DNA from: Desulfuromonadales bacterium
Lineage (GTDB): Bacteria > Desulfobacterota > Desulfuromonadia > Geobacterales > Pseudopelobacteraceae
Assembly: GCA_016650295.1 (NCBI GenBank)
Contig: JAENWA010000063.1
Location: 1-64,000, forward strand
Direction of reading: 5' to 3'
DNA: 64,000 nt
Part shown: piece after piece, positions 1-64,000 of the stretch
Layout: each line of letters begins with the position of its first letter
Numbering within the stretch: the first letter of the stretch is position 1
Made by a program: the position numbers and the translations under genes
Notes under the pieces: generated by a model
What the model was told of the DNA's origin: nothing
Databases searched by the model: none
Seen by the model: the letters and a program-made list of their open reading frames with translations, nothing else

Positions 1-77
1 AGGTGGCGGATGGCGTAGTAGGCCCGGTAGATGTAGGATGAGCCGTCAACCAGGTAGAGGGTGTTGTCGTCTGACAT
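1..77 (-). CDS. polA: DNA polymerase I, N-terminal fragment (continues off window)
   Basis: Minus-strand translation from ATG at 77: MSDDNTLYLVDGSSYIYRAYYAIRHL, typical PolA 5'-nuclease N-terminus. Confidence 0.8.
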   Translation of the reverse strand, partial: MSDDNTLYLVDGSSYIYRAYYAIRH

Positions 78-223
78 AGTGAGTCCTTGGGTTAAATTTT
101 CCGATTTATAAAGAATGAAGATGCGGCCCCTGTTGCCTTGATTTTCGTAACGTACCTGCGCTTGACCTGCCGGGCGGTCTTTTGCCCGGTCGTGGCCCGA
201 GCGCTAGTTGAGAGCGGTCTTAC

Positions 224-478
224 TCAAAGCCGGTATTTTCCCGCGCCATCCCATTCAACTTCGCCTGTTCCTTTGCGGTACTGTAGGACATTCCGAATAT
301 TTCGCATCCATTTCGGGATATCCGACTTTGGGGATTGAGGTTCATAATCCTCCCGGACAAGGGAAAGGTGGCTCTCAACAATTGAGTAAATAGATTGCAA
401 GTCTACCCATTGCCCACGAGGCAGTTTCATCTTGAGGCATGTCCAAATCTCAGGAAGGCGAGTCATTTTTTCCTTCAT
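224..478 (-). CDS. hypothetical protein
   Basis: 84 aa ORF; C-terminal KWMRNIRNVLQYRKGTGEVEWDGAGKYRL resembles winged-helix modules near restriction/HNH proteins. Confidence 0.5.
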   Translation of the reverse strand: MKEKMTRLPEIWTCLKMKLPRGQWVDLQSIYSIVESHLSLVREDYEPQSPKSDIPKWMRNIRNVLQYRKGTGEVEWDGAGKYRL

Positions 479-563
479 GGTACCGGGTGATTGTTAACGT
501 AGTGGCATCAAGAAAAAGTAAAACTACTTCACACTTAACTAAGATAACGTAGTGTTTCCCAAG

Positions 564-1226
564 TTAATAAAGAAAAGAGTAGTCACTTGAAAAAGTTAAG
601 GGATTAACGCCATCTGTTTTAGGGACTTGGACAACATATACATTTCCTCTTCGTGAAACATTGAACTTAAGTTGCCCTTTTGACTGGCTCATATCTGTAC
701 CATATTTTGAAAAGAAAGCTTTGGGAAGTCGAATTTCGATAACCTCATCGCCTTCACGTTTACATAATAAAACCGCATGGTCAAAGCCCCCAACGGGAAG
801 GCCAAGAAACCAACGATCAGACTGGCGTTCAGTTGCTACAGCGATTCCTACTTTTTCACCTGATCTTGTCTTGTAGATTGTCTCACCTTTCGCCTGTTGC
901 AGCTCAATGCCAATTCCAGTTAATTTTTTGAGGAATGTCTCTCTAATTTCTCTACCATATTCTCTGGCAGACTTAATATCTGTATGCAGGATCGTAGGTC
1001 GCTCCTGAATTGCTTTAGCTGTTTCTATGGCCCCCGAATCTCCTGTCTTGCCTTGTAGTGATTCAATATCAGTCACTATTTGGTTGTATCGATTGATTAA
1101 AATTTCAACCTTTCCAAGCTTCTCGCTTGCAGACAAAACAATATCGGACCTTCCCTCCTTTGCAGCTTTTGCAATTTGCTCCAGTAGTTCAACCTTTTCT
1201 TTGTTCAGAGTGTCCATTGCGTCCAT
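564..1226 (-). CDS. hypothetical protein with N-terminal coiled coil
   Basis: 220 aa ORF. Confidence 0.6.
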   Translation of the reverse strand: MDAMDTLNKEKVELLEQIAKAAKEGRSDIVLSASEKLGKVEILINRYNQIVTDIESLQGKTGDSGAIETAKAIQERPTILHTDIKSAREYGREIRETFLKKLTGIGIELQQAKGETIYKTRSGEKVGIAVATERQSDRWFLGLPVGGFDHAVLLCKREGDEVIEIRLPKAFFSKYGTDMSQSKGQLKFNVSRRGNVYVVQVPKTDGVNPLTFSSDYSFLY

Positions 1227-1585
1227 ACCATGCCTCCCGCTATTTATTTATAAGCATAAGTGAAGCATAGTGTAGTGAAGTGCAATTGTCAATGCGTTTT
1301 TATGGTGGATTTGTTGATGTGGCGCCAACTACTTTTTATTGAGAAACTTTCAATCTACCCGTATTTAACAATACAGCAAAAATATTCGAGATTTACTGTT
1401 GACGTAATTACCTGAATTCATGTTGTTTGCCGCCTGATGAACTATTCTGTGTGGCGGGATGACGGGTTTCCATACATCCATCCCGGAGAATCCATCGGGG
1501 TCAAGTTCAACTTCTAAACAATCCCACAATCCTGCCTGACTTTCGCGAAATGACCAAACAATCAGCCCCCGACATGAGACAACAA

Positions 1586-2968
1586 TCAACCATCCACAAT
1601 CTCCCAATACCCGCCCTTATCCGGCCCGACCCGCTTGAGAACACCTTCCTGCTTCAGTTTTGCAAGATTCTTTTTAACTGCCCGGTCAGATATGCCGAGT
1701 TCCATCGCCAGATCTTCAATGGTTATCTTTGTATTTTCCCGGATCAGTTCAATAATTTTCTGGGAACTTTTCTGGGAACTTTTCTGGGAACTTTTCTGGG
1801 AACTTTCGTCATTCGTTGCCTGCCCTGCGAATGCGGTGTAGACCGTTACCATAAACCCGTCGCTGATTTCCTGAAACTTTGGTTCCGGCAACCCGTAGTC
1901 CTTGAATCCCTGGATGATCCGCCCGATCCCGGAACCGTATTTCTCGACGAGCCCGACCTCCTTGAACATGTCGGCGATCTTGCGGTTACGCAGGGTGGAG
2001 CGATACTCTCCGCTGAGAAGTTTATCGATTGTCAGCCCGGTTGGCAGCTTGCCGGGGTTGTAAATCTCTATCCGTTCGTCAAAGATCTTGACGATGGTAT
2101 CGGACGAACTGGCATAATCCCGATGGATAATGGCGTTAAGTACGATCTCGCGGACGGCATCCAGCGGGTAATCCCAGCGTTCTTCCCGCTGTGGATTGCC
2201 GGTGATGATGTAGGCCCGGTTGATGTGCTTTTTGATGAACTCCATGATACCGGTGACTTCCGCGAACAAATCGGTTCTGAGGCGGCTGCCGTCCTTGATG
2301 AGGGTTTCGGTCTGGAAACGTCCCAGTTCGATGGCGGTGAGGCTTGATTCCCCGGCCATAAAGAGGAAGAAGGCGGCGCGGGCGATTTTCCCTTCGCGGA
2401 GCAGTTCGTATTTTTGCAGGACTGTCAGCGGATCATCGGTTATCGGTATACTGCGGACACGGTTGGCCATGTCAATAAAGTTCTGAACCTTGTCCAGCGA
2501 GATGTCCTTTTCACTGTGATGGTCGTCCAGATAGAAATCCCAACTGGTGTTGCAGGTCTGAAGGTGGAGATTGACAACTTCGGAGACGGTCATCTGGTAA
2601 TTGGCGTTTTTGACACGTCGGTAGTAGCGCCCTTTGCAGGCAACCGGCTTGATCGGGTATTCTGTGATATACAGCGCAACCACTGTTTTCCCGTCAACCT
2701 CAAGAGTCTCAACATCTGGGATAACCGTGTTGGACGTGCTCATCTTGATCTGGTTAATCCAGTTTTGAATGGTTTCCTTGGCGAGAAGAATTCCTTTGAT
2801 ATTCCCGGTATCCGTGACGCCGACAAAGACAGTGCCGCCTTTTGAGTTGGCAAAGGCAGAAAGGGTTTCGATGGTTTCTTTGTCGAAGCTGGTCTTGAAT
2901 TCTACCGTTTCAGACTCGCCAACCTTGAGTACAGCAAGAAGCGGTGTGGTTTTCAGAGACATCTTCAC
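1586..2968 (-). CDS. AlbA_2 (Schlafen-like) domain ATP-binding transcriptional regulator with C-terminal winged helix
   Basis: GESETVEFKTSFDKETIETLSAFANSKGGTVFVGVTDTGNIKG and C-terminal HTH; SSQK tandem linker. Confidence 0.8.
   Translation of the reverse strand: MKMSLKTTPLLAVLKVGESETVEFKTSFDKETIETLSAFANSKGGTVFVGVTDTGNIKGILLAKETIQNWINQIKMSTSNTVIPDVETLEVDGKTVVALYITEYPIKPVACKGRYYRRVKNANYQMTVSEVVNLHLQTCNTSWDFYLDDHHSEKDISLDKVQNFIDMANRVRSIPITDDPLTVLQKYELLREGKIARAAFFLFMAGESSLTAIELGRFQTETLIKDGSRLRTDLFAEVTGIMEFIKKHINRAYIITGNPQREERWDYPLDAVREIVLNAIIHRDYASSSDTIVKIFDERIEIYNPGKLPTGLTIDKLLSGEYRSTLRNRKIADMFKEVGLVEKYGSGIGRIIQGFKDYGLPEPKFQEISDGFMVTVYTAFAGQATNDESSQKSSQKSSQKSSQKIIELIRENTKITIEDLAMELGISDRAVKKNLAKLKQEGVLKRVGPDKGGYWEIVDG
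1755..1805. repeat. 12-bp in-frame tandem repeat (about 4 copies of ttttctgggaac) encoding SSQK
   Basis: direct reading. Confidence 0.9.
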
Positions 2969-3069
2969 TCCTGTTTGTCAATCGGCGTTGAAAACACTAG
3001 CGGCCGGGAGGTCAACTCTCCCCACCTTCCCGCGTAAACGCTTGCAGCGTCATAATGCAAATAATCAGA

Positions 3070-3903
3070 TCACAGCGGCGGGGTGCCGATGATCTTCACC
3101 CGGGGACCATAGTCGATATTGTGGAACCTGCCCGGATCGTCATGATTGCCGACGACCCACCGGTAGAGGCTTTTAGCCCCCTCCAGCAGCGGCGGTTTCA
3201 ACCCGTGGTAGTTCCGCCCGTAGACCTTCCGGTCGTAGGCGCCGTAATATTCAATTTGCATCTCTTCGTCATAGATACCGATACAACCGTGGGAAGCGGG
3301 GTATCCGGGCATGTCGCGACCGTGGATAAAGTATGAAGGCGTTGTTGGAAGGGACTTGTCCATGAAAAACCTGAGCCCGTAATGCATCGGGTAGCGACGG
3401 CCGATTTCCTCCACCGTGTACATATTGGAGGTATGTCGTTTGTCGATGGCATCAATCCTGAACTCGCCGTTGGGGACCCGATGCCCCTCGATTCCGACCG
3501 CTGCGGGGAACGATACTACGAGCTTCCCCCGCTCGTAGGCCCCCAGGAACATCTCGGACTGGTCCACCAGGATGAATTTCTCGTCTGCTTCAGCCTCCGG
3601 GTAGAAGCTGGGCAAAGGCGAGAATCCCTTTATTTCTTCCAGCCGTCTGGGCACCTTGATGGACATCCCGCCGTAAAAGTGGCGCCGGTCCATGCGGTTG
3701 AAACGCAGCACATCCTGCCACCCGGTTCCGAACAGTTTCTCCGGGGTGTCCTTCCACGTCAATTTTACGCAATCCCACTCGATGGAGGCGACGCTCGGAA
3801 AGCGGACCCCGCACAGCGATGTAAGCTTGACCGCGGCATCGTTCCGGGAGGCGCAGAGCAACAGCATGATCAGGGCGAGTATGGTTCGAAACAGGTATCT
3901 CAT
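3070..3903 (-). CDS. L,D-transpeptidase (YkuD family)
   Basis: HGRDMPGYPASHGCIGIYDEEM matches the HX..SHGC(I/V)R-type YkuD catalytic motif; signal peptide. Confidence 0.8.
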   Translation of the reverse strand: MRYLFRTILALIMLLLCASRNDAAVKLTSLCGVRFPSVASIEWDCVKLTWKDTPEKLFGTGWQDVLRFNRMDRRHFYGGMSIKVPRRLEEIKGFSPLPSFYPEAEADEKFILVDQSEMFLGAYERGKLVVSFPAAVGIEGHRVPNGEFRIDAIDKRHTSNMYTVEEIGRRYPMHYGLRFFMDKSLPTTPSYFIHGRDMPGYPASHGCIGIYDEEMQIEYYGAYDRKVYGRNYHGLKPPLLEGAKSLYRWVVGNHDDPGRFHNIDYGPRVKIIGTPPL

Positions 3904-4013
3904 ATTGATCCCTTGAAGTGCGAAGGCGTGGCACCTCTCGCAGCATCATCCCTTCGTTCTCATGATACCATGAATTCGTGATTTCGCGTCTCCCATTGAT
4001 GCCATTTGAATAC

Positions 4014-4038
4014 AAAAAAAGGCGGCCAACCGGCCGCC
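4014..4038 (-). terminator. rho-independent terminator
   Basis: minus strand GGCGGCCggttGGCCGCC followed by TTTTTTT. Confidence 0.7.
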
Positions 4039-4148
4039 AATATATTCTTTGCGTGATCACCACCGGCTTGCCCGAGCGCTTCTCAATGTCCATGCCTGTG
4101 CTGCCGGCCACGACATCCCGACACGCCTTGTTTCGGCTTCGTTAATGG

Positions 4149-4328
4149 TCAGCTCTCCCCTTCTTCCCGCGTAAACAGCACAAAGGCCATGGCTGGCCGG
4201 CGGCTGGATTCGCGGATGGCGAACTGCATGCCGTCGAAGCGCCATCCTTTGGCGGTCCATTCATTGAGTGTCTCCTCGATATGCTCGTCGGTCACTTTTC
4301 CCAGCTCGATCACTTTGTAGGTCAACAT
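4149..4328 (-). CDS. DUF4177-like small protein
   Basis: MLTYKVIELGKVTDEHIEETLNEWTAKGWRFDGMQFAI. Confidence 0.6.
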   Translation of the reverse strand: MLTYKVIELGKVTDEHIEETLNEWTAKGWRFDGMQFAIRESSRRPAMAFVLFTREEGES

Positions 4329-4390
4329 GCTCGGCTCCTTATCTTGTTGCGCAATACTATCCAATGCCTGGCGGCTCTTCAAGTGGAAAC

Positions 4391-4421
4391 GAAAAAAGGC
4401 GGCTAAAAGCCGCCCTTTCTC
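4391..4421 (-). terminator. rho-independent terminator downstream of IclR gene
   Basis: GGGCGGCttttaGCCGCC TTTTTTC on minus strand. Confidence 0.65.
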
Positions 4422-4442
4422 ATAACAATGTCAGGTTGTACG

Positions 4443-5225
4443 TTATTTCTGGAAGCCAAGTTTTGAAGAGATCTCCTCGGAGGCCTTTATTACCAGTGGG
4501 ATGAGCTCTTTTTCCAGGCGCTCATCGGGAAAACGCATGGACGGCCCGGATATGCTGACCGCGCCGATGATACGGCGGGTGTAATCGCGGATCGGGGCGC
4601 TGACACATCTGACCCCCACGTCCAGTTCTTCATTGTCAATGGCATAACCCTGCTCTGCGATGACCTTGAGCTGTTTTTTGAGAAGGTCCCGATCGGTAAT
4701 GGTGTTGTCGGTATAACGCTTGAGCTCTCTGGTCGGGAGGTAATTCTCCAGTTCCTCGTCACTCATATGAGCGATCTGGATCTTGCCTGCGGCCGTGCAG
4801 TAGGCCGGCAGACGCGACCCGACTCTCGGAACCACCCGCACGGTCATGTCGGTTTCCACGGCATCCAGATAGATGATGTTGCTGTCCTTGAGGATTGCAA
4901 CATAGGTCGTTTCGTTGCACTCCTTGACGAGCGCCTCCAGAATCGGCTTGGACTGACGCAGGAGTCCCATTTGACGGATGAAGGTCTGGCCCAGTTCGAG
5001 GGTCTTGAGGCCAAGACGATAGTTTTCCGTCACCTTGTTCTGCTCGATATAACCGCGGGACTCCAGTGTGGCCAGCAGCCTGAACACGTTGTTTTTGTGC
5101 AGTTTGAGCCGTTTGCTGAGTTCGGTAACCCCCAGTTCGTCTATTTCGCCGTGAAACTGCTCCAGAAGGTCGAGGGCGTGAGACACTGCCTGGATGAGAT
5201 ACTCTGATTTTTCTTTTTTTGCCAT
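4443..5225 (-). CDS. IclR family transcriptional regulator
   Basis: N-terminal winged HTH plus IclR effector domain (AYCTAAGKIQIAHMS, GVRCVSAPIRDYTRRIIGAVSISGP). Confidence 0.9.
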   Translation of the reverse strand: MAKKEKSEYLIQAVSHALDLLEQFHGEIDELGVTELSKRLKLHKNNVFRLLATLESRGYIEQNKVTENYRLGLKTLELGQTFIRQMGLLRQSKPILEALVKECNETTYVAILKDSNIIYLDAVETDMTVRVVPRVGSRLPAYCTAAGKIQIAHMSDEELENYLPTRELKRYTDNTITDRDLLKKQLKVIAEQGYAIDNEELDVGVRCVSAPIRDYTRRIIGAVSISGPSMRFPDERLEKELIPLVIKASEEISSKLGFQK

Positions 5226-5458
5226 GACGTTTCCCTGTTAGTAGAATGTAATGATAAAACTGGAGCGACTAACTTGCTTGAATATAAGTAAAAAATGTAG
5301 ATTCAGTTAAATTGCCCCTGTTTTACTATCTATGGCTATAAGTTTAGAATATTGTTTTATAATTGTCAAGTGTGAAAAAATGCTCTATAATTTAAATCAT
5401 TTGATGCCGTTTGTACAGATGACAGCGTTGTGTGCGAAGAGGGGCAAAGGCGGTAACT

Positions 5459-5914
5459 ATGCTGAATCTCAGAAAAAAAATTCTTGTGGCTATCGATGGC
5501 TCGCCTCAGTCGGACAAGGCCGCTGAAGAAGCGATCAGGATGGCGGTCAGCAACCGCAGTCATTTCAAGAGCTGCGTATATGCCATGCTGGTTCTGCCCA
5601 ATTCCCCCACTTCGACCTATACCGATTTTGTGCCGACCGCTCCGCTGACAGAATCGGAAAGATGGGACGACTTGCGTCGTCGGATTTTTTACGTTGTGGA
5701 AAAATGTGCGCTGGAAAACGACGTGCCGCTTGAAATGATCGTCGAATATGGCGAACCCGGAGACAAACTGATCGAGTTTGCAAAGCGGGAGCAGACGGAC
5801 GTTATCGTCATCGGCAGTTCCGGCAAAGGTTTCATCCAGCGAAGACTCAAAGGCAGCGTATCTCACCATGTTGCCAGCTCTGCGCCCTGTTCGGTCTATA
5901 TCGTGCGGGGCTGA
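5459..5914 (+). CDS. universal stress protein (UspA family)
   Basis: KKILVAIDGSPQSDKAAEEA ... VIVIGSSGKGFIQRRLKGSVSHHVASSAPCSVYIVRG. Confidence 0.9.
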   Translation: MLNLRKKILVAIDGSPQSDKAAEEAIRMAVSNRSHFKSCVYAMLVLPNSPTSTYTDFVPTAPLTESERWDDLRRRIFYVVEKCALENDVPLEMIVEYGEPGDKLIEFAKREQTDVIVIGSSGKGFIQRRLKGSVSHHVASSAPCSVYIVRG

Positions 5915-5925
5915 TCATATTACTA

Positions 5926-6117
5926 ATGGCCGACGAAACTTCCAAAAAACACCCCTGTCCCGACTGTGTCCACTGTCAATGGTGCTCCGATGACCGCTGC
6001 CGGTTATGTCTCGGTCACACTGGCTGTTGCCGGCGCAAGAAATTATCCGTTGCCGAGCAGATCCGCCTCTATGATTCCCTGAACCCTGCCCCGCCCCCTG
6101 AAGACAAGAAGGGCTGA
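5926..6117 (+). CDS. Cys-rich small hypothetical protein
   Basis: 63 aa, CPDCVHCQWCSDDRCRLCLGHTGCC; no homology tested. Confidence 0.4.
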   Translation: MADETSKKHPCPDCVHCQWCSDDRCRLCLGHTGCCRRKKLSVAEQIRLYDSLNPAPPPEDKKG

Positions 6118-6168
6118 TATACCCGCTCCTGAACAATCAAACATTCCTCCAATAGCCACGAATCCCAC

Positions 6169-6200
6169 ACCGGCACTCTGAATATAGAGTGCCGGTTTTG
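6169..6200 (+). terminator. rho-independent terminator
   Basis: ACCGGCACTCT-gaatat-AGAGTGCCGGTTTTG, perfect 11-bp stem. Confidence 0.8.
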
Positions 6201-6547
6201 TCATTTGGCGGTTTTACGTGTTTACACGTAATTTTATTTAACTCAAAAATTCATAGAACATAATTTGGAATTATTATTTCAAGCCGGTTAACCCAGTAAA
6301 ACAGAAGAATTGCGTTCTGCTCGATCTTTGTCGTTGGATAAATCGGCATTTTTGTTGCATATAGAAAATCATATACATTAATATTTGACTACTAAAATTG
6401 TAAAATATATCGTAAATTGCATATAATTTTTAATAGGTTGCCGGTCATGTAAGGAGGTGATTAGGGAAAATCGGCCCGGTTATTTGGCGGAACAATGGGA
6501 GTGCGCTGTACGTGGTGCATCAAATCAAATGAATCGCGGAGGAAACA

Positions 6548-8191
6548 ATGAAAAAGACGGTATTAAAGCTGGTTCTAACCGCACTGGTTGCGGGGATGTC
6601 CCTGCCCCTGTCGGCGCAGGCTGCTGATGATGCTCTGATGAAAAAAATCGAGCAGATGTCGCGGGAGCTGGATGAGTTGAGAAACCAGGTCAAGATGAAC
6701 GAAGAAAAGGCTGCCAGATCGGCTGAAGAGCAAAAGAATGCGGCAACTAAGAGTGATGCAAAAGAAATTGAGGGACTGAAAAACAAGGTCGCCAAGATTG
6801 AAGAAAAATCAATCGGCAGATGGTTGACCATTGGTGGAGATTATCGCTTCAGGATGGACTCGCTGCATGGTCGGACTGCTGCGTACACGGATGCCCCGAC
6901 CCTGAGTGGTCTTATGCCTCAAGTATTGGCAGGAACTTTGCCATTTCAGGCCGCTATGGCTGCTGCTGCTCGTCAGGCCGATAAGCCCAAGAACGAAACC
7001 CTTTACACCAACAAGTTCGGTCTCGACCTGCATGCCAAGGCTCTTCAGGACGTGACTGTTAACGTCAAACTGGACATGTACAAGACTTTTGGCTCCCAAA
7101 GCGACAATGCCACGACTGGCAACTATTTTGCTGATCGCATCGGCGTGATGGACGGTACCATCGGTCATGTTCCATCCGACGGCCTGCTGAATGTTGATCG
7201 TGCCTATGCAACCTGGAGTAATATCCTGGATCAGCCGGTCTGGTTTTCGGTTGGTCGACGACCTTCCACCAATGGCGCTCCCAGTAATCTCAAGCTGAAT
7301 AATGAGCGTCCCGGAAATGGTGGAACTCCTTCACTGCTGGTTGATTATGCCTTTGACGGTATGACCCTCGGTTATGCCCCTGACATTGATATATTGCCCG
7401 GCGCCTATGCCAAGGTCTGCTACGGTCGAGGTTTTGACAGTGGCTTCAAGACAGTCAATAACAGCATCAAGGACACGGACATGCTTGGGGTTGCTGTCAT
7501 ACCGTACGAGACCGACCCGCTGCGAGTATGGCTGCAGTGGAACCGCGGTTTCAACATTTTCGATTCATCAGTCATGAAAGATACCGTTTTCGGCAATACC
7601 AATGTTTCCACCAATCTTGGCAGTATCGATTGGTACGGTGCCGGCGCCATGAGTACACTTAAAAAAGTTGGACCCGGCAACCTGAATATCTTTGCGGACT
7701 TCGGTCTGAGCGTTACCCATCCCAACACGAATACTTCAAACGGACTTGGTCTCATGAGTGGCACATTCGATGCGTTATTCGCTGGTACTCCTGAACCAAA
7801 TACCAGCAAGACCGGTTGGGGTGTATACGCAGGTGTTCGTTATGACCTCCCCTCAAAAACTAAAATCGGTTTCGAATTCAATCATGGTTCGAAGGACTGG
7901 ATCCCCTTTACGCCTGCAGCAGATGACATGTGGACCAGTAAAGTCGGTGCGCGTGGAAATGTGTATGAGCCGTACATTATTCAGGAACTTAACCTCAAGC
8001 CCCTATCCAGCTATTTTGCCAAGGCGTTTTTCAAGCTTGGCTACCAGTACTACGATTTCGAGTACACCGGCAGCAACAACTGGGTCGGTTCTCCGGTGAA
8101 GATCTCTTCCATACAGCCGTCAACAATTCTAATGCTGGCGCCTGTGAAATCCGCCCATGATATTTATGGCACTTTCGAAGTGAAGTTCTAA
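6548..8191 (+). CDS. extI: outer-membrane porin, DUF3373/ExtI-like (selenite/tellurite-locus porin)
   Basis: signal peptide, coiled-coil N-terminus, beta-barrel C-terminus ending in F (GTFEVKF); adjacent to ExtJ/ExtH-like genes. Confidence 0.65.
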   Translation: MKKTVLKLVLTALVAGMSLPLSAQAADDALMKKIEQMSRELDELRNQVKMNEEKAARSAEEQKNAATKSDAKEIEGLKNKVAKIEEKSIGRWLTIGGDYRFRMDSLHGRTAAYTDAPTLSGLMPQVLAGTLPFQAAMAAAARQADKPKNETLYTNKFGLDLHAKALQDVTVNVKLDMYKTFGSQSDNATTGNYFADRIGVMDGTIGHVPSDGLLNVDRAYATWSNILDQPVWFSVGRRPSTNGAPSNLKLNNERPGNGGTPSLLVDYAFDGMTLGYAPDIDILPGAYAKVCYGRGFDSGFKTVNNSIKDTDMLGVAVIPYETDPLRVWLQWNRGFNIFDSSVMKDTVFGNTNVSTNLGSIDWYGAGAMSTLKKVGPGNLNIFADFGLSVTHPNTNTSNGLGLMSGTFDALFAGTPEPNTSKTGWGVYAGVRYDLPSKTKIGFEFNHGSKDWIPFTPAADDMWTSKVGARGNVYEPYIIQELNLKPLSSYFAKAFFKLGYQYYDFEYTGSNNWVGSPVKISSIQPSTILMLAPVKSAHDIYGTFEVKF

Positions 8192-8312
8192 CGTCAATTC
8201 TGTAAACCGGGCGGTGTTGCTTCGCCCGATTTACAGATCCGATTAAACTATGTAACAACGGATTGTATCTAATAAAAAGTATTGTAACCATAGATTGGAT
8301 AAGGAGTTGAAA

Positions 8313-8636
8313 ATGAAAAAAATACTATCGGTTGTTGTAATGGTCGCCCTGATGCTGGTTTCGGTACTTACCTTTTCACGCCAGGCACAGGCTGAAGAAT
8401 TGAAGATGGTGGGCACCATTTCCAAAATCGAGCTGTCTGCCGATAAAAAGTCCGCCACCGCAATCCTGAAGGATTCAAAAAGCGGCGAAGAAGTCACGAT
8501 ACTGGTCAGTGACGAACTGACGCTGGATAAATTCATGGACAAACGTATTGTTGAAGGCGATGAAATCAGGTGTAAATTTGAAAAAATGGACGGCAAGAAC
8601 AGCAGCAAGATGTTCAAGAAAACAGCCGGCTGCTGA
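8313..8636 (+). CDS. extJ: small periplasmic protein, ExtJ-like
   Basis: signal peptide then ~80 aa beta-rich domain ending ...FKKTAGC; position between porin and rhodanese. Confidence 0.5.
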   Translation: MKKILSVVVMVALMLVSVLTFSRQAQAEELKMVGTISKIELSADKKSATAILKDSKSGEEVTILVSDELTLDKFMDKRIVEGDEIRCKFEKMDGKNSSKMFKKTAGC

Positions 8637-8660
8637 TTTCCTTTGGGAGGGACACACAGT

Positions 8661-10070
8661 ATGAGTTATGAAAACAAACATCCTGTTGTACTGGCGCTGG
8701 CGGTCGGAATCTGGATCTCTGCTGCTGTTGCCTTCGCTGCAGAGCCTGGCGCTCCGGCAGCAAAGCCGACCATTGCAAAAATCTGCACCACCTGTCACAA
8801 GGCTGAAACGGGCGCTGTTCGCGGCTATTTTGATGGCGTGTCGTTCAAGGTCAAAACCATCCAGGTGAAGATCGATGATGCCACTGAGTTGATTACGTTT
8901 GATGAAGACGATATTAAGGTAATAAACGGCGCCGGCAAGACCGGTGACGGTGAGTTTTTGAAAGACAACCTGATTAAAAGAGGGCATGAAATCAAGGTTG
9001 AATACACGGAGAAGAACGGTGTCAAGACGGCTGTCAGGTTGATTGAAAAACCGCCGGTCAAGGTGTCGGAAGAGCTGATGATAAAAACAGCGGATATTGA
9101 AAAACTTGTCGCCCAGGGCCCGGAAAAGAGGAAATATTATCTCTTCGATACGCGCCCGCTGCCGCGCTTCCAGGAAGGATCTATCCCCACGGCCGTCAAC
9201 CTTCCTTACCCTGCATTCGACAAACTGGCTGAAATGTTGCTGCCGAAGGACAAGAGCGCCCTGGTTATTTTCTACTGCGCCGGTCCAACCTGCAGTATGA
9301 GCCCCGGTTCTGCCGCCAAAGCACAAAAAATGGGCTATACCAACCTGAAGGTCTACAAGGACGGCATGCCGGGATGGCTGGACAAGAACTACGGCATTAT
9401 CTCAACCCAGTTCCTGAAAGAGGCCTGGATTGATAAAGATATCCCTCATGTTCTGCTTGATGCTCGTGCCTCAAAAGAGGCCGGCAAAGGATTTATCAAG
9501 GGTGCTGTCGCTTTTCCTGGCAAACAGGTTGCCAAGCTTGTCAAAGGTCTTGACGTCAAGAAAAACGCCCCGATCATGGTGTATGACCAGAAGGGTGGCA
9601 AGGATGCCAGAGCCGTTGCATCGGCCCTGGTCAAGGCCGGATTCAAAAAGGTGCTGGTGCTGACCGGCGGTTTAGAAGCCTGGCAGGCAGCCAACTATGA
9701 AGTTGCCGGCGGCAAGCTGACCGCAAAAGCGAGCTATGTACCCAAACCACGTCCGGGCGAGATTAATCCGGACGAGTTCAAGAAATTTGCAGCAGAACTT
9801 CCGGCCAACGTCATGATCATCGATGTTCGCAGCACACACGAAGGTCATGCCGGCATGCTCAAGACCGCCAAGCTGATCCCGGCCGAAGAAATCAAAGACC
9901 GTCTGACTGAAATACCCAAGGACAAGTTGGTCGTGCTCTACTGTAATACCGGTGTCATAGCCGAGGTGTCCTATCACACCCTCAGGGAACTGGGGTACAC
10001 CAATGTCAAATTTGTCGATGCCAAGACAGTATTCGAAAAAAACGGCAGCTACACAATTTCAAAGGATTGA
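8661..10070 (+). CDS. extH: multi-rhodanese protein with one c-heme motif, ExtH-like
   Basis: CTTCH near N-terminus; rhodanese-like repeats with FYCAGPTC, VYDQKGGKDA and LYCNTGVIAE active-site loops. Confidence 0.65.
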   Translation: MSYENKHPVVLALAVGIWISAAVAFAAEPGAPAAKPTIAKICTTCHKAETGAVRGYFDGVSFKVKTIQVKIDDATELITFDEDDIKVINGAGKTGDGEFLKDNLIKRGHEIKVEYTEKNGVKTAVRLIEKPPVKVSEELMIKTADIEKLVAQGPEKRKYYLFDTRPLPRFQEGSIPTAVNLPYPAFDKLAEMLLPKDKSALVIFYCAGPTCSMSPGSAAKAQKMGYTNLKVYKDGMPGWLDKNYGIISTQFLKEAWIDKDIPHVLLDARASKEAGKGFIKGAVAFPGKQVAKLVKGLDVKKNAPIMVYDQKGGKDARAVASALVKAGFKKVLVLTGGLEAWQAANYEVAGGKLTAKASYVPKPRPGEINPDEFKKFAAELPANVMIIDVRSTHEGHAGMLKTAKLIPAEEIKDRLTEIPKDKLVVLYCNTGVIAEVSYHTLRELGYTNVKFVDAKTVFEKNGSYTISKD

Positions 10071-10258
10071 CTTTGTAATACATTCAATCTCGACCAGCTG
10101 GCTGGAATTGCACGCCTGATTTACTCAAGCACTTGGAGTCTTTTTATTTATCAGAAAACATTCATAAATGTATATACATGGAAATAGCGCTGTATTGGCC
10201 TGGCATTAGTTACTAAAAGTTTTCAATAAATATGTCTGAGATTGAAAGGAAATGAAAC

Positions 10259-11626
10259 ATGTCCGGAAAGATAACAGTGATCATGCTGGGATGCGCCTTG
10301 CTGGCAGCAACTGTTCAGGCCAAGGAGCATCCGGGAAAAGAGCAGATACTCAAGGAGGGCTATCAGGGACCAAAAACTTGTGAAACATGCCATCCCGGCA
10401 AGGCCAGGGAGTTTTTGGGAACGGTGCATTGGAAGCATGCCTCAAAGGTTGATCACGTCGATAACATTGACCCCAACGAAGAGTACGGCATGAAAAACCG
10501 TATCTATACGATGTGCAACGGTAGCGATATCGTCAACAACCTCAAGGAAGTGCCGCCGAACGCGCTCGGCAAGACCAAGTTTACCGGCTGCAATACCTGC
10601 CACCCGGGCGATCATAGCAGCGATGTCGGCAGTACCGGTCCCCAGGCGGAACAGGCGATAGATTGCCTGATATGCCATTCTTTCAAGTATGACTTCAGCA
10701 AGAGAAAAGCGGTCAAGAGTGAAGACGGCAAGGTTGTGATGACCCAGGATCGCAGCACCGAGGCAGCAGCCAACATCGGCCGGCCGACCATCAAGAATTG
10801 TATGGCCTGTCACGAGGCCGCCGGCGGCGGAGCCATGATCAAGCGTGGATTTTCCATGGCCCAGAAGGACGAGGTTCACGTAACCAAGGGCATCATCTGC
10901 GTAGACTGTCATCAGGTGAAAAACCACAGATTTCCCACCGGTCGCGATCCCAACAACTGGGCTAATGACGGTATCTATATGACCTGTGTCGGTGAATGCC
11001 ACAGCGTCACACCGCATAAGGATGCCGATTACAACAGGCATATCGCAAAGATTGCCTGCCAGACCTGCCATATCCCGAAGACCGGCGGCGCTTTCTCCAA
11101 AGACTTCACCAAGTGGGAGAAGCAATCCAACGGTTTTTACGAGCCTTCCACCTTGAAGCGCGAGGTGAATGAAACTGCACCCGTGTACGCCTGGTACAAC
11201 CTGACGGTCAGTAATACTCCGCACTTTATAGGTCCCAAGGGGAGCAGAACGGATGGAAAAAGCAAGATTTACCCGTTCAAGATTTTCCAGGGTAAAGCCT
11301 ATTTCAACAAGAAGGACGGCAAGTTGCTGTCAATGGATTTCGCGTCGCCGATTGCAACCGGAGATACTCTGGCGGGTGTCGCCTCTGCCGCCAGGATTCT
11401 CGGTATCAAGGAGTATGAACCGGTTCCGGGATGGCAGACAATCTACTTTGGAAGCAACCACCAGGTTGCACCCAAAAACAAGGCGTTGAGCTGTGCCAAC
11501 TGTCATGCGCTCAATGGCGTGCTTAATTTTAAAGAGCTGGGGTACAGCCCGAAGGAAGTTGAGAAGCTTACCAACCCTGAACTTTATTTTGAAAAGCTGC
11601 TCAAGCTGCAGCAGGAGAACGAATAG
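10259..11626 (+). CDS. octaheme c-type cytochrome, octaheme tetrathionate reductase (OTR)-like
   Basis: CETCH, CNTCH, CLICH, CMACH, CVDCH, CVGECH (CX3CH), CQTCH, CANCH; CMACHEAAGGGAMIKRG resembles OTR-family motif. Confidence 0.7.
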   Translation: MSGKITVIMLGCALLAATVQAKEHPGKEQILKEGYQGPKTCETCHPGKAREFLGTVHWKHASKVDHVDNIDPNEEYGMKNRIYTMCNGSDIVNNLKEVPPNALGKTKFTGCNTCHPGDHSSDVGSTGPQAEQAIDCLICHSFKYDFSKRKAVKSEDGKVVMTQDRSTEAAANIGRPTIKNCMACHEAAGGGAMIKRGFSMAQKDEVHVTKGIICVDCHQVKNHRFPTGRDPNNWANDGIYMTCVGECHSVTPHKDADYNRHIAKIACQTCHIPKTGGAFSKDFTKWEKQSNGFYEPSTLKREVNETAPVYAWYNLTVSNTPHFIGPKGSRTDGKSKIYPFKIFQGKAYFNKKDGKLLSMDFASPIATGDTLAGVASAARILGIKEYEPVPGWQTIYFGSNHQVAPKNKALSCANCHALNGVLNFKELGYSPKEVEKLTNPELYFEKLLKLQQENE

Positions 11627-11695
11627 TTTTCTGACTTCTCGTGAAGGGGCATGATTGTTTCACGCCCCAGGTTCTTTGCAACTCATTATTTCATC

Positions 11696-11795
11696 GTAGG
11701 TTGGGTTAGCTGCCTCATCGCGTAACCCAACAGCTTTGAATGTTGCCAGCTTGGTTATGTTGGGTTACGGCATACACCCGCCTAACCCAACCTAC
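11696..11795. repeat. MITE-like palindromic element
   Basis: terminal inverted repeats gtaggttgggtta / taacccaacctac with internal cgtaacccaac / gttgggttacg. Confidence 0.75.
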
Positions 11796-11863
11796 AAAAG
11801 CAACGAAAGAAATCCTTATCACAGATATCTTCTAACATCCCGGTCTTCCATAGGAGGTAAATC

Positions 11864-14062
11864 GTGTCGCCAAAATTCTCTCGAAGAACTTTTTTCAAGG
11901 TTTCAGGTGCAGCCACAGCGGGTTTGACCGTAGCTGCTACATTACCTAAAAAGTTCCTCTCCTGGGCCGAAGAGGCCGGCCAGAAAGATATGAAGCAGAT
12001 CCCCACCTTCTGCGAGCTCTGTTTCTGGAACTGCGGCTTGATCGCCAAGGTGGAAAACAACAAGGTCGTCAAGGTCGATGGAAACCCGCTCAGCCTGCGC
12101 GGCCGCGGTCGTCTCTGCGGCCGTGGCAATGCAGCACTGGGGGCGCTGTACGACCCGGACCGCCTCAAGTATCCGATGATCAATACCGGCAAGCGCGGGG
12201 AACCTGTCTGGAAGCGGGCCAGCTGGGATGAGGCACTGGGACTGATTGCAGAAAAGATGAATGTCATCAAGCAAAAGTACGGTGCGGAGTCCATGGCGCT
12301 GTTTTCGCATGGAACCGGTGGAGCTTTCTGGAAGCACCTGCTCAAGGCCTATGGCTGCAGCAACTATACCGCGCCCTCGTTTGCCCAGTGTCGCGGTCCT
12401 CGTGATATGGGGTTTTACCTGACCTACGGTTCGGATGTCGGTTCGCCTGAATACTATGATTTCAGCAAAAGCAAATACATAGTCCTGCTCGGCTCGCACC
12501 TGGGAGAGAATGCCCATAACAGCCAGGTGCAGGACATCATGAGCGGCCTGGCCGATGGCGCACGGTTGACAGTGGTAGATCCGCGCCTCTCCAATATTGC
12601 CTCCAAGGCCGACCACTGGCTGCCGATCAAGCCGGCCAGCGATCTGGCGCTGCTTCTGGCCTGGATCAGGATCATCATTGAGGAGGGGTTGTACGACAAG
12701 GAGTATATCGCGAAATACGCCTCCGGATTCGACGAACTGCGGGCAGCTGTGCAGCAGTATACCCCGGAGTGGGCCGAGTCCGAGACAACCATCGCGAGTG
12801 ATACCATCGTCAAGGTGGCCCGCGAGATGGGCAGGAATTCCCCGCATGTCTGTGTCGGCGCCGGTCGCTACGCCGTCTGGTATGGTGACGATACCCAGCG
12901 CAGCCGGGCCATTGCCATACTCAATGCCCTGCTCGGTTCCTGGGGGCGCGAAGGCGGTTATTTCTTTCCAGCCAAGGGTGGTGTGCCCGAATATCCCGGA
13001 CTGCCGGACTACCCGCCCCACGAAGAGGTACCCAAGCTGGATGACGCCTATCCGTTTGCCGCACTGCAGACGACGACCTCCATCAAGCAGGCCTCCATCA
13101 GCGGTAAGCCGCACCCGATCAAGGGGTGGTTCATCTACGGCTGCAACCTGATGAAGACCATGCCGGACAAGCAAGAGACCATCAAGGCCCTGCAGAACCT
13201 TGACCTGGTGGTCGCCATTGATGTACTGCCGGCCGAAATCATCGCTTGGGCTGATATCGTCCTGCCGGAGTGTACCTACATGGAGCGCTACGATAATATC
13301 AACGTGGGCAAATTCAAGGATCTGGAGATATCCCTGCGTCAGCCGACGGTTGAACCGCTCTGGGAGTCCAGGCCGTCCTGGTGGATGACCAGGGAACTGG
13401 GTAACAAGCTTGGCCTGGCGGCCTACTTTCCCTGGAAGGATGGCGAGGAGTACCTGGCCAAACGCTGCGAGTCGGGTGGCATTGACTTTGCCGAACTCAA
13501 GAAAAAGGGTGTCCTTGTCAAGACCGACACGTCGTCCCCCTACATCACCGCCGATAGCCAACCCGAGTTCGGGACCCCTTCCGGCAAGATCGAGCTGTAT
13601 TCAAAGCAGCTGGAGGAGAAGGGTTTTGATCCCGTGCCAAAATACACCCGCCATCCCCAGCCGCCGGCCGGCTACTTCCGCCTGCTGTTCGGGCGGTCGT
13701 CCCTGCATACCTTCTCCCGGACCACCAACAACTTCATGTTGACCGACCTGCAGAAGGAAAACGCGCTCTGGATGAATGCAAAAAAAGGGAAAGAACTGGG
13801 ACTGACAAACGGGGAATATGTCTCGCTGATCAACCAGGACGGGGTCGCGGCGCCCGGCCGGATCAAGGTCAAGCTGACCCAGCGTATGCGCGATGATGCC
13901 GTCTACATGTACCACGGCTTCGGCGTTCATGCCAAAGGGATGACCCGCGCCAATAACCAGGGGATAGCCGATGATGACCTGATCTCGAAATATGTCATTG
14001 ACCCGATCATGGGCGGCACCGCCATGCGCGGAAATTTTGTCAAGATTGTGAAGGGGGCCTGA
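11864..14062 (+). CDS. molybdopterin-dependent oxidoreductase catalytic subunit (Psr/Phs/Srr-like CISM, TAT-exported)
   Basis: GTG start, SRRTFFKVSG twin-arginine motif, CELCFWNCG + CGRGN 4Fe-4S motif, molybdopterin-binding C-terminus. Confidence 0.9.
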   Translation: MSPKFSRRTFFKVSGAATAGLTVAATLPKKFLSWAEEAGQKDMKQIPTFCELCFWNCGLIAKVENNKVVKVDGNPLSLRGRGRLCGRGNAALGALYDPDRLKYPMINTGKRGEPVWKRASWDEALGLIAEKMNVIKQKYGAESMALFSHGTGGAFWKHLLKAYGCSNYTAPSFAQCRGPRDMGFYLTYGSDVGSPEYYDFSKSKYIVLLGSHLGENAHNSQVQDIMSGLADGARLTVVDPRLSNIASKADHWLPIKPASDLALLLAWIRIIIEEGLYDKEYIAKYASGFDELRAAVQQYTPEWAESETTIASDTIVKVAREMGRNSPHVCVGAGRYAVWYGDDTQRSRAIAILNALLGSWGREGGYFFPAKGGVPEYPGLPDYPPHEEVPKLDDAYPFAALQTTTSIKQASISGKPHPIKGWFIYGCNLMKTMPDKQETIKALQNLDLVVAIDVLPAEIIAWADIVLPECTYMERYDNINVGKFKDLEISLRQPTVEPLWESRPSWWMTRELGNKLGLAAYFPWKDGEEYLAKRCESGGIDFAELKKKGVLVKTDTSSPYITADSQPEFGTPSGKIELYSKQLEEKGFDPVPKYTRHPQPPAGYFRLLFGRSSLHTFSRTTNNFMLTDLQKENALWMNAKKGKELGLTNGEYVSLINQDGVAAPGRIKVKLTQRMRDDAVYMYHGFGVHAKGMTRANNQGIADDDLISKYVIDPIMGGTAMRGNFVKIVKGA

Positions 14063-14063
14063 T

Positions 14064-15221
14064 ATGCAGCTATTCGGAGTTCTCATTCCCGAAAAGAAAC
14101 AGCTTCTCGCCACGGCGACGGATGTGGTCAAGGGAAGAGCCGGCCTGTCACTGTATGCATCCCTGTTCGGCCTGGCGATCGGATTCTACGCCATCGCCGC
14201 CATCTTCATCCAGGGGCACGCCCATACCATCAACACCTCCAACCTGGTCCCCTGGGGGCTGCAGATATCCACCTATGTCTATTTTGCGCTGCTCAGCACC
14301 GGCTGCACCTTTGTCAATTTCTTCGGCCACGTCTTCTTTGAAAAGCAGTACCGGCCCTTTGCCTCGCGGATCATCTTTGTCGGCATTATTACTGCCGTGG
14401 CGGCCTTCTTCTCCCTGGCAACCGAGATGGGGCACATCGAGCGGATGTACAACTTTCTGCTGTATCCAAACCCCAAGTCTCCCATGTTCTGGATGGCCAT
14501 CTGGTATACCTGTTACCTGATCGCCATCACCTGGGAATACATCAATATCCAGACCAACCGGCATTCCAACCGGGTCATGTGGGGGGCGTTTTTTGTCGCA
14601 ATCTTTACTCACAGTACCCTGGGAAGCCTGCTGGGGTCGGTCAGTTCGCGTGTCTACTACTACAGCGCGCTGATGCCGATCTACTTCCTGTTTATCGCCT
14701 TCCTGACCGGCTGTTCACTTACGACCATCATTGCTGCCATGACGGTCAAACAGCAGAAACTGAATGAGAACTACCATCTGCATCCGTTTGTGACACTGCT
14801 CAAGATCGGATTGGGGCTGGCGCTCCTGATCACCTTCTGGCGCACCATGATCGGCCTTTCCGCTCACCTGGAGGGTTCCGAGGTGTTCTCGCTGACGCTG
14901 ATCAATAGCGTGCTGTTCGGAATCGTGGTGGTCATCATCATCCCCTACATCCTGCTCAAAATCGGCACAAGCGCCAACTGGCTGATCTTTGTGGGGCTCT
15001 TCATCATGGGCACCCAGCTCAAGGCCCGTAACGACCTGGTGATCGGCGCCTTCAAGATCCCGCTGTTCCGGGTCTACGACATGCCCGAGGTGGTGCACTA
15101 CGCACCTTCGATGTACGAGTACCTGGTGGTGGTAGCGTCGGCCTCGCTCGTGACGGTGATGTACATTGTTTTTGAACGTTCCGGCGTTTTTGAGGCCCGC
15201 GCCATCAAGGAGGACCACTGA
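14064..15221 (+). CDS. NrfD/PsrC family membrane subunit
   Basis: multi-TM 385 aa protein between catalytic and Fe-S subunits. Confidence 0.85.
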   Translation: MQLFGVLIPEKKQLLATATDVVKGRAGLSLYASLFGLAIGFYAIAAIFIQGHAHTINTSNLVPWGLQISTYVYFALLSTGCTFVNFFGHVFFEKQYRPFASRIIFVGIITAVAAFFSLATEMGHIERMYNFLLYPNPKSPMFWMAIWYTCYLIAITWEYINIQTNRHSNRVMWGAFFVAIFTHSTLGSLLGSVSSRVYYYSALMPIYFLFIAFLTGCSLTTIIAAMTVKQQKLNENYHLHPFVTLLKIGLGLALLITFWRTMIGLSAHLEGSEVFSLTLINSVLFGIVVVIIIPYILLKIGTSANWLIFVGLFIMGTQLKARNDLVIGAFKIPLFRVYDMPEVVHYAPSMYEYLVVVASASLVTVMYIVFERSGVFEARAIKEDH

Positions 15222-15223
15222 CC

Positions 15224-15940
15224 ATGGAACAGTTTGACGGTAAGGATATTCTGGATATCATGCACGTAGATTTGCAGCGGGCATTGAAAAAACCCCGCAA
15301 GGAGCGGCGCTGGGCCATGGCCATCGACCTGAAGAAGTGCATCGGCTGCCACGCCTGCACCACCGGCTGCATGTCCGAGAACCTGACTCCGCCCGAGATT
15401 CATTATCGCCCGGTCAAGGAAGAGGAGATCGGTGAGTTTCCCAACACCGGTATGCGTTTTCTGCCGCGTCCCTGCATGCAGTGTGATTCACCGACCTGCA
15501 CGCCGGTCTGCCCGGTGACAGCCACCTACAAGCGGGATGACGGCATCGTGGTCATCGATTACGAAAAGTGCATCGGCTGCCGCTATTGCCTGGTGGCCTG
15601 CCCCTACGGCGCCCGCTCGGCCGATATGGGGCATTATTTCACCGGCGATTTTCACGGCAAGACCTACGAGGTGGAGAACTCCGGCGAGTACGGCAAGTCC
15701 TACAAACGCAAGAGCCACTGGCATTCGCCCATCGGCAATGCCCGCAAATGTCATTTCTGCATCCATCGCATAGAAAAGGGTGAACTGACCCGCTGTACCA
15801 CCACCTGCCTGGGGAGTGCGACCTTTTTTGGCGATATCAACGATCCGCAGGCCTTGATCACCAGACTGATCTCCAGGCCAAACGTGTTCAGGTATAAGGA
15901 GGAGTTGGGGACGAAACCGATGGTATACTATATCTCGTAG
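15224..15940 (+). CDS. 4Fe-4S dicluster electron-transfer subunit (PsrB/PhsB-like)
   Basis: CIGCHACTTGC, CMQCDSPTCTPVCP, CIGCRYCLVACPYG, CHFCIHRIEKGELTRCTTTC. Confidence 0.9.
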   Translation: MEQFDGKDILDIMHVDLQRALKKPRKERRWAMAIDLKKCIGCHACTTGCMSENLTPPEIHYRPVKEEEIGEFPNTGMRFLPRPCMQCDSPTCTPVCPVTATYKRDDGIVVIDYEKCIGCRYCLVACPYGARSADMGHYFTGDFHGKTYEVENSGEYGKSYKRKSHWHSPIGNARKCHFCIHRIEKGELTRCTTTCLGSATFFGDINDPQALITRLISRPNVFRYKEELGTKPMVYYIS

Positions 15941-15965
15941 TCGGAAATTGTTTTGGGGAGGGATC

Positions 15966-16310
15966 ATGAGATTGAAATTAATCCTGATAGCGACAATGTT
16001 ACTTGTATCAGTTTGCGGGATTGCCTACGGGGCCTCCATGCAGGATATCATCTACCAGGGTGACACGGCTTCCGACGCGGCGATATTCCATGGAGATCAG
16101 CACCTGAAGAGAGGCTTGAAATGTAATGATTGCCATAACAAGGAGATGTTTCCCGAAAAGAAAAAAGGGGCAACTGTCATAACCATGAAGGACATCCAGC
16201 AGGGTAGACTCTGTGGAAAATGCCATAACGGGAAGATCGCGTTCGGCATTGATCATCACTGCGACAGATGCCACCCCAGAAAAGGGCCTGACACGATTAT
16301 TTATGACTGA
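15966..16310 (+). CDS. triheme c-type cytochrome (c3/c7-like)
   Basis: signal peptide; CNDCH, CGKCH, CDRCH. Confidence 0.85.
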   Translation: MRLKLILIATMLLVSVCGIAYGASMQDIIYQGDTASDAAIFHGDQHLKRGLKCNDCHNKEMFPEKKKGATVITMKDIQQGRLCGKCHNGKIAFGIDHHCDRCHPRKGPDTIIYD

Positions 16311-16414
16311 CCTTGACCAATTGAACCTATGGAATATTTCAGGTAAATCTTCTGATAACTGAACACATGCTTACGCCGGTTCGCCGGACACACACCACAA
16401 TAAGGAGAGAAGAC

Positions 16415-16651
16415 ATGAAGAAACTCGCAGTTATGATGGTTGCCGCCCTGATGGCCCTTAGCTTCGTAACGGTTGTACTGGCCGAAGAAAAGAAGGAAGA
16501 GAAACCAGTTGCTGAAAAAGCAGCAAAGAAGGATGTCAAGAAGGACAAAAAAGACTCCAAGAAAGTCGTAAAAAAGGACTCTAAAAAAGATGCCAAGAAG
16601 GAAGATGCCAAGCCGGCGGTCAAAGGGAAAAAGGAAGTTTCCGGCTGCTAG
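16415..16651 (+). CDS. lysine-rich secreted small protein with C-terminal Gly-Cys
   Basis: signal peptide + KKDVKKDKKDSKKVVKKDSKKDAKKEDAK...SGC; RBS upstream. Confidence 0.6.
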   Translation: MKKLAVMMVAALMALSFVTVVLAEEKKEEKPVAEKAAKKDVKKDKKDSKKVVKKDSKKDAKKEDAKPAVKGKKEVSGC

Positions 16652-16723
16652 GCACGTAGTATGGAGCAATAGTGGGCACGGGATTCTCGTGCCCCCTGTT
16701 TAGGGCTGAGAGGAGGAAACGTT

Positions 16724-18469
16724 GTGACCAGTGTCGCCATAGTTTTCAGTCTGCTGTTTATTGCGGTAACAGCCGTCCAGGCCGCAAACGGTTGTCGTGA
16801 TTGCCACGAAAACCAATCAAAAATGAATGCCCTGGGTTACGGGCATTTCAGCGTGATTCAAAAGGAGGTGGAGGCACAGAGTCACATGCCGGCCACCTGC
16901 AATGAATGTCATCTTGGTAACCCGGCTGAAAGCGACAAAGCTGCCGCCCACAAAGGTTTGGCGCGGCTGCTGGTCGTTTCCAAAAAGGGATTGACGGCAT
17001 TTACGTCGGCTCGCGCCTATCCTCTGAAGTACGGGACGAATCAGGTGAATCGGATCTATACGGTTGTGAACAAAGACAGGAAAACGGTTAAGGATTCCTC
17101 TGTCGCAGCCATTTCGTGGCACGACAAGAGCAGCGATACCTTGAGTCAGGATTTCAACGTCATGAAAAAGACCTGTGGCGCCTGCCATGAAAAGGAGTTT
17201 GAAGAGTTCTCCCGAAGCACCATGGCAACCAACGGCAAGCAGAGCCAATACAAGGGATGGACCGACAAGAAGCGCGGTCCCCATAACTGCGGCCCCTGGT
17301 TCGATGGCAACTTTGAGACCATGCAGCAAAACACGGCACTACCCATGTCACCCGAGAGCCACCGGATCAACCAGAAGGTCTGCAACACCTGCCATGTGGG
17401 CTGTCTGGATTGCCATTTCAACCCGCAAAAGAATAATACTGCCGACCGGTCCAAAGGGGCCCACAGCTTTACAAAGACCCCGCCATCCGAGAGTTGCTAT
17501 GGCAATGGCCGGGCATCCATCTGCCATGCCGGGCCTGAAGATCGCCGTCGCGGAGCAGGATATTTTGGCGGTTCCTTCTCGTTCCCCGAAGGCAATGCGC
17601 CCGACGTACATCTGAAGGCCAAAGTCGGCTGTCTTGATTGTCATGAAAGTTCGAAAAGCAACCCGGTGATCGGGCACGCCATGGTCAAGCGTCAAGCCCG
17701 GGATTCATGTCAACGTTGTCATGCGGAAGCGGTCAGGAGTCATGCGACATCACGGCACAGGAACCATTCCTGCGAAGCCTGCCATATCCGGAATGTGGCC
17801 GGGTACCAAGGCACTTATTGGGGACCGGGCACTATAGCTGGTGCCGCAACCCCCTATTTCAAGTTTAAAGCCTATTACGGCTTCATGTCGGAACCGATCC
17901 TGATCAGGGATCAAAAAGGGCGCTGGATTCCGGTCAAACCCTTTCCCATGGCAGCCATGAACCAGAAGGCCTCTCCTTATGAGCCGGGGCTCCATTGGCG
18001 CTACCCGGCCGGTCTGCCGGACCTGCAACGAACCGACGACGCCTGGGCGTATGCAGGGCTTTTTGGCGGCATGCCGGAGAACAACAAAGCCATGCTCTGG
18101 ATCCAGATGGACAAGCTGTCGCATAAACTGGGCAAAAGCCGTTCGTGCGACTCGTGCCACGCCTCCCCTGAAGGCACCCAGCTACAGAAGGTCAGCTGGG
18201 AATACAGCGATCCGGGCGCTTTCCCATTCAACGGCAGCCACGAGGTGTTTGCCAATAATAGCGGCCTGTTTATCAGAAAGATGCAATCGGAGAAGATCGA
18301 ACTGGAGCCGGGCTATGCCCTCTCGGCGCTGGCCCCCTGGGTATATCTGAAAGACAAATGGCAGGTGCGGGGAGACTTCTCACTGCCTCCTCTTGCGGAC
18401 CGGAAAGCTTATGAGTCGGTACGGAAAGCCCCTGACTCTGCGCAAAAGTCGGGCATCATCCATCGCTGA
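16724..18469 (+). CDS. multiheme c-type cytochrome (9 CxxCH + one possible CX8CH); ExtM/ExtN-type candidate
   Basis: CRDCH, CNECH, CGACH, CNTCH, CLDCH x2, CQRCH, CEACH, CDSCH; GTG start. Confidence 0.8.
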   Translation: MTSVAIVFSLLFIAVTAVQAANGCRDCHENQSKMNALGYGHFSVIQKEVEAQSHMPATCNECHLGNPAESDKAAAHKGLARLLVVSKKGLTAFTSARAYPLKYGTNQVNRIYTVVNKDRKTVKDSSVAAISWHDKSSDTLSQDFNVMKKTCGACHEKEFEEFSRSTMATNGKQSQYKGWTDKKRGPHNCGPWFDGNFETMQQNTALPMSPESHRINQKVCNTCHVGCLDCHFNPQKNNTADRSKGAHSFTKTPPSESCYGNGRASICHAGPEDRRRGAGYFGGSFSFPEGNAPDVHLKAKVGCLDCHESSKSNPVIGHAMVKRQARDSCQRCHAEAVRSHATSRHRNHSCEACHIRNVAGYQGTYWGPGTIAGAATPYFKFKAYYGFMSEPILIRDQKGRWIPVKPFPMAAMNQKASPYEPGLHWRYPAGLPDLQRTDDAWAYAGLFGGMPENNKAMLWIQMDKLSHKLGKSRSCDSCHASPEGTQLQKVSWEYSDPGAFPFNGSHEVFANNSGLFIRKMQSEKIELEPGYALSALAPWVYLKDKWQVRGDFSLPPLADRKAYESVRKAPDSAQKSGIIHR

Positions 18470-18505
18470 TCGGTGCCCAGGCCAGGACTATTTCGCTGGA
18501 GACGT

Positions 18506-20365
18506 ATGAAAATAAGCTCCTTCAACCTGATAACTACGGCGGTCTGTCTCTTTTTGGGATTGGCAGCATTCTGTCTTGAAAGTTGCTCGCGTGTCCCTTC
18601 CCGGTCGGGCTGCATATCGTGCCATAATGCCCTTGAAGCTGCTTCGGTGAACCACCCCTCTTGCAGTGCCTGCCACGGCGGCAATGAGAATGCGACCGAC
18701 AAGTCCGTGGCCCATTCCGGCATGCATGGTCCGGCCAATCCATCCGAGCCCGCAGTCTGGGACGAGAGCTGCGGCCGCTGTCACCGTTATCAGCTGGAGC
18801 GGGTCGGATCGACGATCATGCAGACCAATGCCGGCATGATTCGCAACATCCAGCTGACCTGGGAGGGGGAGGATGGCAACCGGTACACCACGCATGGCGA
18901 AAAGCAGTTCGATGCTGACGGCCAGCAGTTTTCGCCCAAACCGGTGGAAGAGCTGGACAACCTCTCCGGAGAACTGTACCGCAAGTTCTGTTCCCGCTGC
19001 CACATCGGCTCCGGCAATGCGGGATCCTATGGCGCCACCCATGCCTCCGGCTGCGCGGCCTGTCATTTCCCCTGGAACAATGAAGGTGTTTATACCGGCA
19101 GCGATGCAACCATGAAGGGCCGGGCCGGCCACTCCGCCAGCCATGCCATGACGGCCCTGCCCGATACCCAAGTCTGCGCGCGCTGCCATAACCGCAGCGG
19201 CCGGATCGCATTATCCTACCAGGGATTGAATGACGGCAACAACGGTCTGGTCCCCACCTCCGGCGGAGAAGGCGGGCCGCTGATGACCAGCGGCGCCCGC
19301 AACCTGACTCACATCACACCCGACGTGCACTTTGCGGCCGGGATGGAGTGCATCGACTGCCACACCTCGCGGGACGTGATGGGGGACGGCTTCGCCTATC
19401 GCACCATGTACCTGCAGACCGAGATCGCCTGTGAAGACTGCCACGGCACGGCCCGCGAGCTCCCGCGCTATCGCGAGATCATCCGCGAAAACGACGAGGC
19501 CCTGCGGGAGTCGCGCAATTACAAGCTGCCGGTGACCTCCGGCATGAATATGATCCGGACCGTCAAGGGGCGCAGTTACTCCAATGTTTTCTACCGCGAC
19601 AATGCGGTCTGGGTGGCCGGCAAAAAGAGCGGTAAACTGCACAGGAGCAAGGTCATCACCGGCACGCCGGAACATGATCTTGCCGGACACGAGCGGCTTG
19701 AATGCTACAGCTGCCATTCCCGCGCCGTACCGCAATGCTACGGCTGCCATACCACCTATGACAAGCGGCGGAGCGGCCGTGATTTCATCAAGGGGGCCGA
19801 TACGCCCGGCTCATTCAGCGAGAGCGAGGATTATCGGATGCTCTACCCATTTCCGCTGGCGCTCAACCAGCGGGGGCGCATCTCGCCCGTGACCCCCGGT
19901 TGCCAGACGTTTGTAAGCGTGACAGAGCCGGATGGCAGCCGCTCAAAGACAGAATATGTCTCAATGTTTAAAGGCAGGCAGCAGCTGCGCTTCGCGCCGT
20001 TCTACTCCCACAACACGGGCAAAAAGGCTGTCGGATGCGCCGAATGTCACGGCAACCCGGCCTTTCTCGGCTTCGGCCAGCATGTGGTGGAACGGGAAGG
20101 CATCAAGGGGACCCTGATCTGTGAACGCTCCGACAGCAAGCCGCTGGATGGTTTTCTGACGCTGGACAAGGGGCGGGTTAAGGCCTATTCCGCGATTACC
20201 CGCGAGAATGCCCGCCCGCTGAACGGCGCGGAGGTGAAGAAGACACTGAAGGTCAATCTCTGTCTTCCCTGCCATGACAAACCGAAAGACCCGATCTACC
20301 GGAAAGGACTCGATTATCGTGCGCTTGATGATGATCTTCATCGCCGTTTATTATCTGACCGCTAG
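18506..20365 (+). CDS. dodecaheme c-type cytochrome, possibly lipoprotein
   Basis: 12 CxxCH motifs counted; N-terminal hydrophobic segment ending CLESCSR. Confidence 0.85.
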   Translation: MKISSFNLITTAVCLFLGLAAFCLESCSRVPSRSGCISCHNALEAASVNHPSCSACHGGNENATDKSVAHSGMHGPANPSEPAVWDESCGRCHRYQLERVGSTIMQTNAGMIRNIQLTWEGEDGNRYTTHGEKQFDADGQQFSPKPVEELDNLSGELYRKFCSRCHIGSGNAGSYGATHASGCAACHFPWNNEGVYTGSDATMKGRAGHSASHAMTALPDTQVCARCHNRSGRIALSYQGLNDGNNGLVPTSGGEGGPLMTSGARNLTHITPDVHFAAGMECIDCHTSRDVMGDGFAYRTMYLQTEIACEDCHGTARELPRYREIIRENDEALRESRNYKLPVTSGMNMIRTVKGRSYSNVFYRDNAVWVAGKKSGKLHRSKVITGTPEHDLAGHERLECYSCHSRAVPQCYGCHTTYDKRRSGRDFIKGADTPGSFSESEDYRMLYPFPLALNQRGRISPVTPGCQTFVSVTEPDGSRSKTEYVSMFKGRQQLRFAPFYSHNTGKKAVGCAECHGNPAFLGFGQHVVEREGIKGTLICERSDSKPLDGFLTLDKGRVKAYSAITRENARPLNGAEVKKTLKVNLCLPCHDKPKDPIYRKGLDYRALDDDLHRRLLSDR

Positions 20366-21503
20366 TATTCCTGCGTTGGCAGTTCACGGCGGATCGATCT
20401 GTGTCTCGTGCCATCGCAGCGATACAGCCCGTCTCGACTCGTCCGGCGGCTGCGTGGTATGTCATCGGGAGCACGAGCGGATCTTCGGGTATGCCATGGG
20501 GAAGCGGGACGGCGAAAAACAGTTTGCCCAGCGCAGCTACGGGCGCTTTGATTCCGACTTCTGGGAGAAAAACTGCGATTCCTGCCATCTGCAGGGGTGC
20601 AGCGACTGTCACGGCGCTGTCGGAAACATACGTAAACCGACGGTGGCAGACTGCCAGAAATGTCACACAGGCTACTACACCGGCTGGGACTACTCCGGCC
20701 GCGCTCCCCGTGAAGACAACCTGCGCTACCAGCGGGGCCTGGCCGTCAACGGCGAGACCTTTCTGAAGATGCTGCCGGATGTGCACTACCGGGCCGGGAT
20801 GACCTGCGGGGCCTGCCATTCCATGAGCAGCCTGAAGGACGGACAGAAGGCTTCCAAAGGCTGCCGCGACTGTCACCAACCGAGCATGAAACCGGTCGAA
20901 CACCGCATTGCTGCACATCTGGAGCGGTTGGAGTGCTACGCCTGCCACTCGGCCTGGGCGGCCCAGGAGTACGGCACCTTCTTCCTCCGTTTTCGCGACC
21001 AACGGATGAAGGAGGATTTTGACCTCAAGGCAGGATCAAGCGCAGAATACCTGCGCAGCAGCTACCTTAAAAAGCAGGACGCACCGCCCCTGGGAATCAA
21101 CAACCGGGGCCTGGTCAGCCCGATCCGCCCCATGTTCATAGCCTATTACACGGATATCATGTCGGCCCGCAACAACGGCCCTGAAAACACCCTGCTGGCG
21201 ACCGAATGGCGGGCCTGGTTCCCGCATACGGTTCAGCGGGGCTGTGTAACCTGCGAAGGGTGTCACGACAACCCGGCCCGTTTTCTGCTGGAGCCGGAAT
21301 CCCGGCGGATATACAATCTCACCAAGGACGGCATGGGCCTGGAGTCGTTCTGGCTTCAGAAAGGACAGCGGGTAAGCAACGGCAGTTTCATGGACGCCGC
21401 CCGCTACCTGCGCATGAGCAGCAAAAGCCCGGCCTATACAAAGGCGTACATCGAAAAATGGAAAACATTCCTCAATCACGTCGAAAATTCATCACGACCC
21501 TAG
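20328..21503 (+). CDS. nonaheme c-type cytochrome; ExtM/ExtN-type candidate
   Basis: 9 CxxCH motifs; overlaps the 3' end of upstream cytochrome gene. Confidence 0.8.
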   Translation: MMIFIAVYYLTASIPALAVHGGSICVSCHRSDTARLDSSGGCVVCHREHERIFGYAMGKRDGEKQFAQRSYGRFDSDFWEKNCDSCHLQGCSDCHGAVGNIRKPTVADCQKCHTGYYTGWDYSGRAPREDNLRYQRGLAVNGETFLKMLPDVHYRAGMTCGACHSMSSLKDGQKASKGCRDCHQPSMKPVEHRIAAHLERLECYACHSAWAAQEYGTFFLRFRDQRMKEDFDLKAGSSAEYLRSSYLKKQDAPPLGINNRGLVSPIRPMFIAYYTDIMSARNNGPENTLLATEWRAWFPHTVQRGCVTCEGCHDNPARFLLEPESRRIYNLTKDGMGLESFWLQKGQRVSNGSFMDAARYLRMSSKSPAYTKAYIEKWKTFLNHVENSSRP

Positions 21504-21856
21504 CCCTGCTGCTCGGTTCCGGCGGGCTGCTCTGGCGTTATCTGACCCCGACCGTCGCACGGCGGCGGCAGGTTGTCGCACGGGCGCCCAGGGCGGATGT
21601 GCCGGTTGAGGGCGCCCTGATCTTCCGTCAGGAGCGGGTGGCGCTGCTGCGGGAAGGGGATGTGATCCATGCCCTGGGCCTGGTCTGCACGCATCTGGGC
21701 TGCACCGTGACGGTCACCGGCAGCGGACTCTCCTGCCCCTGTCACGGCAGCCGTTTCGACCGGCAGGGGAGGGTGCTGAAAGGGCCGGCGGACCGGCCGT
21801 TGAGCAGGTTGAAGGTGGAAGAAATGGATGGGGTGGTTGAGGTGCTGGATGGGTGA
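21458..21856 (+). CDS. extO: Rieske 2Fe-2S protein, ExtO-like
   Basis: MENIPQSRRKFITTLALLLG TAT-type signal; CTHLGC...CPCHGS; start overlaps upstream cytochrome by 46 bp. Confidence 0.7.
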   Translation: MENIPQSRRKFITTLALLLGSGGLLWRYLTPTVARRRQVVARAPRADVPVEGALIFRQERVALLREGDVIHALGLVCTHLGCTVTVTGSGLSCPCHGSRFDRQGRVLKGPADRPLSRLKVEEMDGVVEVLDG

Positions 21857-21999
21857 GATTGTTTCGATTTTTGATGGCTGCATGCTTGCCTGTCTGTGGA
21901 TTGGAGGCAAACTCCGACGTTAACCAACCCGGCACGGACTTGAGCTGCGTCCGTTTCAATGATTTCAGTTGAATTTGTGTTAGTTGCGCAAGTAACGGT

Positions 22000-22413
22000 C
22001 TATTTGGATTCCAGGTTTTTGTGGCATATCAAGCAAAGCTCGTCCCCCTCGCGAATGAGGTGAGGAGATGGTTTGGTGAGATTATGACAGGATAAGCAGG
22101 TGATTTTGCCCTCTTCGAGAAAACAGCCCGCGCGTTCGATTATACTCACTGAGGCATAATCCTTCTCCTTGCCGATGGGCGGATAACGGTGCATAAGTGA
22201 ATGGGTCTTGCTGTAGAGGCAGTTATCACCAGTGCAGATGGTGACCGGTTTTCCCATTTTGACATTATGGCACTTGAGGCAATCCTGCATCCTGAGTAAA
22301 TCGGCCGCTTCCTTCTGATGGTACGGGTTGTTTCCGCAGAGACTGAGCATGGCGCCGCTTGCCAAGACAGTGATGATGAGTTGCAACTTATTTATTTTAC
22401 TCAATATTATCAC
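22000..22413 (-). CDS. triheme c-type cytochrome, probable lipoprotein, antisense to flanking operon
   Basis: CLKCH, CLSCH, CLICH; N-terminal hydrophobic segment with LSLC. Confidence 0.75.
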   Translation of the reverse strand: MIILSKINKLQLIITVLASGAMLSLCGNNPYHQKEAADLLRMQDCLKCHNVKMGKPVTICTGDNCLYSKTHSLMHRYPPIGKEKDYASVSIIERAGCFLEEGKITCLSCHNLTKPSPHLIREGDELCLICHKNLESK

Positions 22414-22729
22414 CCTCTATCTAAGTGGTACCATATCCTTTTCTCTTAGAATTACTGGGACCATCTTATTTAATTCCTGACCCTCCTGAGACGTTGAACC
22501 CAATTCCTGTACAAACCAGCCTTATGTCTTAAAACCTCAGCGCCTCACAGCAGATTACTCAACCAGCCACGGCTGACTTAATCAATTTATATCACGATTT
22601 CGCCAATAAGCCAGAATACATGTATGAAAATAAACTACTGCCCTGTAGCGGGGCGAAAAGTCAGCTGGATTTCTGAACCCAACAGGTATAGATATATCAA
22701 TATGTCTATCTCCAGGTATGTTCATCGTC

Positions 22730-23350
22730 ATGATCACTGACTTCCTTAAACATCTCTTTCCCCGCGTGGTGCTGGAGAAAAACCTGCGCTTCAGCTACAC
22801 CTTCTGTCTGGGTGGACTGGCATTTACCGCCTTTCTGCTGCTGCTGGCCAGCGGTATGCTGCTGCTGGTCTATTACCAGCCGACACCGGAGCGGGCCTTC
22901 AATTCGGTCCTCTTTCTGGAATCAGCTGTGTGGGGAGGCAAGTACCTGCGCAGCCTGCATCGCCTGACATCCCACGTCCTGCTTATCCTGATCATGCTGC
23001 ATACCCTGCGGGTGACCCTGACCGGCGCCTGGCAGCGTCCCCGGCAGCTTAACTGGGTAATCGGCTGCCTGCTGCTTTTTCTGGCCGTGTTCGAGGCCTA
23101 TACCGGATACCTGCTGCCCCGCGATCAGCTGGCCTACTGGGCGACCCAGACCGGCATGGAACTGTTGGCCGCGGCCCCGTTCGGCAACTTCCTGCGCTCG
23201 CTGCTGGTGCCGGACGGAGTCGGCCAGCCGCTGTCGCTGCTCCGCTTTTATGCCCTCCACATCGCCATGATTCCGCTGACTGTGCTGTCATTGTCGTTCC
23301 TGCACTTCTATCGGGTCAGAAAGAACAAGGGAGTTCTGCCGTATCTATGA
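22730..23350 (+). CDS. extP: cytochrome b6-type membrane protein, ExtP-like
   Basis: RSLHRLTSHVLLILIMLHTLRV and YTGYLLPRDQLAYWATQ, ALHIAMIP; cytochrome b N-terminal architecture. Confidence 0.7.
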   Translation: MITDFLKHLFPRVVLEKNLRFSYTFCLGGLAFTAFLLLLASGMLLLVYYQPTPERAFNSVLFLESAVWGGKYLRSLHRLTSHVLLILIMLHTLRVTLTGAWQRPRQLNWVIGCLLLFLAVFEAYTGYLLPRDQLAYWATQTGMELLAAAPFGNFLRSLLVPDGVGQPLSLLRFYALHIAMIPLTVLSLSFLHFYRVRKNKGVLPYL

Positions 23351-23757
23351 AAAACGGATTCGTAAAAAGCTCACCGCATTTTTTCCGGCTCATAACCCGT
23401 TCCATGTACGCGCTGGTTGCGATTCTGCTGGTGCTTGCAACAGTCATCACCGCCCCGCTCCAGGAACAGGCCAATCCTGCCCTCACGCCAAATCCGGCCA
23501 AGTCGGCCTGGTTTCTGCTCTGGGTCCAGGAACTGGTCAGCTGGTCCCGCCTCATGATCTATCCGGTCATGCTGCTGGGCTGCCTTTTTCTGCTGCTCCC
23601 CTGGCTGCCTGGCTCCGGTCGCATGCACCGGGCCAGCTGGTTTCCGCGCGAGCAGCGGGTCGTTTCAGCAGTTACCATCATTCTAACCGCCGGCATCCTG
23701 GTACTTACCGTCATAGCTCTGTTTTTCAGGGGTTCCAATTGGTCTCTGCTGTCCTGA
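23347..23757 (+). CDS. extQ: membrane protein, ExtQ-like
   Basis: 3 predicted TM helices; directly downstream of cytochrome b (cytochrome b C-terminal-like position). Confidence 0.6.
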   Translation: MKNGFVKSSPHFFRLITRSMYALVAILLVLATVITAPLQEQANPALTPNPAKSAWFLLWVQELVSWSRLMIYPVMLLGCLFLLLPWLPGSGRMHRASWFPREQRVVSAVTIILTAGILVLTVIALFFRGSNWSLLS

Positions 23758-24536
23758 TCATCGCACTGCTGCTGGTCTCCCTTCCCGCCTGGGGGGAGCA
23801 GCCCCGGCAGATGTGCCAGGTTTGCCATCCCGTCCATTATGCGGAGCGCGGCGGATGCCCGGACTGCCATCGGGGCAATCCATCGTCAGACCGCAAAAAC
23901 ATTGCTCACGCAGGGCTGATCCCAGGAAAATACACATACTTTGCCCTCGGTGACCAGCCGCACGTCAAAAACGGCAATCGCCTGATTGATCAGTACGCCT
24001 GTCGGCGCTGTCATGTCATTGATGGGCGCGGGAACCGTCTTGCCGTAAGTCTTGACGTGGCGGCAGCTGGTAAGACACCGGTCGAACTGGCCGGGTCCAT
24101 CCGGAGGCCGGCGGAATTCATGCCGGATTTCGGCATGGATGAGGCACGAATAACGTACCTTCTCAATGCGCTCCTGGCTGGTTCGCACAGACACACGACG
24201 GATGGAGGCGGCCCGGTGGCCGTGCATTTCGACACCGCCCGTAAAAAGAGCGATGTTTTCTCCATCAAGTGCGGTTCCTGTCACCGCCTGCTGAGCGAGA
24301 AGCGGGGAGCATTGGGAAAGGGAAACATCGGCCCAAACCTGTCCGGACTTCTTTCAAACTATTATCCGAAGACATTCAGGAATAGTGAGGCCTGGACAGT
24401 GCGAAGACTCAAGAGTTGGCTGGATAACCCCCGGACAATCAAAACAGGAGCAAGGATGCGGCCGGTTATCCTGACGGGGCAGGAATTTAGCGAGTTGGTG
24501 GATATTCTGAAGGTGGAGCATGCTGAAGAAATATAA
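23739..24536 (+). CDS. extS: c-type cytochrome (4 CxxCH), ExtS-like
   Basis: CQVCH, CPDCH, CRRCH, CGSCH; signal peptide. Confidence 0.65.
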   Translation: MVSAVLIIALLLVSLPAWGEQPRQMCQVCHPVHYAERGGCPDCHRGNPSSDRKNIAHAGLIPGKYTYFALGDQPHVKNGNRLIDQYACRRCHVIDGRGNRLAVSLDVAAAGKTPVELAGSIRRPAEFMPDFGMDEARITYLLNALLAGSHRHTTDGGGPVAVHFDTARKKSDVFSIKCGSCHRLLSEKRGALGKGNIGPNLSGLLSNYYPKTFRNSEAWTVRRLKSWLDNPRTIKTGARMRPVILTGQEFSELVDILKVEHAEEI

Positions 24537-24537
24537 A

Positions 24538-24574
24538 CGAAAAAGAGCGACCAATGCCGGTCGCCCTTTTTCGC
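24538..24574. terminator. bidirectional terminator
   Basis: aaaaagaGCGACCaatgccGGTCGCcctttttc between convergent genes. Confidence 0.7.
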
Positions 24575-24594
24575 TGCTTAAATAAAGGCAGGTA

Positions 24595-25407
24595 TTATTT
24601 CCCGGCCAGCTCTTTCGATCTCACTGTTGCCGCTTCAACGGCATCCATGATGGTTCCGCGGAAACAGCCGTTTTCCAGGACGTGCAGCCCGGCGATGGTC
24701 GTGCCGCCGGGGGAGGTGACCTTTTCGCGCAACTGGGCCGGATGCTCTCCGGTTTCCGCCAGCATGCGGGCCGCCCCCAGCACCGTCTGCACGGCCAGTT
24801 TGGCGGAGACGTCCCGTGACAGTCCGTTTTTGACCCCGGCATCGGAAAGCGCCTCGATAAAGGTAAAGACATAGGCCGGGCCGCTGCCGGAAAGCCCGGT
24901 CACGGCATCCATCTGTTTTTCATCCACCCGCACCACCAGGCCGGTCCTGGCAAAGATTGCCTCCACCCGGTCGAGATCCCCGGCGGTTGCGCAGCTGCCG
25001 GAACAGATAGCGGTTGCGCCCGCTCCAACCAGGGCGGGTGTGTTGGGCATGACCCGCACGACCCGTGCGCCGCTGCCCAGGGCCTCTTCGATGGAAGCGG
25101 AACGGACACCGGCCATGATCGAAACAATCAGCTTATCGGGCGTTACGATCTGTTTGATGCCTGACAATACAGCGGCGGACTGCTGCGGTTTGACCGACAG
25201 GATGACAACGTCTCCCCAGGCGGCGGTATCGGCGGCGCTTTCCAGCACCTGTGCGTTCGGGTAGCTCCTGGTCAGGTAGTCACGGCGTTCGGCCGATATT
25301 TCGGCAATCATCAGTTCAGCGGCGGTATCCTCGCGGATCAGCCCCCGGATGATTGCCTCGGCCATGTTGCCGCCACCCAGAAAGGCGATGCGTTTGCTGT
25401 CAGTCAT
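24595..25407 (-). CDS. proC: pyrroline-5-carboxylate reductase
   Basis: RIAFLGGGNMAEAIIRGL, VRVMPNTPALVGAGATAI, VTSPGGTTIAGLHVLE. Confidence 0.95.
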   Translation of the reverse strand: MTDSKRIAFLGGGNMAEAIIRGLIREDTAAELMIAEISAERRDYLTRSYPNAQVLESAADTAAWGDVVILSVKPQQSAAVLSGIKQIVTPDKLIVSIMAGVRSASIEEALGSGARVVRVMPNTPALVGAGATAICSGSCATAGDLDRVEAIFARTGLVVRVDEKQMDAVTGLSGSGPAYVFTFIEALSDAGVKNGLSRDVSAKLAVQTVLGAARMLAETGEHPAQLREKVTSPGGTTIAGLHVLENGCFRGTIMDAVEAATVRSKELAGK

Positions 25408-25428
25408 GGTGCAATTCCTCCTAGAATC

Positions 25429-25809
25429 TTAGTTGCCGCCGCTTTTGGTGATCATCATGACGCCGACGCAGACCAGCACGCAGCCTGCCCAGCGCAGCGG
25501 CGAGACTACTTCTCCCAGAAAGTACTGGGAGAGAAAGGCAACCAGCACATAGTTGAGGGCCTGCATGGGCAGGGCCACCGAAAGATCCTCCCAGGAAAGC
25601 ACAGCCAGCCAGAGGAAGAAGAAAACGGCCAGCATGGCGGTGCCGAAGATCAGCTTGGGGCTGGTCAGGGCGCGGATAGCCGCATCCATGATCCCTCGCA
25701 GGTTCATGGCAGAGATGTCCCCCATCTCTTTCATACCCTTGGCCAGCAGGATGTCACCCACGGTTCCGGCACAGATAGCAATAAACATGACTATGATCGT
25801 CTTAAGCAT
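25429..25809 (-). CDS. small EamA/DMT-family transporter
   Basis: 126 aa, 4 TM, SWEDLSVALPMQALNYVLVAFLSQYFLGEVVSPLRWAG. Confidence 0.75.
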   Translation of the reverse strand: MLKTIIVMFIAICAGTVGDILLAKGMKEMGDISAMNLRGIMDAAIRALTSPKLIFGTAMLAVFFFLWLAVLSWEDLSVALPMQALNYVLVAFLSQYFLGEVVSPLRWAGCVLVCVGVMMITKSGGN

Positions 25810-26692
25810 AAGCTTTTGTGTCTCCCCGATAATTACAAAGCCCGATCTTCAATTCAGCCAGTTTTTCCCTGACTCGCGGGCTGGTGAGGGCGGCCAGTTC
25901 TTCTTCATGGCGGTAATCCGGCATCCGTCGTGAAATCTCGGCATCCGGCAGCAGGCCGGGATGGAAATAGAGCTCGGTCAGCCCTTCGTTCAGGCCGTCC
26001 AGAATATTCAGCAGGTAGGCTTCGGTCATGCGTCCCGAGTTGAGGACCCCCTTGACTTCGCCGGCATAAGCGATTCCGAGCCTGTCCAGGTATGGCCGCG
26101 CATGACGGACCAGGGCGCCGAAAATGATTCGTTCCGTGGTCTTGCCCAGGCGCCGCCCGGTGTCGAAGCGCAGGTTATGAGAGAGCCGTTCCCGTGAGAG
26201 GCGAAAGCTGGTAATGCCGTACCGCGGCATCAGCTCGGTCAGGAACGCAAAGACCGTGGGATGCAGGTGGATGTTGAGATGTCCGTCCAGATGCGACAGC
26301 GGCAGACCCGTATCCACGACCCGTTGGATCTGGGCCTCGATCTCATTCAGGATCTGTTTGTAAAGCCCTTTGTCGAAGAAATAACGCATGCCGGCTTTCA
26401 CCGGGTTGTCGCCGAAGCAGCCGGCCTCATTCACCAGACCGGGAATCTGTGCGTACGGCAGCACCGATCTGCCCTGGACCAGTGTCAGGTGCAGCCCGAT
26501 CTGCAGCCCCGGATTGCGCCTGGCAATTTTCACCGCCTCATCGAAGGCCGCGCCGCCCGGCATGATCGAGGCGCAGGTCAGGATGCCCTCTTTCCAGGCT
26601 TTTTCGACCGCTTTATTGACGCCAACGGACAGGCCGAAGTCGTCTGAGGTAATGATGATCTGTTTCAATGTTTGAGCCATTTCCTGTTTCAT
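25802..26692 (-). CDS. hpnK: hopanoid biosynthesis-associated protein HpnK (YdjC/ChbG-like deacetylase)
   Basis: KQIIITSDDFGLSVGVNKAVEKAWKEGILTCASIMPGG; adjacent HpnJ-like gene. Confidence 0.8.
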   Translation of the reverse strand: MKQEMAQTLKQIIITSDDFGLSVGVNKAVEKAWKEGILTCASIMPGGAAFDEAVKIARRNPGLQIGLHLTLVQGRSVLPYAQIPGLVNEAGCFGDNPVKAGMRYFFDKGLYKQILNEIEAQIQRVVDTGLPLSHLDGHLNIHLHPTVFAFLTELMPRYGITSFRLSRERLSHNLRFDTGRRLGKTTERIIFGALVRHARPYLDRLGIAYAGEVKGVLNSGRMTEAYLLNILDGLNEGLTELYFHPGLLPDAEISRRMPDYRHEEELAALTSPRVREKLAELKIGLCNYRGDTKAYA

Positions 26693-26813
26693 GCGCCCTC
26701 AGACATGGTCAGATGCGGCGGCGCCGAGGAGCGAGGAGTGCGGCGTACCCTTTGGTACGCCGCAGGGACGACCGACGAAGGCAACTCCGCAGATGGCCGT
26801 GTATCAGGGCGCA
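26692..26813. repeat. dispersed palindromic element, copy A
   Basis: terminal IR TGCGCCCT/AGGGCGCA, internal GCGGCGTACC-cttt-GGTACGCCGC hairpin; shares blocks with 51232-51340. Confidence 0.7.
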
Positions 26814-28228
26814 GCGGATGCTTTGCGCTTGCGCATGTACGCCAGGTACTGCCTGCCTTCCTTGAGCATTTTCTTGCGCTCGTCGGAATTGACAATCATC
26901 CGGCCGATACTGCGGACGATGTAATTGGGGCGGAAGTAGAACTTGTTGTAGAACTCCTCCACAGAATTGAAGATCTCGGCGTTGGAAAGATGCGGATAAT
27001 TGATCACGCATTTCTGGTGCCCGCCTTCGTCCAGGAAGCTGTCCGAGCTGATCCAGCCCTGCTCCTTGCACATGTTGTAGAACTCGGTGCCGGGGTAGGG
27101 CGATGCCAGTGAAGCCTGGATCGAGTCAAGATCCAGCATCTTGGCGTACTCGATGGTCTCGCGGATGGTCTCACGGGTCTCGCCGGGCAGGCCCATGATA
27201 AAGGCGCCGTGGATCGAGATCCCCAGCTTCTGGCAGTCGCGTGTGAACTGGATGGCCTGAGCCTTGGTGACCCCTTTCTTGATATTCTTCAGGATCTGCT
27301 CGTTGCCGCTTTCGTAGCCAACCACCACATGCCGCAGTCCGGCCTCTCGCATGATCTTGAGGGTCTCGAAATCGCAGTTGGCGCGGGCGTTGATGACCCA
27401 GGAGATGCCGAGCGGCTTGATCAGTTCGGAAACGGCGCGGGCGTGTTTTTTGTCGGCGCTGAAGGTGTCGTCGTCAAAGGAAAGCTCACGCATCTCGGGG
27501 ATATTCTCCACGATCCACTTGACCTCTTCATAGACGTTCTGCGGCGAGCGGGTGCGCATGCGCTGGCCGGAGAAGGTCTGCGGCCAGAGGCAGTAGATGC
27601 AGCGGGCCGGGCAGCCGCGGCTGGTATAGATCGAGACGTAGGGATTCTTGAAATGCGGAATGACGTACTCGCTGATCGGAAGGTCGCGTTTGTAGATCTG
27701 CGCCACAAATGGGAGGGCATCCAGGTCCTCGATCGGAGGGCGGTCGGCCGTGTGAACCACCGCGCCATCCCGCAGGAAGCTGATGCCGTCTACCTTGGCC
27801 CACTCGCGCCCTTCGCACAGTTCCTTGGTGGTATAATCAAATTCGCCCCGGCAGACGATGTCGATGGCCCCTTTGGCGGCCCGCAGGGACTCTTCCGGCA
27901 GGATCGTAACGTGCGGCCCGGTCAGAACCGTAACGACGGACGGCTTGACCTCCTTGATGCGGCGGGCGGTCTCGATATCGATCAACAGGGTGGGGGTGGA
28001 GGTGTACATCACCACCATATCGAAGTCCTTGGCAATGGTGAGACAGTCTTCCAGGGTAAACTTCTGTACCGGCGCATCGACCACGCGGCTGCCTTCGATC
28101 ATGCCGGCCGGGTAGCAGAGCCAGGTGGGATACCAGAAGGAGGTGACTTCGCGGGATGCCTGGTAACGGGCTCCGGCGCCGCCGTCAAAATCCTCGAAGG
28201 TGGGTGGGTTCAGAAAAAGCGGTTTCAT
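26804..28228 (-). CDS. hpnJ: B12-binding radical SAM protein HpnJ
   Basis: B12-binding N-terminus, CPARCIYCLWPQ radical SAM motif; next to hpnK. Confidence 0.8.
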   Translation of the reverse strand: MKPLFLNPPTFEDFDGGAGARYQASREVTSFWYPTWLCYPAGMIEGSRVVDAPVQKFTLEDCLTIAKDFDMVVMYTSTPTLLIDIETARRIKEVKPSVVTVLTGPHVTILPEESLRAAKGAIDIVCRGEFDYTTKELCEGREWAKVDGISFLRDGAVVHTADRPPIEDLDALPFVAQIYKRDLPISEYVIPHFKNPYVSIYTSRGCPARCIYCLWPQTFSGQRMRTRSPQNVYEEVKWIVENIPEMRELSFDDDTFSADKKHARAVSELIKPLGISWVINARANCDFETLKIMREAGLRHVVVGYESGNEQILKNIKKGVTKAQAIQFTRDCQKLGISIHGAFIMGLPGETRETIRETIEYAKMLDLDSIQASLASPYPGTEFYNMCKEQGWISSDSFLDEGGHQKCVINYPHLSNAEIFNSVEEFYNKFYFRPNYIVRSIGRMIVNSDERKKMLKEGRQYLAYMRKRKASAAP

Positions 28229-28313
28229 GGTGACTCCTTGTCTGCTGTAAAACGTTAAAAATAGAGATCTTTTTATGTAAAGTCAAGGTAATTCAGGGTG
28301 ATGCGCCACAAAT

Positions 28314-28348
28314 GAAAAGGGCACCCGACCGGCGGATGCCCTTTTCAT
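28314..28348 (-). terminator. hairpin terminator
   Basis: GAAAAGGGCAcccgaccggcggaTGCCCTTTTC. Confidence 0.6.
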
Positions 28349-28421
28349 GCATGGCTATGATAGCGAAGTATTTTTTCTTGGCGGCCTGTTTGGCGATGAT
28401 CGGGTCCTTCGTCTCAACCGC

Positions 28422-29186
28422 CTAGCGCCCAATCAGCCACGCGCCCAGGTTGGTGGCCAGTGTGGCGTTTTCCCCGGCATGGTAGCGGTTCTGAAAAATG
28501 GCGTCGTCTCCGAAAACAACAAAGCCTCCTTTTCCGAGAGCGCCGCTCACGGCCACGCCGAAGGCACCGACGGCATCCCCTTTTGACAAGATGCGGTCCC
28601 CGTTCAGATCAACCCAGGCATCCGGCGATGTGCGGGCGATAACGGCGGAACCCGCCCCAGCCTTAAGGGCCCAGACTCCGTAGGCCGAAAACTGGGTAAT
28701 ACCGGTAAAGAGCGGGCCGGGAGACAGGTCCTTGACATTGAAATTCAGGTCCTTTTCGATAATATTGTGACGCTCGTGCAGCACCGAGTTGCTAAAATCT
28801 ACGTCGAGACGGTTTAGCAGGGGACCAAGGGGAGGACCGATGTGCAGCATGACGGCCAGATGCCCGCCCTTCTCCACGAAACGGGCCACGGCCTCGATTT
28901 CGTCGGACTTGAGCTCCTGGAAGGGGCCGGAGATGACCAGGGCGGCCACGTCTTTCAGGGTCTCGTCGTTGAGCGAGGCCTTGGTCGAGCTGACGTGTGA
29001 AAGCTGCGCCCGGAAGGTCTCTGCCAGACGGGAAAGCTGCAGATCACCGTTCTCCTCGATCAGAAAGCGCTCGTTGTGACCCTGATCAAAGAGAATCCGC
29101 GGATTTGCGTCTGCTCCCCGGGATGACAACGGCAACAGGAGCAGTGCTCCGAGCAGGATAATGTGTTTCACGATGAAATGCGGCAT
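28422..29186 (-). CDS. periplasmic DUF4350-like protein
   Basis: signal peptide; RILFDQGHNERFLIEENGDLQLSRLAETFR. Confidence 0.6.
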   Translation of the reverse strand: MPHFIVKHIILLGALLLLPLSSRGADANPRILFDQGHNERFLIEENGDLQLSRLAETFRAQLSHVSSTKASLNDETLKDVAALVISGPFQELKSDEIEAVARFVEKGGHLAVMLHIGPPLGPLLNRLDVDFSNSVLHERHNIIEKDLNFNVKDLSPGPLFTGITQFSAYGVWALKAGAGSAVIARTSPDAWVDLNGDRILSKGDAVGAFGVAVSGALGKGGFVVFGDDAIFQNRYHAGENATLATNLGAWLIGR

Positions 29187-29338
29187 GATACGCCCCCTTA
29201 GTAATAAGACTTAATTTATCTTTTATATCCGCTGGTAGACCTTTTTGCAAGATTTTATTTTCATCCGGGCCGCGGAATATGATAAGTGAATGAGGTTGAT
29301 ACATATCCCACACAAATACGTATATGAGGAGAACAGTA

Positions 29339-29713
29339 ATGAGTCACAAGAAACCCGAGATCACCTTCAAGTACATCTTCAACTACGGATATAATCCGTC
29401 CTATGTCAATGGCGCCCAGGGGGGCTTTTCACCGCGCGGCGAAATGGTGATCAACTTCTATCTCGAACGTCAGCCGCTGCCGGAATCCATCAGTCACGAG
29501 ATCACCCCGGAGGGCGCCATCGGACGCGAGACCGGAGCTGAGCCGGCCGACCTCGGGCAAAGCATGGTGCGTTACATCGACACCGGTGTCGTGATGAACT
29601 ATGAGAATGCCCGGGTTTTTCATGCCTGGATGGGAGAAAAACTGCGTGAGGTTGAAGAGTTGAACAAGGCGCACACCGCTTTTGAAAGTGCCCCGCCGGT
29701 CGGACAGGCGTAA
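29339..29713 (+). CDS. conserved hypothetical protein
   Basis: 124 aa after internal start; RBS agga upstream. Confidence 0.6.
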   Translation: MSHKKPEITFKYIFNYGYNPSYVNGAQGGFSPRGEMVINFYLERQPLPESISHEITPEGAIGRETGAEPADLGQSMVRYIDTGVVMNYENARVFHAWMGEKLREVEELNKAHTAFESAPPVGQA

Positions 29714-29716
29714 GTA

Positions 29717-29820
29717 AGGCGTGTTGAGAGTTGAGAGTTGAAGGCTGAAGGCTGAAGGCTGAGGGCTGAGGGACGAGGGATGAGGGATGAGGGATGAGGG
29801 ATGAGGGATGAGGGATGAGT
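29717..29820. repeat. tandem heptamer repeats (gctgaag / gggatga units)
   Basis: direct reading. Confidence 0.9.
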
Positions 29821-29847
29821 TTGATGGTGGAAGGCTGTTGACCCTCT

Positions 29848-30603
29848 ATGGCGCCTGAGCTCCTGCTCCCGCTCCTGTTCGGAGCGGCATTTATGGCCGG
29901 GCTGATCGACTCGATTGCCGGTGGCGGCGGCCTGATCACCGTCCCGGTTCTGATGGGGATCGGGCTTCCGCCGCAGGTAGCCTTGGGCACCAACAAGCTC
30001 CAGGCCTCGTTCGGCTCCGGCAGCGCCATGCTGCATTTCATCCGGGCCGGGAAGGTTCAGCTGCGGGACTGCTGGGCCGGCATCCTCTGGACCGCCATCG
30101 GGTCGGCTCTGGGTGTCTGGGCCGTGCAGCTGCTGGATGCAACGGTCCTGAAGCAGCTGATCCCCTGGCTGCTGGCGGCCATCGCGGTCTACACTCTGCT
30201 TTCACCCCGGCTGGGGGCGGGTGATTCCCATGCCCGGATGAAGGCCGGACCGTTCTACCTGCTGTTCGGTCTGGCGATCGGTTTTTATGACGGTTTTTTC
30301 GGTCCCGGAACCGGTTCGTTCTGGACCATGGCGCTGATGCTGCTTTTGGGTTGTTCCATGATGCGGGCCACCGCCACCACCAAGGTCATGAACTTTACCA
30401 GTAACTTCGTGGCGCTGGTGTTCTTCCTCTCGGTCGGGCAGGTGCGTTTTGTCGAAGGTTTTGTGATGGGGATCGGGCAGTTTTTGGGCGCGCGGGTCGG
30501 GTCAAAACTGGTTATCAAGCGTGGTACGGCCTTTATCAGGCCGGTTTTCATAACCGTCGTGCTTGCACTGGTGGGGCGATTGATCTATATGAACTACAAA
30601 TAA
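29848..30603 (+). CDS. TauE/SafE (TSUP) family sulfite exporter
   Basis: AGLIDSIAGGGGLITVPVLMGIGLPPQVALGTNKLQASFGS. Confidence 0.9.
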   Translation: MAPELLLPLLFGAAFMAGLIDSIAGGGGLITVPVLMGIGLPPQVALGTNKLQASFGSGSAMLHFIRAGKVQLRDCWAGILWTAIGSALGVWAVQLLDATVLKQLIPWLLAAIAVYTLLSPRLGAGDSHARMKAGPFYLLFGLAIGFYDGFFGPGTGSFWTMALMLLLGCSMMRATATTKVMNFTSNFVALVFFLSVGQVRFVEGFVMGIGQFLGARVGSKLVIKRGTAFIRPVFITVVLALVGRLIYMNYK

Positions 30604-30606
30604 ACC

Positions 30607-30921
30607 TCAACCTTTGGAGAGATACTCCCCCAGAACACCACGTGAATGTTCATCATCGTGGCAGTGGTTGCACAGGTTTTCCCAGTTGCTGCCGTCGGGC
30701 GGATTGTTGTGATGATTCCCGTCCCGGTGGTGGACGGTCAGCAGATGGATATTTGACGCATCAAACTCGCGGCCGCACTTGGCGCAGACCGGACCGTGAA
30801 TCTTCAATGATTTCGAGCGGTAATTGCTGTTGCCGTCTACCTCGCCGCGCATCTTCGATACCAGGGCAGCGGCCTGCGCCGCACTGGGAAGTACTACGGT
30901 TTTAGGTCCTTTTGATCTCAT
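30607..30921 (-). CDS. YajD-like HNH nuclease
   Basis: CAKCGREFDASNIHLLTVHHRDGNHHNNPPDGSNWENLCNHCHDDEHSR. Confidence 0.8.
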   Translation of the reverse strand: MRSKGPKTVVLPSAAQAAALVSKMRGEVDGNSNYRSKSLKIHGPVCAKCGREFDASNIHLLTVHHRDGNHHNNPPDGSNWENLCNHCHDDEHSRGVLGEYLSKG

Positions 30922-31014
30922 GATTTCCCTCCAGACACAATCCTGAAAAAAACATTTGAACCGCCAAGGCGCACTGAAAGCAGGCGCTTCCAAGCGAAGT
31001 ACGCCAAGGGAGAT

Positions 31015-31413
31015 CTATATCCAGAGTATCTTCACCAACTGTTCTACCTGCCGAAATACCGGGTCGCCCGTTACCAGTGTTGCATCATGATCAATGGCGG
31101 AGGCAACGGCAAAAGTGTCGGCGTATGACATGGCAAAGCGTGCTTTCAATTCGGCGGCCCGAAAGACCAGATCGTTGGGTGCAGGCAGAATAACAATGCC
31201 GAGGCGGCTGATATTCATCACCACATCCAGCTTGAATTGCTGGCCAAACCGCCGCTGGACGGTATAAATGACCTCTCCCATATTGATGACATTCAGCATG
31301 GCGCAAGCCTTGCCAGTCCGGGCATCATCCAGAATAGCCTTCACCGGTTCATTGCCCGGTTCTTTCTGAATGAAACGAAGCAGGGCAAAACTATCCAGAA
31401 TAAAGTTATTCAC
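31015..31413 (-). CDS. PIN-domain toxin (VapC-like)
   Basis: GTG start; NNFILDSFALLRFIQKE, SYADTFAVASAIDHDATLVTGDPVF. Confidence 0.8.
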   Translation of the reverse strand: MNNFILDSFALLRFIQKEPGNEPVKAILDDARTGKACAMLNVINMGEVIYTVQRRFGQQFKLDVVMNISRLGIVILPAPNDLVFRAAELKARFAMSYADTFAVASAIDHDATLVTGDPVFRQVEQLVKILWI

Positions 31414-31642
31414 GGGCCTTGTCCCGTTTTCGCTCCTCAAGCAGTTCATCAGCAAGTGACGGCTCGGCAGGCAGCATTCCCCATGCAGCGGCGACAGGAT
31501 CAGCCACAATAGGCACAATGCAAACGACATTACCGTACTCCACAAAGCGCACTTCGCTGCCGGGCTCGATGTGATGCCGTTTCCTGATATCACCAGGTAT
31601 GAGTACCTGGCCTTTTACCGTTACTTTCGATGCCTTTTCCAT
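31406..31642 (-). CDS. AbrB/MazE-type antitoxin
   Basis: ASKVTVKGQVLIPGDIRKRHHIEPGSEVRF; overlaps toxin start. Confidence 0.8.
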   Translation of the reverse strand: MEKASKVTVKGQVLIPGDIRKRHHIEPGSEVRFVEYGNVVCIVPIVADPVAAAWGMLPAEPSLADELLEERKRDKARE

Positions 31643-31861
31643 GGCACACCCCCAAGTATTACTTTTATGTTAAATTGTAATACCTAATGCTGCAATCTTC
31701 AAGCTGAAAAATAGATTGGTGCTTCAAGCTCGCTTCCAGTCCCCCAGGAATCAAACCACGCCATGACAACATCGTGGGGAACGGATTTCCCTGTCAGGCA
31801 GAATTCTTCCCATCTCGCAATGGTTTCATCTCGAAAACAATCTGCTTTGCTACTCATATTG

Positions 31862-32470
31862 TTACCCCTGACTGTTCATCAGCTTGACCGTGGCCCGGCC
31901 ATCGGCATAATAATCGATGATATTGTAGCAGCCGTAATTCTGCTCGATGTTGAACATCCCGGCCAGCGGCGCGCCGATGGCATTCAGCAGCACGACGCGG
32001 TTGACGCCGCCATGCCCCACCACCAGCACCTCCTGTCCCTGATGCCGCTCGACGATCTCACTGATGACCGGCATGACCCGCGCCTGGAGATCCAGCAGAT
32101 TTTCCCCCTGCGGTACCCGGTGGTGTACCAGATCCGCCAGACGGGCCTGCCATTCCTCCGGCCAGCGCTCTTTGATTTCGGTCCAGGTTAGCCCCTCCCA
32201 GATGCCGATGTTCAATTCCCGCAGTTCACTGCGCCGGACCGGCTCGATGCGGAACTGTCGGCAGATGATCCCGGCGCCGATAACACAGCGGCTAAGATTA
32301 CTGGTGTAACAGGCGGAAACGGGACTGTCAGCCAAGCGTTCTTTCAGGCGTTGATACTGTTTGACGCCCAGGTCAGTCAGGGCCACGTCTGTCTGGCCGT
32401 TGTAACGTTTCTGCTCATGTCCGACCACCTGGCCGTGACGAATGAGATGGATGCGGGTAGCGGGTGTCAT
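31862..32470 (-). CDS. histidine phosphatase family protein (phosphoglycerate mutase/CobC-like)
   Basis: RIHLIRHGQVVGHEQKRYNGQTDVALTDLG ... VLVVGHGGVNRVVL. Confidence 0.8.
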   Translation of the reverse strand: MTPATRIHLIRHGQVVGHEQKRYNGQTDVALTDLGVKQYQRLKERLADSPVSACYTSNLSRCVIGAGIICRQFRIEPVRRSELRELNIGIWEGLTWTEIKERWPEEWQARLADLVHHRVPQGENLLDLQARVMPVISEIVERHQGQEVLVVGHGGVNRVVLLNAIGAPLAGMFNIEQNYGCYNIIDYYADGRATVKLMNSQG

Positions 32471-32583
32471 GGTGATAGATTTCTCCGGTTTCGTGGGGTT
32501 GGAATGGGTGAGCACCTTAGCAGAAGCCGCCGGAAATTAAAAGAACCGGCGAGTTAAATGGAGCTTCCCAGTAACTTCAGTCC

Positions 32584-32633
32584 CTTCGACTCCGCTCAGG
32601 GAACGATCAATCGTGCGCTGAGCGGAGTCGAAG
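32584..32633. repeat. palindromic repeat CTTCGACTCCGCTCAG / CTGAGCGGAGTCGAAG, copy 1
   Basis: 16-bp perfect inverted repeat. Confidence 0.9.
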
Positions 32634-32637
32634 CGCA

Positions 32638-34137
32638 TCAGGCCAGCATCTTTCGTAATTGCCCCAGATAACGTTCCTCCACCCGGCAGAATCCCTGCGG
32701 CGGGAGCTCACCGGACGCGGCACAGAAGGCGAGGAAGGCCCCCTTTAGCAGTGCGTTAAGCTGGTCACCCGGCAGGCTGACGTGCGACGAGGCAGCGGTT
32801 GAGCAGCCGCAGCTGTCACACTCGTCTCCCGCCGCCTGCCGCAGGCGTTCCAGTCCGTGGAAATATTCCGATGACAGCCGTCCCATGGCATCGCAGACAC
32901 GACCGACACGCTCGTCCTTGAAGCGGTAGCGCGCCTCGAAGGGGAGGCGCTCGTCCAGCAGCAGGCGCTTCTCACCTTCGAAACGCTGCCAGGCGGGTGA
33001 GCCGTGCAGCACAATCTGGTTGTGGTAGAGCAGGTTGGCGGTCAGCTCATGCCCGGCCAGCAGTCCCAGGCCGTCCAGAAAGGTGTAGTTCTCCTCCAGT
33101 TCTGCCAGGGTCGTATCCGGTTCGAACATGATGAAGCCGATGTTCAGCTGCAGGCCGCACCCCTGGACGACCTGCACCGCCCGGCTGATCTGCTCGCTGG
33201 TGATCCGTTTGCCGATACGCCGCAGCACGCTGTCGCAGCCCGATTCGATCCCCAGAAAGACGGAGGTTGCCCCGTTTTTGGCCAGGGTTGTCAGCAGCGT
33301 CTCTTCAACCGTGTCCACCCTGGTTTCGAAGCCGAAGGGGAGGCCGGCGGCCTGTGCGACCCGGCTGATAGCGATTGTCCGCTGATGTTCCTGTTGGCCG
33401 GGGGCGAGAAAGGTCGGATCGATAAAATAGAGGCTTGCAACCGCTCTGCGGGACAAGCGGGTTTCCAGTTCCTGCTCCAGCGAGGCAAGATCTCTGACCC
33501 GGCGGCGGCTGCAGCCGTAGTAGGGCTTGATGAAGCAGAAACTGCAGTCGCCGTAACAGCCGCGGCTGGCGGCGATGTTCAGGGTGCTGTAGGCCAGGTT
33601 GCTCCCCACGTCATCCGGGACCGGGAGCAGCGACAGATCATCCGGCAGCGGCCGGGGCACGAAGGGGAGATCGCGCAGGGCCAGTCCGGGAAGCGGCTTC
33701 AGCGTGCCCGGGCCGAAGCCGTTCAGCAGCTCGGCCAGGGTATCTTCAAACTCTCCGATCAGGATGAAGTCCAGGCCGAGTGCATACTGCATCAGCCGTG
33801 TGCGGGAGAGGGTCGGGAACAGGCCGAAGGCTCCGATCGTGCAGCTTCCACCACGCTTCAATAATTCCAGCACCGAGCGGACCGTACTCTCATGTCCCCA
33901 GGCATAGACCCAGTGCAGCAGGATCAGATCGGCGCCTTCGGCCAGGATTGCGGCGGAAATGGTCTCGGGGTTATCCGTGCCGGAGGTGAAATCCAGATGG
34001 GCCGTTGTCCAACCAGCCCGCCGGGCAACAGCCAGGGCATAGCCGCTGTTCAGGCTGGCCGAGAGCGGGGCATTGGCCACGTCGTTGTAATGCTCGAAGG
34101 TCAGGGGGCGGGGATTTTCGATGATCAGCAGTTTCAT
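32638..34137 (-). CDS. B12-binding-domain radical SAM protein
   Basis: CYGDCSFCFIKPYYG radical SAM motif; N-terminal B12-type domain; C-terminal CDSCGCS. Confidence 0.8.
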   Translation of the reverse strand: MKLLIIENPRPLTFEHYNDVANAPLSASLNSGYALAVARRAGWTTAHLDFTSGTDNPETISAAILAEGADLILLHWVYAWGHESTVRSVLELLKRGGSCTIGAFGLFPTLSRTRLMQYALGLDFILIGEFEDTLAELLNGFGPGTLKPLPGLALRDLPFVPRPLPDDLSLLPVPDDVGSNLAYSTLNIAASRGCYGDCSFCFIKPYYGCSRRRVRDLASLEQELETRLSRRAVASLYFIDPTFLAPGQQEHQRTIAISRVAQAAGLPFGFETRVDTVEETLLTTLAKNGATSVFLGIESGCDSVLRRIGKRITSEQISRAVQVVQGCGLQLNIGFIMFEPDTTLAELEENYTFLDGLGLLAGHELTANLLYHNQIVLHGSPAWQRFEGEKRLLLDERLPFEARYRFKDERVGRVCDAMGRLSSEYFHGLERLRQAAGDECDSCGCSTAASSHVSLPGDQLNALLKGAFLAFCAASGELPPQGFCRVEERYLGQLRKMLA

Positions 34138-34145
34138 GGCCGGCC

Positions 34146-35669
34146 TTAGTCGATCAGTAGCAGGCCGATGTACTGCACAAAGTCGTCGCTGCTGCGTAAC
34201 GGCGCGACCTTGATGCCGGCGGCTTCGGCCAGGGCGAAGACGTCACAGCCGCAGGACTCCAGCGAGGGGCGACGCTTTTCAGGGAAGGCGCAGCGCTCCT
34301 CCGGGCAGGCGTCGCACCAGCAGCAGGGGCCGCCGCTGAAGACCAGTGCCTTGCCGAAACCGCTCAGAAAGGCCTCCTTTTCCAGCTCCAGCAGACGCTC
34401 CTGAAACCCCCTGAGCGGCGGCTGTCCGGCCACCAGCAGGGCCCGTGAATAGCACCCCAGCAGCTCTTCAAAGCCGGCTTGATCCATGGAATGGGGCGGG
34501 CAGCTCCAGCGTCTGCCGAACTGGGAACAGCCGTAGCTGCACTTGGCCCGCACCCAGGCTTCGGAGCGGATACCGGCCGGGTCGAGTTCGACGGCAGCGA
34601 AGAATCCGTGGGAAAGGGCATGGCTTTTCAGGCTGAAGAGGGATGAGGCTGCCCGATAGGGGGTGGTGCGGGCGGCAACCATGGCCAGGGAGCGGGAGGG
34701 GAGTTCGAGCACGCTCTGATGTGCGAATCCGCTCTCTTGCAGCAGCTTGGCGGTTTCTGCCAGGCTGTAGCAGCGGCCGTTCCAGGTGTTGACCAGCATG
34801 TGCAGGTCGTAGAGCGCTCCGAATCCGTTGGCGTCACGGAAAAAGTCGTGGACGATCAGCAGCCCTTCCTCTGACGGAAGCTCCTGCAACTGTTCAAGTA
34901 AGGCCCGGTTTTCTGCCGGGGAGTAGCAGTGGATCAAGTTGGAGAGCAGCACGATGGATGCCGCGCCGCGCTGCTGTTCCACCAGGCGGGCCAGCGCTTC
35001 CGGTTCCAGGATATTGATGGGATGCCAGAGCAGGTTGTTGGTGGCGGGGAGTGACTCCGCCGCCGCGCAGACGTCCGGCAGATCGCAGGCCATGGCCTGC
35101 CAGCCGGGGTGCTGTTCCAGAAACTCCCGCAGATAGCTGCCGTCTCCGGCGCCGATATCGATGATCAGGCCACTCTCCGGAAGTCCGGGCAGCGCCTGCC
35201 ACAACTCCCGCGCCCGCACCTGAGCTGCTTCGCCCATGGCGTGCTGGAAGAGCGTTAATCGGCGTTGGTACTCATCCTGGGGCCGCTCGCGGATCAGCGC
35301 CCCTTGTCCTTCGGTCAGGACTGTCCCCAGTTGTCCCCAGTTCTCCATCAGCAACTCTTCGAACGCCAGTACATGGCGCTGGTTGAGGGGGCTGGCGCTG
35401 TCCAGCCAAGTGGCGGCGAAGCGGGAGAGAAACAGCTGGCCGTCGTACTGCTCCAGCAGCCCCACATTCAGCAGCAGTTCGATGAAACGCCGCCCCTCCT
35501 CCGTCCGCAGGCCGCAGCTCTCTGCCAGCCCGTCCGGCGTACAGTTCCCTTCCGCCACCCGGTCGATGATACCCGAGCGCAGCGCCTCACGGAGAACAAA
35601 GAACATGCGGTAGCCGCTTGTCAGGTCGCAGAAGGTGGAGTAGGAGTTGTCGGAGGGGAGGATTTTCAT
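34146..35669 (-). CDS. SAM-dependent O-methyltransferase-like protein fused to DUF2284 Cys-rich metal-binding domain
   Basis: LIIDIGAGDGSYLREFLEQHPG methyltransferase; CSYGCSQFGRRWSCPPHS...CCWCDACPEERCAFPEKRRPSLESCGCDV DUF2284-like. Confidence 0.75.
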   Translation of the reverse strand: MKILPSDNSYSTFCDLTSGYRMFFVLREALRSGIIDRVAEGNCTPDGLAESCGLRTEEGRRFIELLLNVGLLEQYDGQLFLSRFAATWLDSASPLNQRHVLAFEELLMENWGQLGTVLTEGQGALIRERPQDEYQRRLTLFQHAMGEAAQVRARELWQALPGLPESGLIIDIGAGDGSYLREFLEQHPGWQAMACDLPDVCAAAESLPATNNLLWHPINILEPEALARLVEQQRGAASIVLLSNLIHCYSPAENRALLEQLQELPSEEGLLIVHDFFRDANGFGALYDLHMLVNTWNGRCYSLAETAKLLQESGFAHQSVLELPSRSLAMVAARTTPYRAASSLFSLKSHALSHGFFAAVELDPAGIRSEAWVRAKCSYGCSQFGRRWSCPPHSMDQAGFEELLGCYSRALLVAGQPPLRGFQERLLELEKEAFLSGFGKALVFSGGPCCWCDACPEERCAFPEKRRPSLESCGCDVFALAEAAGIKVAPLRSSDDFVQYIGLLLID

Positions 35670-35735
35670 GGTGAGTCCCTTATTGTGATGTTAACCGGAA
35701 TTGCGGTATGTTGGTGAATCGAGCCGTATGTCACA

Positions 35736-36866
35736 TCAGTTGATAAACTCCAAATAATTCTCACGGTTAACTACCTGCCAGGTCGCATCCGGATAGGCTC
35801 CGCTCCACTCCTTTGGCGGTCGGGGTCTGGCTTTGCCCCATTTCATTTCATAGCCATGCAGTGTGCTGCCTCGCTCTTCAATCAGATCCAGCTCTTTTTG
35901 GGTATAGGTGCGCCAAAAAAAGTTATTGGCCGGCTCTCTTAGATATTCCTGGCGTTTCATCCGCTCAATGATCAGGTAATTTTCCCAGAGTTCTCCTGCG
36001 TCGTTACGCAGATCAAGCGGATTGAAGTTATTGATCAAGGCGTTGCGCACGCCGTTATCGACAAAGTAAAAGCGGCTGTTCTTGGTGACCTCGTTTCTCA
36101 GGTTACGGCTGAATCCACCCAGTTTCTGAATAACAAAGGCCTTTTCCAACAGATCAAGATAGTGATCTACCGTGTTCTTGCTCATCCCCAAGGCTGTACC
36201 CAGCTCGGTATAGGAGACCTCCTTGCCGATCTGAAAGGCCAATAGCTGGAGCAGTTTGCCGATCTTGGCTGAATGCCTGATCCCCTCCAGTTCCAGGATG
36301 TCTTTATAGAGATACGACGAAACAATCTCTTTCAGGTACTGCTCCCGTTCCCGATTATCCTGCAGCAGCACTACTTCGGGGTAGGAACCGAACAAAAGGC
36401 GCATCTCCAGACGCGCCTCGGTTTCGTGGCGTTGTTCCGCGGCGCCGATCTCCATCTGGGCAAGAGGGTACTGAATCAGGGTGGTTTTTCGACCGGTGAG
36501 CGGCTCGCCGATGCTGCGGGCAAGATCAAAAGAGGATGAACCGGTTGCAATTATGCGGATATCCGGGATGTGATCAACGATCAGCTTTAGGTTCAAGCCG
36601 ATGTTATGGATTTTCTGGGCCTCGTCAATCACCAATAGACGGTTGTTACCGACAAAGGCCTTCAGCTTGTCGATCGACTGGCTGGAAAGATAGCTTTGAA
36701 TGGTAATGTCTTCACCACTAACCAAAAGATACGGCTCGGCTTCTCCCTTTAAAAACTCATGGATAAGGGTCGTTTTTCCGGTACGCCTGGCGCCATATAT
36801 TACGACTACTTTTCCCGGTTTCAGCGCAGATTGAAGGTTATCGAGCTGCCTCTGCTTGATGTACAT
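35736..36866 (-). CDS. AAA ATPase (DUF4143-type ATP-binding protein)
   Basis: VVIYGARRTGKTTLIHEFL Walker A; LLVIDEAQKI Walker B. Confidence 0.85.
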   Translation of the reverse strand: MYIKQRQLDNLQSALKPGKVVVIYGARRTGKTTLIHEFLKGEAEPYLLVSGEDITIQSYLSSQSIDKLKAFVGNNRLLVIDEAQKIHNIGLNLKLIVDHIPDIRIIATGSSSFDLARSIGEPLTGRKTTLIQYPLAQMEIGAAEQRHETEARLEMRLLFGSYPEVVLLQDNREREQYLKEIVSSYLYKDILELEGIRHSAKIGKLLQLLAFQIGKEVSYTELGTALGMSKNTVDHYLDLLEKAFVIQKLGGFSRNLRNEVTKNSRFYFVDNGVRNALINNFNPLDLRNDAGELWENYLIIERMKRQEYLREPANNFFWRTYTQKELDLIEERGSTLHGYEMKWGKARPRPPKEWSGAYPDATWQVVNRENYLEFIN

Positions 36867-37089
36867 TTTATATAACTCCGTCAGTCAATTGACCGAATTA
36901 TATATTATTTGGTCATAAGTGCAATGCTGTTGTTAATAAAAACGTAACTATTCTGCGATTAACGGGGCTTGGGTTCACCGGTGCCGCGTCTTTTGCGGCA
37001 ACCGAGTGAAACCCATGGTTGGCATTTCCAATTTTCCACTTTCAACTGACCACGTCGAAATCGTCCTGTGAAACTGTTTGACAAGACAT

Positions 37090-39450
37090 CTAAGTGCACC
37101 CCAGTTCAGGGATCAGTGCATCATGTATTTTATATCGGTTGCTCCCCAATTTTCGTGCAAGCGCCTTATTTTTCTTATTGTTCTCTAAACTGTAATCAAA
37201 TAAGAACTCGTCTTGTTTGGTCTCTCTTCCTAGAATCGAAAGAGCAACAAGGTGATCAATAAAATGTTCAATGTCAGATTCATTTTCAAATATTATTTGA
37301 GCAGACCTAGCTCGGCTGATGATTTCATCCTTGCCTATGACTACGTGTTCACCCACCAATTCATATAGGAAGTCCTCCATTTGTTTAATGGATACGCCAT
37401 TTTCAACAATTAATGATGAAAATACCCATTCCGAGTATTGCTTGTGTGCTTCAGCTACGTCTGACTCTAAAAAGCTTGCGTGGCCTCTTAATACAGCAAT
37501 TTCTTTCATTTTTATAAAATAGAATATTATGTCTCTTGGCCTCGGGATAATTCGCTTATATATATAATCTTTTATATCCTCTCCATAAACAACTTTTGGA
37601 AGATATGTGTCCCATAATTCACTAGGTATTATGTCATTGTTAAGCTTGCTAAATCTCTCTTCAATAATCCTAAATAGAGTTTCCTTGTCATCGACAATAA
37701 GCTTAGAATATTCGATTTTATCTGGTTCTCTAGCATAAAGCATAACATGTCTAAAAATGTCACTGCGTAGGAAGATTGTTAAATGACATCTAATTCCAGG
37801 ACCAGTGTTGTTTGAGGAGAAATCTCTGATTATCCTACCAGTAACCCCAAGAAGACTCAGTAACCATCTGCACTGAAATTCAATACTATTATTGTCTTTC
37901 CAAGATTTATCCAAGTTATCTATCAATATGTAAATATTCTTCCCCTTAGGAAATATTTTAAAAATTTGTTTCTTGATTTCACCAAGTACATTCTGATGTA
38001 ACAATTCCGAAACTCTTATTTTAAAATCTGACTCTTTAGTTGCAGATGTTGCAGAGGTTGAAATAATTTCTGTTAGTTTCTCAACTATTCTTGAGTGTAA
38101 ATCAGCTAAAAAAATCTCATCATTATTTTCGATAAATTGAATATATTCTTGTTCCGGATTAGTTATTGAATAACTAGGTAGTCTCTGAAAACCTTCATAG
38201 ATAGATCTTGCAATTTCAGTATAAATTAATAATTTCCACACACTTTCTATTAGATAGGTCTTCTCAAATTCTTTAGGCACATTTTTCATGACATCAATAA
38301 GCCCTTCCAACTCATAGCTTATGGGCTTTATAGTGCAAACAAAGTTGGCTTTATTACTTTCAAGTTCACCCTTTAGATAATACATCGTTGCAGTTTTACC
38401 ACATCCTTTACGACCAACAACAATATTGTATTCACTTTTTATTAGTGAGGATGAGGACATTGTCTCGACATAATATCGTGTAATATTTTCACCTTCATGT
38501 TCTGCCAGAAACTCTCCAAAATCCAGCCGTTGAATCAACTTTTTATTATGTTGTAAGTTACTGTATTGATTTTTTTTCAGCTTTAACTGAAAATATTCAT
38601 TCTTAAAATCTTGAAGAAACGGATTAATCTTTGCTATGCAATCCTTGGAATTTGAATACTTCGCAAGTAGTTCACGATAGTCCAAAGGGCTGTAGTATGG
38701 TTCTTCACAGACCATCAATACTTTCAAGCCCATTCCGACTGCAATTCCTGAAATAGTAGCACACTTTGAGTTTTGAATTTCATAACCGGTTCTTGCAATT
38801 GTAGAAAGCTCCGCTATCACTGCCGGTAATTTTATCAAGCGTGTTAAATACCAAACAAGGTTATTTACTTTATTTTCAATTGCGTCATCTAAACAAAAGG
38901 ATAGTTTTAAATTTGTTATCGCATTTTGAATCGCTAAGTTGTAGTTGGTGTCTACCTGATTCTTTAAAAAAAGGAGAGGCTGATCAAAGTCAGTAATATT
39001 TGCTCGTTCAAGAAGTGAATCTAATGCTCCTCCTTTGTCGTAAGGCTGATTTTTGTAGAATGCTGTCACTATTTGTTGTGAATTTGTATAATTGTCATAG
39101 CCGATAGACGAAAAGAAACCTAATTCTCTATTCCGCCTCACAGAGTCTGTGTGTGATGTGTCTAGCAGCAACCAAATCGGTTTATTTTTACCAATTGCAT
39201 AACCGAGTTCAAACAGTACGTTGTCATTTATGCCTGTCAGATCTGCACAGAAGAAATCAGAATCATCTATTTGTTTCAATATTTCGTTAATTATCATCAC
39301 GCCGTTAACATTGAGCAATTGCCAAGACATTAAATTGACTAGCCCAGACTTATTGATTTCCGTTATGGCGGACTCAATTGCATCCGAGCATGACGATGGT
39401 TGTGAGCTATATGCAAAGAATCCCTTTTTCATAAACCCTCCTATTTTCAC
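37090..39450 (-). CDS. P-loop ATPase (Sll1717-like) with N-terminal nucleoside deoxyribosyltransferase/TIR-like domains
   Basis: DDSDFFCADLTGINDNVLFELGYAIGKNKPIWLLLD; GRKGCGKTATMYYL Walker A; NIYILIDNLDKSW Walker B. Confidence 0.75.
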   Translation of the reverse strand: MKIGGFMKKGFFAYSSQPSSCSDAIESAITEINKSGLVNLMSWQLLNVNGVMIINEILKQIDDSDFFCADLTGINDNVLFELGYAIGKNKPIWLLLDTSHTDSVRRNRELGFFSSIGYDNYTNSQQIVTAFYKNQPYDKGGALDSLLERANITDFDQPLLFLKNQVDTNYNLAIQNAITNLKLSFCLDDAIENKVNNLVWYLTRLIKLPAVIAELSTIARTGYEIQNSKCATISGIAVGMGLKVLMVCEEPYYSPLDYRELLAKYSNSKDCIAKINPFLQDFKNEYFQLKLKKNQYSNLQHNKKLIQRLDFGEFLAEHEGENITRYYVETMSSSSLIKSEYNIVVGRKGCGKTATMYYLKGELESNKANFVCTIKPISYELEGLIDVMKNVPKEFEKTYLIESVWKLLIYTEIARSIYEGFQRLPSYSITNPEQEYIQFIENNDEIFLADLHSRIVEKLTEIISTSATSATKESDFKIRVSELLHQNVLGEIKKQIFKIFPKGKNIYILIDNLDKSWKDNNSIEFQCRWLLSLLGVTGRIIRDFSSNNTGPGIRCHLTIFLRSDIFRHVMLYAREPDKIEYSKLIVDDKETLFRIIEERFSKLNNDIIPSELWDTYLPKVVYGEDIKDYIYKRIIPRPRDIIFYFIKMKEIAVLRGHASFLESDVAEAHKQYSEWVFSSLIVENGVSIKQMEDFLYELVGEHVVIGKDEIISRARSAQIIFENESDIEHFIDHLVALSILGRETKQDEFLFDYSLENNKKNKALARKLGSNRYKIHDALIPELGCT

Positions 39451-39537
39451 ATGTCTTCAGTGATATTTATCTTGCAATCCTGGCCAACGGGGTCGGCCTT
39501 GAGCTGCCGGTTTTTCAGGGCAGGTCCAAGAACGTGG

Positions 39538-40239
39538 TTATACATTCGCTTCTATAGCTTTTTGGGATTCCTCGATTTCGCGCTTTTTTCTATTGGCATC
39601 ATCGAAGGAGCGTACTTGTTGTATTACATCATGAGAGTGAGAAACATCTTGAGCAATAGACAATCCAGGCAAGGAGTCACCATGAGCACGGTTTGCCCTG
39701 TATGCGGTCATTACTCCGACAATTTGAACCCCATCAGTGGCAGTGTTATAGATAACAGGCCCCCCACTGACTCCATTGATTGCTACACCGTCAATCAAAT
39801 AGGACTTCAAATCGTCTCGTCTAGCACTGACGTTCCCTGCGAAGAAGCACAAGGTATACGGCTCGATAGCAGGGAACCCAAGCCATCCAACTTCAGCACC
39901 AATATTAATTCTGGTGTCTATGGGGCGGAGTGGTATCAAACTATCTGGCAGCTCAAGCTCGCTGCTTTTAATAAAAATCATCGCTGAATCGGTTTTGTAT
40001 TCTGTGAAAATTACTCTTTGGTCCACAGGTAAGAAAGCTGTTTTTGAAAAGTTATGGTTATGAATTTTTATCGGCTGTTGCCATTCATCAGCATTAGAAA
40101 CTACATGTAGAGCAGTAGCGATTCCACACCATGAATAATCATCATTGTAGGCACAAAGAAAACCAGTCCCGCTACAAGATGGAGTTTCGATTTTTACGAT
40201 GTAAGGAGTGACTTTTTGAACAACTTGATCCCAATTCAT
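39538..40239 (-). CDS. trypsin-like serine protease domain protein
   Basis: GTGFLCAYNDD..GIATALHVV (His), KTDSAMI (Asp), INGVSGGPVI (Ser). Confidence 0.8.
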   Translation of the reverse strand: MNWDQVVQKVTPYIVKIETPSCSGTGFLCAYNDDYSWCGIATALHVVSNADEWQQPIKIHNHNFSKTAFLPVDQRVIFTEYKTDSAMIFIKSSELELPDSLIPLRPIDTRINIGAEVGWLGFPAIEPYTLCFFAGNVSARRDDLKSYLIDGVAINGVSGGPVIYNTATDGVQIVGVMTAYRANRAHGDSLPGLSIAQDVSHSHDVIQQVRSFDDANRKKREIEESQKAIEANV

Positions 40240-40259
40240 TTTAATTCTCCTATTGATGA

Positions 40260-40757
40260 CTATATGGTGCGGCCCACTGTACCTTTTGGATACAACGCCA
40301 ATTTGTAAAGATGTTGAGCAAGTCCACGTATGCCCAACTTATTTAATGTAATGGCAATTTGGGCTGTGCTCACTGAAATTAGCTTTATTAAGGGTCTTCC
40401 CTTATTGTAATCAACACTTTTTGACAGCTGGTATTGAATTACAGATAGACTGTGCAAACGCTCAGATTGCTCTTTCATATCTGGAATAAGCTCTGACAAA
40501 GTTTCAAACCAAGTTTCCCATAATTTACTCCAATGCTCTGATTCTTCTTTTGCTGTGAGGTGGGGGGACTCGGAAGGGGAAAACATCCATTCTGATTCCC
40601 ATATGCCAACTTGGTTTGATGCAAACTTAACAAGCTCGTTCAACTCTGTAACAGATATATTGTCTGGCCTTCCGTCAAGCAAGCAACTGACATCCTTAAT
40701 GGGAACTCCGACACTACTTGTTTTTTGGGATTGCAAATATTGCAAAAGATCGCTCAT
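40260..40757 (-). CDS. hypothetical protein (candidate conflict-system component)
   Basis: 165 aa ORF, tightly packed upstream of the protease gene. Confidence 0.6.
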   Translation of the reverse strand: MSDLLQYLQSQKTSSVGVPIKDVSCLLDGRPDNISVTELNELVKFASNQVGIWESEWMFSPSESPHLTAKEESEHWSKLWETWFETLSELIPDMKEQSERLHSLSVIQYQLSKSVDYNKGRPLIKLISVSTAQIAITLNKLGIRGLAQHLYKLALYPKGTVGRTI

Positions 40758-40844
40758 TTATTCGCCTCCTTTTCTTGGGGGTATAACGGTGTGGGAGATC
40801 ACCTGACGGCTTTTGGGTCAGGTGCATCTTCCTTGTTGTACGGT

Positions 40845-41357
40845 TCAGTCGAACTCCATCTCATCTTTAATTTGGCCCAGTTCCGTAAGCAGGTCCTCAA
40901 ATGGGTTGTTTTCTATGTCATTCAGAAAGAACTCCGTTAGAGCTTGACGTGTCAGCTCTTTTACCCGATCCCGGCTTTCGGATTTACAGCTAAGGGTGTA
41001 ACTGTCGATGCCGTTTTTCAGTTCTGTTGCGTAGGATTTTACTGCATCTACGTAGGTCTCGATTGACTGCTCCTTTTTCTTCTTTTGCAGATATATCTCA
41101 GCCTCGTCAAAGCGCCCAATCAGTCCGAATTTATCGATTCGTTTTGCCATTTTTATACATCTTAGGGCGTCGTTATTACGGCCAAGAGCCATCAATGCTC
41201 TAGCCTTAAAAATCAAAGCTTCTCTGTAATAAGGATATTTGTCGAGAAAGGCATCGATATGCGGCAAGGTTTCAACAAAGCTCCCGGAATCTATGAACTT
41301 TCCGTACAGAACTTTCATTTCGCTTGAAATATTCGGAATGTCAGTAATCCGCTTCAT
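40845..41357 (-). CDS. TPR-repeat-like protein
   Basis: PYYREALIFKARALMALGRNNDALRCIKMAKRIDKFGLIGRFDEAEIYLQKKK. Confidence 0.65.
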   Translation of the reverse strand: MKRITDIPNISSEMKVLYGKFIDSGSFVETLPHIDAFLDKYPYYREALIFKARALMALGRNNDALRCIKMAKRIDKFGLIGRFDEAEIYLQKKKKEQSIETYVDAVKSYATELKNGIDSYTLSCKSESRDRVKELTRQALTEFFLNDIENNPFEDLLTELGQIKDEMEFD

Positions 41358-41665
41358 TTATTAGCCTTTTTAATCGTACAACTCGTTGTTGAGCAGCCCC
41401 GCGCGCGTGAACCGGTGATCTTCCCAATTTGGATATTTAGGCTGTGAACATGAAAATAACAAAATGGTTCCGCACTATACGACAGTACTTGTGCCATGTC
41501 AAAGCTGAATCAGCGTGCTTAACTTATCAGTAACTCGACAAAAAGCCGTTGCATTCCCCGCCAGGTAGTTTATTACCCGGTTGACTTCAACAGCGGCAAT
41601 CCGGCTGTGATCCCCGGTGCCATTCTGTTGCTCTCCCCCCTTTCAACCTCTCCAATGCCCCCAAA

Positions 41666-41697
41666 ACCTCAATTTCCGAACGTTCGGAAATTGAGGT
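41666..41697. repeat. 32-bp perfect palindrome
   Basis: ACCTCAATTTCCGAAC|GTTCGGAAATTGAGGT. Confidence 0.9.
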
Positions 41698-41911
41698 AAC
41701 TGACTGAAATACAATAACTCACATCGAAAAACCGGCCAAATATTATTTCGGTGGTTTTGCGGGCACAACAGTCCAACTATCTGTTTTAAATAGATTAATA
41801 TGGTTTGTGGGGGCGTAACGTTGGGTGCATACGGGGGTGATTCGGCAACAACTGACGGGAAAACTGCAGATGTGAACGTAGTGTCACGTGACGCCGGAGC
41901 GTCTGTGGCTG

Positions 41912-41938
41912 CGTTCCCACGCCGGAGCGTGGGAACGA
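41912..41938. repeat. hairpin repeat cgttcccacgc-cgga-gcgtgggaacg
   Basis: perfect 11-bp stem. Confidence 0.8.
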
Positions 41939-41960
41939 TAGGAAAGTACCCTCTGGGCAT

Positions 41961-42075
41961 AAAGGGGAGGCTAGTGGGGGATGGGTTTCCTTCGACTCCG
42001 CTCAGGGAACGGTTGGTAAGCGAAGTCGGATCTACCCCATCCCCACCCCGACCCTCCCCTTGAAGGGGAGGGAGA
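41961..42075. repeat. GC-rich palindromic element (family shared with 44239-44353)
   Basis: tctaccccatccccaccccgaccctccccttgaaRgggagggaga shared nearly identically. Confidence 0.8.
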
Positions 42076-42077
42076 AC

Positions 42078-43388
42078 TCAGATCTTATCCCCCCGCAGAT
42101 CGCACGCAAACAGTTTACCCGCCCCGCGTGAGGCGCAGAAATCGCCGCACATGGTGCAGGTGTCCTCGTCCTCCGGGGTGCGGCTGGCGCGGATGGCGCG
42201 GGCGTCCTCGGGGTAGAGCGCCAGCTGGAACTGCTTCTCCCAGTTCAGGTCGCGGCGGGCCTTGGACATCTCCTTGTCGCGCTCACGCCCCTTTTCCGGG
42301 TACTTGTTCATATCGCCGATGTAGGCCGCGATCTTGGCCGCCTTGACCCCCATGCGCACATCCTCTTCATTAGGCAGGGCCAGGTGCTCGGCCGGGGTGA
42401 TGTAGCAGATCAGGTCGGCCCCGAAGCGGCTGGACTGGGCCGCGCCGATGGCGGCGGTGATGTGGTCGAAGCCGGGGGCCACGTCGGTGGTGATCGGTCC
42501 CAGCATGTAGTAGGGCGCGCCGCCGCTCATCCGTTTTTGCAGCTGGATGTTGCCCTCGATCTCGTCCAGCGGCACGTGTCCCGGACCTTCCACCAGCATC
42601 TGGCAGCCCATGTCACGGCCGATCTCGGCCAGTTCGCAGTTGAAGAGCAGCTCCTGGATCTGGGCCCGGTCCGATGAGTCGTGGATGGCCCCGGCCCGCA
42701 GGCCATTGCCCAGTGAGAGCACGGTGTCGTATTTTTTGAGGATCGCGGCCACCCGGTCGAACTTTTCATAGAGCGGGTTTTCCTTGTTGTTGGCGATCAT
42801 CCAGGCCACCATGGAAACACCGCCTTTACTCACCAGCCCACCGTAGCGGTAGCCCTGTTTGCGCAGGCGTTCGACCGTGCAGAGGTTGATGCCGCAATGT
42901 ACCGCCATGAAGGCCATGCCGTCGGCGCACTGCTGCTCGATCAGGTCGAAGAGCATCTCCTCGTCCAGCTTGTTGGGATCGCCGTATTTGCGGGCCGCCT
43001 CGCAGAAGGCCTGGTAGAGCGGCACATTGCCCACCGGAAGATCCACGGCGGCGATTACCTCGCGCCGCACCCGGTCCAGGTCGCCCCCCACCGAGAGTTC
43101 CATCAGGGTGTCGGCTCCGGCTTCCTGGGCGACGAGGGCCTTGCGGACTTCGGCCTCATAATCGACGATATCCGAGGAGGTGCCGATGGAGGCGTTGACC
43201 TTGGTGGAAAGCCCCTTGCCGATGCCGGCGATGCGGGACGGTTTGCGGTTGTGGTTCCAGGGGATGACGATCTTGCCTTCCGCCACCATGCGGCGGATGT
43301 ACTCGGCCTCCAGCAGCTCGTTAGCGGCAACGATCTGCATCTGGGGGGTGATGATGCCCTGACGGGCGGATTCGATCTGAGTCAGCAT
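42078..43388 (-). CDS. bzaF: ThiC-family radical SAM enzyme; probable 5-hydroxybenzimidazole synthase BzaF rather than ThiC
   Basis: ThiC-like sequence (MVEGPGHVPLDEIEGNIQLQKR, GPITTDVAPGFDHITAAIGAA), C-terminal CTMCGDFC; last gene of a riboswitch-headed cob operon. Confidence 0.6.
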   Translation of the reverse strand: MLTQIESARQGIITPQMQIVAANELLEAEYIRRMVAEGKIVIPWNHNRKPSRIAGIGKGLSTKVNASIGTSSDIVDYEAEVRKALVAQEAGADTLMELSVGGDLDRVRREVIAAVDLPVGNVPLYQAFCEAARKYGDPNKLDEEMLFDLIEQQCADGMAFMAVHCGINLCTVERLRKQGYRYGGLVSKGGVSMVAWMIANNKENPLYEKFDRVAAILKKYDTVLSLGNGLRAGAIHDSSDRAQIQELLFNCELAEIGRDMGCQMLVEGPGHVPLDEIEGNIQLQKRMSGGAPYYMLGPITTDVAPGFDHITAAIGAAQSSRFGADLICYITPAEHLALPNEEDVRMGVKAAKIAAYIGDMNKYPEKGRERDKEMSKARRDLNWEKQFQLALYPEDARAIRASRTPEDEDTCTMCGDFCASRGAGKLFACDLRGDKI

Positions 43389-43407
43389 GTGTGTTCTCCT
43401 TGAATAT

Positions 43408-45363
43408 TTAGCTTCCCCCTTTGCAAAGGGGGGGATTAATAATACATTCCCGCCAGCCGCGTACCGAGTTGACCATCCAAACGGTGTCGGCGGTCAGCAG
43501 GTCTTCCAGCGTCAAGAGCGCTTCGCGCATGGCGCCGACCTCCAACAGTTCTTCCCGCAGAACACCCGGCAACAGGCCGCACTCCAGCGCTGGTGTCAGC
43601 AACTCTCCCGCTTTTGCGACAACAAGCGAGTTGAAACACCCTTCCGTCAGCTCGCCCCTCTCATTCAGAAAGATGACATCGTAACAATCGGGATGCTCGC
43701 GAAGCTCTCGGTCGTACAGTTCGCGTCGGGTTGTCTTGTGGTACAGGAACGGATCATCGGAATTCATCCTCTTTCGTGAGACAGTAACCAGGCAGGGAGC
43801 GGCCGGGGCATGCTGCTGCAAGGTCTGGCTGTCGATAGATATGTTTCCGTCTTCGGCCAGCAGAACCCGGACCTTGTGCGGGCCGATCAACGGTTCCCCC
43901 GCATCCATAAGCCGTCCGCGCAGGCTCTTTCCATCAAAGGCAAACCCGAAGTAAGCAGCCGACGAAGCCATCCGCCGCAGGTGGCGCTCCAGCAGCAGAT
44001 AGCCCTGTTCGTCATAGCGAAGGGATTCGATCAGGCTGAACTGGTCGGCCGATCTGGTCAGAAAGGCGCTCTTGGCCAGGCACTCCCGGTATTCGCTCCC
44101 GGCATCCGAATCCCAGGTGATGCCGCTGCCGATACCGAGCTCCGCGTTTCCCGTGGCCGTTTCCACGACCGCCGTGCGGATGGCGACGGAAAACACCGCC
44201 TCTATGCCAGATAAGTGCCCAAAGTTTGTGTCTTTCATCCCTCCCCTTTCAAGGGGGAGGTTAGGAGGGGGATGGGGTTTGTTTTGGCAAGCCATTGAAG
44301 TCGTACAATCTACCCCATCCCCACCCCGACCCTCCCCTTGAAAGGGAGGGAGATTTTTATTATTTTGGGGTGATACATAGCCGATGGCGCCGCAGTAGAC
44401 CCTGCGCGGCGAGGTTTCCAGGCCTTTGATAATCTCCATGGTGCGCTGCTTGGGCGCGCCGGTGACCGAACCGCACGGGAACAGGGCCCGGAAGATGCCG
44501 GTCAAACCCACCTCCGGCCGGACCCGTGCCGTGACGGTCGAGGTCAGCTGGTGAACTGTCGGGAAGGTCTCCACGTCGAACAGGGACAGCACCTTGACAC
44601 TGCCGGTCTCAGCGATGGTGGAAAGGTCGTTGCGAACCAGGTCAACGATCATCAGGTTCTCGGCCCGCTCCTTGGCGCTGGCGGTCAGCAGCTCGCGTTG
44701 ACGCCGGTCATCGTCGGCTCGCGGCAGCCTGGCTGCGGTGCCTTTCATCGGCCTCATCGTCAGAAGGTCATCGTCGAGGGAGAAAAACAGCTCCGGTGAG
44801 GCCGAGAGAATCCGGTGTGTGCCGATATCCAGCCAGGCACAGAAGGGCGCCCGCTGATTGCGGCACATCCTGCGGTAGAGCACGAAAGGATCGCCCGTGA
44901 TACGGAAACGCTGGCGGGTCGTAAAGTTGACCTGATAGGTCTCGCCCCGTGCGATGGCCTCGCGGATAGCGCCCACCGCGCTCCGGTAGGCGGCCTCGTC
45001 AATGGCCAGTTCGGGCGGCGAAACCAGGCAGTCACCGGAACTGCCGGAGGTTGTTTGGCCGGTACAATCCAGCCGTTCGGAAAAGATGCCGAACCAGACC
45101 AGTGGCAGCGAGTCCTTCCCGGAAACCGGCAGATCCGGATTCAGCCCGGAAGCGGCCTCGTAGGCCACGTAACCGGCGGCGTGCTTTCCGAGTGCGACGG
45201 CCTGTTCAACCTCTGCCAGGGCCGGTACCACCTGTTCGGGCGAGTGTGCGGTTATGACGGACTCACACCCGCTGAAACGGTAGGAACGGGAGTTTGCGCC
45301 GCCGCCGAACGACTCCAGCAGCACGTCCGGCTGATGCGGCTCTGTCTGTCGTTGCCTGATCAC
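43408..45363 (-). CDS. pabB: aminodeoxychorismate synthase component I / 4-amino-4-deoxychorismate lyase fusion
   Basis: chorismate-binding motifs (YQVNFTTRQRF, MKGTAARLPRADDDRRQRELL, GSVTGAPKQRTMEIIK) plus PabC-like domain; GTG start overlapping cobS stop. Confidence 0.85.
   Translation of the reverse strand: MIRQRQTEPHQPDVLLESFGGGANSRSYRFSGCESVITAHSPEQVVPALAEVEQAVALGKHAAGYVAYEAASGLNPDLPVSGKDSLPLVWFGIFSERLDCTGQTTSGSSGDCLVSPPELAIDEAAYRSAVGAIREAIARGETYQVNFTTRQRFRITGDPFVLYRRMCRNQRAPFCAWLDIGTHRILSASPELFFSLDDDLLTMRPMKGTAARLPRADDDRRQRELLTASAKERAENLMIVDLVRNDLSTIAETGSVKVLSLFDVETFPTVHQLTSTVTARVRPEVGLTGIFRALFPCGSVTGAPKQRTMEIIKGLETSPRRVYCGAIGYVSPQNNKNLPPFQGEGRGGDGVDCTTSMACQNKPHPPPNLPLERGGMKDTNFGHLSGIEAVFSVAIRTAVVETATGNAELGIGSGITWDSDAGSEYRECLAKSAFLTRSADQFSLIESLRYDEQGYLLLERHLRRMASSAAYFGFAFDGKSLRGRLMDAGEPLIGPHKVRVLLAEDGNISIDSQTLQQHAPAAPCLVTVSRKRMNSDDPFLYHKTTRRELYDRELREHPDCYDVIFLNERGELTEGCFNSLVVAKAGELLTPALECGLLPGVLREELLEVGAMREALLTLEDLLTADTVWMVNSVRGWRECIINPPLCKGGS
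44239..44353. repeat. palindromic element inserted in-frame in pabBC
   Basis: inverted arms ccctcccctttcaagggggagg.../...cctccccttgaaagggaggga; translated as LPPFQGEGRGG...PNLPLERGG. Confidence 0.85.
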
Positions 45364-46100
45364 TGCGGATACCCGCCGGACAAAACGATCAAGGCGACTA
45401 TCTCGGCGATTTCGTTGATGCAGCCGATGATGTCGCCGGTCAGGCCGCCCAGGCGGTTCTGAAAATAGCCCTTGATAACCAGTGTGACGGCAAAGACGGC
45501 CACCAGGGCGATCATGCCCTTGACCGGCAAGGCCAGCAGGCAGGCCGCCAGGGTTATTCCCAGCGCGACGAGCAGGTGTCTGGCGGCCATGCCCTGGATG
45601 ATGGCTGCGCCGAGACCGTCCTGGCGGGCATGTTTCGCCCCACCCAGCGCCAGCACTTGGGCCGAGCGTCCCAGAATGGGAAAGAGCAGCAGCGCCTGCC
45701 AGGTGATTCCGGCCGGAACCGCCGCCAGGGCCTGCCATTTCAGCAGAATCCCCAGCACAACCGCCACCGCCCCCGCAGCTCCCACGTGGGAATCCTTCAT
45801 GATTGCCAGAAAACGCTCCCGGCTGCCCCGCGCCGCCAGGCCGTCGCAGACATCGGCCAGACCGTCCAGGTGAAGGGCGCCGGACACGACCGCCAGGGCA
45901 GTGATCAGCAGGGCCGCGGTCAGTGAGCGGTTCAGCCAGGGCTCGATCAGCCAGTTCAGCCCGACCAGCAGCCCGCCGACCGTCAGCCCGACCAGCGGAA
46001 AGCAGGCCGTGGCCCGCCCCAGATCCTCCTTCTGACAGCGAGTGTCACAGGGGAGCGGGATGATGGTCAGGAATTGCAGGGCGATCAGGTAGAGGCGCAT
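45360..46100 (-). CDS. cobS: adenosylcobinamide-GDP ribazoletransferase
   Basis: ALQFLTIIPLP, GALHLDGLADVCDGLAARGSRERFLAIMKDSHVGAAGA. Confidence 0.95.
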   Translation of the reverse strand: MRLYLIALQFLTIIPLPCDTRCQKEDLGRATACFPLVGLTVGGLLVGLNWLIEPWLNRSLTAALLITALAVVSGALHLDGLADVCDGLAARGSRERFLAIMKDSHVGAAGAVAVVLGILLKWQALAAVPAGITWQALLLFPILGRSAQVLALGGAKHARQDGLGAAIIQGMAARHLLVALGITLAACLLALPVKGMIALVAVFAVTLVIKGYFQNRLGGLTGDIIGCINEIAEIVALIVLSGGYPQ

Positions 46101-46118
46101 AGTATGTTCCGGGACTCG

Positions 46119-46169
46119 GGATTCGGGATCAGGGATCAGGGATCAGGGATCAGGGATCAGGGATCAGGG
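46119..46169. repeat. tandem heptamer gggatca repeat
   Basis: direct reading, about six copies. Confidence 0.9.
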
Positions 46170-46210
46170 GAGATTAAAGGTTTTTACCGTTCCCTGTTCC
46201 CTGTTCCCTT

Positions 46211-47260
46211 TTAACGGCTTACTCCGGCTTCATCAAAAGTTGCCATCTCTTTCAGCACTTTCACCCCCGCATCGATCAGCCCCATGGCCAGGGCCGCGCC
46301 GGTACCTTCACCGAGACGGAAATCAAGATCCAGGATCGGCCGGGCTCCGATCCGCTCCAGCATGAAGCGATGGCCGATCTCCACCGACTGGTGGGCGACA
46401 AAGATGTAGTCGCGCACATTCGGGTGCAGCTCCGAGGCGATTAGCGCTCCGGCGGTGGATATGAAGCCGTCGATGACCACCGGGATCGAGTTGGCGGCGC
46501 AGCCCAGCACAAGGCCGGCGATGGCGGCGATCTCCAGGCCGCCGACCTTGGTCAGCACATCCAGCGGGTCGGCCGGATCGGGCCTGTTCAGGGCCAGACC
46601 CTGTTCGATGACGCGGATCTTGTTCTCCAGGGCGGCGTCGTTGATGCCGGTTCCGCGATGGGTCAGCTCCCGCACGGTCAGGCCCGAGATGGCGGCGATC
46701 ATGGCCGATGACGGGCTGGTATTGGCGATGCCCATCTCGCCGGTGCCGACCAGGCCGACGCCCTCGCTCTTGCACTGATCGGCCAGGTCGATGCCGACCT
46801 TGAGCGCGGCCAGGGTTTCTTCACGGGTCATGGCCGGTCCCGTGGCAAAGTTTTGCGTGCCGCGGGCGACCTTGCGGTGAATCAGCCCGGCGCAGCCTTC
46901 AAAATCATGATCAACCCCCACATCCACTACCCGCACCTCGGCCCCGCTGTGGCGGGCCAGCACATTGACCCCGGCCCCGCCCCGCAGGAAGTTGAAGACC
47001 ATCTGGGCCGTGACCTCCTTGGGATAGAGGGAAACCCCTTCCTCGACGATGCCGTGATCTCCGGCAAAGGTGAAGATCACCTTTTTGGAGAGATCAGGCT
47101 GCACGCTTCCACTGATGGCAACCACACGGCGGGCGAATTCCTCCAGCCGTCCCAGCGAACCGGGCGGTTTGGTCTTGTTGTCCAGCCGGGCCTGGGCCTG
47201 GGCCAGCAGCTCCGGGCTGACCGGATTGATACGGGCGAGGGTGGTTTGCACGATGTCCAT
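46211..47260 (-). CDS. cobT: nicotinate-nucleotide-dimethylbenzimidazole phosphoribosyltransferase
   Basis: [41 protein letters not shown]. Confidence 0.95.
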
Positions 47261-47312
47261 TTTAGCCTCTTCAATTTTGATTTCGAGTAATTATTCAGCA
47301 CGATATAAACAG

Positions 47313-47394
47313 ATTGTCATTCCCGAGGGTTTAATCGGGAATCCAGACTTTAAGGTCTTGGATCCCCGATAGAATCATTCGGGGATGACAGACT
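47313..47394. repeat. palindromic repeat (tgtcattcccgaggg...gggatgaca) between cobU and cobT
   Basis: terminal inverted repeats tgtcattccc / ggggatgaca. Confidence 0.7.
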
Positions 47395-47442
47395 TTTTCA
47401 AGTGGCTCTGATTGTGCTGAATAGTTACAATTTTAATCGGTC

Positions 47443-47976
47443 TTATTTCAGCTTCAATGGTATCCCGCTGGCCAGCAGCCAGGCTTCGTCAGCTGCCGCC
47501 GCGATGATCTGGTTGGCCTGGCCGGCCAGGTCGCGAAAGACGCGCCCCAGGCGGGATTCCGGCACGATGCCCATGCCGACCTCGTTGGTGACGATGATGA
47601 CCGGGGTCGTCATGTTGCGCAGGGTCTCGCCCAGCTGCCGGACCTTGTCCAGGATGACATTCTCCAGTCCGTCATCCTGTTCATCACCGGCCAGCAGGAG
47701 GTTTGTCAGCCAGAGGGTCAGGCAGTCCAGCAGGATGACACTGAAGGCCCCGTCATAGATTTTCAGGGTCATGGCCAGTTCCAGCGGCTCCTCAATCGTG
47801 TGCCATTCGTCGCCACGACGCAGCTGATGCTTTTTGATGCGTTCGCCCATTTCGCAATCCAGTGACTGGGCCGTTGCCAGATAGCAGAGGTCCGGTCCGG
47901 TCTGGCGGGCCAGATGTTCTGCAAACCTGCTCTTGCCGCTGCGGGCGCCGCCGGTTATGAAGATTGTTCGTGGCAT
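47443..47976 (-). CDS. cobU: adenosylcobinamide kinase/adenosylcobinamide-phosphate guanylyltransferase
   Basis: IFITGGARSGKSRFAEHLA, RRGDEWHTIEEPLEL, LLDCLTLWLTNLLL. Confidence 0.95.
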   Translation of the reverse strand: MPRTIFITGGARSGKSRFAEHLARQTGPDLCYLATAQSLDCEMGERIKKHQLRRGDEWHTIEEPLELAMTLKIYDGAFSVILLDCLTLWLTNLLLAGDEQDDGLENVILDKVRQLGETLRNMTTPVIIVTNEVGMGIVPESRLGRVFRDLAGQANQIIAAAADEAWLLASGIPLKLK

Positions 47977-48104
47977 GGCGTTTTCTCCTGCCCCGGATAA
48001 CCGGGATACCTTCTAACGTTCAAATGAAAAAGCCCCTGTCCGGAGAGGAACAAGGGCTCGAAGCTGTGCAAACTATCCGGCTCCGGCCCCTCGTTCCACG
48101 GAGG

Positions 48105-48290
48105 TTCCTGAAAGCATCGGCATGGCAGGTTTCCTGGCTCGGGTATCATCCCTTTTCCGCGCCTTCCCACCCAATGGGCAGTGGCATATTGCGGAATCGG
48201 TACTCCCTTACAGTTGCGGGACAGCGAGGGATTTTCACCCTTTTCCCTTTTAACCGCACCCGCTTACGGGCTCGGCACCAGACCGGTTGG
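48105..48290 (-). promoter_or_regulatory. cobalamin riboswitch upstream of cobU
   Basis: minus strand: GGTGAAAATCCCTCGCTGTCCCGCAACTGTAAGGGAGTACCG...GCCACTG...GGGAAGG...GAGCCAGGAAACCTGCC (B12 box). Confidence 0.9.
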
Positions 48291-48366
48291 TTATCAATTG
48301 TAGTGAAGTTTGTAGCAGAGAGGCTGACTGAAAGTCAAAGGGAAAAGCAGGAGAGGGTGTGTCGGC

Positions 48367-48600
48367 TCAGTCACTGTGCCGTGTGGCGTTGGTGGTTATC
48401 TTGAGGATGCTTTCCTGAATTTCTTTGTTGGGGATGGCCCGGTAGGAGTCGAGCAGGAGTTTTTCGGAGGTATCCAGCGGCAATACTTCTTCACTGGCCA
48501 TAAAGAACTCCTGCACCGGCACGGAGATAGCTGCCGCGAGTTGCTGGAACCTCTCAGGGCTCAAAGCATCCTGACCTCGTTCGTACTTCTGTAGTTGATT
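48367..48600 (-). pseudogene. 5'-truncated XRE-family HTH regulator remnant
   Basis: reads (stop)NQLQKYERGQDALSPERFQQLAAAISVPVQEFFM...; first HTH helices missing. Confidence 0.7.
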
Positions 48601-48809
48601 TCATCATCCGCCTGAAGACCGAGCAGGTCACTCCCCTGATACTTGAAACCAAGGGCTTTGATGAACTGGCGGAAGTCAAGACTCAGGCAGCCCAGCGGTG
48701 GGTAAATGCGGTCAATGCTGATGGAACGTATGGTGTCTGGAAATTTGCCATGGCTAGGAAGATCGGTGAGGTTAGGGAGTTAATTGAAGGTGCGGCAAGT
48801 TCTTCTTGA
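48597..48809 (+). pseudogene. 3' remnant of a DEAD/type III-like restriction endonuclease
   Basis: DFIIRLKTEQVTPLILETKGFDELAEVKTQAAQRWVNAVNADGTYGVWKFAMARKIGEVRELIEGAASSS*, no start or helicase domains upstream. Confidence 0.7.
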
Positions 48810-48844
48810 TCATAATCGAACAATAAACTCTATCAACAAAAGAC

Positions 48845-48905
48845 AAAGGCCCCATGCCGTAAAGCATGAGGCCGTATTCAAGTCCCCCGGCAGCTTGTCA
48901 TCGCA
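48845..48905. repeat. ~60-bp direct repeat, copy 1 (hairpin-containing)
   Basis: gacaaaggccccatgccgtaaagcatgaggccgtattcaagtccc. Confidence 0.85.
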
Positions 48906-48961
48906 GTGCCAAGGGGCTGCAACCTTGCGGTAGTCTCACAAGCCCGATTTATCGGGAACAA

Positions 48962-49168
48962 TCAAGATTCAAAATCGTTCCGCGACAATCCTGACTGTCT
49001 TACTATTGAAAGAAAGGTTCCTATCGGAATTTCCCGCTTTCCGGCAGGAACAATGACCGTCGATGCACCGTTGTAAAACTTCTTGTGACTGCCACTTTGC
49101 GAAACCTCGTAAAACCCGTGCCGCAGTAAAACTGCTATGATATACCGCGAAGAGTAAAGTTTAGGCAT
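48962..49168 (-). CDS. hicA: HicA-type toxin
   Basis: LLRHGFYEVSQSGSHKKFYNGASTVIVPAGKREIPIGTFLSIVRQSGLS. Confidence 0.85.
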   Translation of the reverse strand: MPKLYSSRYIIAVLLRHGFYEVSQSGSHKKFYNGASTVIVPAGKREIPIGTFLSIVRQSGLSRNDFES

Positions 49169-49379
49169 TGACTGCAATCTCTCCGATCAGAGCATTGCCC
49201 ACAGCGTGAAACAGCAGTCTGTTATCCGGCAAATCTTCTTTGAGATATAACTCAACAGCGTCGGCAAGGTTTTTAACGGCTTCATCGATAGTCTTGCCAA
49301 AACTGGCGACGTCTACATTCAGACATTGCGAAACGTAATATTTGTCTTCCTGGTAAACAACATATTTAAATGCAGTCAT
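49161..49379 (-). CDS. hicB: HicB-type antitoxin
   Basis: VYQEDKYYVSQCLNVDVASFGKTIDEAVKNLADAVELYL. Confidence 0.85.
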   Translation of the reverse strand: MTAFKYVVYQEDKYYVSQCLNVDVASFGKTIDEAVKNLADAVELYLKEDLPDNRLLFHAVGNALIGEIAVNA

Positions 49380-49430
49380 TGGTTTCTCCTTGTTTATCCC
49401 GGACTGCGGGAGGAATCGGGAGTTTCACGG

Positions 49431-49649
49431 TCAGTGAAAGACGCCGGTTACCATCTTCCGGGACTCTTCCAGGTGTTCCGGTGATACACCAAAGCAGTCG
49501 TCGATCACCGAAAGAAGTTCTTCAGGTTCGATACGCATCCTGCGGATGGATTTACCGTGGAAAAGATGTTCGTGCTGCGCCCACTCCGGGTACTTGTGGG
49601 TGTAGGAGGTCAAGTACGCTCCGGTTTCATATATACAAGTATACTCCAA
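49431..49649 (-). CDS. small hypothetical protein
   Basis: 72 aa ORF without recognised domain. Confidence 0.35.
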   Translation of the reverse strand: MEYTCIYETGAYLTSYTHKYPEWAQHEHLFHGKSIRRMRIEPEELLSVIDDCFGVSPEHLEESRKMVTGVFH

Positions 49650-49730
49650 AACGAGCTTTCTTATAGCATGTTATCCAATAATGTCAATTCAGGATGATTC
49701 GGGGCAAAAGCCATAAACGCCATCAAAAAC

Positions 49731-49793
49731 GACAAAGGCCCCATGCCGTGAAGCATGAGGCCGAATTCAAGTCCCTTGGCGGTTTGTTATCGT
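49731..49793. repeat. ~60-bp direct repeat, copy 2
   Basis: gacaaaggccccatgccgtgaagcatgaggccgaattcaagtccc. Confidence 0.85.
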
Positions 49794-50054
49794 CTTCATT
49801 ACGCCGCCTTCAGCATGACCACGTTTTCCAATTCCTTCCGGTGGCTTCGTTCGGCATGCTCATATCATTTCCTCGCTTAAAATTGACGTGTGTTTGTCGG
49901 CAAAAGATTTGATCACAAGCGGAAGTGTAGTGTGTGGCGTGACAGGGGTCAAACAGAAATTTATACCTGTAGAGAAGTTGGTTGTTCACGGCTCTTGACA
50001 GTCGTAATTCCTTACATTATCATAAAAACGTAAGGAATTATGTTGGGAGGTCAC

Positions 50055-50288
50055 ATGAACTCAACCGTAACGGTAAAATATCAAACCACCATTCCAAAAG
50101 CTGTGCGGGAACAACTCGGCATTGCTATCAATGACTCCCTGGAGTGGATTGTCGAAAAGGGTAAGGTGTTTGTCCATCCCGTTCATAACAATTTTCTCAG
50201 TTATCGTGGAAGTGTGAAAACCGGAGTTGGGGATATTGCTGCCGACATCCAGTCGGCACGAGAGGACCGGATGGAGAAGTACCGGTGA
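50055..50288 (+). CDS. AbrB/MazE-type antitoxin
   Basis: NSTVTVKYQTTIPKAVREQLGIAINDSLEW. Confidence 0.8.
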   Translation: MNSTVTVKYQTTIPKAVREQLGIAINDSLEWIVEKGKVFVHPVHNNFLSYRGSVKTGVGDIAADIQSAREDRMEKYR

Positions 50289-50695
50289 AAAAATACATTA
50301 TTGACACCAATGCCCTTATTTCTTTTGTTACGGATAGAAACCCGTCCCAGCAGGAAATTGTTGCCCCACTTTTTGAAGCAGCTTCCCGCTTGAAGTGCAC
50401 CCTTGTATGTCATCAGTTCGTATTGACCGAATTTGTTTTTGTCATGGACAAAGTGTATGGAACGCCAAAAGAGAACATCAACGCCATGCTCCACGACTTT
50501 ATTACTATGCCGGGTGTTGAGGTTTACCAGCAAACTGACTTTAGTGCCGTGCTCTCCTTCTGGCCGTCCAAAATTTCGGATTTCGGCGATGCACTTATAG
50601 CCGCGACAGGAAAAACGATGAAGGGAGCCACCATAGTTACTTTTGATATAAAGTTTAAATCAGCTTTGAAAAAGCTCGGTCTAGACTCACTGTAA
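50285..50695 (+). CDS. PIN-domain toxin (VapC-like)
   Basis: KKYIIDTNALISFVTDRNP ... DFGDALIAATGKTMKGATIVTFD; 4-bp overlap with antitoxin. Confidence 0.85.
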   Translation: MKKYIIDTNALISFVTDRNPSQQEIVAPLFEAASRLKCTLVCHQFVLTEFVFVMDKVYGTPKENINAMLHDFITMPGVEVYQQTDFSAVLSFWPSKISDFGDALIAATGKTMKGATIVTFDIKFKSALKKLGLDSL

Positions 50696-50863
50696 CAGGC
50701 CGTAATGTCACTATTTCTGAAATGAATGCCGAATGCCATAGATAGCTCAGTACCCGTCCAGCTTCCTCAAGTTGTCAATTCTCAAGCCGTTTCCCGCCTC
50801 CTCAAAAAAATACTTCAGTTACCCCTTGATTTTTGAATGGTCGCTGTTTATATTCCGGTAGTG

Positions 50864-50890
50864 TTAGCACTCAGCAGATTCGAGTGCTAA
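50864..50890 (+). promoter_or_regulatory. CIRCE element (HrcA operator)
   Basis: TTAGCACTC-N9-GAGTGCTAA, perfect. Confidence 0.98.
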
Positions 50891-50941
50891 AATTATCTCG
50901 ACTTTACAAAGAAGTCACTATACCGAAAGGAGAAAGAAAAC

Positions 50942-51229
50942 ATGAATTTGAGACCACTACAGGATCGCATCATCGTCAAGAGGGTCGAAGAAGAAACCAT
51001 GACCGCCGGAGGACTTTTCATCCCCGAAACCGCCAAAGAGAAACCGCAGCGCGGCCAGATCGTGGCTGTCGGCAATGGCAAGAAAACCGAAGACGGTAAA
51101 GTGCTGCCGCTGGATGTCAAGGTTGGCGACACCGTCCTGTTCGGCAAGTATTCCGGTACCGAAATCAAGGTTGACGGCGACGATTTTCTGATGATGAGAG
51201 AAGACGACATCCTGGCAGTTGTAGAATAG
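50942..51229 (+). CDS. groES: co-chaperonin GroES
   Basis: [38 protein letters not shown]. Confidence 0.98.
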
Positions 51230-51231
51230 AT

Positions 51232-51340
51232 CGGCTTCGCCAAAGGTCCGTCTGCGGCGTTGCCTTCGTCGCGGAACGCTCGACGTACATCAAGTACGCC
51301 TCGCGCTCCGTTCCTCAGGCGCCTGGCATACGGAGCCTTT
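51232..51340. repeat. dispersed palindromic element, copy B (in groES-groL intergenic)
   Basis: TCTGCGGCGTTGCCTTCGTCG and CGTACatcaaGTACGCC blocks shared with reverse complement of 26692-26813. Confidence 0.75.
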
Positions 51341-51398
51341 TGCTGTGCCGATAGAAATTGATAAAAAAATTATAAAAAAATCATACATGGAGGAATAA

Positions 51399-53057
<1,659 letters not shown>

Positions 53058-53069
53058 GCTGTTTACGCG

Positions 53070-53115
53070 CTTCGACTCCGCTCAGCGCACGATCGTTCCC
53101 TGAGCGGAGTCGAAG
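53070..53115. repeat. palindromic repeat CTTCGACTCCGCTCAG / CTGAGCGGAGTCGAAG, copy 2
   Basis: 16-bp perfect inverted repeat. Confidence 0.9.
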
Positions 53116-53132
53116 GGAATTTACCCAGAAGG

Positions 53133-53168
53133 AAAAAGGCCGGATGCGAAAGCGTCCGGCCTTTTTTT
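53133..53168 (+). terminator. rho-independent terminator of groESL
   Basis: GGCCGGAtgcgaaagcGTCCGGCCTTTTTTT. Confidence 0.85.
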
Positions 53169-53228
53169 ATTGCCCGCTTGGCAGGCTGCGGGTATGATTC
53201 TGACAAAGCGAACGTACAGGAGGGTTTT

Positions 53229-53546
53229 ATGGAACTGATCGGAAATGCATTGACCATGAGCGAACTGGTCGCCTACAGCGAGGGGTCGGTTGTCAGCAAG
53301 ACGTTGATCGACAAGAAGGTTGGCACGGTGACCCTGTTTTCATTCGATGCCGGGCAGGGTTTGAGCGAGCACATAGTGCCGTATGACGCCTTTGTACAGA
53401 TAGTGGATGGTGAGGCGCAGGTTACGATACAGGGCGCACCGCATACCGTTGCCGCGGGACAGATGATCATCATGCCGGCCAATATTCCCCATGAAATGAA
53501 GGCGGTCAAACCCTTCAAAATGCTGCTGGTCATGATCAGGTCATGA
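53229..53546 (+). CDS. cupin-domain protein
   Basis: [48 protein letters not shown]. Confidence 0.9.
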
Positions 53547-54502
53547 GCATGCCGGAAAAAACAGCCATAGTTCTCCTGCAGATGGGCGGTCCGGATTCGC
53601 TGGAGGCCGTGGAGCCCTTTCTGTTTAACTTGTTCTCCGACCGGGATATCATCAAGATCGGGCCTGCCTTTCTGCAACCTTTTATTGCCCGGAGGATCGT
53701 CAAGAAACGAGCACCTAAAAGCGCCGCAAATTACCGGGATATCGGCGGCAGTTCTCCCTTGCTGAAGCTGACGCAAGAGCAGGCGGCCGCTCTTGAGAAG
53801 TCCCTGGGTGACGGGTATCGCTGCTTTGTGGCCATGCGTTACTGGAAGCCGTTTGCCACGGAAACGCTGGCAGCGGTGAAAACCGAGGGCATCAGCAGGA
53901 TCATAGCGCTTTCGCTGTATCCGCACTATTCCCGGGCCACATCCGGCTCCAGTTTCAATGATCTGAACAAAGCGCTGGCGGCTTCGAAGGCCCGTTTCGA
54001 GGTTGTCACAATCCGCCAGTTTTACGACCATCCGCTCTATATCCAGGCCCTGGCCGAAAAGATCGAGCAGGGGCTGGCCGGATTTCCCGACCGGTCCAAG
54101 GTGCAGCTGTTTTTCTCGGCCCACTCGCTGCCGCAATCGTTCATTACGGAGGGCGACCCCTACCTGGATCACATCCAGGCGACGGTCAGGCTCGTGATGG
54201 AGCATTTTGAGGGTGTCGCGCACCACCTGGCCTTCCAGTCGCGGGCCGGACCGGTCAAGTGGCTGGAACCCTCCACCGGCGACAAGCTGAAAGAGCTGGC
54301 CGGGCAGGGACATACAGAGGTGTTGATGGTGCCGCTTTCGTTTGTGTCCGATCATATCGAGACCCTGCATGAAATCGATATCGAATACCGTGAAGAGGCC
54401 CACAAGCTGGGCATCAGCGACTTCCGCAGGATGGAGTCGCTCAACAGTTCAGCGACTTTTATCAGCTGCCTGGCGGACCTGGTTCATAGCGCGGGGAAAT
54501 AG
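53543..54502 (+). CDS. hemH: ferrochelatase
   Basis: [56 protein letters not shown]. Confidence 0.95.
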
Positions 54503-54568
54503 CACCGATTTAACAAAACTTCACACGTTACATACAGACAACACTCATTCCCGAGGAGGAAGTTTTTT

Positions 54569-55009
54569 ATGAAAAAGATTTTTGCAGCAGTAACAGCACT
54601 CGCCCTGGCTCTGGCCATTGGTGGCACAGCCCTGGCCCAGTGTCGCAAGGATGGCGGCTGCGGCGATTGCAACCAGGGTGCCCAGCTCAATCAGGCCGCT
54701 CCCGGCGGCACGGGTGCCGCTGACTCTGATCCGACACGCCAGTTCATGCGGAACACCCTGGACCTGCGTCAGGAGATGATGAACAAGCGTTTCGAGCTTC
54801 AGCGGGAGAATCTCAAGGGCACTCCCGATGCAAACAGGATCGCCGCACTCAAGGCAGACGTCAGTGTGATTCAGTCCAGGATCAACGAGATCCGGGTACA
54901 GAGCGGTCTCCCCGAAACCGGCAAACGTGACGGCGAGTGTTTCAAACCGGACGGCGGCTGTAACAAGCCGGGTGGCGACTGTAACGGAAAACCCTGTTGG
55001 CAGAAGTAG
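54569..55009 (+). CDS. periplasmic Cys-rich Spy/ZraP-like protein
   Basis: signal peptide; TRQFMRNTLDLRQEMMNKRFELQRENL; Cys clusters at both ends. Confidence 0.6.
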   Translation: MKKIFAAVTALALALAIGGTALAQCRKDGGCGDCNQGAQLNQAAPGGTGAADSDPTRQFMRNTLDLRQEMMNKRFELQRENLKGTPDANRIAALKADVSVIQSRINEIRVQSGLPETGKRDGECFKPDGGCNKPGGDCNGKPCWQK

Positions 55010-55225
55010 CAGAATCCATTGAAGAGAAACGCTCATTCCGATTGTTTCCGTAAGCAGTTTTCGAGCATGAATCCGCTCGAAACGCAGGCAAGATGCCTAC
55101 ACGTCGCTATGATCTTACTAGTTACTCAAAGCGTTGCCTTTGGACCGTTTTTGGCATATAAAATCACGTCTCCCGTTGCCTGACGAATGTTTCGGGACAA
55201 TACCAACCCTATGAAGGAGCTCTGT

Positions 55226-55800
55226 ATGTTCAGAAAAATTGTATCTGTAATTGCGCTGTTGTGCCTGTCTGCCGGAATCGCCTGCGCCGAAGGCAGGAAG
55301 AACCCGGTGGTGGAGATGGAAACCAGTCTGGGAAATATCAAGATCGAACTGTTCGAGAAGGAAGCGCCGGTCAGCGTCAAGAACTTACTGGAATACGTCA
55401 AAAGCGGTTATTATGCGGGAACGGTCTTTCATCGGGTCATCCCGGTTTCATGGCCCAGGGGGGCGGCTTGACCGCCAGCCTGCAGCCCAAGCCCGGAAAT
55501 CTTCCTGCGATCAAGAATGAAGCCGACAACGGCCTCAAGAATGATCGCGGTACGGTTGCCATGGCCCGTACCGGCGATCCGAACAGCGCCACATCGCAGT
55601 TCTTTGTCAATGTCGTCAACAACGCAATGCTCAACCGTCCCAATCCGGACGGATTCGGCTATGCTGTTTTCGGCAAGGTTGTCGGGGGAATGGATGTGGT
55701 GGACAAGATCGTAAATACACCACAGTCGAAAAAAAATTCGGTATTTCAGAATGTTCCGTCTGAAACAGTGGTTATCAAGTCGGTTAAACTGCTGAAATAA
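55226..55800 (+). pseudogene. peptidylprolyl isomerase (cyclophilin type) with -1 frameshift near 55441-55446
   Basis: frame 1 ...[17 protein letters not shown]; continuing frame [54 protein letters not shown]. Confidence 0.85.
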
Positions 55801-55818
55801 GAGTTATAGGGGGGTGGC

Positions 55819-56130
55819 ATGGGGGCAACCGAAAAACTGGTTCTCTGGACGCATGAGCAGAAATGTTGGAAGGCGGTGGACTCGCTGGCAAAAAACGGCT
55901 TTGGCGCCATGTACTGCGCCACTCCGCAGGATGCCGTTGTCCGTGTTAAAAATTGGGCCACGCCCCCCAATGCCCGTCGTCTGAACTTCAAAACACCCTG
56001 TGCCGTCACCGGCTTTTGCAGCGACTGCAATTCACCCGACCGCCTCTGCCGGGTAACGACCATCATAGACCGCCAGCCGCGCATGACGGATATGCGGGTG
56101 CTGGTGGTCAATGCCGATCTCGGCTTCTGA
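55819..56130 (+). CDS. LUD-domain (LutC-like) protein, internally deleted
   Basis: C-terminal CAVTGFCSDCNSPDRLCRVTTIIDRQPRMTDMRVLVVNADLGF joined to short N-terminal segment; 103 aa only. Confidence 0.6.
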   Translation: MGATEKLVLWTHEQKCWKAVDSLAKNGFGAMYCATPQDAVVRVKNWATPPNARRLNFKTPCAVTGFCSDCNSPDRLCRVTTIIDRQPRMTDMRVLVVNADLGF

Positions 56131-56136
56131 CCGGGT

Positions 56137-56862
56137 ATGCTGAAAGCCTTTCTGGCAGCGGCCCTGGATGTTGTTTTTCCCCCGCTCTGCCATGTCTGCC
56201 GCGCATGTATCCCGGATGCCGGTGAACTTCATATCTGTCCCGCCTGCCTGGAGCGGATGCCGCCGATCAGGGCACCTCTGTGCGTGATCTGCGGCATTCC
56301 GTTCATCGGCGCCGGTGATAGCCACACCTGCGGCAGCTGCTGCACAACCCATCCCCGCTTTGACTCGGCGCGGGCGGCCCTTGGCTATGAGGGGGCCGCC
56401 CGTGATCTGATCCACGCCTTCAAGTACCGCAACAAGACCCATCTGCGCCGGCCCTTGGGACTCCTGATGATTCGGGGGCTTTCGGAATTCATTCTCGCCG
56501 GACGCCACGATCTGATCATGCCGGTCCCGCTGCACCGCAAAAAACTGTCCAGCCGCGGTTTCAATCAGGCGCTTCTGCTGAGCGAAATACTTTCCCACCA
56601 GCTTCAGATCGCTCTGGATCGTCATAATCTGCGTCGTATCCGCTGGACGGAACCGCAGGTGAACCTGGCGGCAGCGGATCGGAAAGCGAATGTCAAAGGC
56701 GCCTTTGCGATCCATGAACCGGCCCTGGTGCGAGGTCACCGGGTCTTGCTGGTGGACGATGTCCTCACGACCGGCAGCACGGTGGAGGAGTGTGCCGGGA
56801 CAGTTAAAGGTGCCGGCGCAGCCGGTGTGACGGTCATCACCGTTGCCAGGGCGCTTGTTTAA
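56137..56862 (+). CDS. comF: ComF family phosphoribosyltransferase
   Basis: CHVCRACIPDAGELHICPACLERMPPI; VLLVDDVLTTGSTVEECAGTVKGAGA. Confidence 0.9.
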   Translation: MLKAFLAAALDVVFPPLCHVCRACIPDAGELHICPACLERMPPIRAPLCVICGIPFIGAGDSHTCGSCCTTHPRFDSARAALGYEGAARDLIHAFKYRNKTHLRRPLGLLMIRGLSEFILAGRHDLIMPVPLHRKKLSSRGFNQALLLSEILSHQLQIALDRHNLRRIRWTEPQVNLAAADRKANVKGAFAIHEPALVRGHRVLLVDDVLTTGSTVEECAGTVKGAGAAGVTVITVARALV

Positions 56863-56984
56863 TAAATCTCGCCAGTTTCTGCTTTCTTGTGTGGAACTGT
56901 CGTGCTCCAACCTGTTTTTTGTTGACAGTACCGGTGTGATACAGTAATCATCCTGATGAGCATAAATGATGTACCGGAGGCAAC

Positions 56985-57461
56985 ATGCGTCTCTCGACAA
57001 AAAGCCGTTACGGGCTGAGAGCCCTGTTTGACATCGCCTATAACTGCGGTGACAAACCGGCACAGATTCAGGATATTTCACGTCGGCAACAGATTTCCCC
57101 CCGCTATCTGGAACAGATCTTCCAGAACCTCAAACGTGCCGGCATCCTCAAGAGCAAGCGTGGCCCCCAGGGAGGCTACTGTCTGGCGAAAAAAGCCGAT
57201 GAAATCACGGTGCTGGAGGTTCTCAACGCAACCGAACAGGATGTGCTGCTGGTTGACTGTGCCGGTGCATCGGGAAAAGTACGCAAGCGTAAGACGGAGT
57301 GTCCGTTTGAAGGGAACTGCGTTACCCAGTCGGTCTGGGAAGAGGCCAGTACGATGCTGAACACGCTGTTCGGAGGCATGACGCTCCAGACTCTCTGTCA
57401 GCGTGGGCATGATTTGGGAATCAAGAAGGAGATGGACCCCCGGATCATGTACTATATCTAA
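56985..57461 (+). CDS. Rrf2 family transcriptional regulator
   Basis: MRLSTKSRYGLRALFDIAYN ... QISPRYLEQIFQNLKRAGILKSKRGPQGGY. Confidence 0.95.
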   Translation: MRLSTKSRYGLRALFDIAYNCGDKPAQIQDISRRQQISPRYLEQIFQNLKRAGILKSKRGPQGGYCLAKKADEITVLEVLNATEQDVLLVDCAGASGKVRKRKTECPFEGNCVTQSVWEEASTMLNTLFGGMTLQTLCQRGHDLGIKKEMDPRIMYYI

Positions 57462-57490
57462 ATTGTTTCTGTAAATACCTGCCACTGAAT

Positions 57491-57514
57491 TCGGCGCCCA
57501 TCGTGGCGCCTTAT
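57491..57514 (+). terminator. hairpin terminator
   Basis: GGCGCCcatcgtGGCGCCTTATTT. Confidence 0.55.
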
Positions 57515-57650
57515 TTATTTGTCAGCTGAGTTTGAGCCGTCTTTCAGAACATTTCAAACACAAAAAATGGCCGCCCTCGGAACGAGAGCAGCCACATTGA
57601 TTGCTTTGTATGCTGGACGAAAATCCTGTAACCAGTTTCGGCCCTTGCCG

Positions 57651-58100
57651 TTACAGGTCAAGTATCATGGCATTTTCATCGCAATCCGGGAATTTCGCAC
57701 ACTTGATGCAGTCGCCCCAGACCTTGTGCGGCAGCTCCGATTTGTCAACCAGGAGGAAGCCGTGCTTGCCGAAGAAATCTGGCTTGTAGGTCAGGCAGAA
57801 GATGCGCCTGAGGCCGATCTGGCGGGCTTCGGCGATACAGGCCTGCACCAGTTGGCTGCCGATCCCCTTGCGGCCGGCATCCTCGACCACGGCAACGGAA
57901 CGCACCTCGGCCAGGTCATCCCAGACGATATGCAGTGCTGCGGCTCCCAGAAGCTTCCCGTCTTCCTCGAACACAAAAAAATCACGCAGGGATTCGTATA
58001 TCTCCGAAAGCGAGCGGGAGAGCATGTCGCCCCGGTTGGCAAACGTCAGCAAAAGTTTCTGGATCTCCTTGACATCACCGATCTGTGCCTTGCGGATCAT
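57651..58100 (-). CDS. GNAT N-acetyltransferase, short ArgA-like N-acetylglutamate synthase
   Basis: MIRKAQIGDVKEIQKLL; VRSVAVVEDAGRKGIGSQLV; TYKPDFFGKHGF. Confidence 0.85.
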   Translation of the reverse strand: MIRKAQIGDVKEIQKLLLTFANRGDMLSRSLSEIYESLRDFFVFEEDGKLLGAAALHIVWDDLAEVRSVAVVEDAGRKGIGSQLVQACIAEARQIGLRRIFCLTYKPDFFGKHGFLLVDKSELPHKVWGDCIKCAKFPDCDENAMILDL

Positions 58101-58179
58101 GGTTGTTCCTTCCTCGCCCTGCCAAGCAGGATAAGTGCGTTAACGAAATAATTTCTGCACGAAACCGCAGGAACTGTTT

Positions 58180-58671
58180 CTAACTTACTAATATTCCGAC
58201 CGAAACCTGGACCGGCTTCAGCACCCGGATCAGCTCACCCGGCGTCATGCTGACCAGGTAGCCCCGTTTGCCGCCATTGATGTAAATTCTTTCAAGCGTA
58301 GAAATACCTTCTTCCATGTAGACCGGCATCTGTCGTCGTGTTCCGAAGGGTGACGTGCCGCCGACCTGATAACCGCTGTGCCGCTGGGCAGTATCCGGTG
58401 AACAGGGGCTGACCTGCTTGACACCCATGATCCGCGCCAGCTCTTTGGTTGAAACCTGCATATCGCCATGCATCAGGACGACCAGCGGGTTTTTGCGCTC
58501 ATCCTCCATCACCAGGGTCTTGATCACGCAGTGCTCGTCAACACCCAGCTCGCGGGCCGAGACGGCTGTTCCGCCTTTCTCTTCGTAGCTGTAGGGGTGA
58601 TCGCCGAAGTCAACTTTTTCTGCCCGCAACAGGCGAACCGCAGGCGTGACGGGTGTTTTTTCCCTGCCCAT
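58180..58671 (-). CDS. ybaK: YbaK/EbsC-type Cys-tRNA(Pro) deacylase
   Basis: VIKTLVMEDERKNPLVVLMHGDMQVSTKELARIMGVKQVSPCSPDTAQRHSGYQVGGTSPFGTRRQMPVYME. Confidence 0.9.
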   Translation of the reverse strand: MGREKTPVTPAVRLLRAEKVDFGDHPYSYEEKGGTAVSARELGVDEHCVIKTLVMEDERKNPLVVLMHGDMQVSTKELARIMGVKQVSPCSPDTAQRHSGYQVGGTSPFGTRRQMPVYMEEGISTLERIYINGGKRGYLVSMTPGELIRVLKPVQVSVGILVS

Positions 58672-59685
58672 CTAGCAGATCCTCGGCAGCTGTTCCCCGG
58701 CCAGCATCTCCACCGCCCGCAGGCCGCCAACGCTGGTTCGCATGCGCACCCGGCCGGCGTCGCCCTCGGATACGAAGCCGATAATGGCGGCTTTGGCCCC
58801 CAGGGGATGCTGCCTGATACGGGCAAGTACCCGTTCGGCCGCTTCCGGCGCCACGAAGGCCAGCAGTTTGCCTTCGTTGGCCACGAAGAGTGGGTCGAGC
58901 CCGAGGATGGAGCAGACGCCGCGCACCGGCAGGCTGACCGGCAGTGCCTTCTCGTCCAGGGTGATTGATACGGCTGACTGCTGGGCGATCTCCTTGATGG
59001 TGGTGGCGACACCGCCGCGGGTCGGGTCACGCAGGACATGCAGGTCGTTACCGGCCTCGGCCAGTATCTCGGATACAAGCCCGTTCAGGGCGGCCGAATC
59101 GCTCTGCAGGCTCGCATCGACAGTCAGCCCTTCGCGGGCGGCCATGACGGCGATGCCGTGGTCGCCGACCGTGCCGTTGATGATGACGGCATCCCCCGGT
59201 CGGGCATTGGCGCCGTGGATGGTGATGTTGTGTTCAATAACACCGATGCCCGAGGTGGTGATGAAGATCTTGTCGGCCTTGCCGCGGGGGACGACCTTGG
59301 TATCGCCGGTGACTATCCGTACACCTGCCTCGTCGGCGGCCTGCCGCATGTCGATGAGAATGCGCTCCAGATCGCCCCTGCTGAAGCCCTCCTCCATGAT
59401 CAGGGCGACACTGAGCCAGAGCGGCCGGGCCCCCATCATGGACAGGTCATTGACCGTGCCGTGTACCGCCAGTCGGCCGATGGTCCCGCCCGGGAAAAAG
59501 AGCGGATCAACCACGAAAGAGTCGGTGGTGTAGGCCAGGCGACCGGAGACCGGCTCCAGCAGGGCCGCATCATTCTGGGTAGCCGGAGTTTCACCGCTCA
59601 GGGTGGGTATGATCAGCTCGTCCAGCAGTTGGTGGGAAAGGCGTCCGCCGCTGCCGTGGCCGAGGAGAATGAGGTCGTTGTTCAC
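58672..59685 (-). CDS. hypE: hydrogenase expression/formation protein HypE
   Basis: ILLGHGSGGRLSHQLLDELI; DPTRGGVATTIKEIAQQS; C-terminal PRIC. Confidence 0.95.
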   Translation of the reverse strand: MNNDLILLGHGSGGRLSHQLLDELIIPTLSGETPATQNDAALLEPVSGRLAYTTDSFVVDPLFFPGGTIGRLAVHGTVNDLSMMGARPLWLSVALIMEEGFSRGDLERILIDMRQAADEAGVRIVTGDTKVVPRGKADKIFITTSGIGVIEHNITIHGANARPGDAVIINGTVGDHGIAVMAAREGLTVDASLQSDSAALNGLVSEILAEAGNDLHVLRDPTRGGVATTIKEIAQQSAVSITLDEKALPVSLPVRGVCSILGLDPLFVANEGKLLAFVAPEAAERVLARIRQHPLGAKAAIIGFVSEGDAGRVRMRTSVGGLRAVEMLAGEQLPRIC

Positions 59686-59848
59686 GTGCTGTTACTTCCT
59701 CTGATAGATAGAATGGGCCAAACAGTACCACGAATCGACAACCATGTCACGTGCTCTGCGACCGTTTTTTTGTTCACATTACGAAGCGGTTCGTGGTATG
59801 ACTCACTACTTGGTTTTAAACAAAATTGAAGCTGTTGCGGAGGAATAG

Positions 59849-61183
59849 ATGACTGAATACAGGGCGATGCAGGAATTGCCGGAGATCGCGGGATACAAGG
59901 CCGGAGATGTACTGGTTCTGGCAGGAGAGCTCTTCGGGCGTGGTTATGCCAATGGTCTGGTGGACGAGGCCAAGCGGATCGGCATGACCGTTATCGGTAC
60001 GACAGTCGGCCGGCGTGATTCGGATGGTACCCTGCGCCCCTTGAACAGTGATGAACTGGCCGAAAGCGAGGCCCTGCTGGGTGGAAAGATCATCAACGTG
60101 CCGCTGGAGGCCGGATTTGACATGGAAGCCGTGGCAGGACAGCCATCTGTTGCCGAACAGCTTAAAAAGGCTCGGCCGGATGACTGGAATACTATCAGCT
60201 TTGCCGAAGGGTTCATCGAGCAGGCCCGCTCTGCCGGGACAGCGCGTTTTCGTGCGGCCGTGGCGGGGGTGGCACAGGAACTGGAAACGCTGATCCCGAC
60301 AGGTGCCAATGTCCTGTTTGCCCACACCATGGCCGGGGGCATCCCCCGTGCGCGGGTTTTTATGCCGCTTCTCAACCGTATATTCAAGGGAACCGGAGAC
60401 AAGTACCTGTCGTCAGGCGCATTCTGGGACAGCCGACTCGGCAGGTTGTGTGAAGTCAGCTTCAACGAGGTTACCGCCGATACGTTCCACTATCTGCTGG
60501 AGGAGACCGCCGCTCTGCGCGGTAAGATCTCCGCGGCGGCCGGCCGGGTTTGCTACAGCGCCTACGGCTATCATGGCACCGAGGTTCTGGTGAACGGCGA
60601 ATATCAATGGCAGTCCTATACACCCTATGTTCAGGGGCTGGCCAAGATGCGCCTGGAGGATATCGCGCTCGAAGCATCCAGACAGGGTATCACCGCCACG
60701 GTATTCAACTGCCCCGAGATCCAGACCAATTCCAGCGCCCTTTTTCTGGGAGTCGAGATCTCGCTCTATCCGCTGCTGACCGCCATTCAGCGGGAGGCCG
60801 GTGCTGCGGCCGCCGCTCCGGTTTTCGCGCGCTGCCAGGCGATGCTTAAGGAGGGTGAGACGGTTGATAATCTTCTGGCCCGGACCAACGACTATCTGGC
60901 ATCACCGGTTCTGGCCTCGATAGTCGAGTATGACAGCTGGCCGCAACACAATACCCTGGAACAGGCCGAACTGATGCTGGCCGCTTCCGCCGGGTTGATG
61001 GGCATGCACGCCGACCAGAAGCAGCTTGTCTGCGCCGAGCTGTCCCGGATCGTATTCCTGTCCACCGGGCGTTTGATTGTCCATGCATCGTGGAGTCCGG
61101 CTGCCCCGGTTGTGTGGCTTAATCACAGTATTATCGCCCGCCTGGTGGCTGAAGAACGCGGCCGGGACATACTTGACGCTTGA
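59849..61183 (+). CDS. conserved protein resembling FabMG-type enoyl-ACP reductase family
   Basis: VLVLAGELFGRGYANGLVDEAKRIGMTVIGTTVGRRDSDGTLRPL; 444 aa. Confidence 0.5.
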   Translation: MTEYRAMQELPEIAGYKAGDVLVLAGELFGRGYANGLVDEAKRIGMTVIGTTVGRRDSDGTLRPLNSDELAESEALLGGKIINVPLEAGFDMEAVAGQPSVAEQLKKARPDDWNTISFAEGFIEQARSAGTARFRAAVAGVAQELETLIPTGANVLFAHTMAGGIPRARVFMPLLNRIFKGTGDKYLSSGAFWDSRLGRLCEVSFNEVTADTFHYLLEETAALRGKISAAAGRVCYSAYGYHGTEVLVNGEYQWQSYTPYVQGLAKMRLEDIALEASRQGITATVFNCPEIQTNSSALFLGVEISLYPLLTAIQREAGAAAAAPVFARCQAMLKEGETVDNLLARTNDYLASPVLASIVEYDSWPQHNTLEQAELMLAASAGLMGMHADQKQLVCAELSRIVFLSTGRLIVHASWSPAAPVVWLNHSIIARLVAEERGRDILDA

Positions 61184-61219
61184 TCTATTTTATCTGACAA
61201 AGGCTGTGTGAGGACAACC

Positions 61220-61957
61220 ATGAAACATTATCTTAAAGCTGCTTTTTGTGCAGTTATGACCGCTGTTCTGCTTCAGGGATGCGCCGCCGTAAAGCCTAAC
61301 GGACCATCGGACGAGATGTTCAAGCAAGGAGAAGCGTCTTTCAAGAAAGGCGACTACGAAGACGCCATCGCCTATTGGAAAAAAGTCAAGGAAAGCTACC
61401 AGTCCCCCGAACTGACTACCCGGGCCGAGATTGGCATTGCCGATGCCTATTTCCTCAACAAGGATTTCATTGAGGCGGCGGTCGCCTATGAGGATTTCCG
61501 CAAGCTGCATCCCAATCATGAACGGGCCGGTTTTGCCCTGTATCGCCAGGCATTGAGTCATTTTAACCAGATCAGCGGGATCGACACCGACCAGACGCCG
61601 GTCAAGAACGCCATGATCACGTTTCAGTCATATCTCCGGCAGTATCCCGGCGGAGAATATACCGCCGAGGTGAACGAAAAGATTCGAGACTGCCGTGACA
61701 AGCAGTTCCAGTACGAAATCTATGTGGGAAGGTTTTATCAGAGAACCGGTAAAGACACTGCCGCCATAGCCCGTTTTGAGGAAGCACTCAAAACATTCAA
61801 AGAGCTGCCGCGCTGTGGCGAAGCGCTGTATTATCTGGGGCGAACCTACCAGGATGCCAAACAACCGGCCAAGGCTCGTGAAACATTTGAGCGGCTTGTG
61901 AAGGAATATCCCGGCAGCACCTTTGTCTCCCTGGCCAATAAGGAAACAGGGAAATAA
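61220..61957 (+). CDS. bamD: outer-membrane assembly lipoprotein BamD-like (TPR)
   Basis: lipobox VLLQGC; EASFKKGDYEDAIAYWKKVKESYQSPELTTRAEIGIADAYF. Confidence 0.75.
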   Translation: MKHYLKAAFCAVMTAVLLQGCAAVKPNGPSDEMFKQGEASFKKGDYEDAIAYWKKVKESYQSPELTTRAEIGIADAYFLNKDFIEAAVAYEDFRKLHPNHERAGFALYRQALSHFNQISGIDTDQTPVKNAMITFQSYLRQYPGGEYTAEVNEKIRDCRDKQFQYEIYVGRFYQRTGKDTAAIARFEEALKTFKELPRCGEALYYLGRTYQDAKQPAKARETFERLVKEYPGSTFVSLANKETGK

Positions 61958-61970
61958 CCGACAGGGTCGT

Positions 61971-62579
61971 ATGAGCGGACAGATGGCACATGACCAGATA
62001 CTTCTTGCTCTGCTGATTGCGGCATCCTACCTGCTGGGTTCGATTCCGACCGGACTGCTGCTGGGCAAAATCTATGGCGTTGATGTACGCAAGGAGGGGA
62101 GCGGAAATATTGGCGCTACCAACCTGTACCGTACTGTCGGCCGCAAGGTGGGCGTCATAACCCTGCTGGGGGACTGCCTGAAAGGGTTGCTTCCGGTTCT
62201 GGCGGTAAAGTTGTCGTCGCTGCCGCCGGACTATGCCGCCTGGGTAGGGTTGGCAGCGTTCTGCGGGCATGTGTTTTCGGTGTTCCTGAAGTTTAGGGGG
62301 GGCAAAGGGGTAGCCACGGCATTGGGAGTGTTCCTGGCGCTTTCTCCGCTGGCAGTTGGCATAGCTGTGGTTGTGTTTCTTCTGTTGATGCTGATCTGGC
62401 GCTATGTGTCGCTCGGTTCGGTTGCTGCCGCCGCGGCAATGCCGGTCGCTGTCTGGGCGCTGGGGAGCGGGCGGGTGCTGGGTGTGGTGACAATGATTAT
62501 CGCGATAATCGTCATCGTCCGGCACATCGAGAATATCAAGCGACTGGCGGCCGGGACGGAGAACAGGTTTAAGGCGTAA
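61971..62579 (+). CDS. plsY: glycerol-3-phosphate acyltransferase PlsY
   Basis: LLGSIPTGLLLGKIYGVDVRKEGSGNIGATNLYRTVG; KFRGGKGVATALG. Confidence 0.95.
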   Translation: MSGQMAHDQILLALLIAASYLLGSIPTGLLLGKIYGVDVRKEGSGNIGATNLYRTVGRKVGVITLLGDCLKGLLPVLAVKLSSLPPDYAAWVGLAAFCGHVFSVFLKFRGGKGVATALGVFLALSPLAVGIAVVVFLLLMLIWRYVSLGSVAAAAAMPVAVWALGSGRVLGVVTMIIAIIVIVRHIENIKRLAAGTENRFKA

Positions 62580-62638
62580 TATATCGATGCATTTATTATG
62601 TTTTCCGTACTATTGCGAGAAACCCTCATTTCATAAAA

Positions 62639-62671
62639 CCTGCCAGGCACAAGAAACCCGGCAGGTTTTTT
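62639..62671 (+). terminator. rho-independent terminator
   Basis: CCTGCCaggcacaagaaaccCGGCAGGTTTTTTT. Confidence 0.75.
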
Positions 62672-62905
62672 TACTGATGGATTTGCTGTAAACAGGACAA
62701 TCTGAATCCTTGATCGTTAAACGTTATTTTGGATGAAACCTTGACTTTAACGTTAGCTAAGCGTAACAAATTGATCGTTGAAGTGGAATAAGTCTGAAAG
62801 ATTAAGATACTATCGCAAAGTTAGAGGTTATGTCAGAGTGATGGAATGGGATGTTATTCCATTACTGTTTAGGAGAGTGGCCTGTTCTGAATGCAGGGAG
62901 GAACT

Positions 62906-63052
62906 ATGGAATACAGAATTGAAACGGAGCTGGAAGAAGATGGCCGCTGGATTGCTGAAATTACTGGTTTACCGGGAGTAATGGCCTACGGTGTCTCTGA
63001 AGAAGATGCCATGACTCGTGCAGAAACGATGGCGTTGCGTGTAATAGCCTAG
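62906..63052 (+). CDS. short HicB-like antitoxin (48 aa)
   Basis: MEYRIETELEEDGRWIAEITGLPGVMAYGVSEEDAMTRAETMALRVIA; not in ORF track because short. Confidence 0.5.
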   Translation: MEYRIETELEEDGRWIAEITGLPGVMAYGVSEEDAMTRAETMALRVIA

Positions 63053-63391
63053 TTATTGAAAAACGAGGGCGCACGGTGGCGCTCATTATTCCATTTCCTG
63101 ATCCCGGCGCTAATCCCTCGCTCTTTTCAGCGCCTTCTCTGGCCTCACTGGACGCGCTTCCTTCTCGTAGCGATAAATTTATCGGCATTGTCAAAGAAGC
63201 TGACCTTGATTATCGCAGCAGTCGCAGTGAATACTTATTGGCGAAATACTCTTGAAAATCCTCGTCAAGCTAAACCGCAGTTGCGTTGCTTGCAGTCTGA
63301 ATCAACGTGCCGGAGAAACCGAATTTTCGTTTTTTCCTTGTTTCACCATGCTTATCTTGACGCCTGAGCCAAAATCTGGCACCATGCATTC

Positions 63392-63646
63392 ATGAAGCGC
63401 AAGCATCGTAAAACTCTTGAGCATATCTACTTGCATCCACCCAGCGCAAACGTGAAGTGGAACGACATAGAAGGGCTGTTCAAGGAGTTGGGCGCGGAGA
63501 TTACGGAACGGGAAGGTTCTCGCATCGGCGTGCGGCTGTTTGGTGAACGAAGGGTGTTTCACCGTCCGCATCCGTCTCCGGATACGGACAAGGGGGCCAT
63601 TGCGAGTATTCGCAAATGGCTTGAAGAAAATGGGGTGAGACCATGA
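63392..63646 (+). CDS. hicA: HicA-type toxin
   Basis: LEHIYLHPPSANVKWNDIEGLFKELGAEITEREGSRIGVRLFGERRVFHRPHP. Confidence 0.8.
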   Translation: MKRKHRKTLEHIYLHPPSANVKWNDIEGLFKELGAEITEREGSRIGVRLFGERRVFHRPHPSPDTDKGAIASIRKWLEENGVRP

Positions 63647-63987
63647 TGAACGTGATGGAGATCAATGGAGTAAGAGCAGTGATTGCTTTTGATCCGGACA
63701 TTAATATGTTTCGGGGTGAGTTCGTAGGCCTGAATGGTGGCGCCGATTTTTATGCCACTGATATTGAAGGGCTTCACCGTGAAGGCGAAGCGTCGTTGAA
63801 GGTGTTTTTTGAAATGTGTACCGAGGAAGGTGTTTCGCCCTATAAAAAGGTTTCCGGCAGATTCAATCTTCGTCTTCCGCAGGATCTTCACGACAAGGCC
63901 CTGACATTAGCAAAAGCATCAGGCAAGAGCGTAAATGCCTGGATTGCCGATGTCATCAGCCAGGCTGATGAGGTTACAGCACATTAG
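63643..63987 (+). CDS. hicB: HicB-type antitoxin with C-terminal RHH-like domain
   Basis: IAFDPDINMFRGEFVGLNGGADFYATDIEGLHREGEASLKVFFEMCTEEG; RLPQDLHDKALTLAKASGKSVNAWIADVI. Confidence 0.85.
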   Translation: MMNVMEINGVRAVIAFDPDINMFRGEFVGLNGGADFYATDIEGLHREGEASLKVFFEMCTEEGVSPYKKVSGRFNLRLPQDLHDKALTLAKASGKSVNAWIADVISQADEVTAH

Positions 63988-64000
63988 TTATCCGTGGGGA

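Follow-up and report, generated by a model that had tools for sequence, protein, structure and literature searches.

A Psr-family molybdoenzyme, together with its NrfD and 4Fe-4S subunits, holds the slot for the terminal oxidoreductase in an ExtM-N-O-P-Q-S operon of a Desulfuromonadales bacterium, a position in which it is reciprocal with ExtKL. The operon is conserved and probably serves to respire a sulfane-sulfur compound (polysulfide, dissolved S0 or a thiosulfate-like species), with the ext electron chain as its basis. The window, the whole 64,000 bp stretch analysed, is the start of contig JAENWA010000063.1 (assembly GCA_016650295.1), and the locus spans positions 6548–24536. Sequence and family-model searches recovered every gene listed for it in a preliminary description, each intact and on the + strand, which holds for all coordinates below unless stated, and the intergenic gaps are mostly 1–240 bp or replaced by overlaps. 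Searches of the open-access literature gave no account of an ext locus with a molybdoenzyme.

The downstream half of the locus, ExtM-S, is the Ext-type module that had been proposed. ExtM, a 12-heme cytochrome (18506..20365), and ExtN, with nine CXXCH motifs (20274..21503), scored above cut-off (NF040943, 1025 bits against 800; NF040967, 572.6 bits against 200), as did the membrane protein ExtQ (23347..23757; NF040970, 183 bits against 150) and the 4-heme cytochrome ExtS (23739..24536; NF040971, 327 bits against 100). The cytochrome b part consists of two proteins, ExtQ and an ExtP-like cytochrome b (22718..23350), for which NF040969 is the best family at 224.6 bits, below its cut-off of 290. 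ExtO (21458..21856, start read off the sequence) is syntenic and has a Rieske domain (PF00355, 48 bits) behind a TAT-like N terminus; the NCBIfam model NF040968 matches ExtN, not the Rieske protein.

The selenite/tellurite locus of Geobacter sulfurreducens, extHIJKLMNOPQS (PMC5877670, PMC6148476), carries ExtM, N, O, P, Q and S in identical order, and upstream of them both loci encode an outer-membrane porin, a rhodanese and a small secreted protein; proteins ending in Gly-Cys are found in both. However, those six are the only components of the ext locus present here, and a Psr-like molybdoenzyme, NrfD, an FeS subunit and an octaheme OTR-like cytochrome stand in place of ExtKL, a combination that, as previously suspected, the described locus of G. 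sulfurreducens does not have. Family models for ExtH, ExtI and ExtJ, which scored 621, 732 and 84 bits in the positive control, had no match in the window, so the ExtH/I/J components that had been proposed have no counterpart detectable in this way. ExtI was absent from the whole genome, and for the ExtKL selenoprotein nothing scored above cut-off there. The porin (6548..8191) is of the DUF3373 family (PF11853, 507 bits) and has no NCBIfam ExtI match, whereas a true ExtI scores 732 bits. Homology of the rhodanese and porin to ExtH and ExtI was ruled out, as there is no family match and other genomes have both kinds as distinct genes. The families of the porin, heme-rhodanese and OTR are not those of the ext locus. 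A chain completed to the outer membrane, as had also been proposed, is unsupported; in Pcc/Mtr-type conduits the porin gene is accompanied by genes for a periplasmic cytochrome and an outer-surface lipoprotein cytochrome, but here it is followed by those for the small protein and the rhodanese instead.

The gene arrangement is not accidental. The order porin, small protein, heme-rhodanese, optional OTR, molybdoenzyme and then ExtM-S recurs in several families of the Geobacter order, and the molybdoenzyme gene lies upstream of extM on the same strand in all 34 of the fetched loci with both genes. This linkage, in many species and several families, disposes of the chance neighbourhood that the preliminary description had named as grounds for rejecting its reading. 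Its label of a hybrid, which implies a one-off, also does not hold, as the molybdoenzyme form is the commoner one among ExtM genomes of the order. Among 84 ExtM genomes, 28 have ExtKL only, 50 a Psr-like molybdoenzyme only, two both and four neither, an exclusion that is not significant after correction for kinship (4–5 independent pairs, p=0.25). From this split, ExtKL and the Psr-like molybdoenzymes, which form three clades (A, B and C) in ExtM genomes, seem to be alternatives for the terminal oxidoreductase of a common chain. Clade B is the form carried by Geomonas sp. Red32 and Geomonas silvestris Red330 (loci L153 and L156); both strains also have the Lys-rich protein gene, and Red32 the small-protein gene as well. 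In locus L181, with the order ExtH-ExtI-ExtJ-Mo-FeS-NrfD-ExtM-N-O-P-Q-S, the molybdoenzyme sits exactly in the ExtKL slot. Clade C operons (ExtH-ExtI-ExtJ-chaperone-Mo-FeS-Rieske-ExtP-Q-S) lack NrfD, which suggests that electrons can reach enzymes of this kind from the Rieske branch. The ext locus, so far linked only to selenite and tellurite, is thereby recast as one variant of a chain made of modules, and a terminal enzyme that can be either a selenocysteine cytochrome or a Psr-like molybdoenzyme makes the natural substrate of that chain testable.

The catalytic subunit (11864..14062), which the tree places in Psr-like clade A, is closest among known structures to Thermus Psr (688 bits, about 44% identity), and its Cys176 (codon 12389), at the Mo-ligand position, is invariant in a 27-sequence alignment. 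It is followed by an NrfD-type membrane subunit (14064..15221; PF03916, 71 bits) and a 4Fe-4S electron-transfer subunit (15224..15940) with DsrO/TtrB/ArrB-type family matches and 154 bits to Thermus PsrB. Together these features bear out the assignment to the Psr/Phs type. The catalytic and FeS subunits, the TAT signal and the Mo-ligand Cys position are all shared with Thermus thermophilus Psr (2vpw-2vpz). However, the membrane subunit has no detectable sequence similarity to that of Thermus, and no PDB match by sequence was found for the NrfD protein; the gene order here is Mo-NrfD-FeS, and the genes are embedded in ExtM-S. A search of plasmids returned only distant PhsA proteins of E. coli/Salmonella. 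The locus has no TorD chaperone gene, as correctly stated before, and two PF02613 proteins are encoded elsewhere in the genome.

The likeliest substrate would be polysulfide or another sulfane-sulfur compound. The nearest relatives of the molybdoenzyme outside ext loci adjoin sulfur genes, namely those for DsrE and an SQR-like FAD protein in Nitrospirota, and YeeE/YedE sulfur transporters and a rhodanese in Ignavibacteriota. These neighbours argue against selenite/tellurite respiration, in which the enzyme would be an SrrA/SrdA-like selenite reductase replacing ExtKL and the Gly-Cys proteins would handle selenium. The Psr family does include selenite reductases, and the chain and slot are in common with ExtKL, in whose locus selenite/tellurite reduction suffers when extI is lost; we consider this reading unlikely. 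As ExtI deletion impairs the reduction of both selenite and tellurite (PMC5877670), selenium chemistry is nonetheless a possibility.

The enzyme could instead run in reverse, feeding electrons from the oxidation of a sulfur compound to the menaquinone pool while the ext chain exports electrons to metal oxides. Two quinone-reactive modules per operon would suit an oxidant and an outlet, and related members of the order reduce metals. However, clade C enzymes, with no NrfD in the operon, are placed directly on the Rieske/cytochrome b branch, no DsrA scored above cut-off in the genome, and the characterised Psr/Phs relatives known to us are reductases, making this direction very improbable.

The OTR-like octaheme cytochrome (10259..11626) has seven CXXCH motifs and one CX3CH, and its Lys195 (codon 10841) aligns with Lys153 of Shewanella OTR and is Lys in 19/19 sequences. 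It resembles Shewanella OTR (1SP3, E=5.9e-23) in its eight hemes and catalytic Lys position, but differs in the CX3CH motif, the similarity is distant (84.9 bits), and its TIGR04315 score of 154.8 bits does not reach the curated cut-off of 375. An OTR with the catalytic Lys accompanies the molybdoenzyme in 17 of the 32 clade A loci, as it does in one locus, L144, that lacks ext genes. These pairs would fit reduction of tetrathionate to sulfide, with OTR making thiosulfate from tetrathionate using Rieske-branch electrons and the molybdoenzyme splitting thiosulfate as Phs does; PhsA is the best NCBIfam family for the catalytic subunit (526.8 bits, below the cut-off of 694). However, OTR is missing in roughly half the loci of clade A and in most of those of clade B, its orthologues are widespread without the molybdoenzyme, and OTR is reported to reduce nitrite and hydroxylamine in vitro as well. 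We regard this pathway as quite improbable. While the OTR gene described as embedded in the Ext-type module is indeed there, across loci it is an optional passenger and not a core part.

The secreted heme-rhodanese (8661..10070) combines a heme c with three rhodanese domains (PF00581 x3). In the homologue alignment its heme residues Cys48, Cys51 and His52 are conserved in 36/38 sequences, Cys212 in 35/38 and Cys434 in 38/38. The Psr operon of Desulfurivibrio dismutans AMeS2 likewise includes a secreted triple-rhodanese protein and is upregulated in S0 disproportionation, but has no ext chain, and its rhodanese is described without a c-type heme (PMC12142623).

Two small secreted proteins of the locus end in Gly-Cys, one with an OB fold and the end FKKTAGC (8313..8636) and one Lys-rich with the end GKKEVSGC (16415..16651). 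The Gly-Cys end is present in 31/31 and 24/24 of their homologues, respectively, and in 16/17 ExtJ and 29/32 ExtH proteins; none of the remaining operon proteins has one. Selenocysteine was ruled out for these ends, as their stop codons are a mixture of TAA, TAG and TGA. The OB fold was predicted by AlphaFold (pLDDT 77.5), with Foldseek OB-fold matches including CusF/SilF, and profile comparison found weak similarity to ExtJ (49% probability over 17 columns). Of 141 genomes, 32 contain the Lys-rich tail pattern, each a single time (control 0). Around the molybdoenzyme gene in other phyla, 30/352 near ORFs end in Gly-Cys versus 1/306 far ones, and a rhodanese-domain protein encoded about 2.7 kb downstream ends in KKKKEGC, a tail motif found once per genome in 24/40 whole genomes (control 0). 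That rhodanese has no active-site Cys, and its sole conserved Cys is the last residue (30/30).

From this conservation and position, we infer that the Gly-Cys proteins are periplasmic carriers of sulfane sulfur (or selenium) that feed the molybdoenzyme. SoxY, DsrC and Sud, alike in principle, hold sulfur on a mobile or rhodanese Cys and present it to an enzyme, and the Gly-Cys end may act as a thiol on a swinging arm, in principle like the C-terminal Cys of SoxY or DsrC; we know of no homology of these carriers to the Gly-Cys proteins, whose Cys is the very last residue. The end could instead be a structural anchoring or cross-linking signal with no catalytic thiol, since ExtH has a Gly-rich tail and is predicted to be a lipoprotein, and Lys-rich tails could conceivably bind the envelope. 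However, the C-terminal hydrophobic segment of sorting signals is missing, and the rhodanese fusions have lost the domain Cys while the terminal Cys is invariant, so anchoring seems rather doubtful. We tentatively suggest an unrecognised class of periplasmic chalcogen carriers, whose C-terminal Gly-Cys is invariant and borne by a flexible, often Lys-rich arm, and which might serve Psr-family molybdoenzymes and ext-type chains in several phyla, the ext terminal oxidoreductase being exchangeable (ExtKL, or Psr-like clades A, B or C). No description of such ends was found in the open-access literature. If these proteins carry sulfur, they would help to explain how poorly soluble polysulfide or S0 is delivered to a periplasmic enzyme, and would offer an easy sequence marker by which to recognise such operons in different phyla.

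In the sulfane-sulfur pathway that we favour, the DUF3373 porin would admit the substrate, and the heme-rhodanese and the small Gly-Cys-ending proteins would keep the sulfur as persulfide and hand it over to the molybdoenzyme. Menaquinol electrons would reach the enzyme through NrfD and the FeS subunit, with sulfide as the predicted product. The Rieske/cytochrome b/ExtS-ExtM-N branch may be a second electron route to the molybdoenzyme, able to serve OTR too. This pathway gives no unique account of two quinone modules, NrfD and Rieske/cytochrome b, in one operon.

Three further cytochromes are encoded in the locus. The preliminary gene list, otherwise confirmed throughout, had overlooked a 137 aa multiheme cytochrome (Paired_CXXCH_1) at 22000..22413 on the minus strand. 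This gene, which had no homologue among the other fetched ext loci and is thus locus-specific, occupies the 861 bp gap between the Rieske and ExtP genes and rules out a pseudogene or RNA there; Rfam found nothing. A triheme cytochrome c7 (15966..16310; TIGR04257, 71 bits, cut-off 40) follows the FeS subunit. The last, a 9-heme cytochrome (16724..18469) with nine CXXCH motifs and no family, has homologues in two further ext-type loci, L101 and L095, though not at a fixed position.

The operon (6548-24536, plus strand) combines two known kinds of system, an ext chain and a Psr-type reductase, in a new variant. Pfam and NCBIfam matches bear out the genes listed in the preliminary description, which are tightly packed. 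The porin is a DUF3373 protein (507 bits), the rhodanese protein has one CXXCH followed by three PF00581 domains, and the catalytic subunit is a Psr/Phs-type molybdoenzyme. ExtM, ExtN, ExtQ and ExtS pass equivalog cut-offs, ExtP has its own family as top scorer yet falls under the cut-off, and the OTR-like octaheme cytochrome matches TIGR04315 at 155 bits, under the cut-off of 375. The listed genes are all present, but a minus-strand gene for a 137 aa multiheme cytochrome (22000-22413) had been overlooked. It fills the apparent 861-bp gap between the Rieske and ExtP genes and has no homologue among the other fetched ext loci. At this junction, several other genomes also have inserts of 0.6-2.1 kb with unrelated ORFs. 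A 9-heme cytochrome without known family (16724-18469) is shared with two other loci (L101 and L095), and its position relative to the same operon differs in all three genomes. The NCBIfam model that bears the ExtO name, NF040968 (FeS_ExtO, for an iron-sulfur subunit), hits the ExtN cytochrome (20274-21503) at 580 bits and not the Rieske protein, and seems to have been built from the wrong protein. A TauE/SafE-type exporter of the sulfite exporter family (29848-30600) lies approximately 5 kb downstream of the operon.

Of the 141 genomes searched in the order, 84 have ExtM above cut-off, and 48 have a molybdoenzyme, mostly on the same contig, that falls in clade A (66-91% identity), the clade of the window's own enzyme, or in clade B (54-58%). 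Comparison by tblastn of approximately 80 fetched loci revealed that the proposed linkage is conserved, with the molybdoenzyme upstream of ExtM on one strand in all 34 loci that hold both genes. The order in clade A is porin, small protein, heme-rhodanese, (OTR), molybdoenzyme, NrfD, FeS, (c7), (Lys-rich protein) and ExtM-S. In clade B it is molybdoenzyme, FeS and, in the same slot, a membrane protein of approximately 320 aa that is NrfD-like by position. The arrangement is widespread, and undescribed in the literature searched.

The upstream half of the Geobacter sulfurreducens ext locus encodes the rhodanese ExtH, the porin ExtI, the small protein ExtJ and the pentaheme selenoprotein ExtKL (PMC5877670; PMC6148476). 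In the window, a porin, a small protein and a heme-rhodanese stand instead, the porin and the rhodanese being of other families. They have no matches to the ExtI, ExtJ and ExtH models, which score 732, 84 and 621 bits in the reference ext locus used as a control, and in six genomes (G070, G117, G081, G097, G103 and G104) tblastn found both ExtH/ExtI and the window-type porin/rhodanese, as separate genes. By the family models, the window's upstream genes are not ExtH, ExtI and ExtJ. Neither ExtKL nor ExtI was found in the whole window genome. In some relatives, a single-domain secreted rhodanese that keeps its Cys lies directly upstream of the porin (L063, 1381-1812; L111, 5655-6029).

Among the 84 genomes with ExtM, 28 have only ExtKL, 50 only a molybdoenzyme, two both and four neither (Fisher p = 9e-16, ignoring kinship). 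The ExtM tree needs at least four switches, in opposite directions wherever informative, which are too few for a kinship-corrected test. In a Geopsychrobacter MAG (L181: ExtH-ExtI-ExtJ-Mo-FeS-NrfD-ExtM-N-Rieske-P-Q-S), a clade B-like molybdoenzyme takes the exact position that the selenoprotein occupies in ext loci with ExtKL. In a quick tree of the catalytic subunit with some long branches, A and B form separate supported clades, A neighbours Nitrospirota enzymes and the B branch takes in Geopsychrobacter and Myxococcota ext loci. A third type, clade C (36-42% identity), is present in seven genomes. Its best-covered locus, L216, has ExtH, ExtI, ExtJ, a TorD/DmsD-like chaperone, the molybdoenzyme, FeS, Rieske, ExtP, ExtQ and ExtS; this run of genes includes neither NrfD nor ExtM/N. 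The lack of NrfD in this operon points to the Rieske/ExtP/Q/S branch as a possible electron source for such enzymes; the assignment of quinone modules to enzymes is inferred. In clades A and B, NrfD would offer a second electron route to the molybdoenzyme, and electrons of the Rieske branch may go mainly to ExtM/N and OTR. Three loci of Nitrospirota and Caldimicrobium (L146, L149 and L150) also have an ExtKL-type selenoprotein cytochrome near a Psr-like molybdoenzyme, on the opposite strand; ExtKL and Psr therefore share neighbourhoods beyond this order. A distant ExtM-like cytochrome flanks a Psr-like enzyme in Ignavibacteriota and Gemmatimonadota (L159, L163, L165, L173, L184, L185, L187 and L202); that of L163 has 11 hemes and scores 251 bits against a cut-off of 800.

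OTR, described earlier as embedded in the module, does accompany the molybdoenzyme in about half of the clade A loci (17/32) and in few clade B loci. As its orthologues are common without the molybdoenzyme elsewhere in the order, we conclude that it is an optional, separate component. Outside the order, L144 (CSP1-8) has porin-small-OTR-Mo-NrfD-FeS and no ext genes. Lys153 is the catalytic heme ligand of Shewanella OTR, and the residue aligned with it is kept in all 19 OTRs examined.

The Psr/Phs assignment of the catalytic subunit holds: the nearest solved structure is Thermus Psr (688 bits), and the Cys at the Mo-ligand position, where Psr binds Mo through its Cys, is invariant. Relatives without ext genes have DsrE-family and SQR-like proteins (Nitrospirota) or YeeE/YedE sulfur transporters and rhodanese (Ignavibacteriota) as neighbours. 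In Desulfurivibrio dismutans, a Psr operon upregulated in sulfur disproportionation includes a secreted triple-rhodanese protein (PMC12142623), and the window's likewise has three PF00581 domains. No DsrA over the cut-off was found in the window genome. Sulfane sulfur is therefore favoured as the probable substrate, ahead of selenite; the enzyme probably works in the direction of reduction.

The secreted small protein (8313-8636) and Lys-rich protein (16415-16651) end in Gly-Cys in 31/31 and 24/24 homologues, as do ExtJ in 16/17 and ExtH in 29/32; homologues of the other operon proteins never do. The small and the Lys-rich protein are the only plausible ones with this end in the whole 64-kb window. 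The tail GKKE[VA][SA]GC-stop occurs exactly once per genome in 32 genomes of the order, and a reversed-pattern control gave zero occurrences. Selenocysteine was ruled out, because the stop codons are mixed. Thirty loci of other phyla carry, approximately 2.7 kb downstream of the molybdoenzyme, a protein with a rhodanese domain (PF00581) that ends KKKKEGC or similar; its last residue is the sole conserved Cys (30/30), the usual active-site Cys being replaced, mostly by Ser. ORFs ending Gly-Cys number 30/352 near the molybdoenzyme versus 1/306 elsewhere, and the KKKKEGC tail is found once each in 24 of 40 whole genomes and nowhere else in them. The small protein is predicted to adopt an OB fold with its C-terminal end free; ExtJ is a small beta protein with weak fold matches. 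The simplest reading of these sequences is that the Gly-Cys end would be a mobile terminal thiol carrying sulfur or selenium, and the proteins could possibly form a new class of terminal-Cys carriers.

What the first reader, a model, noticed from the sequence alone, without database searches (positions are those of the whole stretch)
37090..41357. Candidate undescribed conflict/defense operon: TPR + unknown + trypsin-like protease + P-loop ATPase with TIR/deoxyribosyltransferase-like N-terminus
Four same-strand genes with short gaps in a visibly AT-rich segment amid GC-rich core genes. The 786 aa protein has a nucleoside deoxyribosyltransferase/TIR-like motif (DFFCADLTGINDNVLFELGYAIG), a second related-looking segment (CATISGIAVGMGLKVLMVCEEPYYSPLDYRELL), Walker A and Walker B. 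The neighbour has an intact-looking His/Asp/Ser triad. ATPase sensors paired with proteases and nucleotide-processing domains are hallmarks of prokaryotic immune systems.
Basis: partly seen in the sequence, partly recalled or inferred. Interest (0 to 1): 0.75.

Follow-up and report, generated by a model that had tools for sequence, protein, structure and literature searches.

The report
Integron cassettes mistaken for defence operon
Four neighbouring genes that looked like one bacterial immune operon are really three separate captured gene cassettes of an integron (a bacterial gene-collecting element), and only the largest is a strong immunity candidate: a stand-alone protein, found patchily across many phyla, that joins a nucleotide-cutting domain to an ATP-driven switch.

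Summary
The four genes and their motifs are real, but "operon" is the wrong unit. Each of three segments ends in an integron recombination site (attC): [TPR] | [165-aa protein + trypsin-like protease] | [780-aa ATPase]. An attC covariance model trained on other contigs and genomes gives only four hits in the 64-kb window. Three fall right after these three units, on the coding strand (E 1.9e-7, 0.0036, 2.6e-4). It gives none in 0.96 Mb of control DNA. No integron integrase was found on this contig, so this is a CALIN (integrase-less cassette array). A sister species has only 133 bp where this genome has a 6.4-kb insert. Among 80 relatives of the ATPase in many phyla, none has the TPR, 165-aa or protease gene nearby; relatives of the TPR and protease genes also stand alone. 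The ATPase is the interesting part: an NDT/DNPH1/TIR-like domain (catalytic Glu invariant in 54 homologues), a degenerate second copy, an ORC/CDC6-STAND-like P-loop ATPase (NCBIfam Sll1717 family) and a winged helix. A nucleotide- or NAD-hydrolysing abortive-infection switch is the best inference, but defence is unproven: neighbours are mostly housekeeping genes, and PADLOC has no matching system.

The parts
36963..39487 (-). Cassette 3 (about 2.5 kb): single-gene NDT-like/Sll1717 ATPase cassette, bounded by the cleavage points of attC2 and attC3
   Evidence: attC model hits at both ends; G^TT convention for attC cleavage is established knowledge
37090..39432 (-). 780-aa protein: NDT/DNPH1/TIR-like domain with catalytic Glu (about 1-130), degenerate second copy (about 150-260), P-loop ATPase of the Sll1717 family (about 305-660), winged helix (about 680-780)
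   Evidence: NF047389 260 bits, cut-off 75; AlphaFold pLDDT 85 whole and 94 N-terminus; 54-sequence alignment
39202..39222 (-). NVLFELG motif, residues 71-77; Glu75 is the predicted catalytic residue
   Evidence: N71, E75 and G77 invariant in 54 homologues
38392..38415 (-). Walker A, GRKGCGKT, residues 340-347
   Evidence: G340, G343, G345, K346 invariant
37909..37920 (-). Walker B-like DNLD, residues 505-508
   Evidence: D505, N506, D508 invariant
36957..37024 (-). attC3, after the ATPase gene
   Evidence: covariance model E 2.6e-4 in 64 kb; bottom-strand DNA fold z -3.8
39488..40786 (-). Cassette 2 (about 1.3 kb): 165-aa protein and trypsin-like protease
   Evidence: bounded by attC1 and attC2
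39538..40239 (-). 233-aa trypsin-like serine protease (LHVV / KTDSA / GVSGGP)
   Evidence: Trypsin_2 E 2.9e-6; PADLOC LmuA E 1.9e-13
40260..40757 (-). 165-aa protein with no relative found
   Evidence: no plasmid match, no match in 195 class or 396 phylum genomes other than its own
39482..39543 (-). attC2, after the protease gene (R'' overlaps the stop codon; weaker stem)
   Evidence: covariance model E 0.0036; fold z -1.1; aligned to an attC after the protease relative in G118
40787..41381 (-). Cassette 1 (about 0.6 kb): TPR protein; the 5' boundary GTTGTAC at 41382-41376 is inferred
   Evidence: attC1 at the 3' end; no model-supported site at the 5' end
40845..41357 (-). 170-aa TPR protein
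   Evidence: TPR_19 E 1.4e-5; 65% identical relative alone in G020
40781..40841 (-). attC1, after the TPR gene
   Evidence: covariance model E 1.9e-7; fold z -4.0; near-identical to an attC in an intI-linked array of G085, L070:9276-9336
41474..41502 (-). Promoter-like site TTGACA-17-TATAGT facing the array (possible Pc)
   Evidence: 11 of 12 consensus matches, but site counts in the region do not exceed shuffles
35680..42077 (.). Insert relative to sister genome G001, where the same flanking genes lie 133 bp apart

Best explanation
The region is a small integrase-less integron cassette array (CALIN) with three independently captured cassettes; the genes are neighbours because an integron integrase stacked them, not because they form one system. 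This part rests on the sequence. Inferred: cassette 3 is a self-contained conflict gene. Its N-terminal NDT/DNPH1/TIR-like domain would hydrolyse a nucleotide (NAD+ or a deoxynucleotide). The degenerate second copy would be a regulatory or ligand-binding partner. The ORC/CDC6-STAND-like ATPase with its winged helix would hold the enzyme off, then oligomerise and switch it on when it senses phage or plasmid DNA or protein, shutting the cell down (abortive infection). The protease and TPR cassettes are separate accessory genes of unknown role. My confidence is about 0.93 in the cassette array and about 0.5 in the immune-switch mechanism; the number given is for the whole statement.
For: attC model trained off-window: three of four window hits fall directly after the three units, same strand, and 0 hits in 958,629 control bases. 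attC1 is almost identical to an attC in an intI-linked array of another genome. The host genome carries intI-like genes and at least 20 attC matches, many near contig ends; intI above cut-off occurs in 61 of 147 relatives. Empty site in G001. Relatives of the ATPase, protease and TPR genes stand alone. For the mechanism: invariant NVLFELG Glu, Walker A and DNLD residues; N-terminal model matches DNPH1 at TM up to 0.72 and SARM1 TIR at 0.57, normalised by target; ATPase model matches ORC2/CDC6, the archaeal ATPase sso1545 and plant resistosomes; 24 of 54 homologues hit the PADLOC TIR-effector profile and 39 of 54 hit the DS41_1 anti-phage profile, best 2.9e-21. NDT-related TIR-like NADases (DUF4062) act in bacterial immunity (PMC13174449), and Retron-Eco1 is counted among NAD+-depletion systems (PMC12774641).
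Against: attC2 is a weaker site. No attI was found and no intI lies on this contig. No attC accompanies the other 80 relatives, so the gene usually travels by other means. A 2.5-kb cassette is long; the review PMC12409362 notes that integron-borne defence genes tend to be small. Neighbours of relatives are mostly housekeeping, with few PADLOC hits. The substrate and the trigger are not shown by anything here.
Confidence: 0.6

Rival explanations
1. One four-gene defence operon: TPR and 165-aa proteins sense or scaffold, the ATPase/TIR-like protein and the protease are linked effectors.
For: Same strand, short gaps, shared low GC; proteases and TIR-like/STAND proteins do occur in known immune systems.
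Against: attC sites separate three units; no co-occurrence near 80 relatives; relatives of the protease and TPR genes are elsewhere and alone.
Confidence: 0.04
2. The array reading holds, but the 780-aa protein is a nucleotide-metabolism or sanitation enzyme (DNPH1-like clean-up of odd deoxynucleotides) regulated by an ATPase, not an immune protein.
For: The best solved relatives of the N-terminal domain by sequence profile and fold are DNPH1/Rcl and nucleoside deoxyribosyltransferases; neighbours of relatives are mostly housekeeping.
Against: Very patchy distribution at 30-50% identity across phyla, presence on plasmids and fusion to a STAND/ORC-like ATPase suit conflict genes better than metabolism.
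Confidence: 0.17
3. The array reading holds, but the ATPase cassette acts against plasmids or other mobile DNA (incompatibility or exclusion) rather than phage, using its ORC/CDC6-like ATPase and winged helix to recognise DNA.
For: ORC/CDC6/TnsC-like fold and C-terminal winged helix; homologues sit on plasmids.
Against: No direct evidence; ORC-like folds also occur in protein-sensing STAND proteins.
Confidence: 0.15
4. The attC-like palindromes are chance hairpins or terminators, and the segment is an ordinary genomic island.
For: attC2 folds weakly; no attI or intI beside it.
Against: Model hits are rare (four in 64 kb; none in 0.96 Mb of control DNA) and fall right after the three units on the coding strand; attC1 is nearly identical to an attC in an intI-linked array elsewhere.
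Confidence: 0.04

Closest known systems
CALIN / sedentary chromosomal integron arrays as libraries of anti-phage genes (Darracq 2025, Getz 2025, Kieffer 2025, as cited in PMC12444791 and PMC12409362)
   Same: Genes each followed by attC, same orientation, unrelated functions, many of unknown role
   Different: Not a Vibrio array (the host looks like a Geobacter/Desulfuromonadales relative by gene content; not named by the tools); no intI on the contig; one cassette is unusually long (2.5 kb)
NCBIfam NF047389, P-loop ATPase, Sll1717 family
   Same: Whole ATPase module, 260 bits against a cut-off of 75; all 54 homologues match
   Different: The family model covers only the ATPase; the tandem NDT-like N-terminus is not part of it and no function is assigned
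NCBIfam NF053860, DS41_1 anti-phage protein
   Same: Distantly related ATPase region, 39 of 54 homologues at E<=0.001
   Different: Far below its cut-off (25.6 against 370 bits)
DNPH1/Rcl and nucleoside 2-deoxyribosyltransferases
   Same: Fold and F/YELG catalytic motif of the first domain
   Different: Fused to a second degenerate copy and an ATPase; about 15% identity
TIR-like NADase defence proteins (Swarozyc/DUF4062, PMC13174449; CBASS TIR effectors)
   Same: NDT/TIR-like domain; PADLOC TIR effector profile weakly matched
   Different: Different family and architecture; NADase activity not tested here
Lamassu LmuA protease effector
   Same: The cassette 2 protease matches the LmuA profile, E 1.9e-13
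   Different: No LmuB SMC-like ATPase among the proteins scanned; the protease is stand-alone in relatives

Membership tests
CALIN / integron cassette array | At least two attC sites | tested here: met
   Three sites at 40781-40841, 39482-39543, 36957-37024
CALIN / integron cassette array | attC after each cassette gene, coding strand, R''/R' boxes and bottom-strand hairpin | tested here: met
   Positions and strand; fold z -4.0 and -3.8 for attC1 and attC3, only -1.1 for attC2
CALIN / integron cassette array | No integron integrase beside the array | tested here: met
   intI-like matches in the genome lie on other contigs, none on C63
CALIN / integron cassette array | Sites recombine with an IntI | not testable with these tools
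   Needs an excision assay
Complete integron | intI with attI and Pc beside the cassettes | tested here: not met
   No intI on the contig; no attI identified; promoter-like site at 41502-41474 only
Sll1717 P-loop ATPase (NF047389) | Score above curated cut-off | tested here: met
   260.5 bits, cut-off 75
DS41_1 anti-phage protein (NF053860) | Score above curated cut-off | tested here: not met
   25.6 bits, cut-off 370
Nucleoside deoxyribosyltransferase (Pfam PF05014) | Score above Pfam gathering cut-off | tested here: not met
   25.7 bits, cut-off 28.8; 35 of 54 homologues match at E<=0.001
NDT/DNPH1/TIR-like superfamily (by fold) | Catalytic Glu motif in a Rossmann-like fold | tested here: met
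   E75 invariant in 54; TM up to 0.72 to DNPH1
STAND NTPases | P-loop ATPase core of the STAND/ORC group with winged helix | tested here: met
   Foldseek to ORC2/CDC6, sso1545 and plant NLRs; winged helix by secondary structure of the model. STAND versus ORC/CDC6 clade not resolved
STAND NTPases | C-terminal superstructure-forming repeats as sensor | tested here: not met
   Protein ends with the winged helix
Lamassu | LmuB SMC-like ATPase beside LmuA | tested here: not met
   Of the five proteins scanned (35736-41357), only an E 0.0025 LmuB match in the DUF4143 protein
Any anti-phage system | Protection against phage | not testable with these tools
   Needs phage challenge

The most novel reading that the evidence does not exclude
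The NDT - degenerate NDT - ORC/STAND ATPase - winged helix protein is an undescribed, widespread single-gene immune switch, a compact bacterial analogue of TIR-NLR receptors without a repeat sensor, here caught as an unusually long integron cassette.
Probability: 0.42. Interest if true: 0.68.

Novelty: new variant of a known kind. Interest (0 to 1): 0.5.

Why it matters
It corrects a tempting reading: in cassette arrays, closeness on one strand is not evidence of a shared pathway, so guilt by association misleads. It also isolates one testable candidate, a single-gene NDT/STAND-like protein with 257 relatives found in species-level genomes and no assigned function.

Tried and rejected
A first genome-contig scan with the single protein found nothing; the scan with an eight-sequence alignment worked. 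Viral-contig scans failed twice on the server side. An ad hoc attC scanner with strict settings missed the window sites; a version allowing bulges found attC1 and attC3. The automatic RNAalifold structure gave no pairs, so model R1 was not used; the structure was supplied by hand for R2. The segment upstream of the TPR gene (41399-41462) was considered as attI and rejected: it is an interspersed repeat of the genus. An attC after the TPR relative in G020 was suspected by eye but not supported by the model. Membership in Lamassu, DS41_1 and a complete integron was rejected (membership table). DS41 could not be traced in the paper library.
Full report
Observation. The four minus-strand ORFs are present in a segment of 33-46% GC, while the core genes on both sides are at about 60% GC or more. 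Homologues fix the start of the large gene at the ATG at 39432, giving 780 aa. Pfam gives Nuc_deoxyrib_tr (E 1.4e-5, slightly below cut-off), Trypsin_2 and TPR. NCBIfam gives the Sll1717 P-loop ATPase family at 260 bits. PADLOC gives only a weak TIR-effector match for the ATPase and an LmuA-like match for the protease. The 165-aa protein has no informative match.

Why it is not an operon. A protease relative in a same-order genome (G118) shares the spacer after the gene as well as the gene (77% DNA identity over the gene end and spacer), but is followed by a different gene. That spacer has the anatomy of an attC recombination site. I collected 31 attC sites from other contigs and genomes, mostly beside integron integrases, using R-box and palindrome criteria. 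The hand-supplied structure pairs in 74% of cells with a covariation score of 0.30; shuffles average 0.15 and none of 500 reaches it. Because the sites were picked partly for their palindromes, that score describes the training set and is not independent proof. The covariance model built from them contains no window sequence. In 64 kb it gives four hits at E<=10. Three are 40781-40841, 39482-39543 and 36957-37024, all on the minus strand, directly after the TPR gene, the protease gene and the ATPase gene. The fourth, 145-213, is at the contig start. A search without filters confirms the three as the only good hits in the segment. The same model finds nothing in 958,629 bases around 80 relatives of the ATPase. 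attC1 and attC3 fold well as bottom strands (z -4.0 and -3.8); attC2 is weak (z -1.1). attC1 is almost the same as a site in an integrase-linked array of G085.

Host context. The genome has intI-like genes on contigs C10, C103 and C106, at least two of them broken by a frameshift or stops, and none on the window's contig. It has at least 20 attC matches, many near contig ends, as expected when assemblies break in cassette arrays (noted for draft genomes in PMC9024848). intI above cut-off is present in 61 of 147 relatives. In the sister species G001 the methyltransferase gene and thiC, which flank this region, lie 133 bp apart, so about 6.4 kb (35680-42077) was gained here or lost there. That insert also holds an AAA/DUF4143 gene (35736-36866). 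IntegronFinder 2.0 calls clusters of at least two attC without an integrase a CALIN (PMC9024848). This locus fits.

No shared system. Full-length relatives of the ATPase on plasmids of Leptospira, Leptolyngbya, Bacillus and Alphaproteobacteria are single genes in unrelated surroundings; a Rhodococcus copy is broken by a stop codon. A wider scan found 257 relatives in species-level genomes. Of the best 80 loci, none encodes a relative of the TPR, 165-aa or protease protein by tblastn at E 0.1. Some of these loci are short contigs, so the test is not complete for all of them. Protease relatives and the TPR relative lie elsewhere and alone. The 165-aa protein was found nowhere else.

The ATPase. 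Fifty-four aligned homologues keep N71, E75 and G77 of NVLFELG, the Walker A glycines and Lys346, D505-N506-x-D508 and R631-P632-R633 invariant. AlphaFold gives pLDDT 85 for the whole protein and 94 for the N-terminal 292 residues: two Rossmann-like domains, a P-loop ATPase and a winged helix. The first domain is nearest DNPH1 (TM up to 0.72 normalised by target) and then SARM1 TIR (0.57); Foldseek E-values for this domain are weak (best about 1e-3), but sequence profiles agree. At the matching place the second domain has G-rich text (CATISGIAVGMG) without the Glu and is probably not catalytic (inference from the alignment). The ATPase matches ORC2/CDC6, sso1545 and plant resistosomes. Pfam ORC-CDC6-like matches 18 of 54 and NCBIfam DS41_1 anti-phage 39 of 54, best 2.9e-21, but the window protein is far below the DS41_1 cut-off.

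Function. The most likely reading is a single-protein switch: the ATPase senses, oligomerises and activates nucleotide or NAD+ hydrolysis, stopping growth. Shown: architecture, invariant catalytic-type residues, patchy spread, cassette location. Inferred: substrate, trigger, defence role. Supporting analogies are TIR-like DUF4062 NADases in bacterial immunity (PMC13174449) and Retron-Eco1 NAD+ depletion (PMC12774641). Integron cassettes are a rich source of anti-phage genes; at least 16 of 179 V. cholerae cassettes were active (PMC12409362). Against it, the neighbours of relatives were mostly housekeeping: among 123 neighbouring proteins, only 15 PADLOC families were hit at E<=1e-15, each by one protein. 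No matched control set was run.

Limits. The attC E-values are rough because calibration was shortened, and the model is tuned to this order, so divergent attC sites elsewhere could be missed. The 5' boundary of cassette 1 is inferred from a GTTGTAC core alone.

Noticed in passing
window 145-213 (-): A fourth attC match (E 1.9e-4) near the start of the contig, suggesting the contig broke inside another cassette array.
   Followed up: partly
L037 (G000:C10), 2262-13061: A chromosomal integron of the same genome: a long integrase gene split by a frameshift (11660-12517, 12501-13061) and cassettes with attC at 8996-9067, 7402-7471 and a weaker site at 4432-4486; one cassette encodes another trypsin/HtrA-like protein (9132-10481).
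   Followed up: partly
window 35736-36866 (-): AAA_14/DUF4143 ATPase, 508 bits to the PADLOC candidate family PDC-S01, lies in the same 6.4-kb insert but has no attC after it.
   Followed up: partly
window 41399-41462: REP-like interspersed repeat (GATCACCGGTTCACGCGCGCG) shared with several places in same-genus genomes and with L082.
   Followed up: partly
window 42025-42077: Stretch just after thiC (CCCTCCCCTTGAAGGGGAGGG and neighbours) matches many places in G003 at 85-100%: another dispersed repeat.
   Followed up: no
window 43408-45738 (-): Aminodeoxychorismate synthase-like ORF appears to carry an in-frame copy of a dispersed repeat (PPFQGEGRGGDGVD...NLPLERGG).
   Followed up: no
L041 12346-13617: In G118 the protease relative lacks its N-terminal half; a REP-type (Y1) transposase gene abuts the break.
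   Followed up: partly
L008 4912-12390: On a Rhodococcus plasmid the ATPase relative (one internal stop) lies between a TIR-domain gene and a DUF4062 gene, both of defence-type families.
   Followed up: no
L001 1342-2883 (G000:C111): The same genome has a second Sll1717-family ATPase (302.8 bits) without the NDT-like N-terminus.
   Followed up: partly
L184 9186-9234: Short R-box pair (GTATAAC...GTTACGC) after the TPR relative in G020 looks attC-like by eye but scores only 1.5-3.9 bits.
   Followed up: yes
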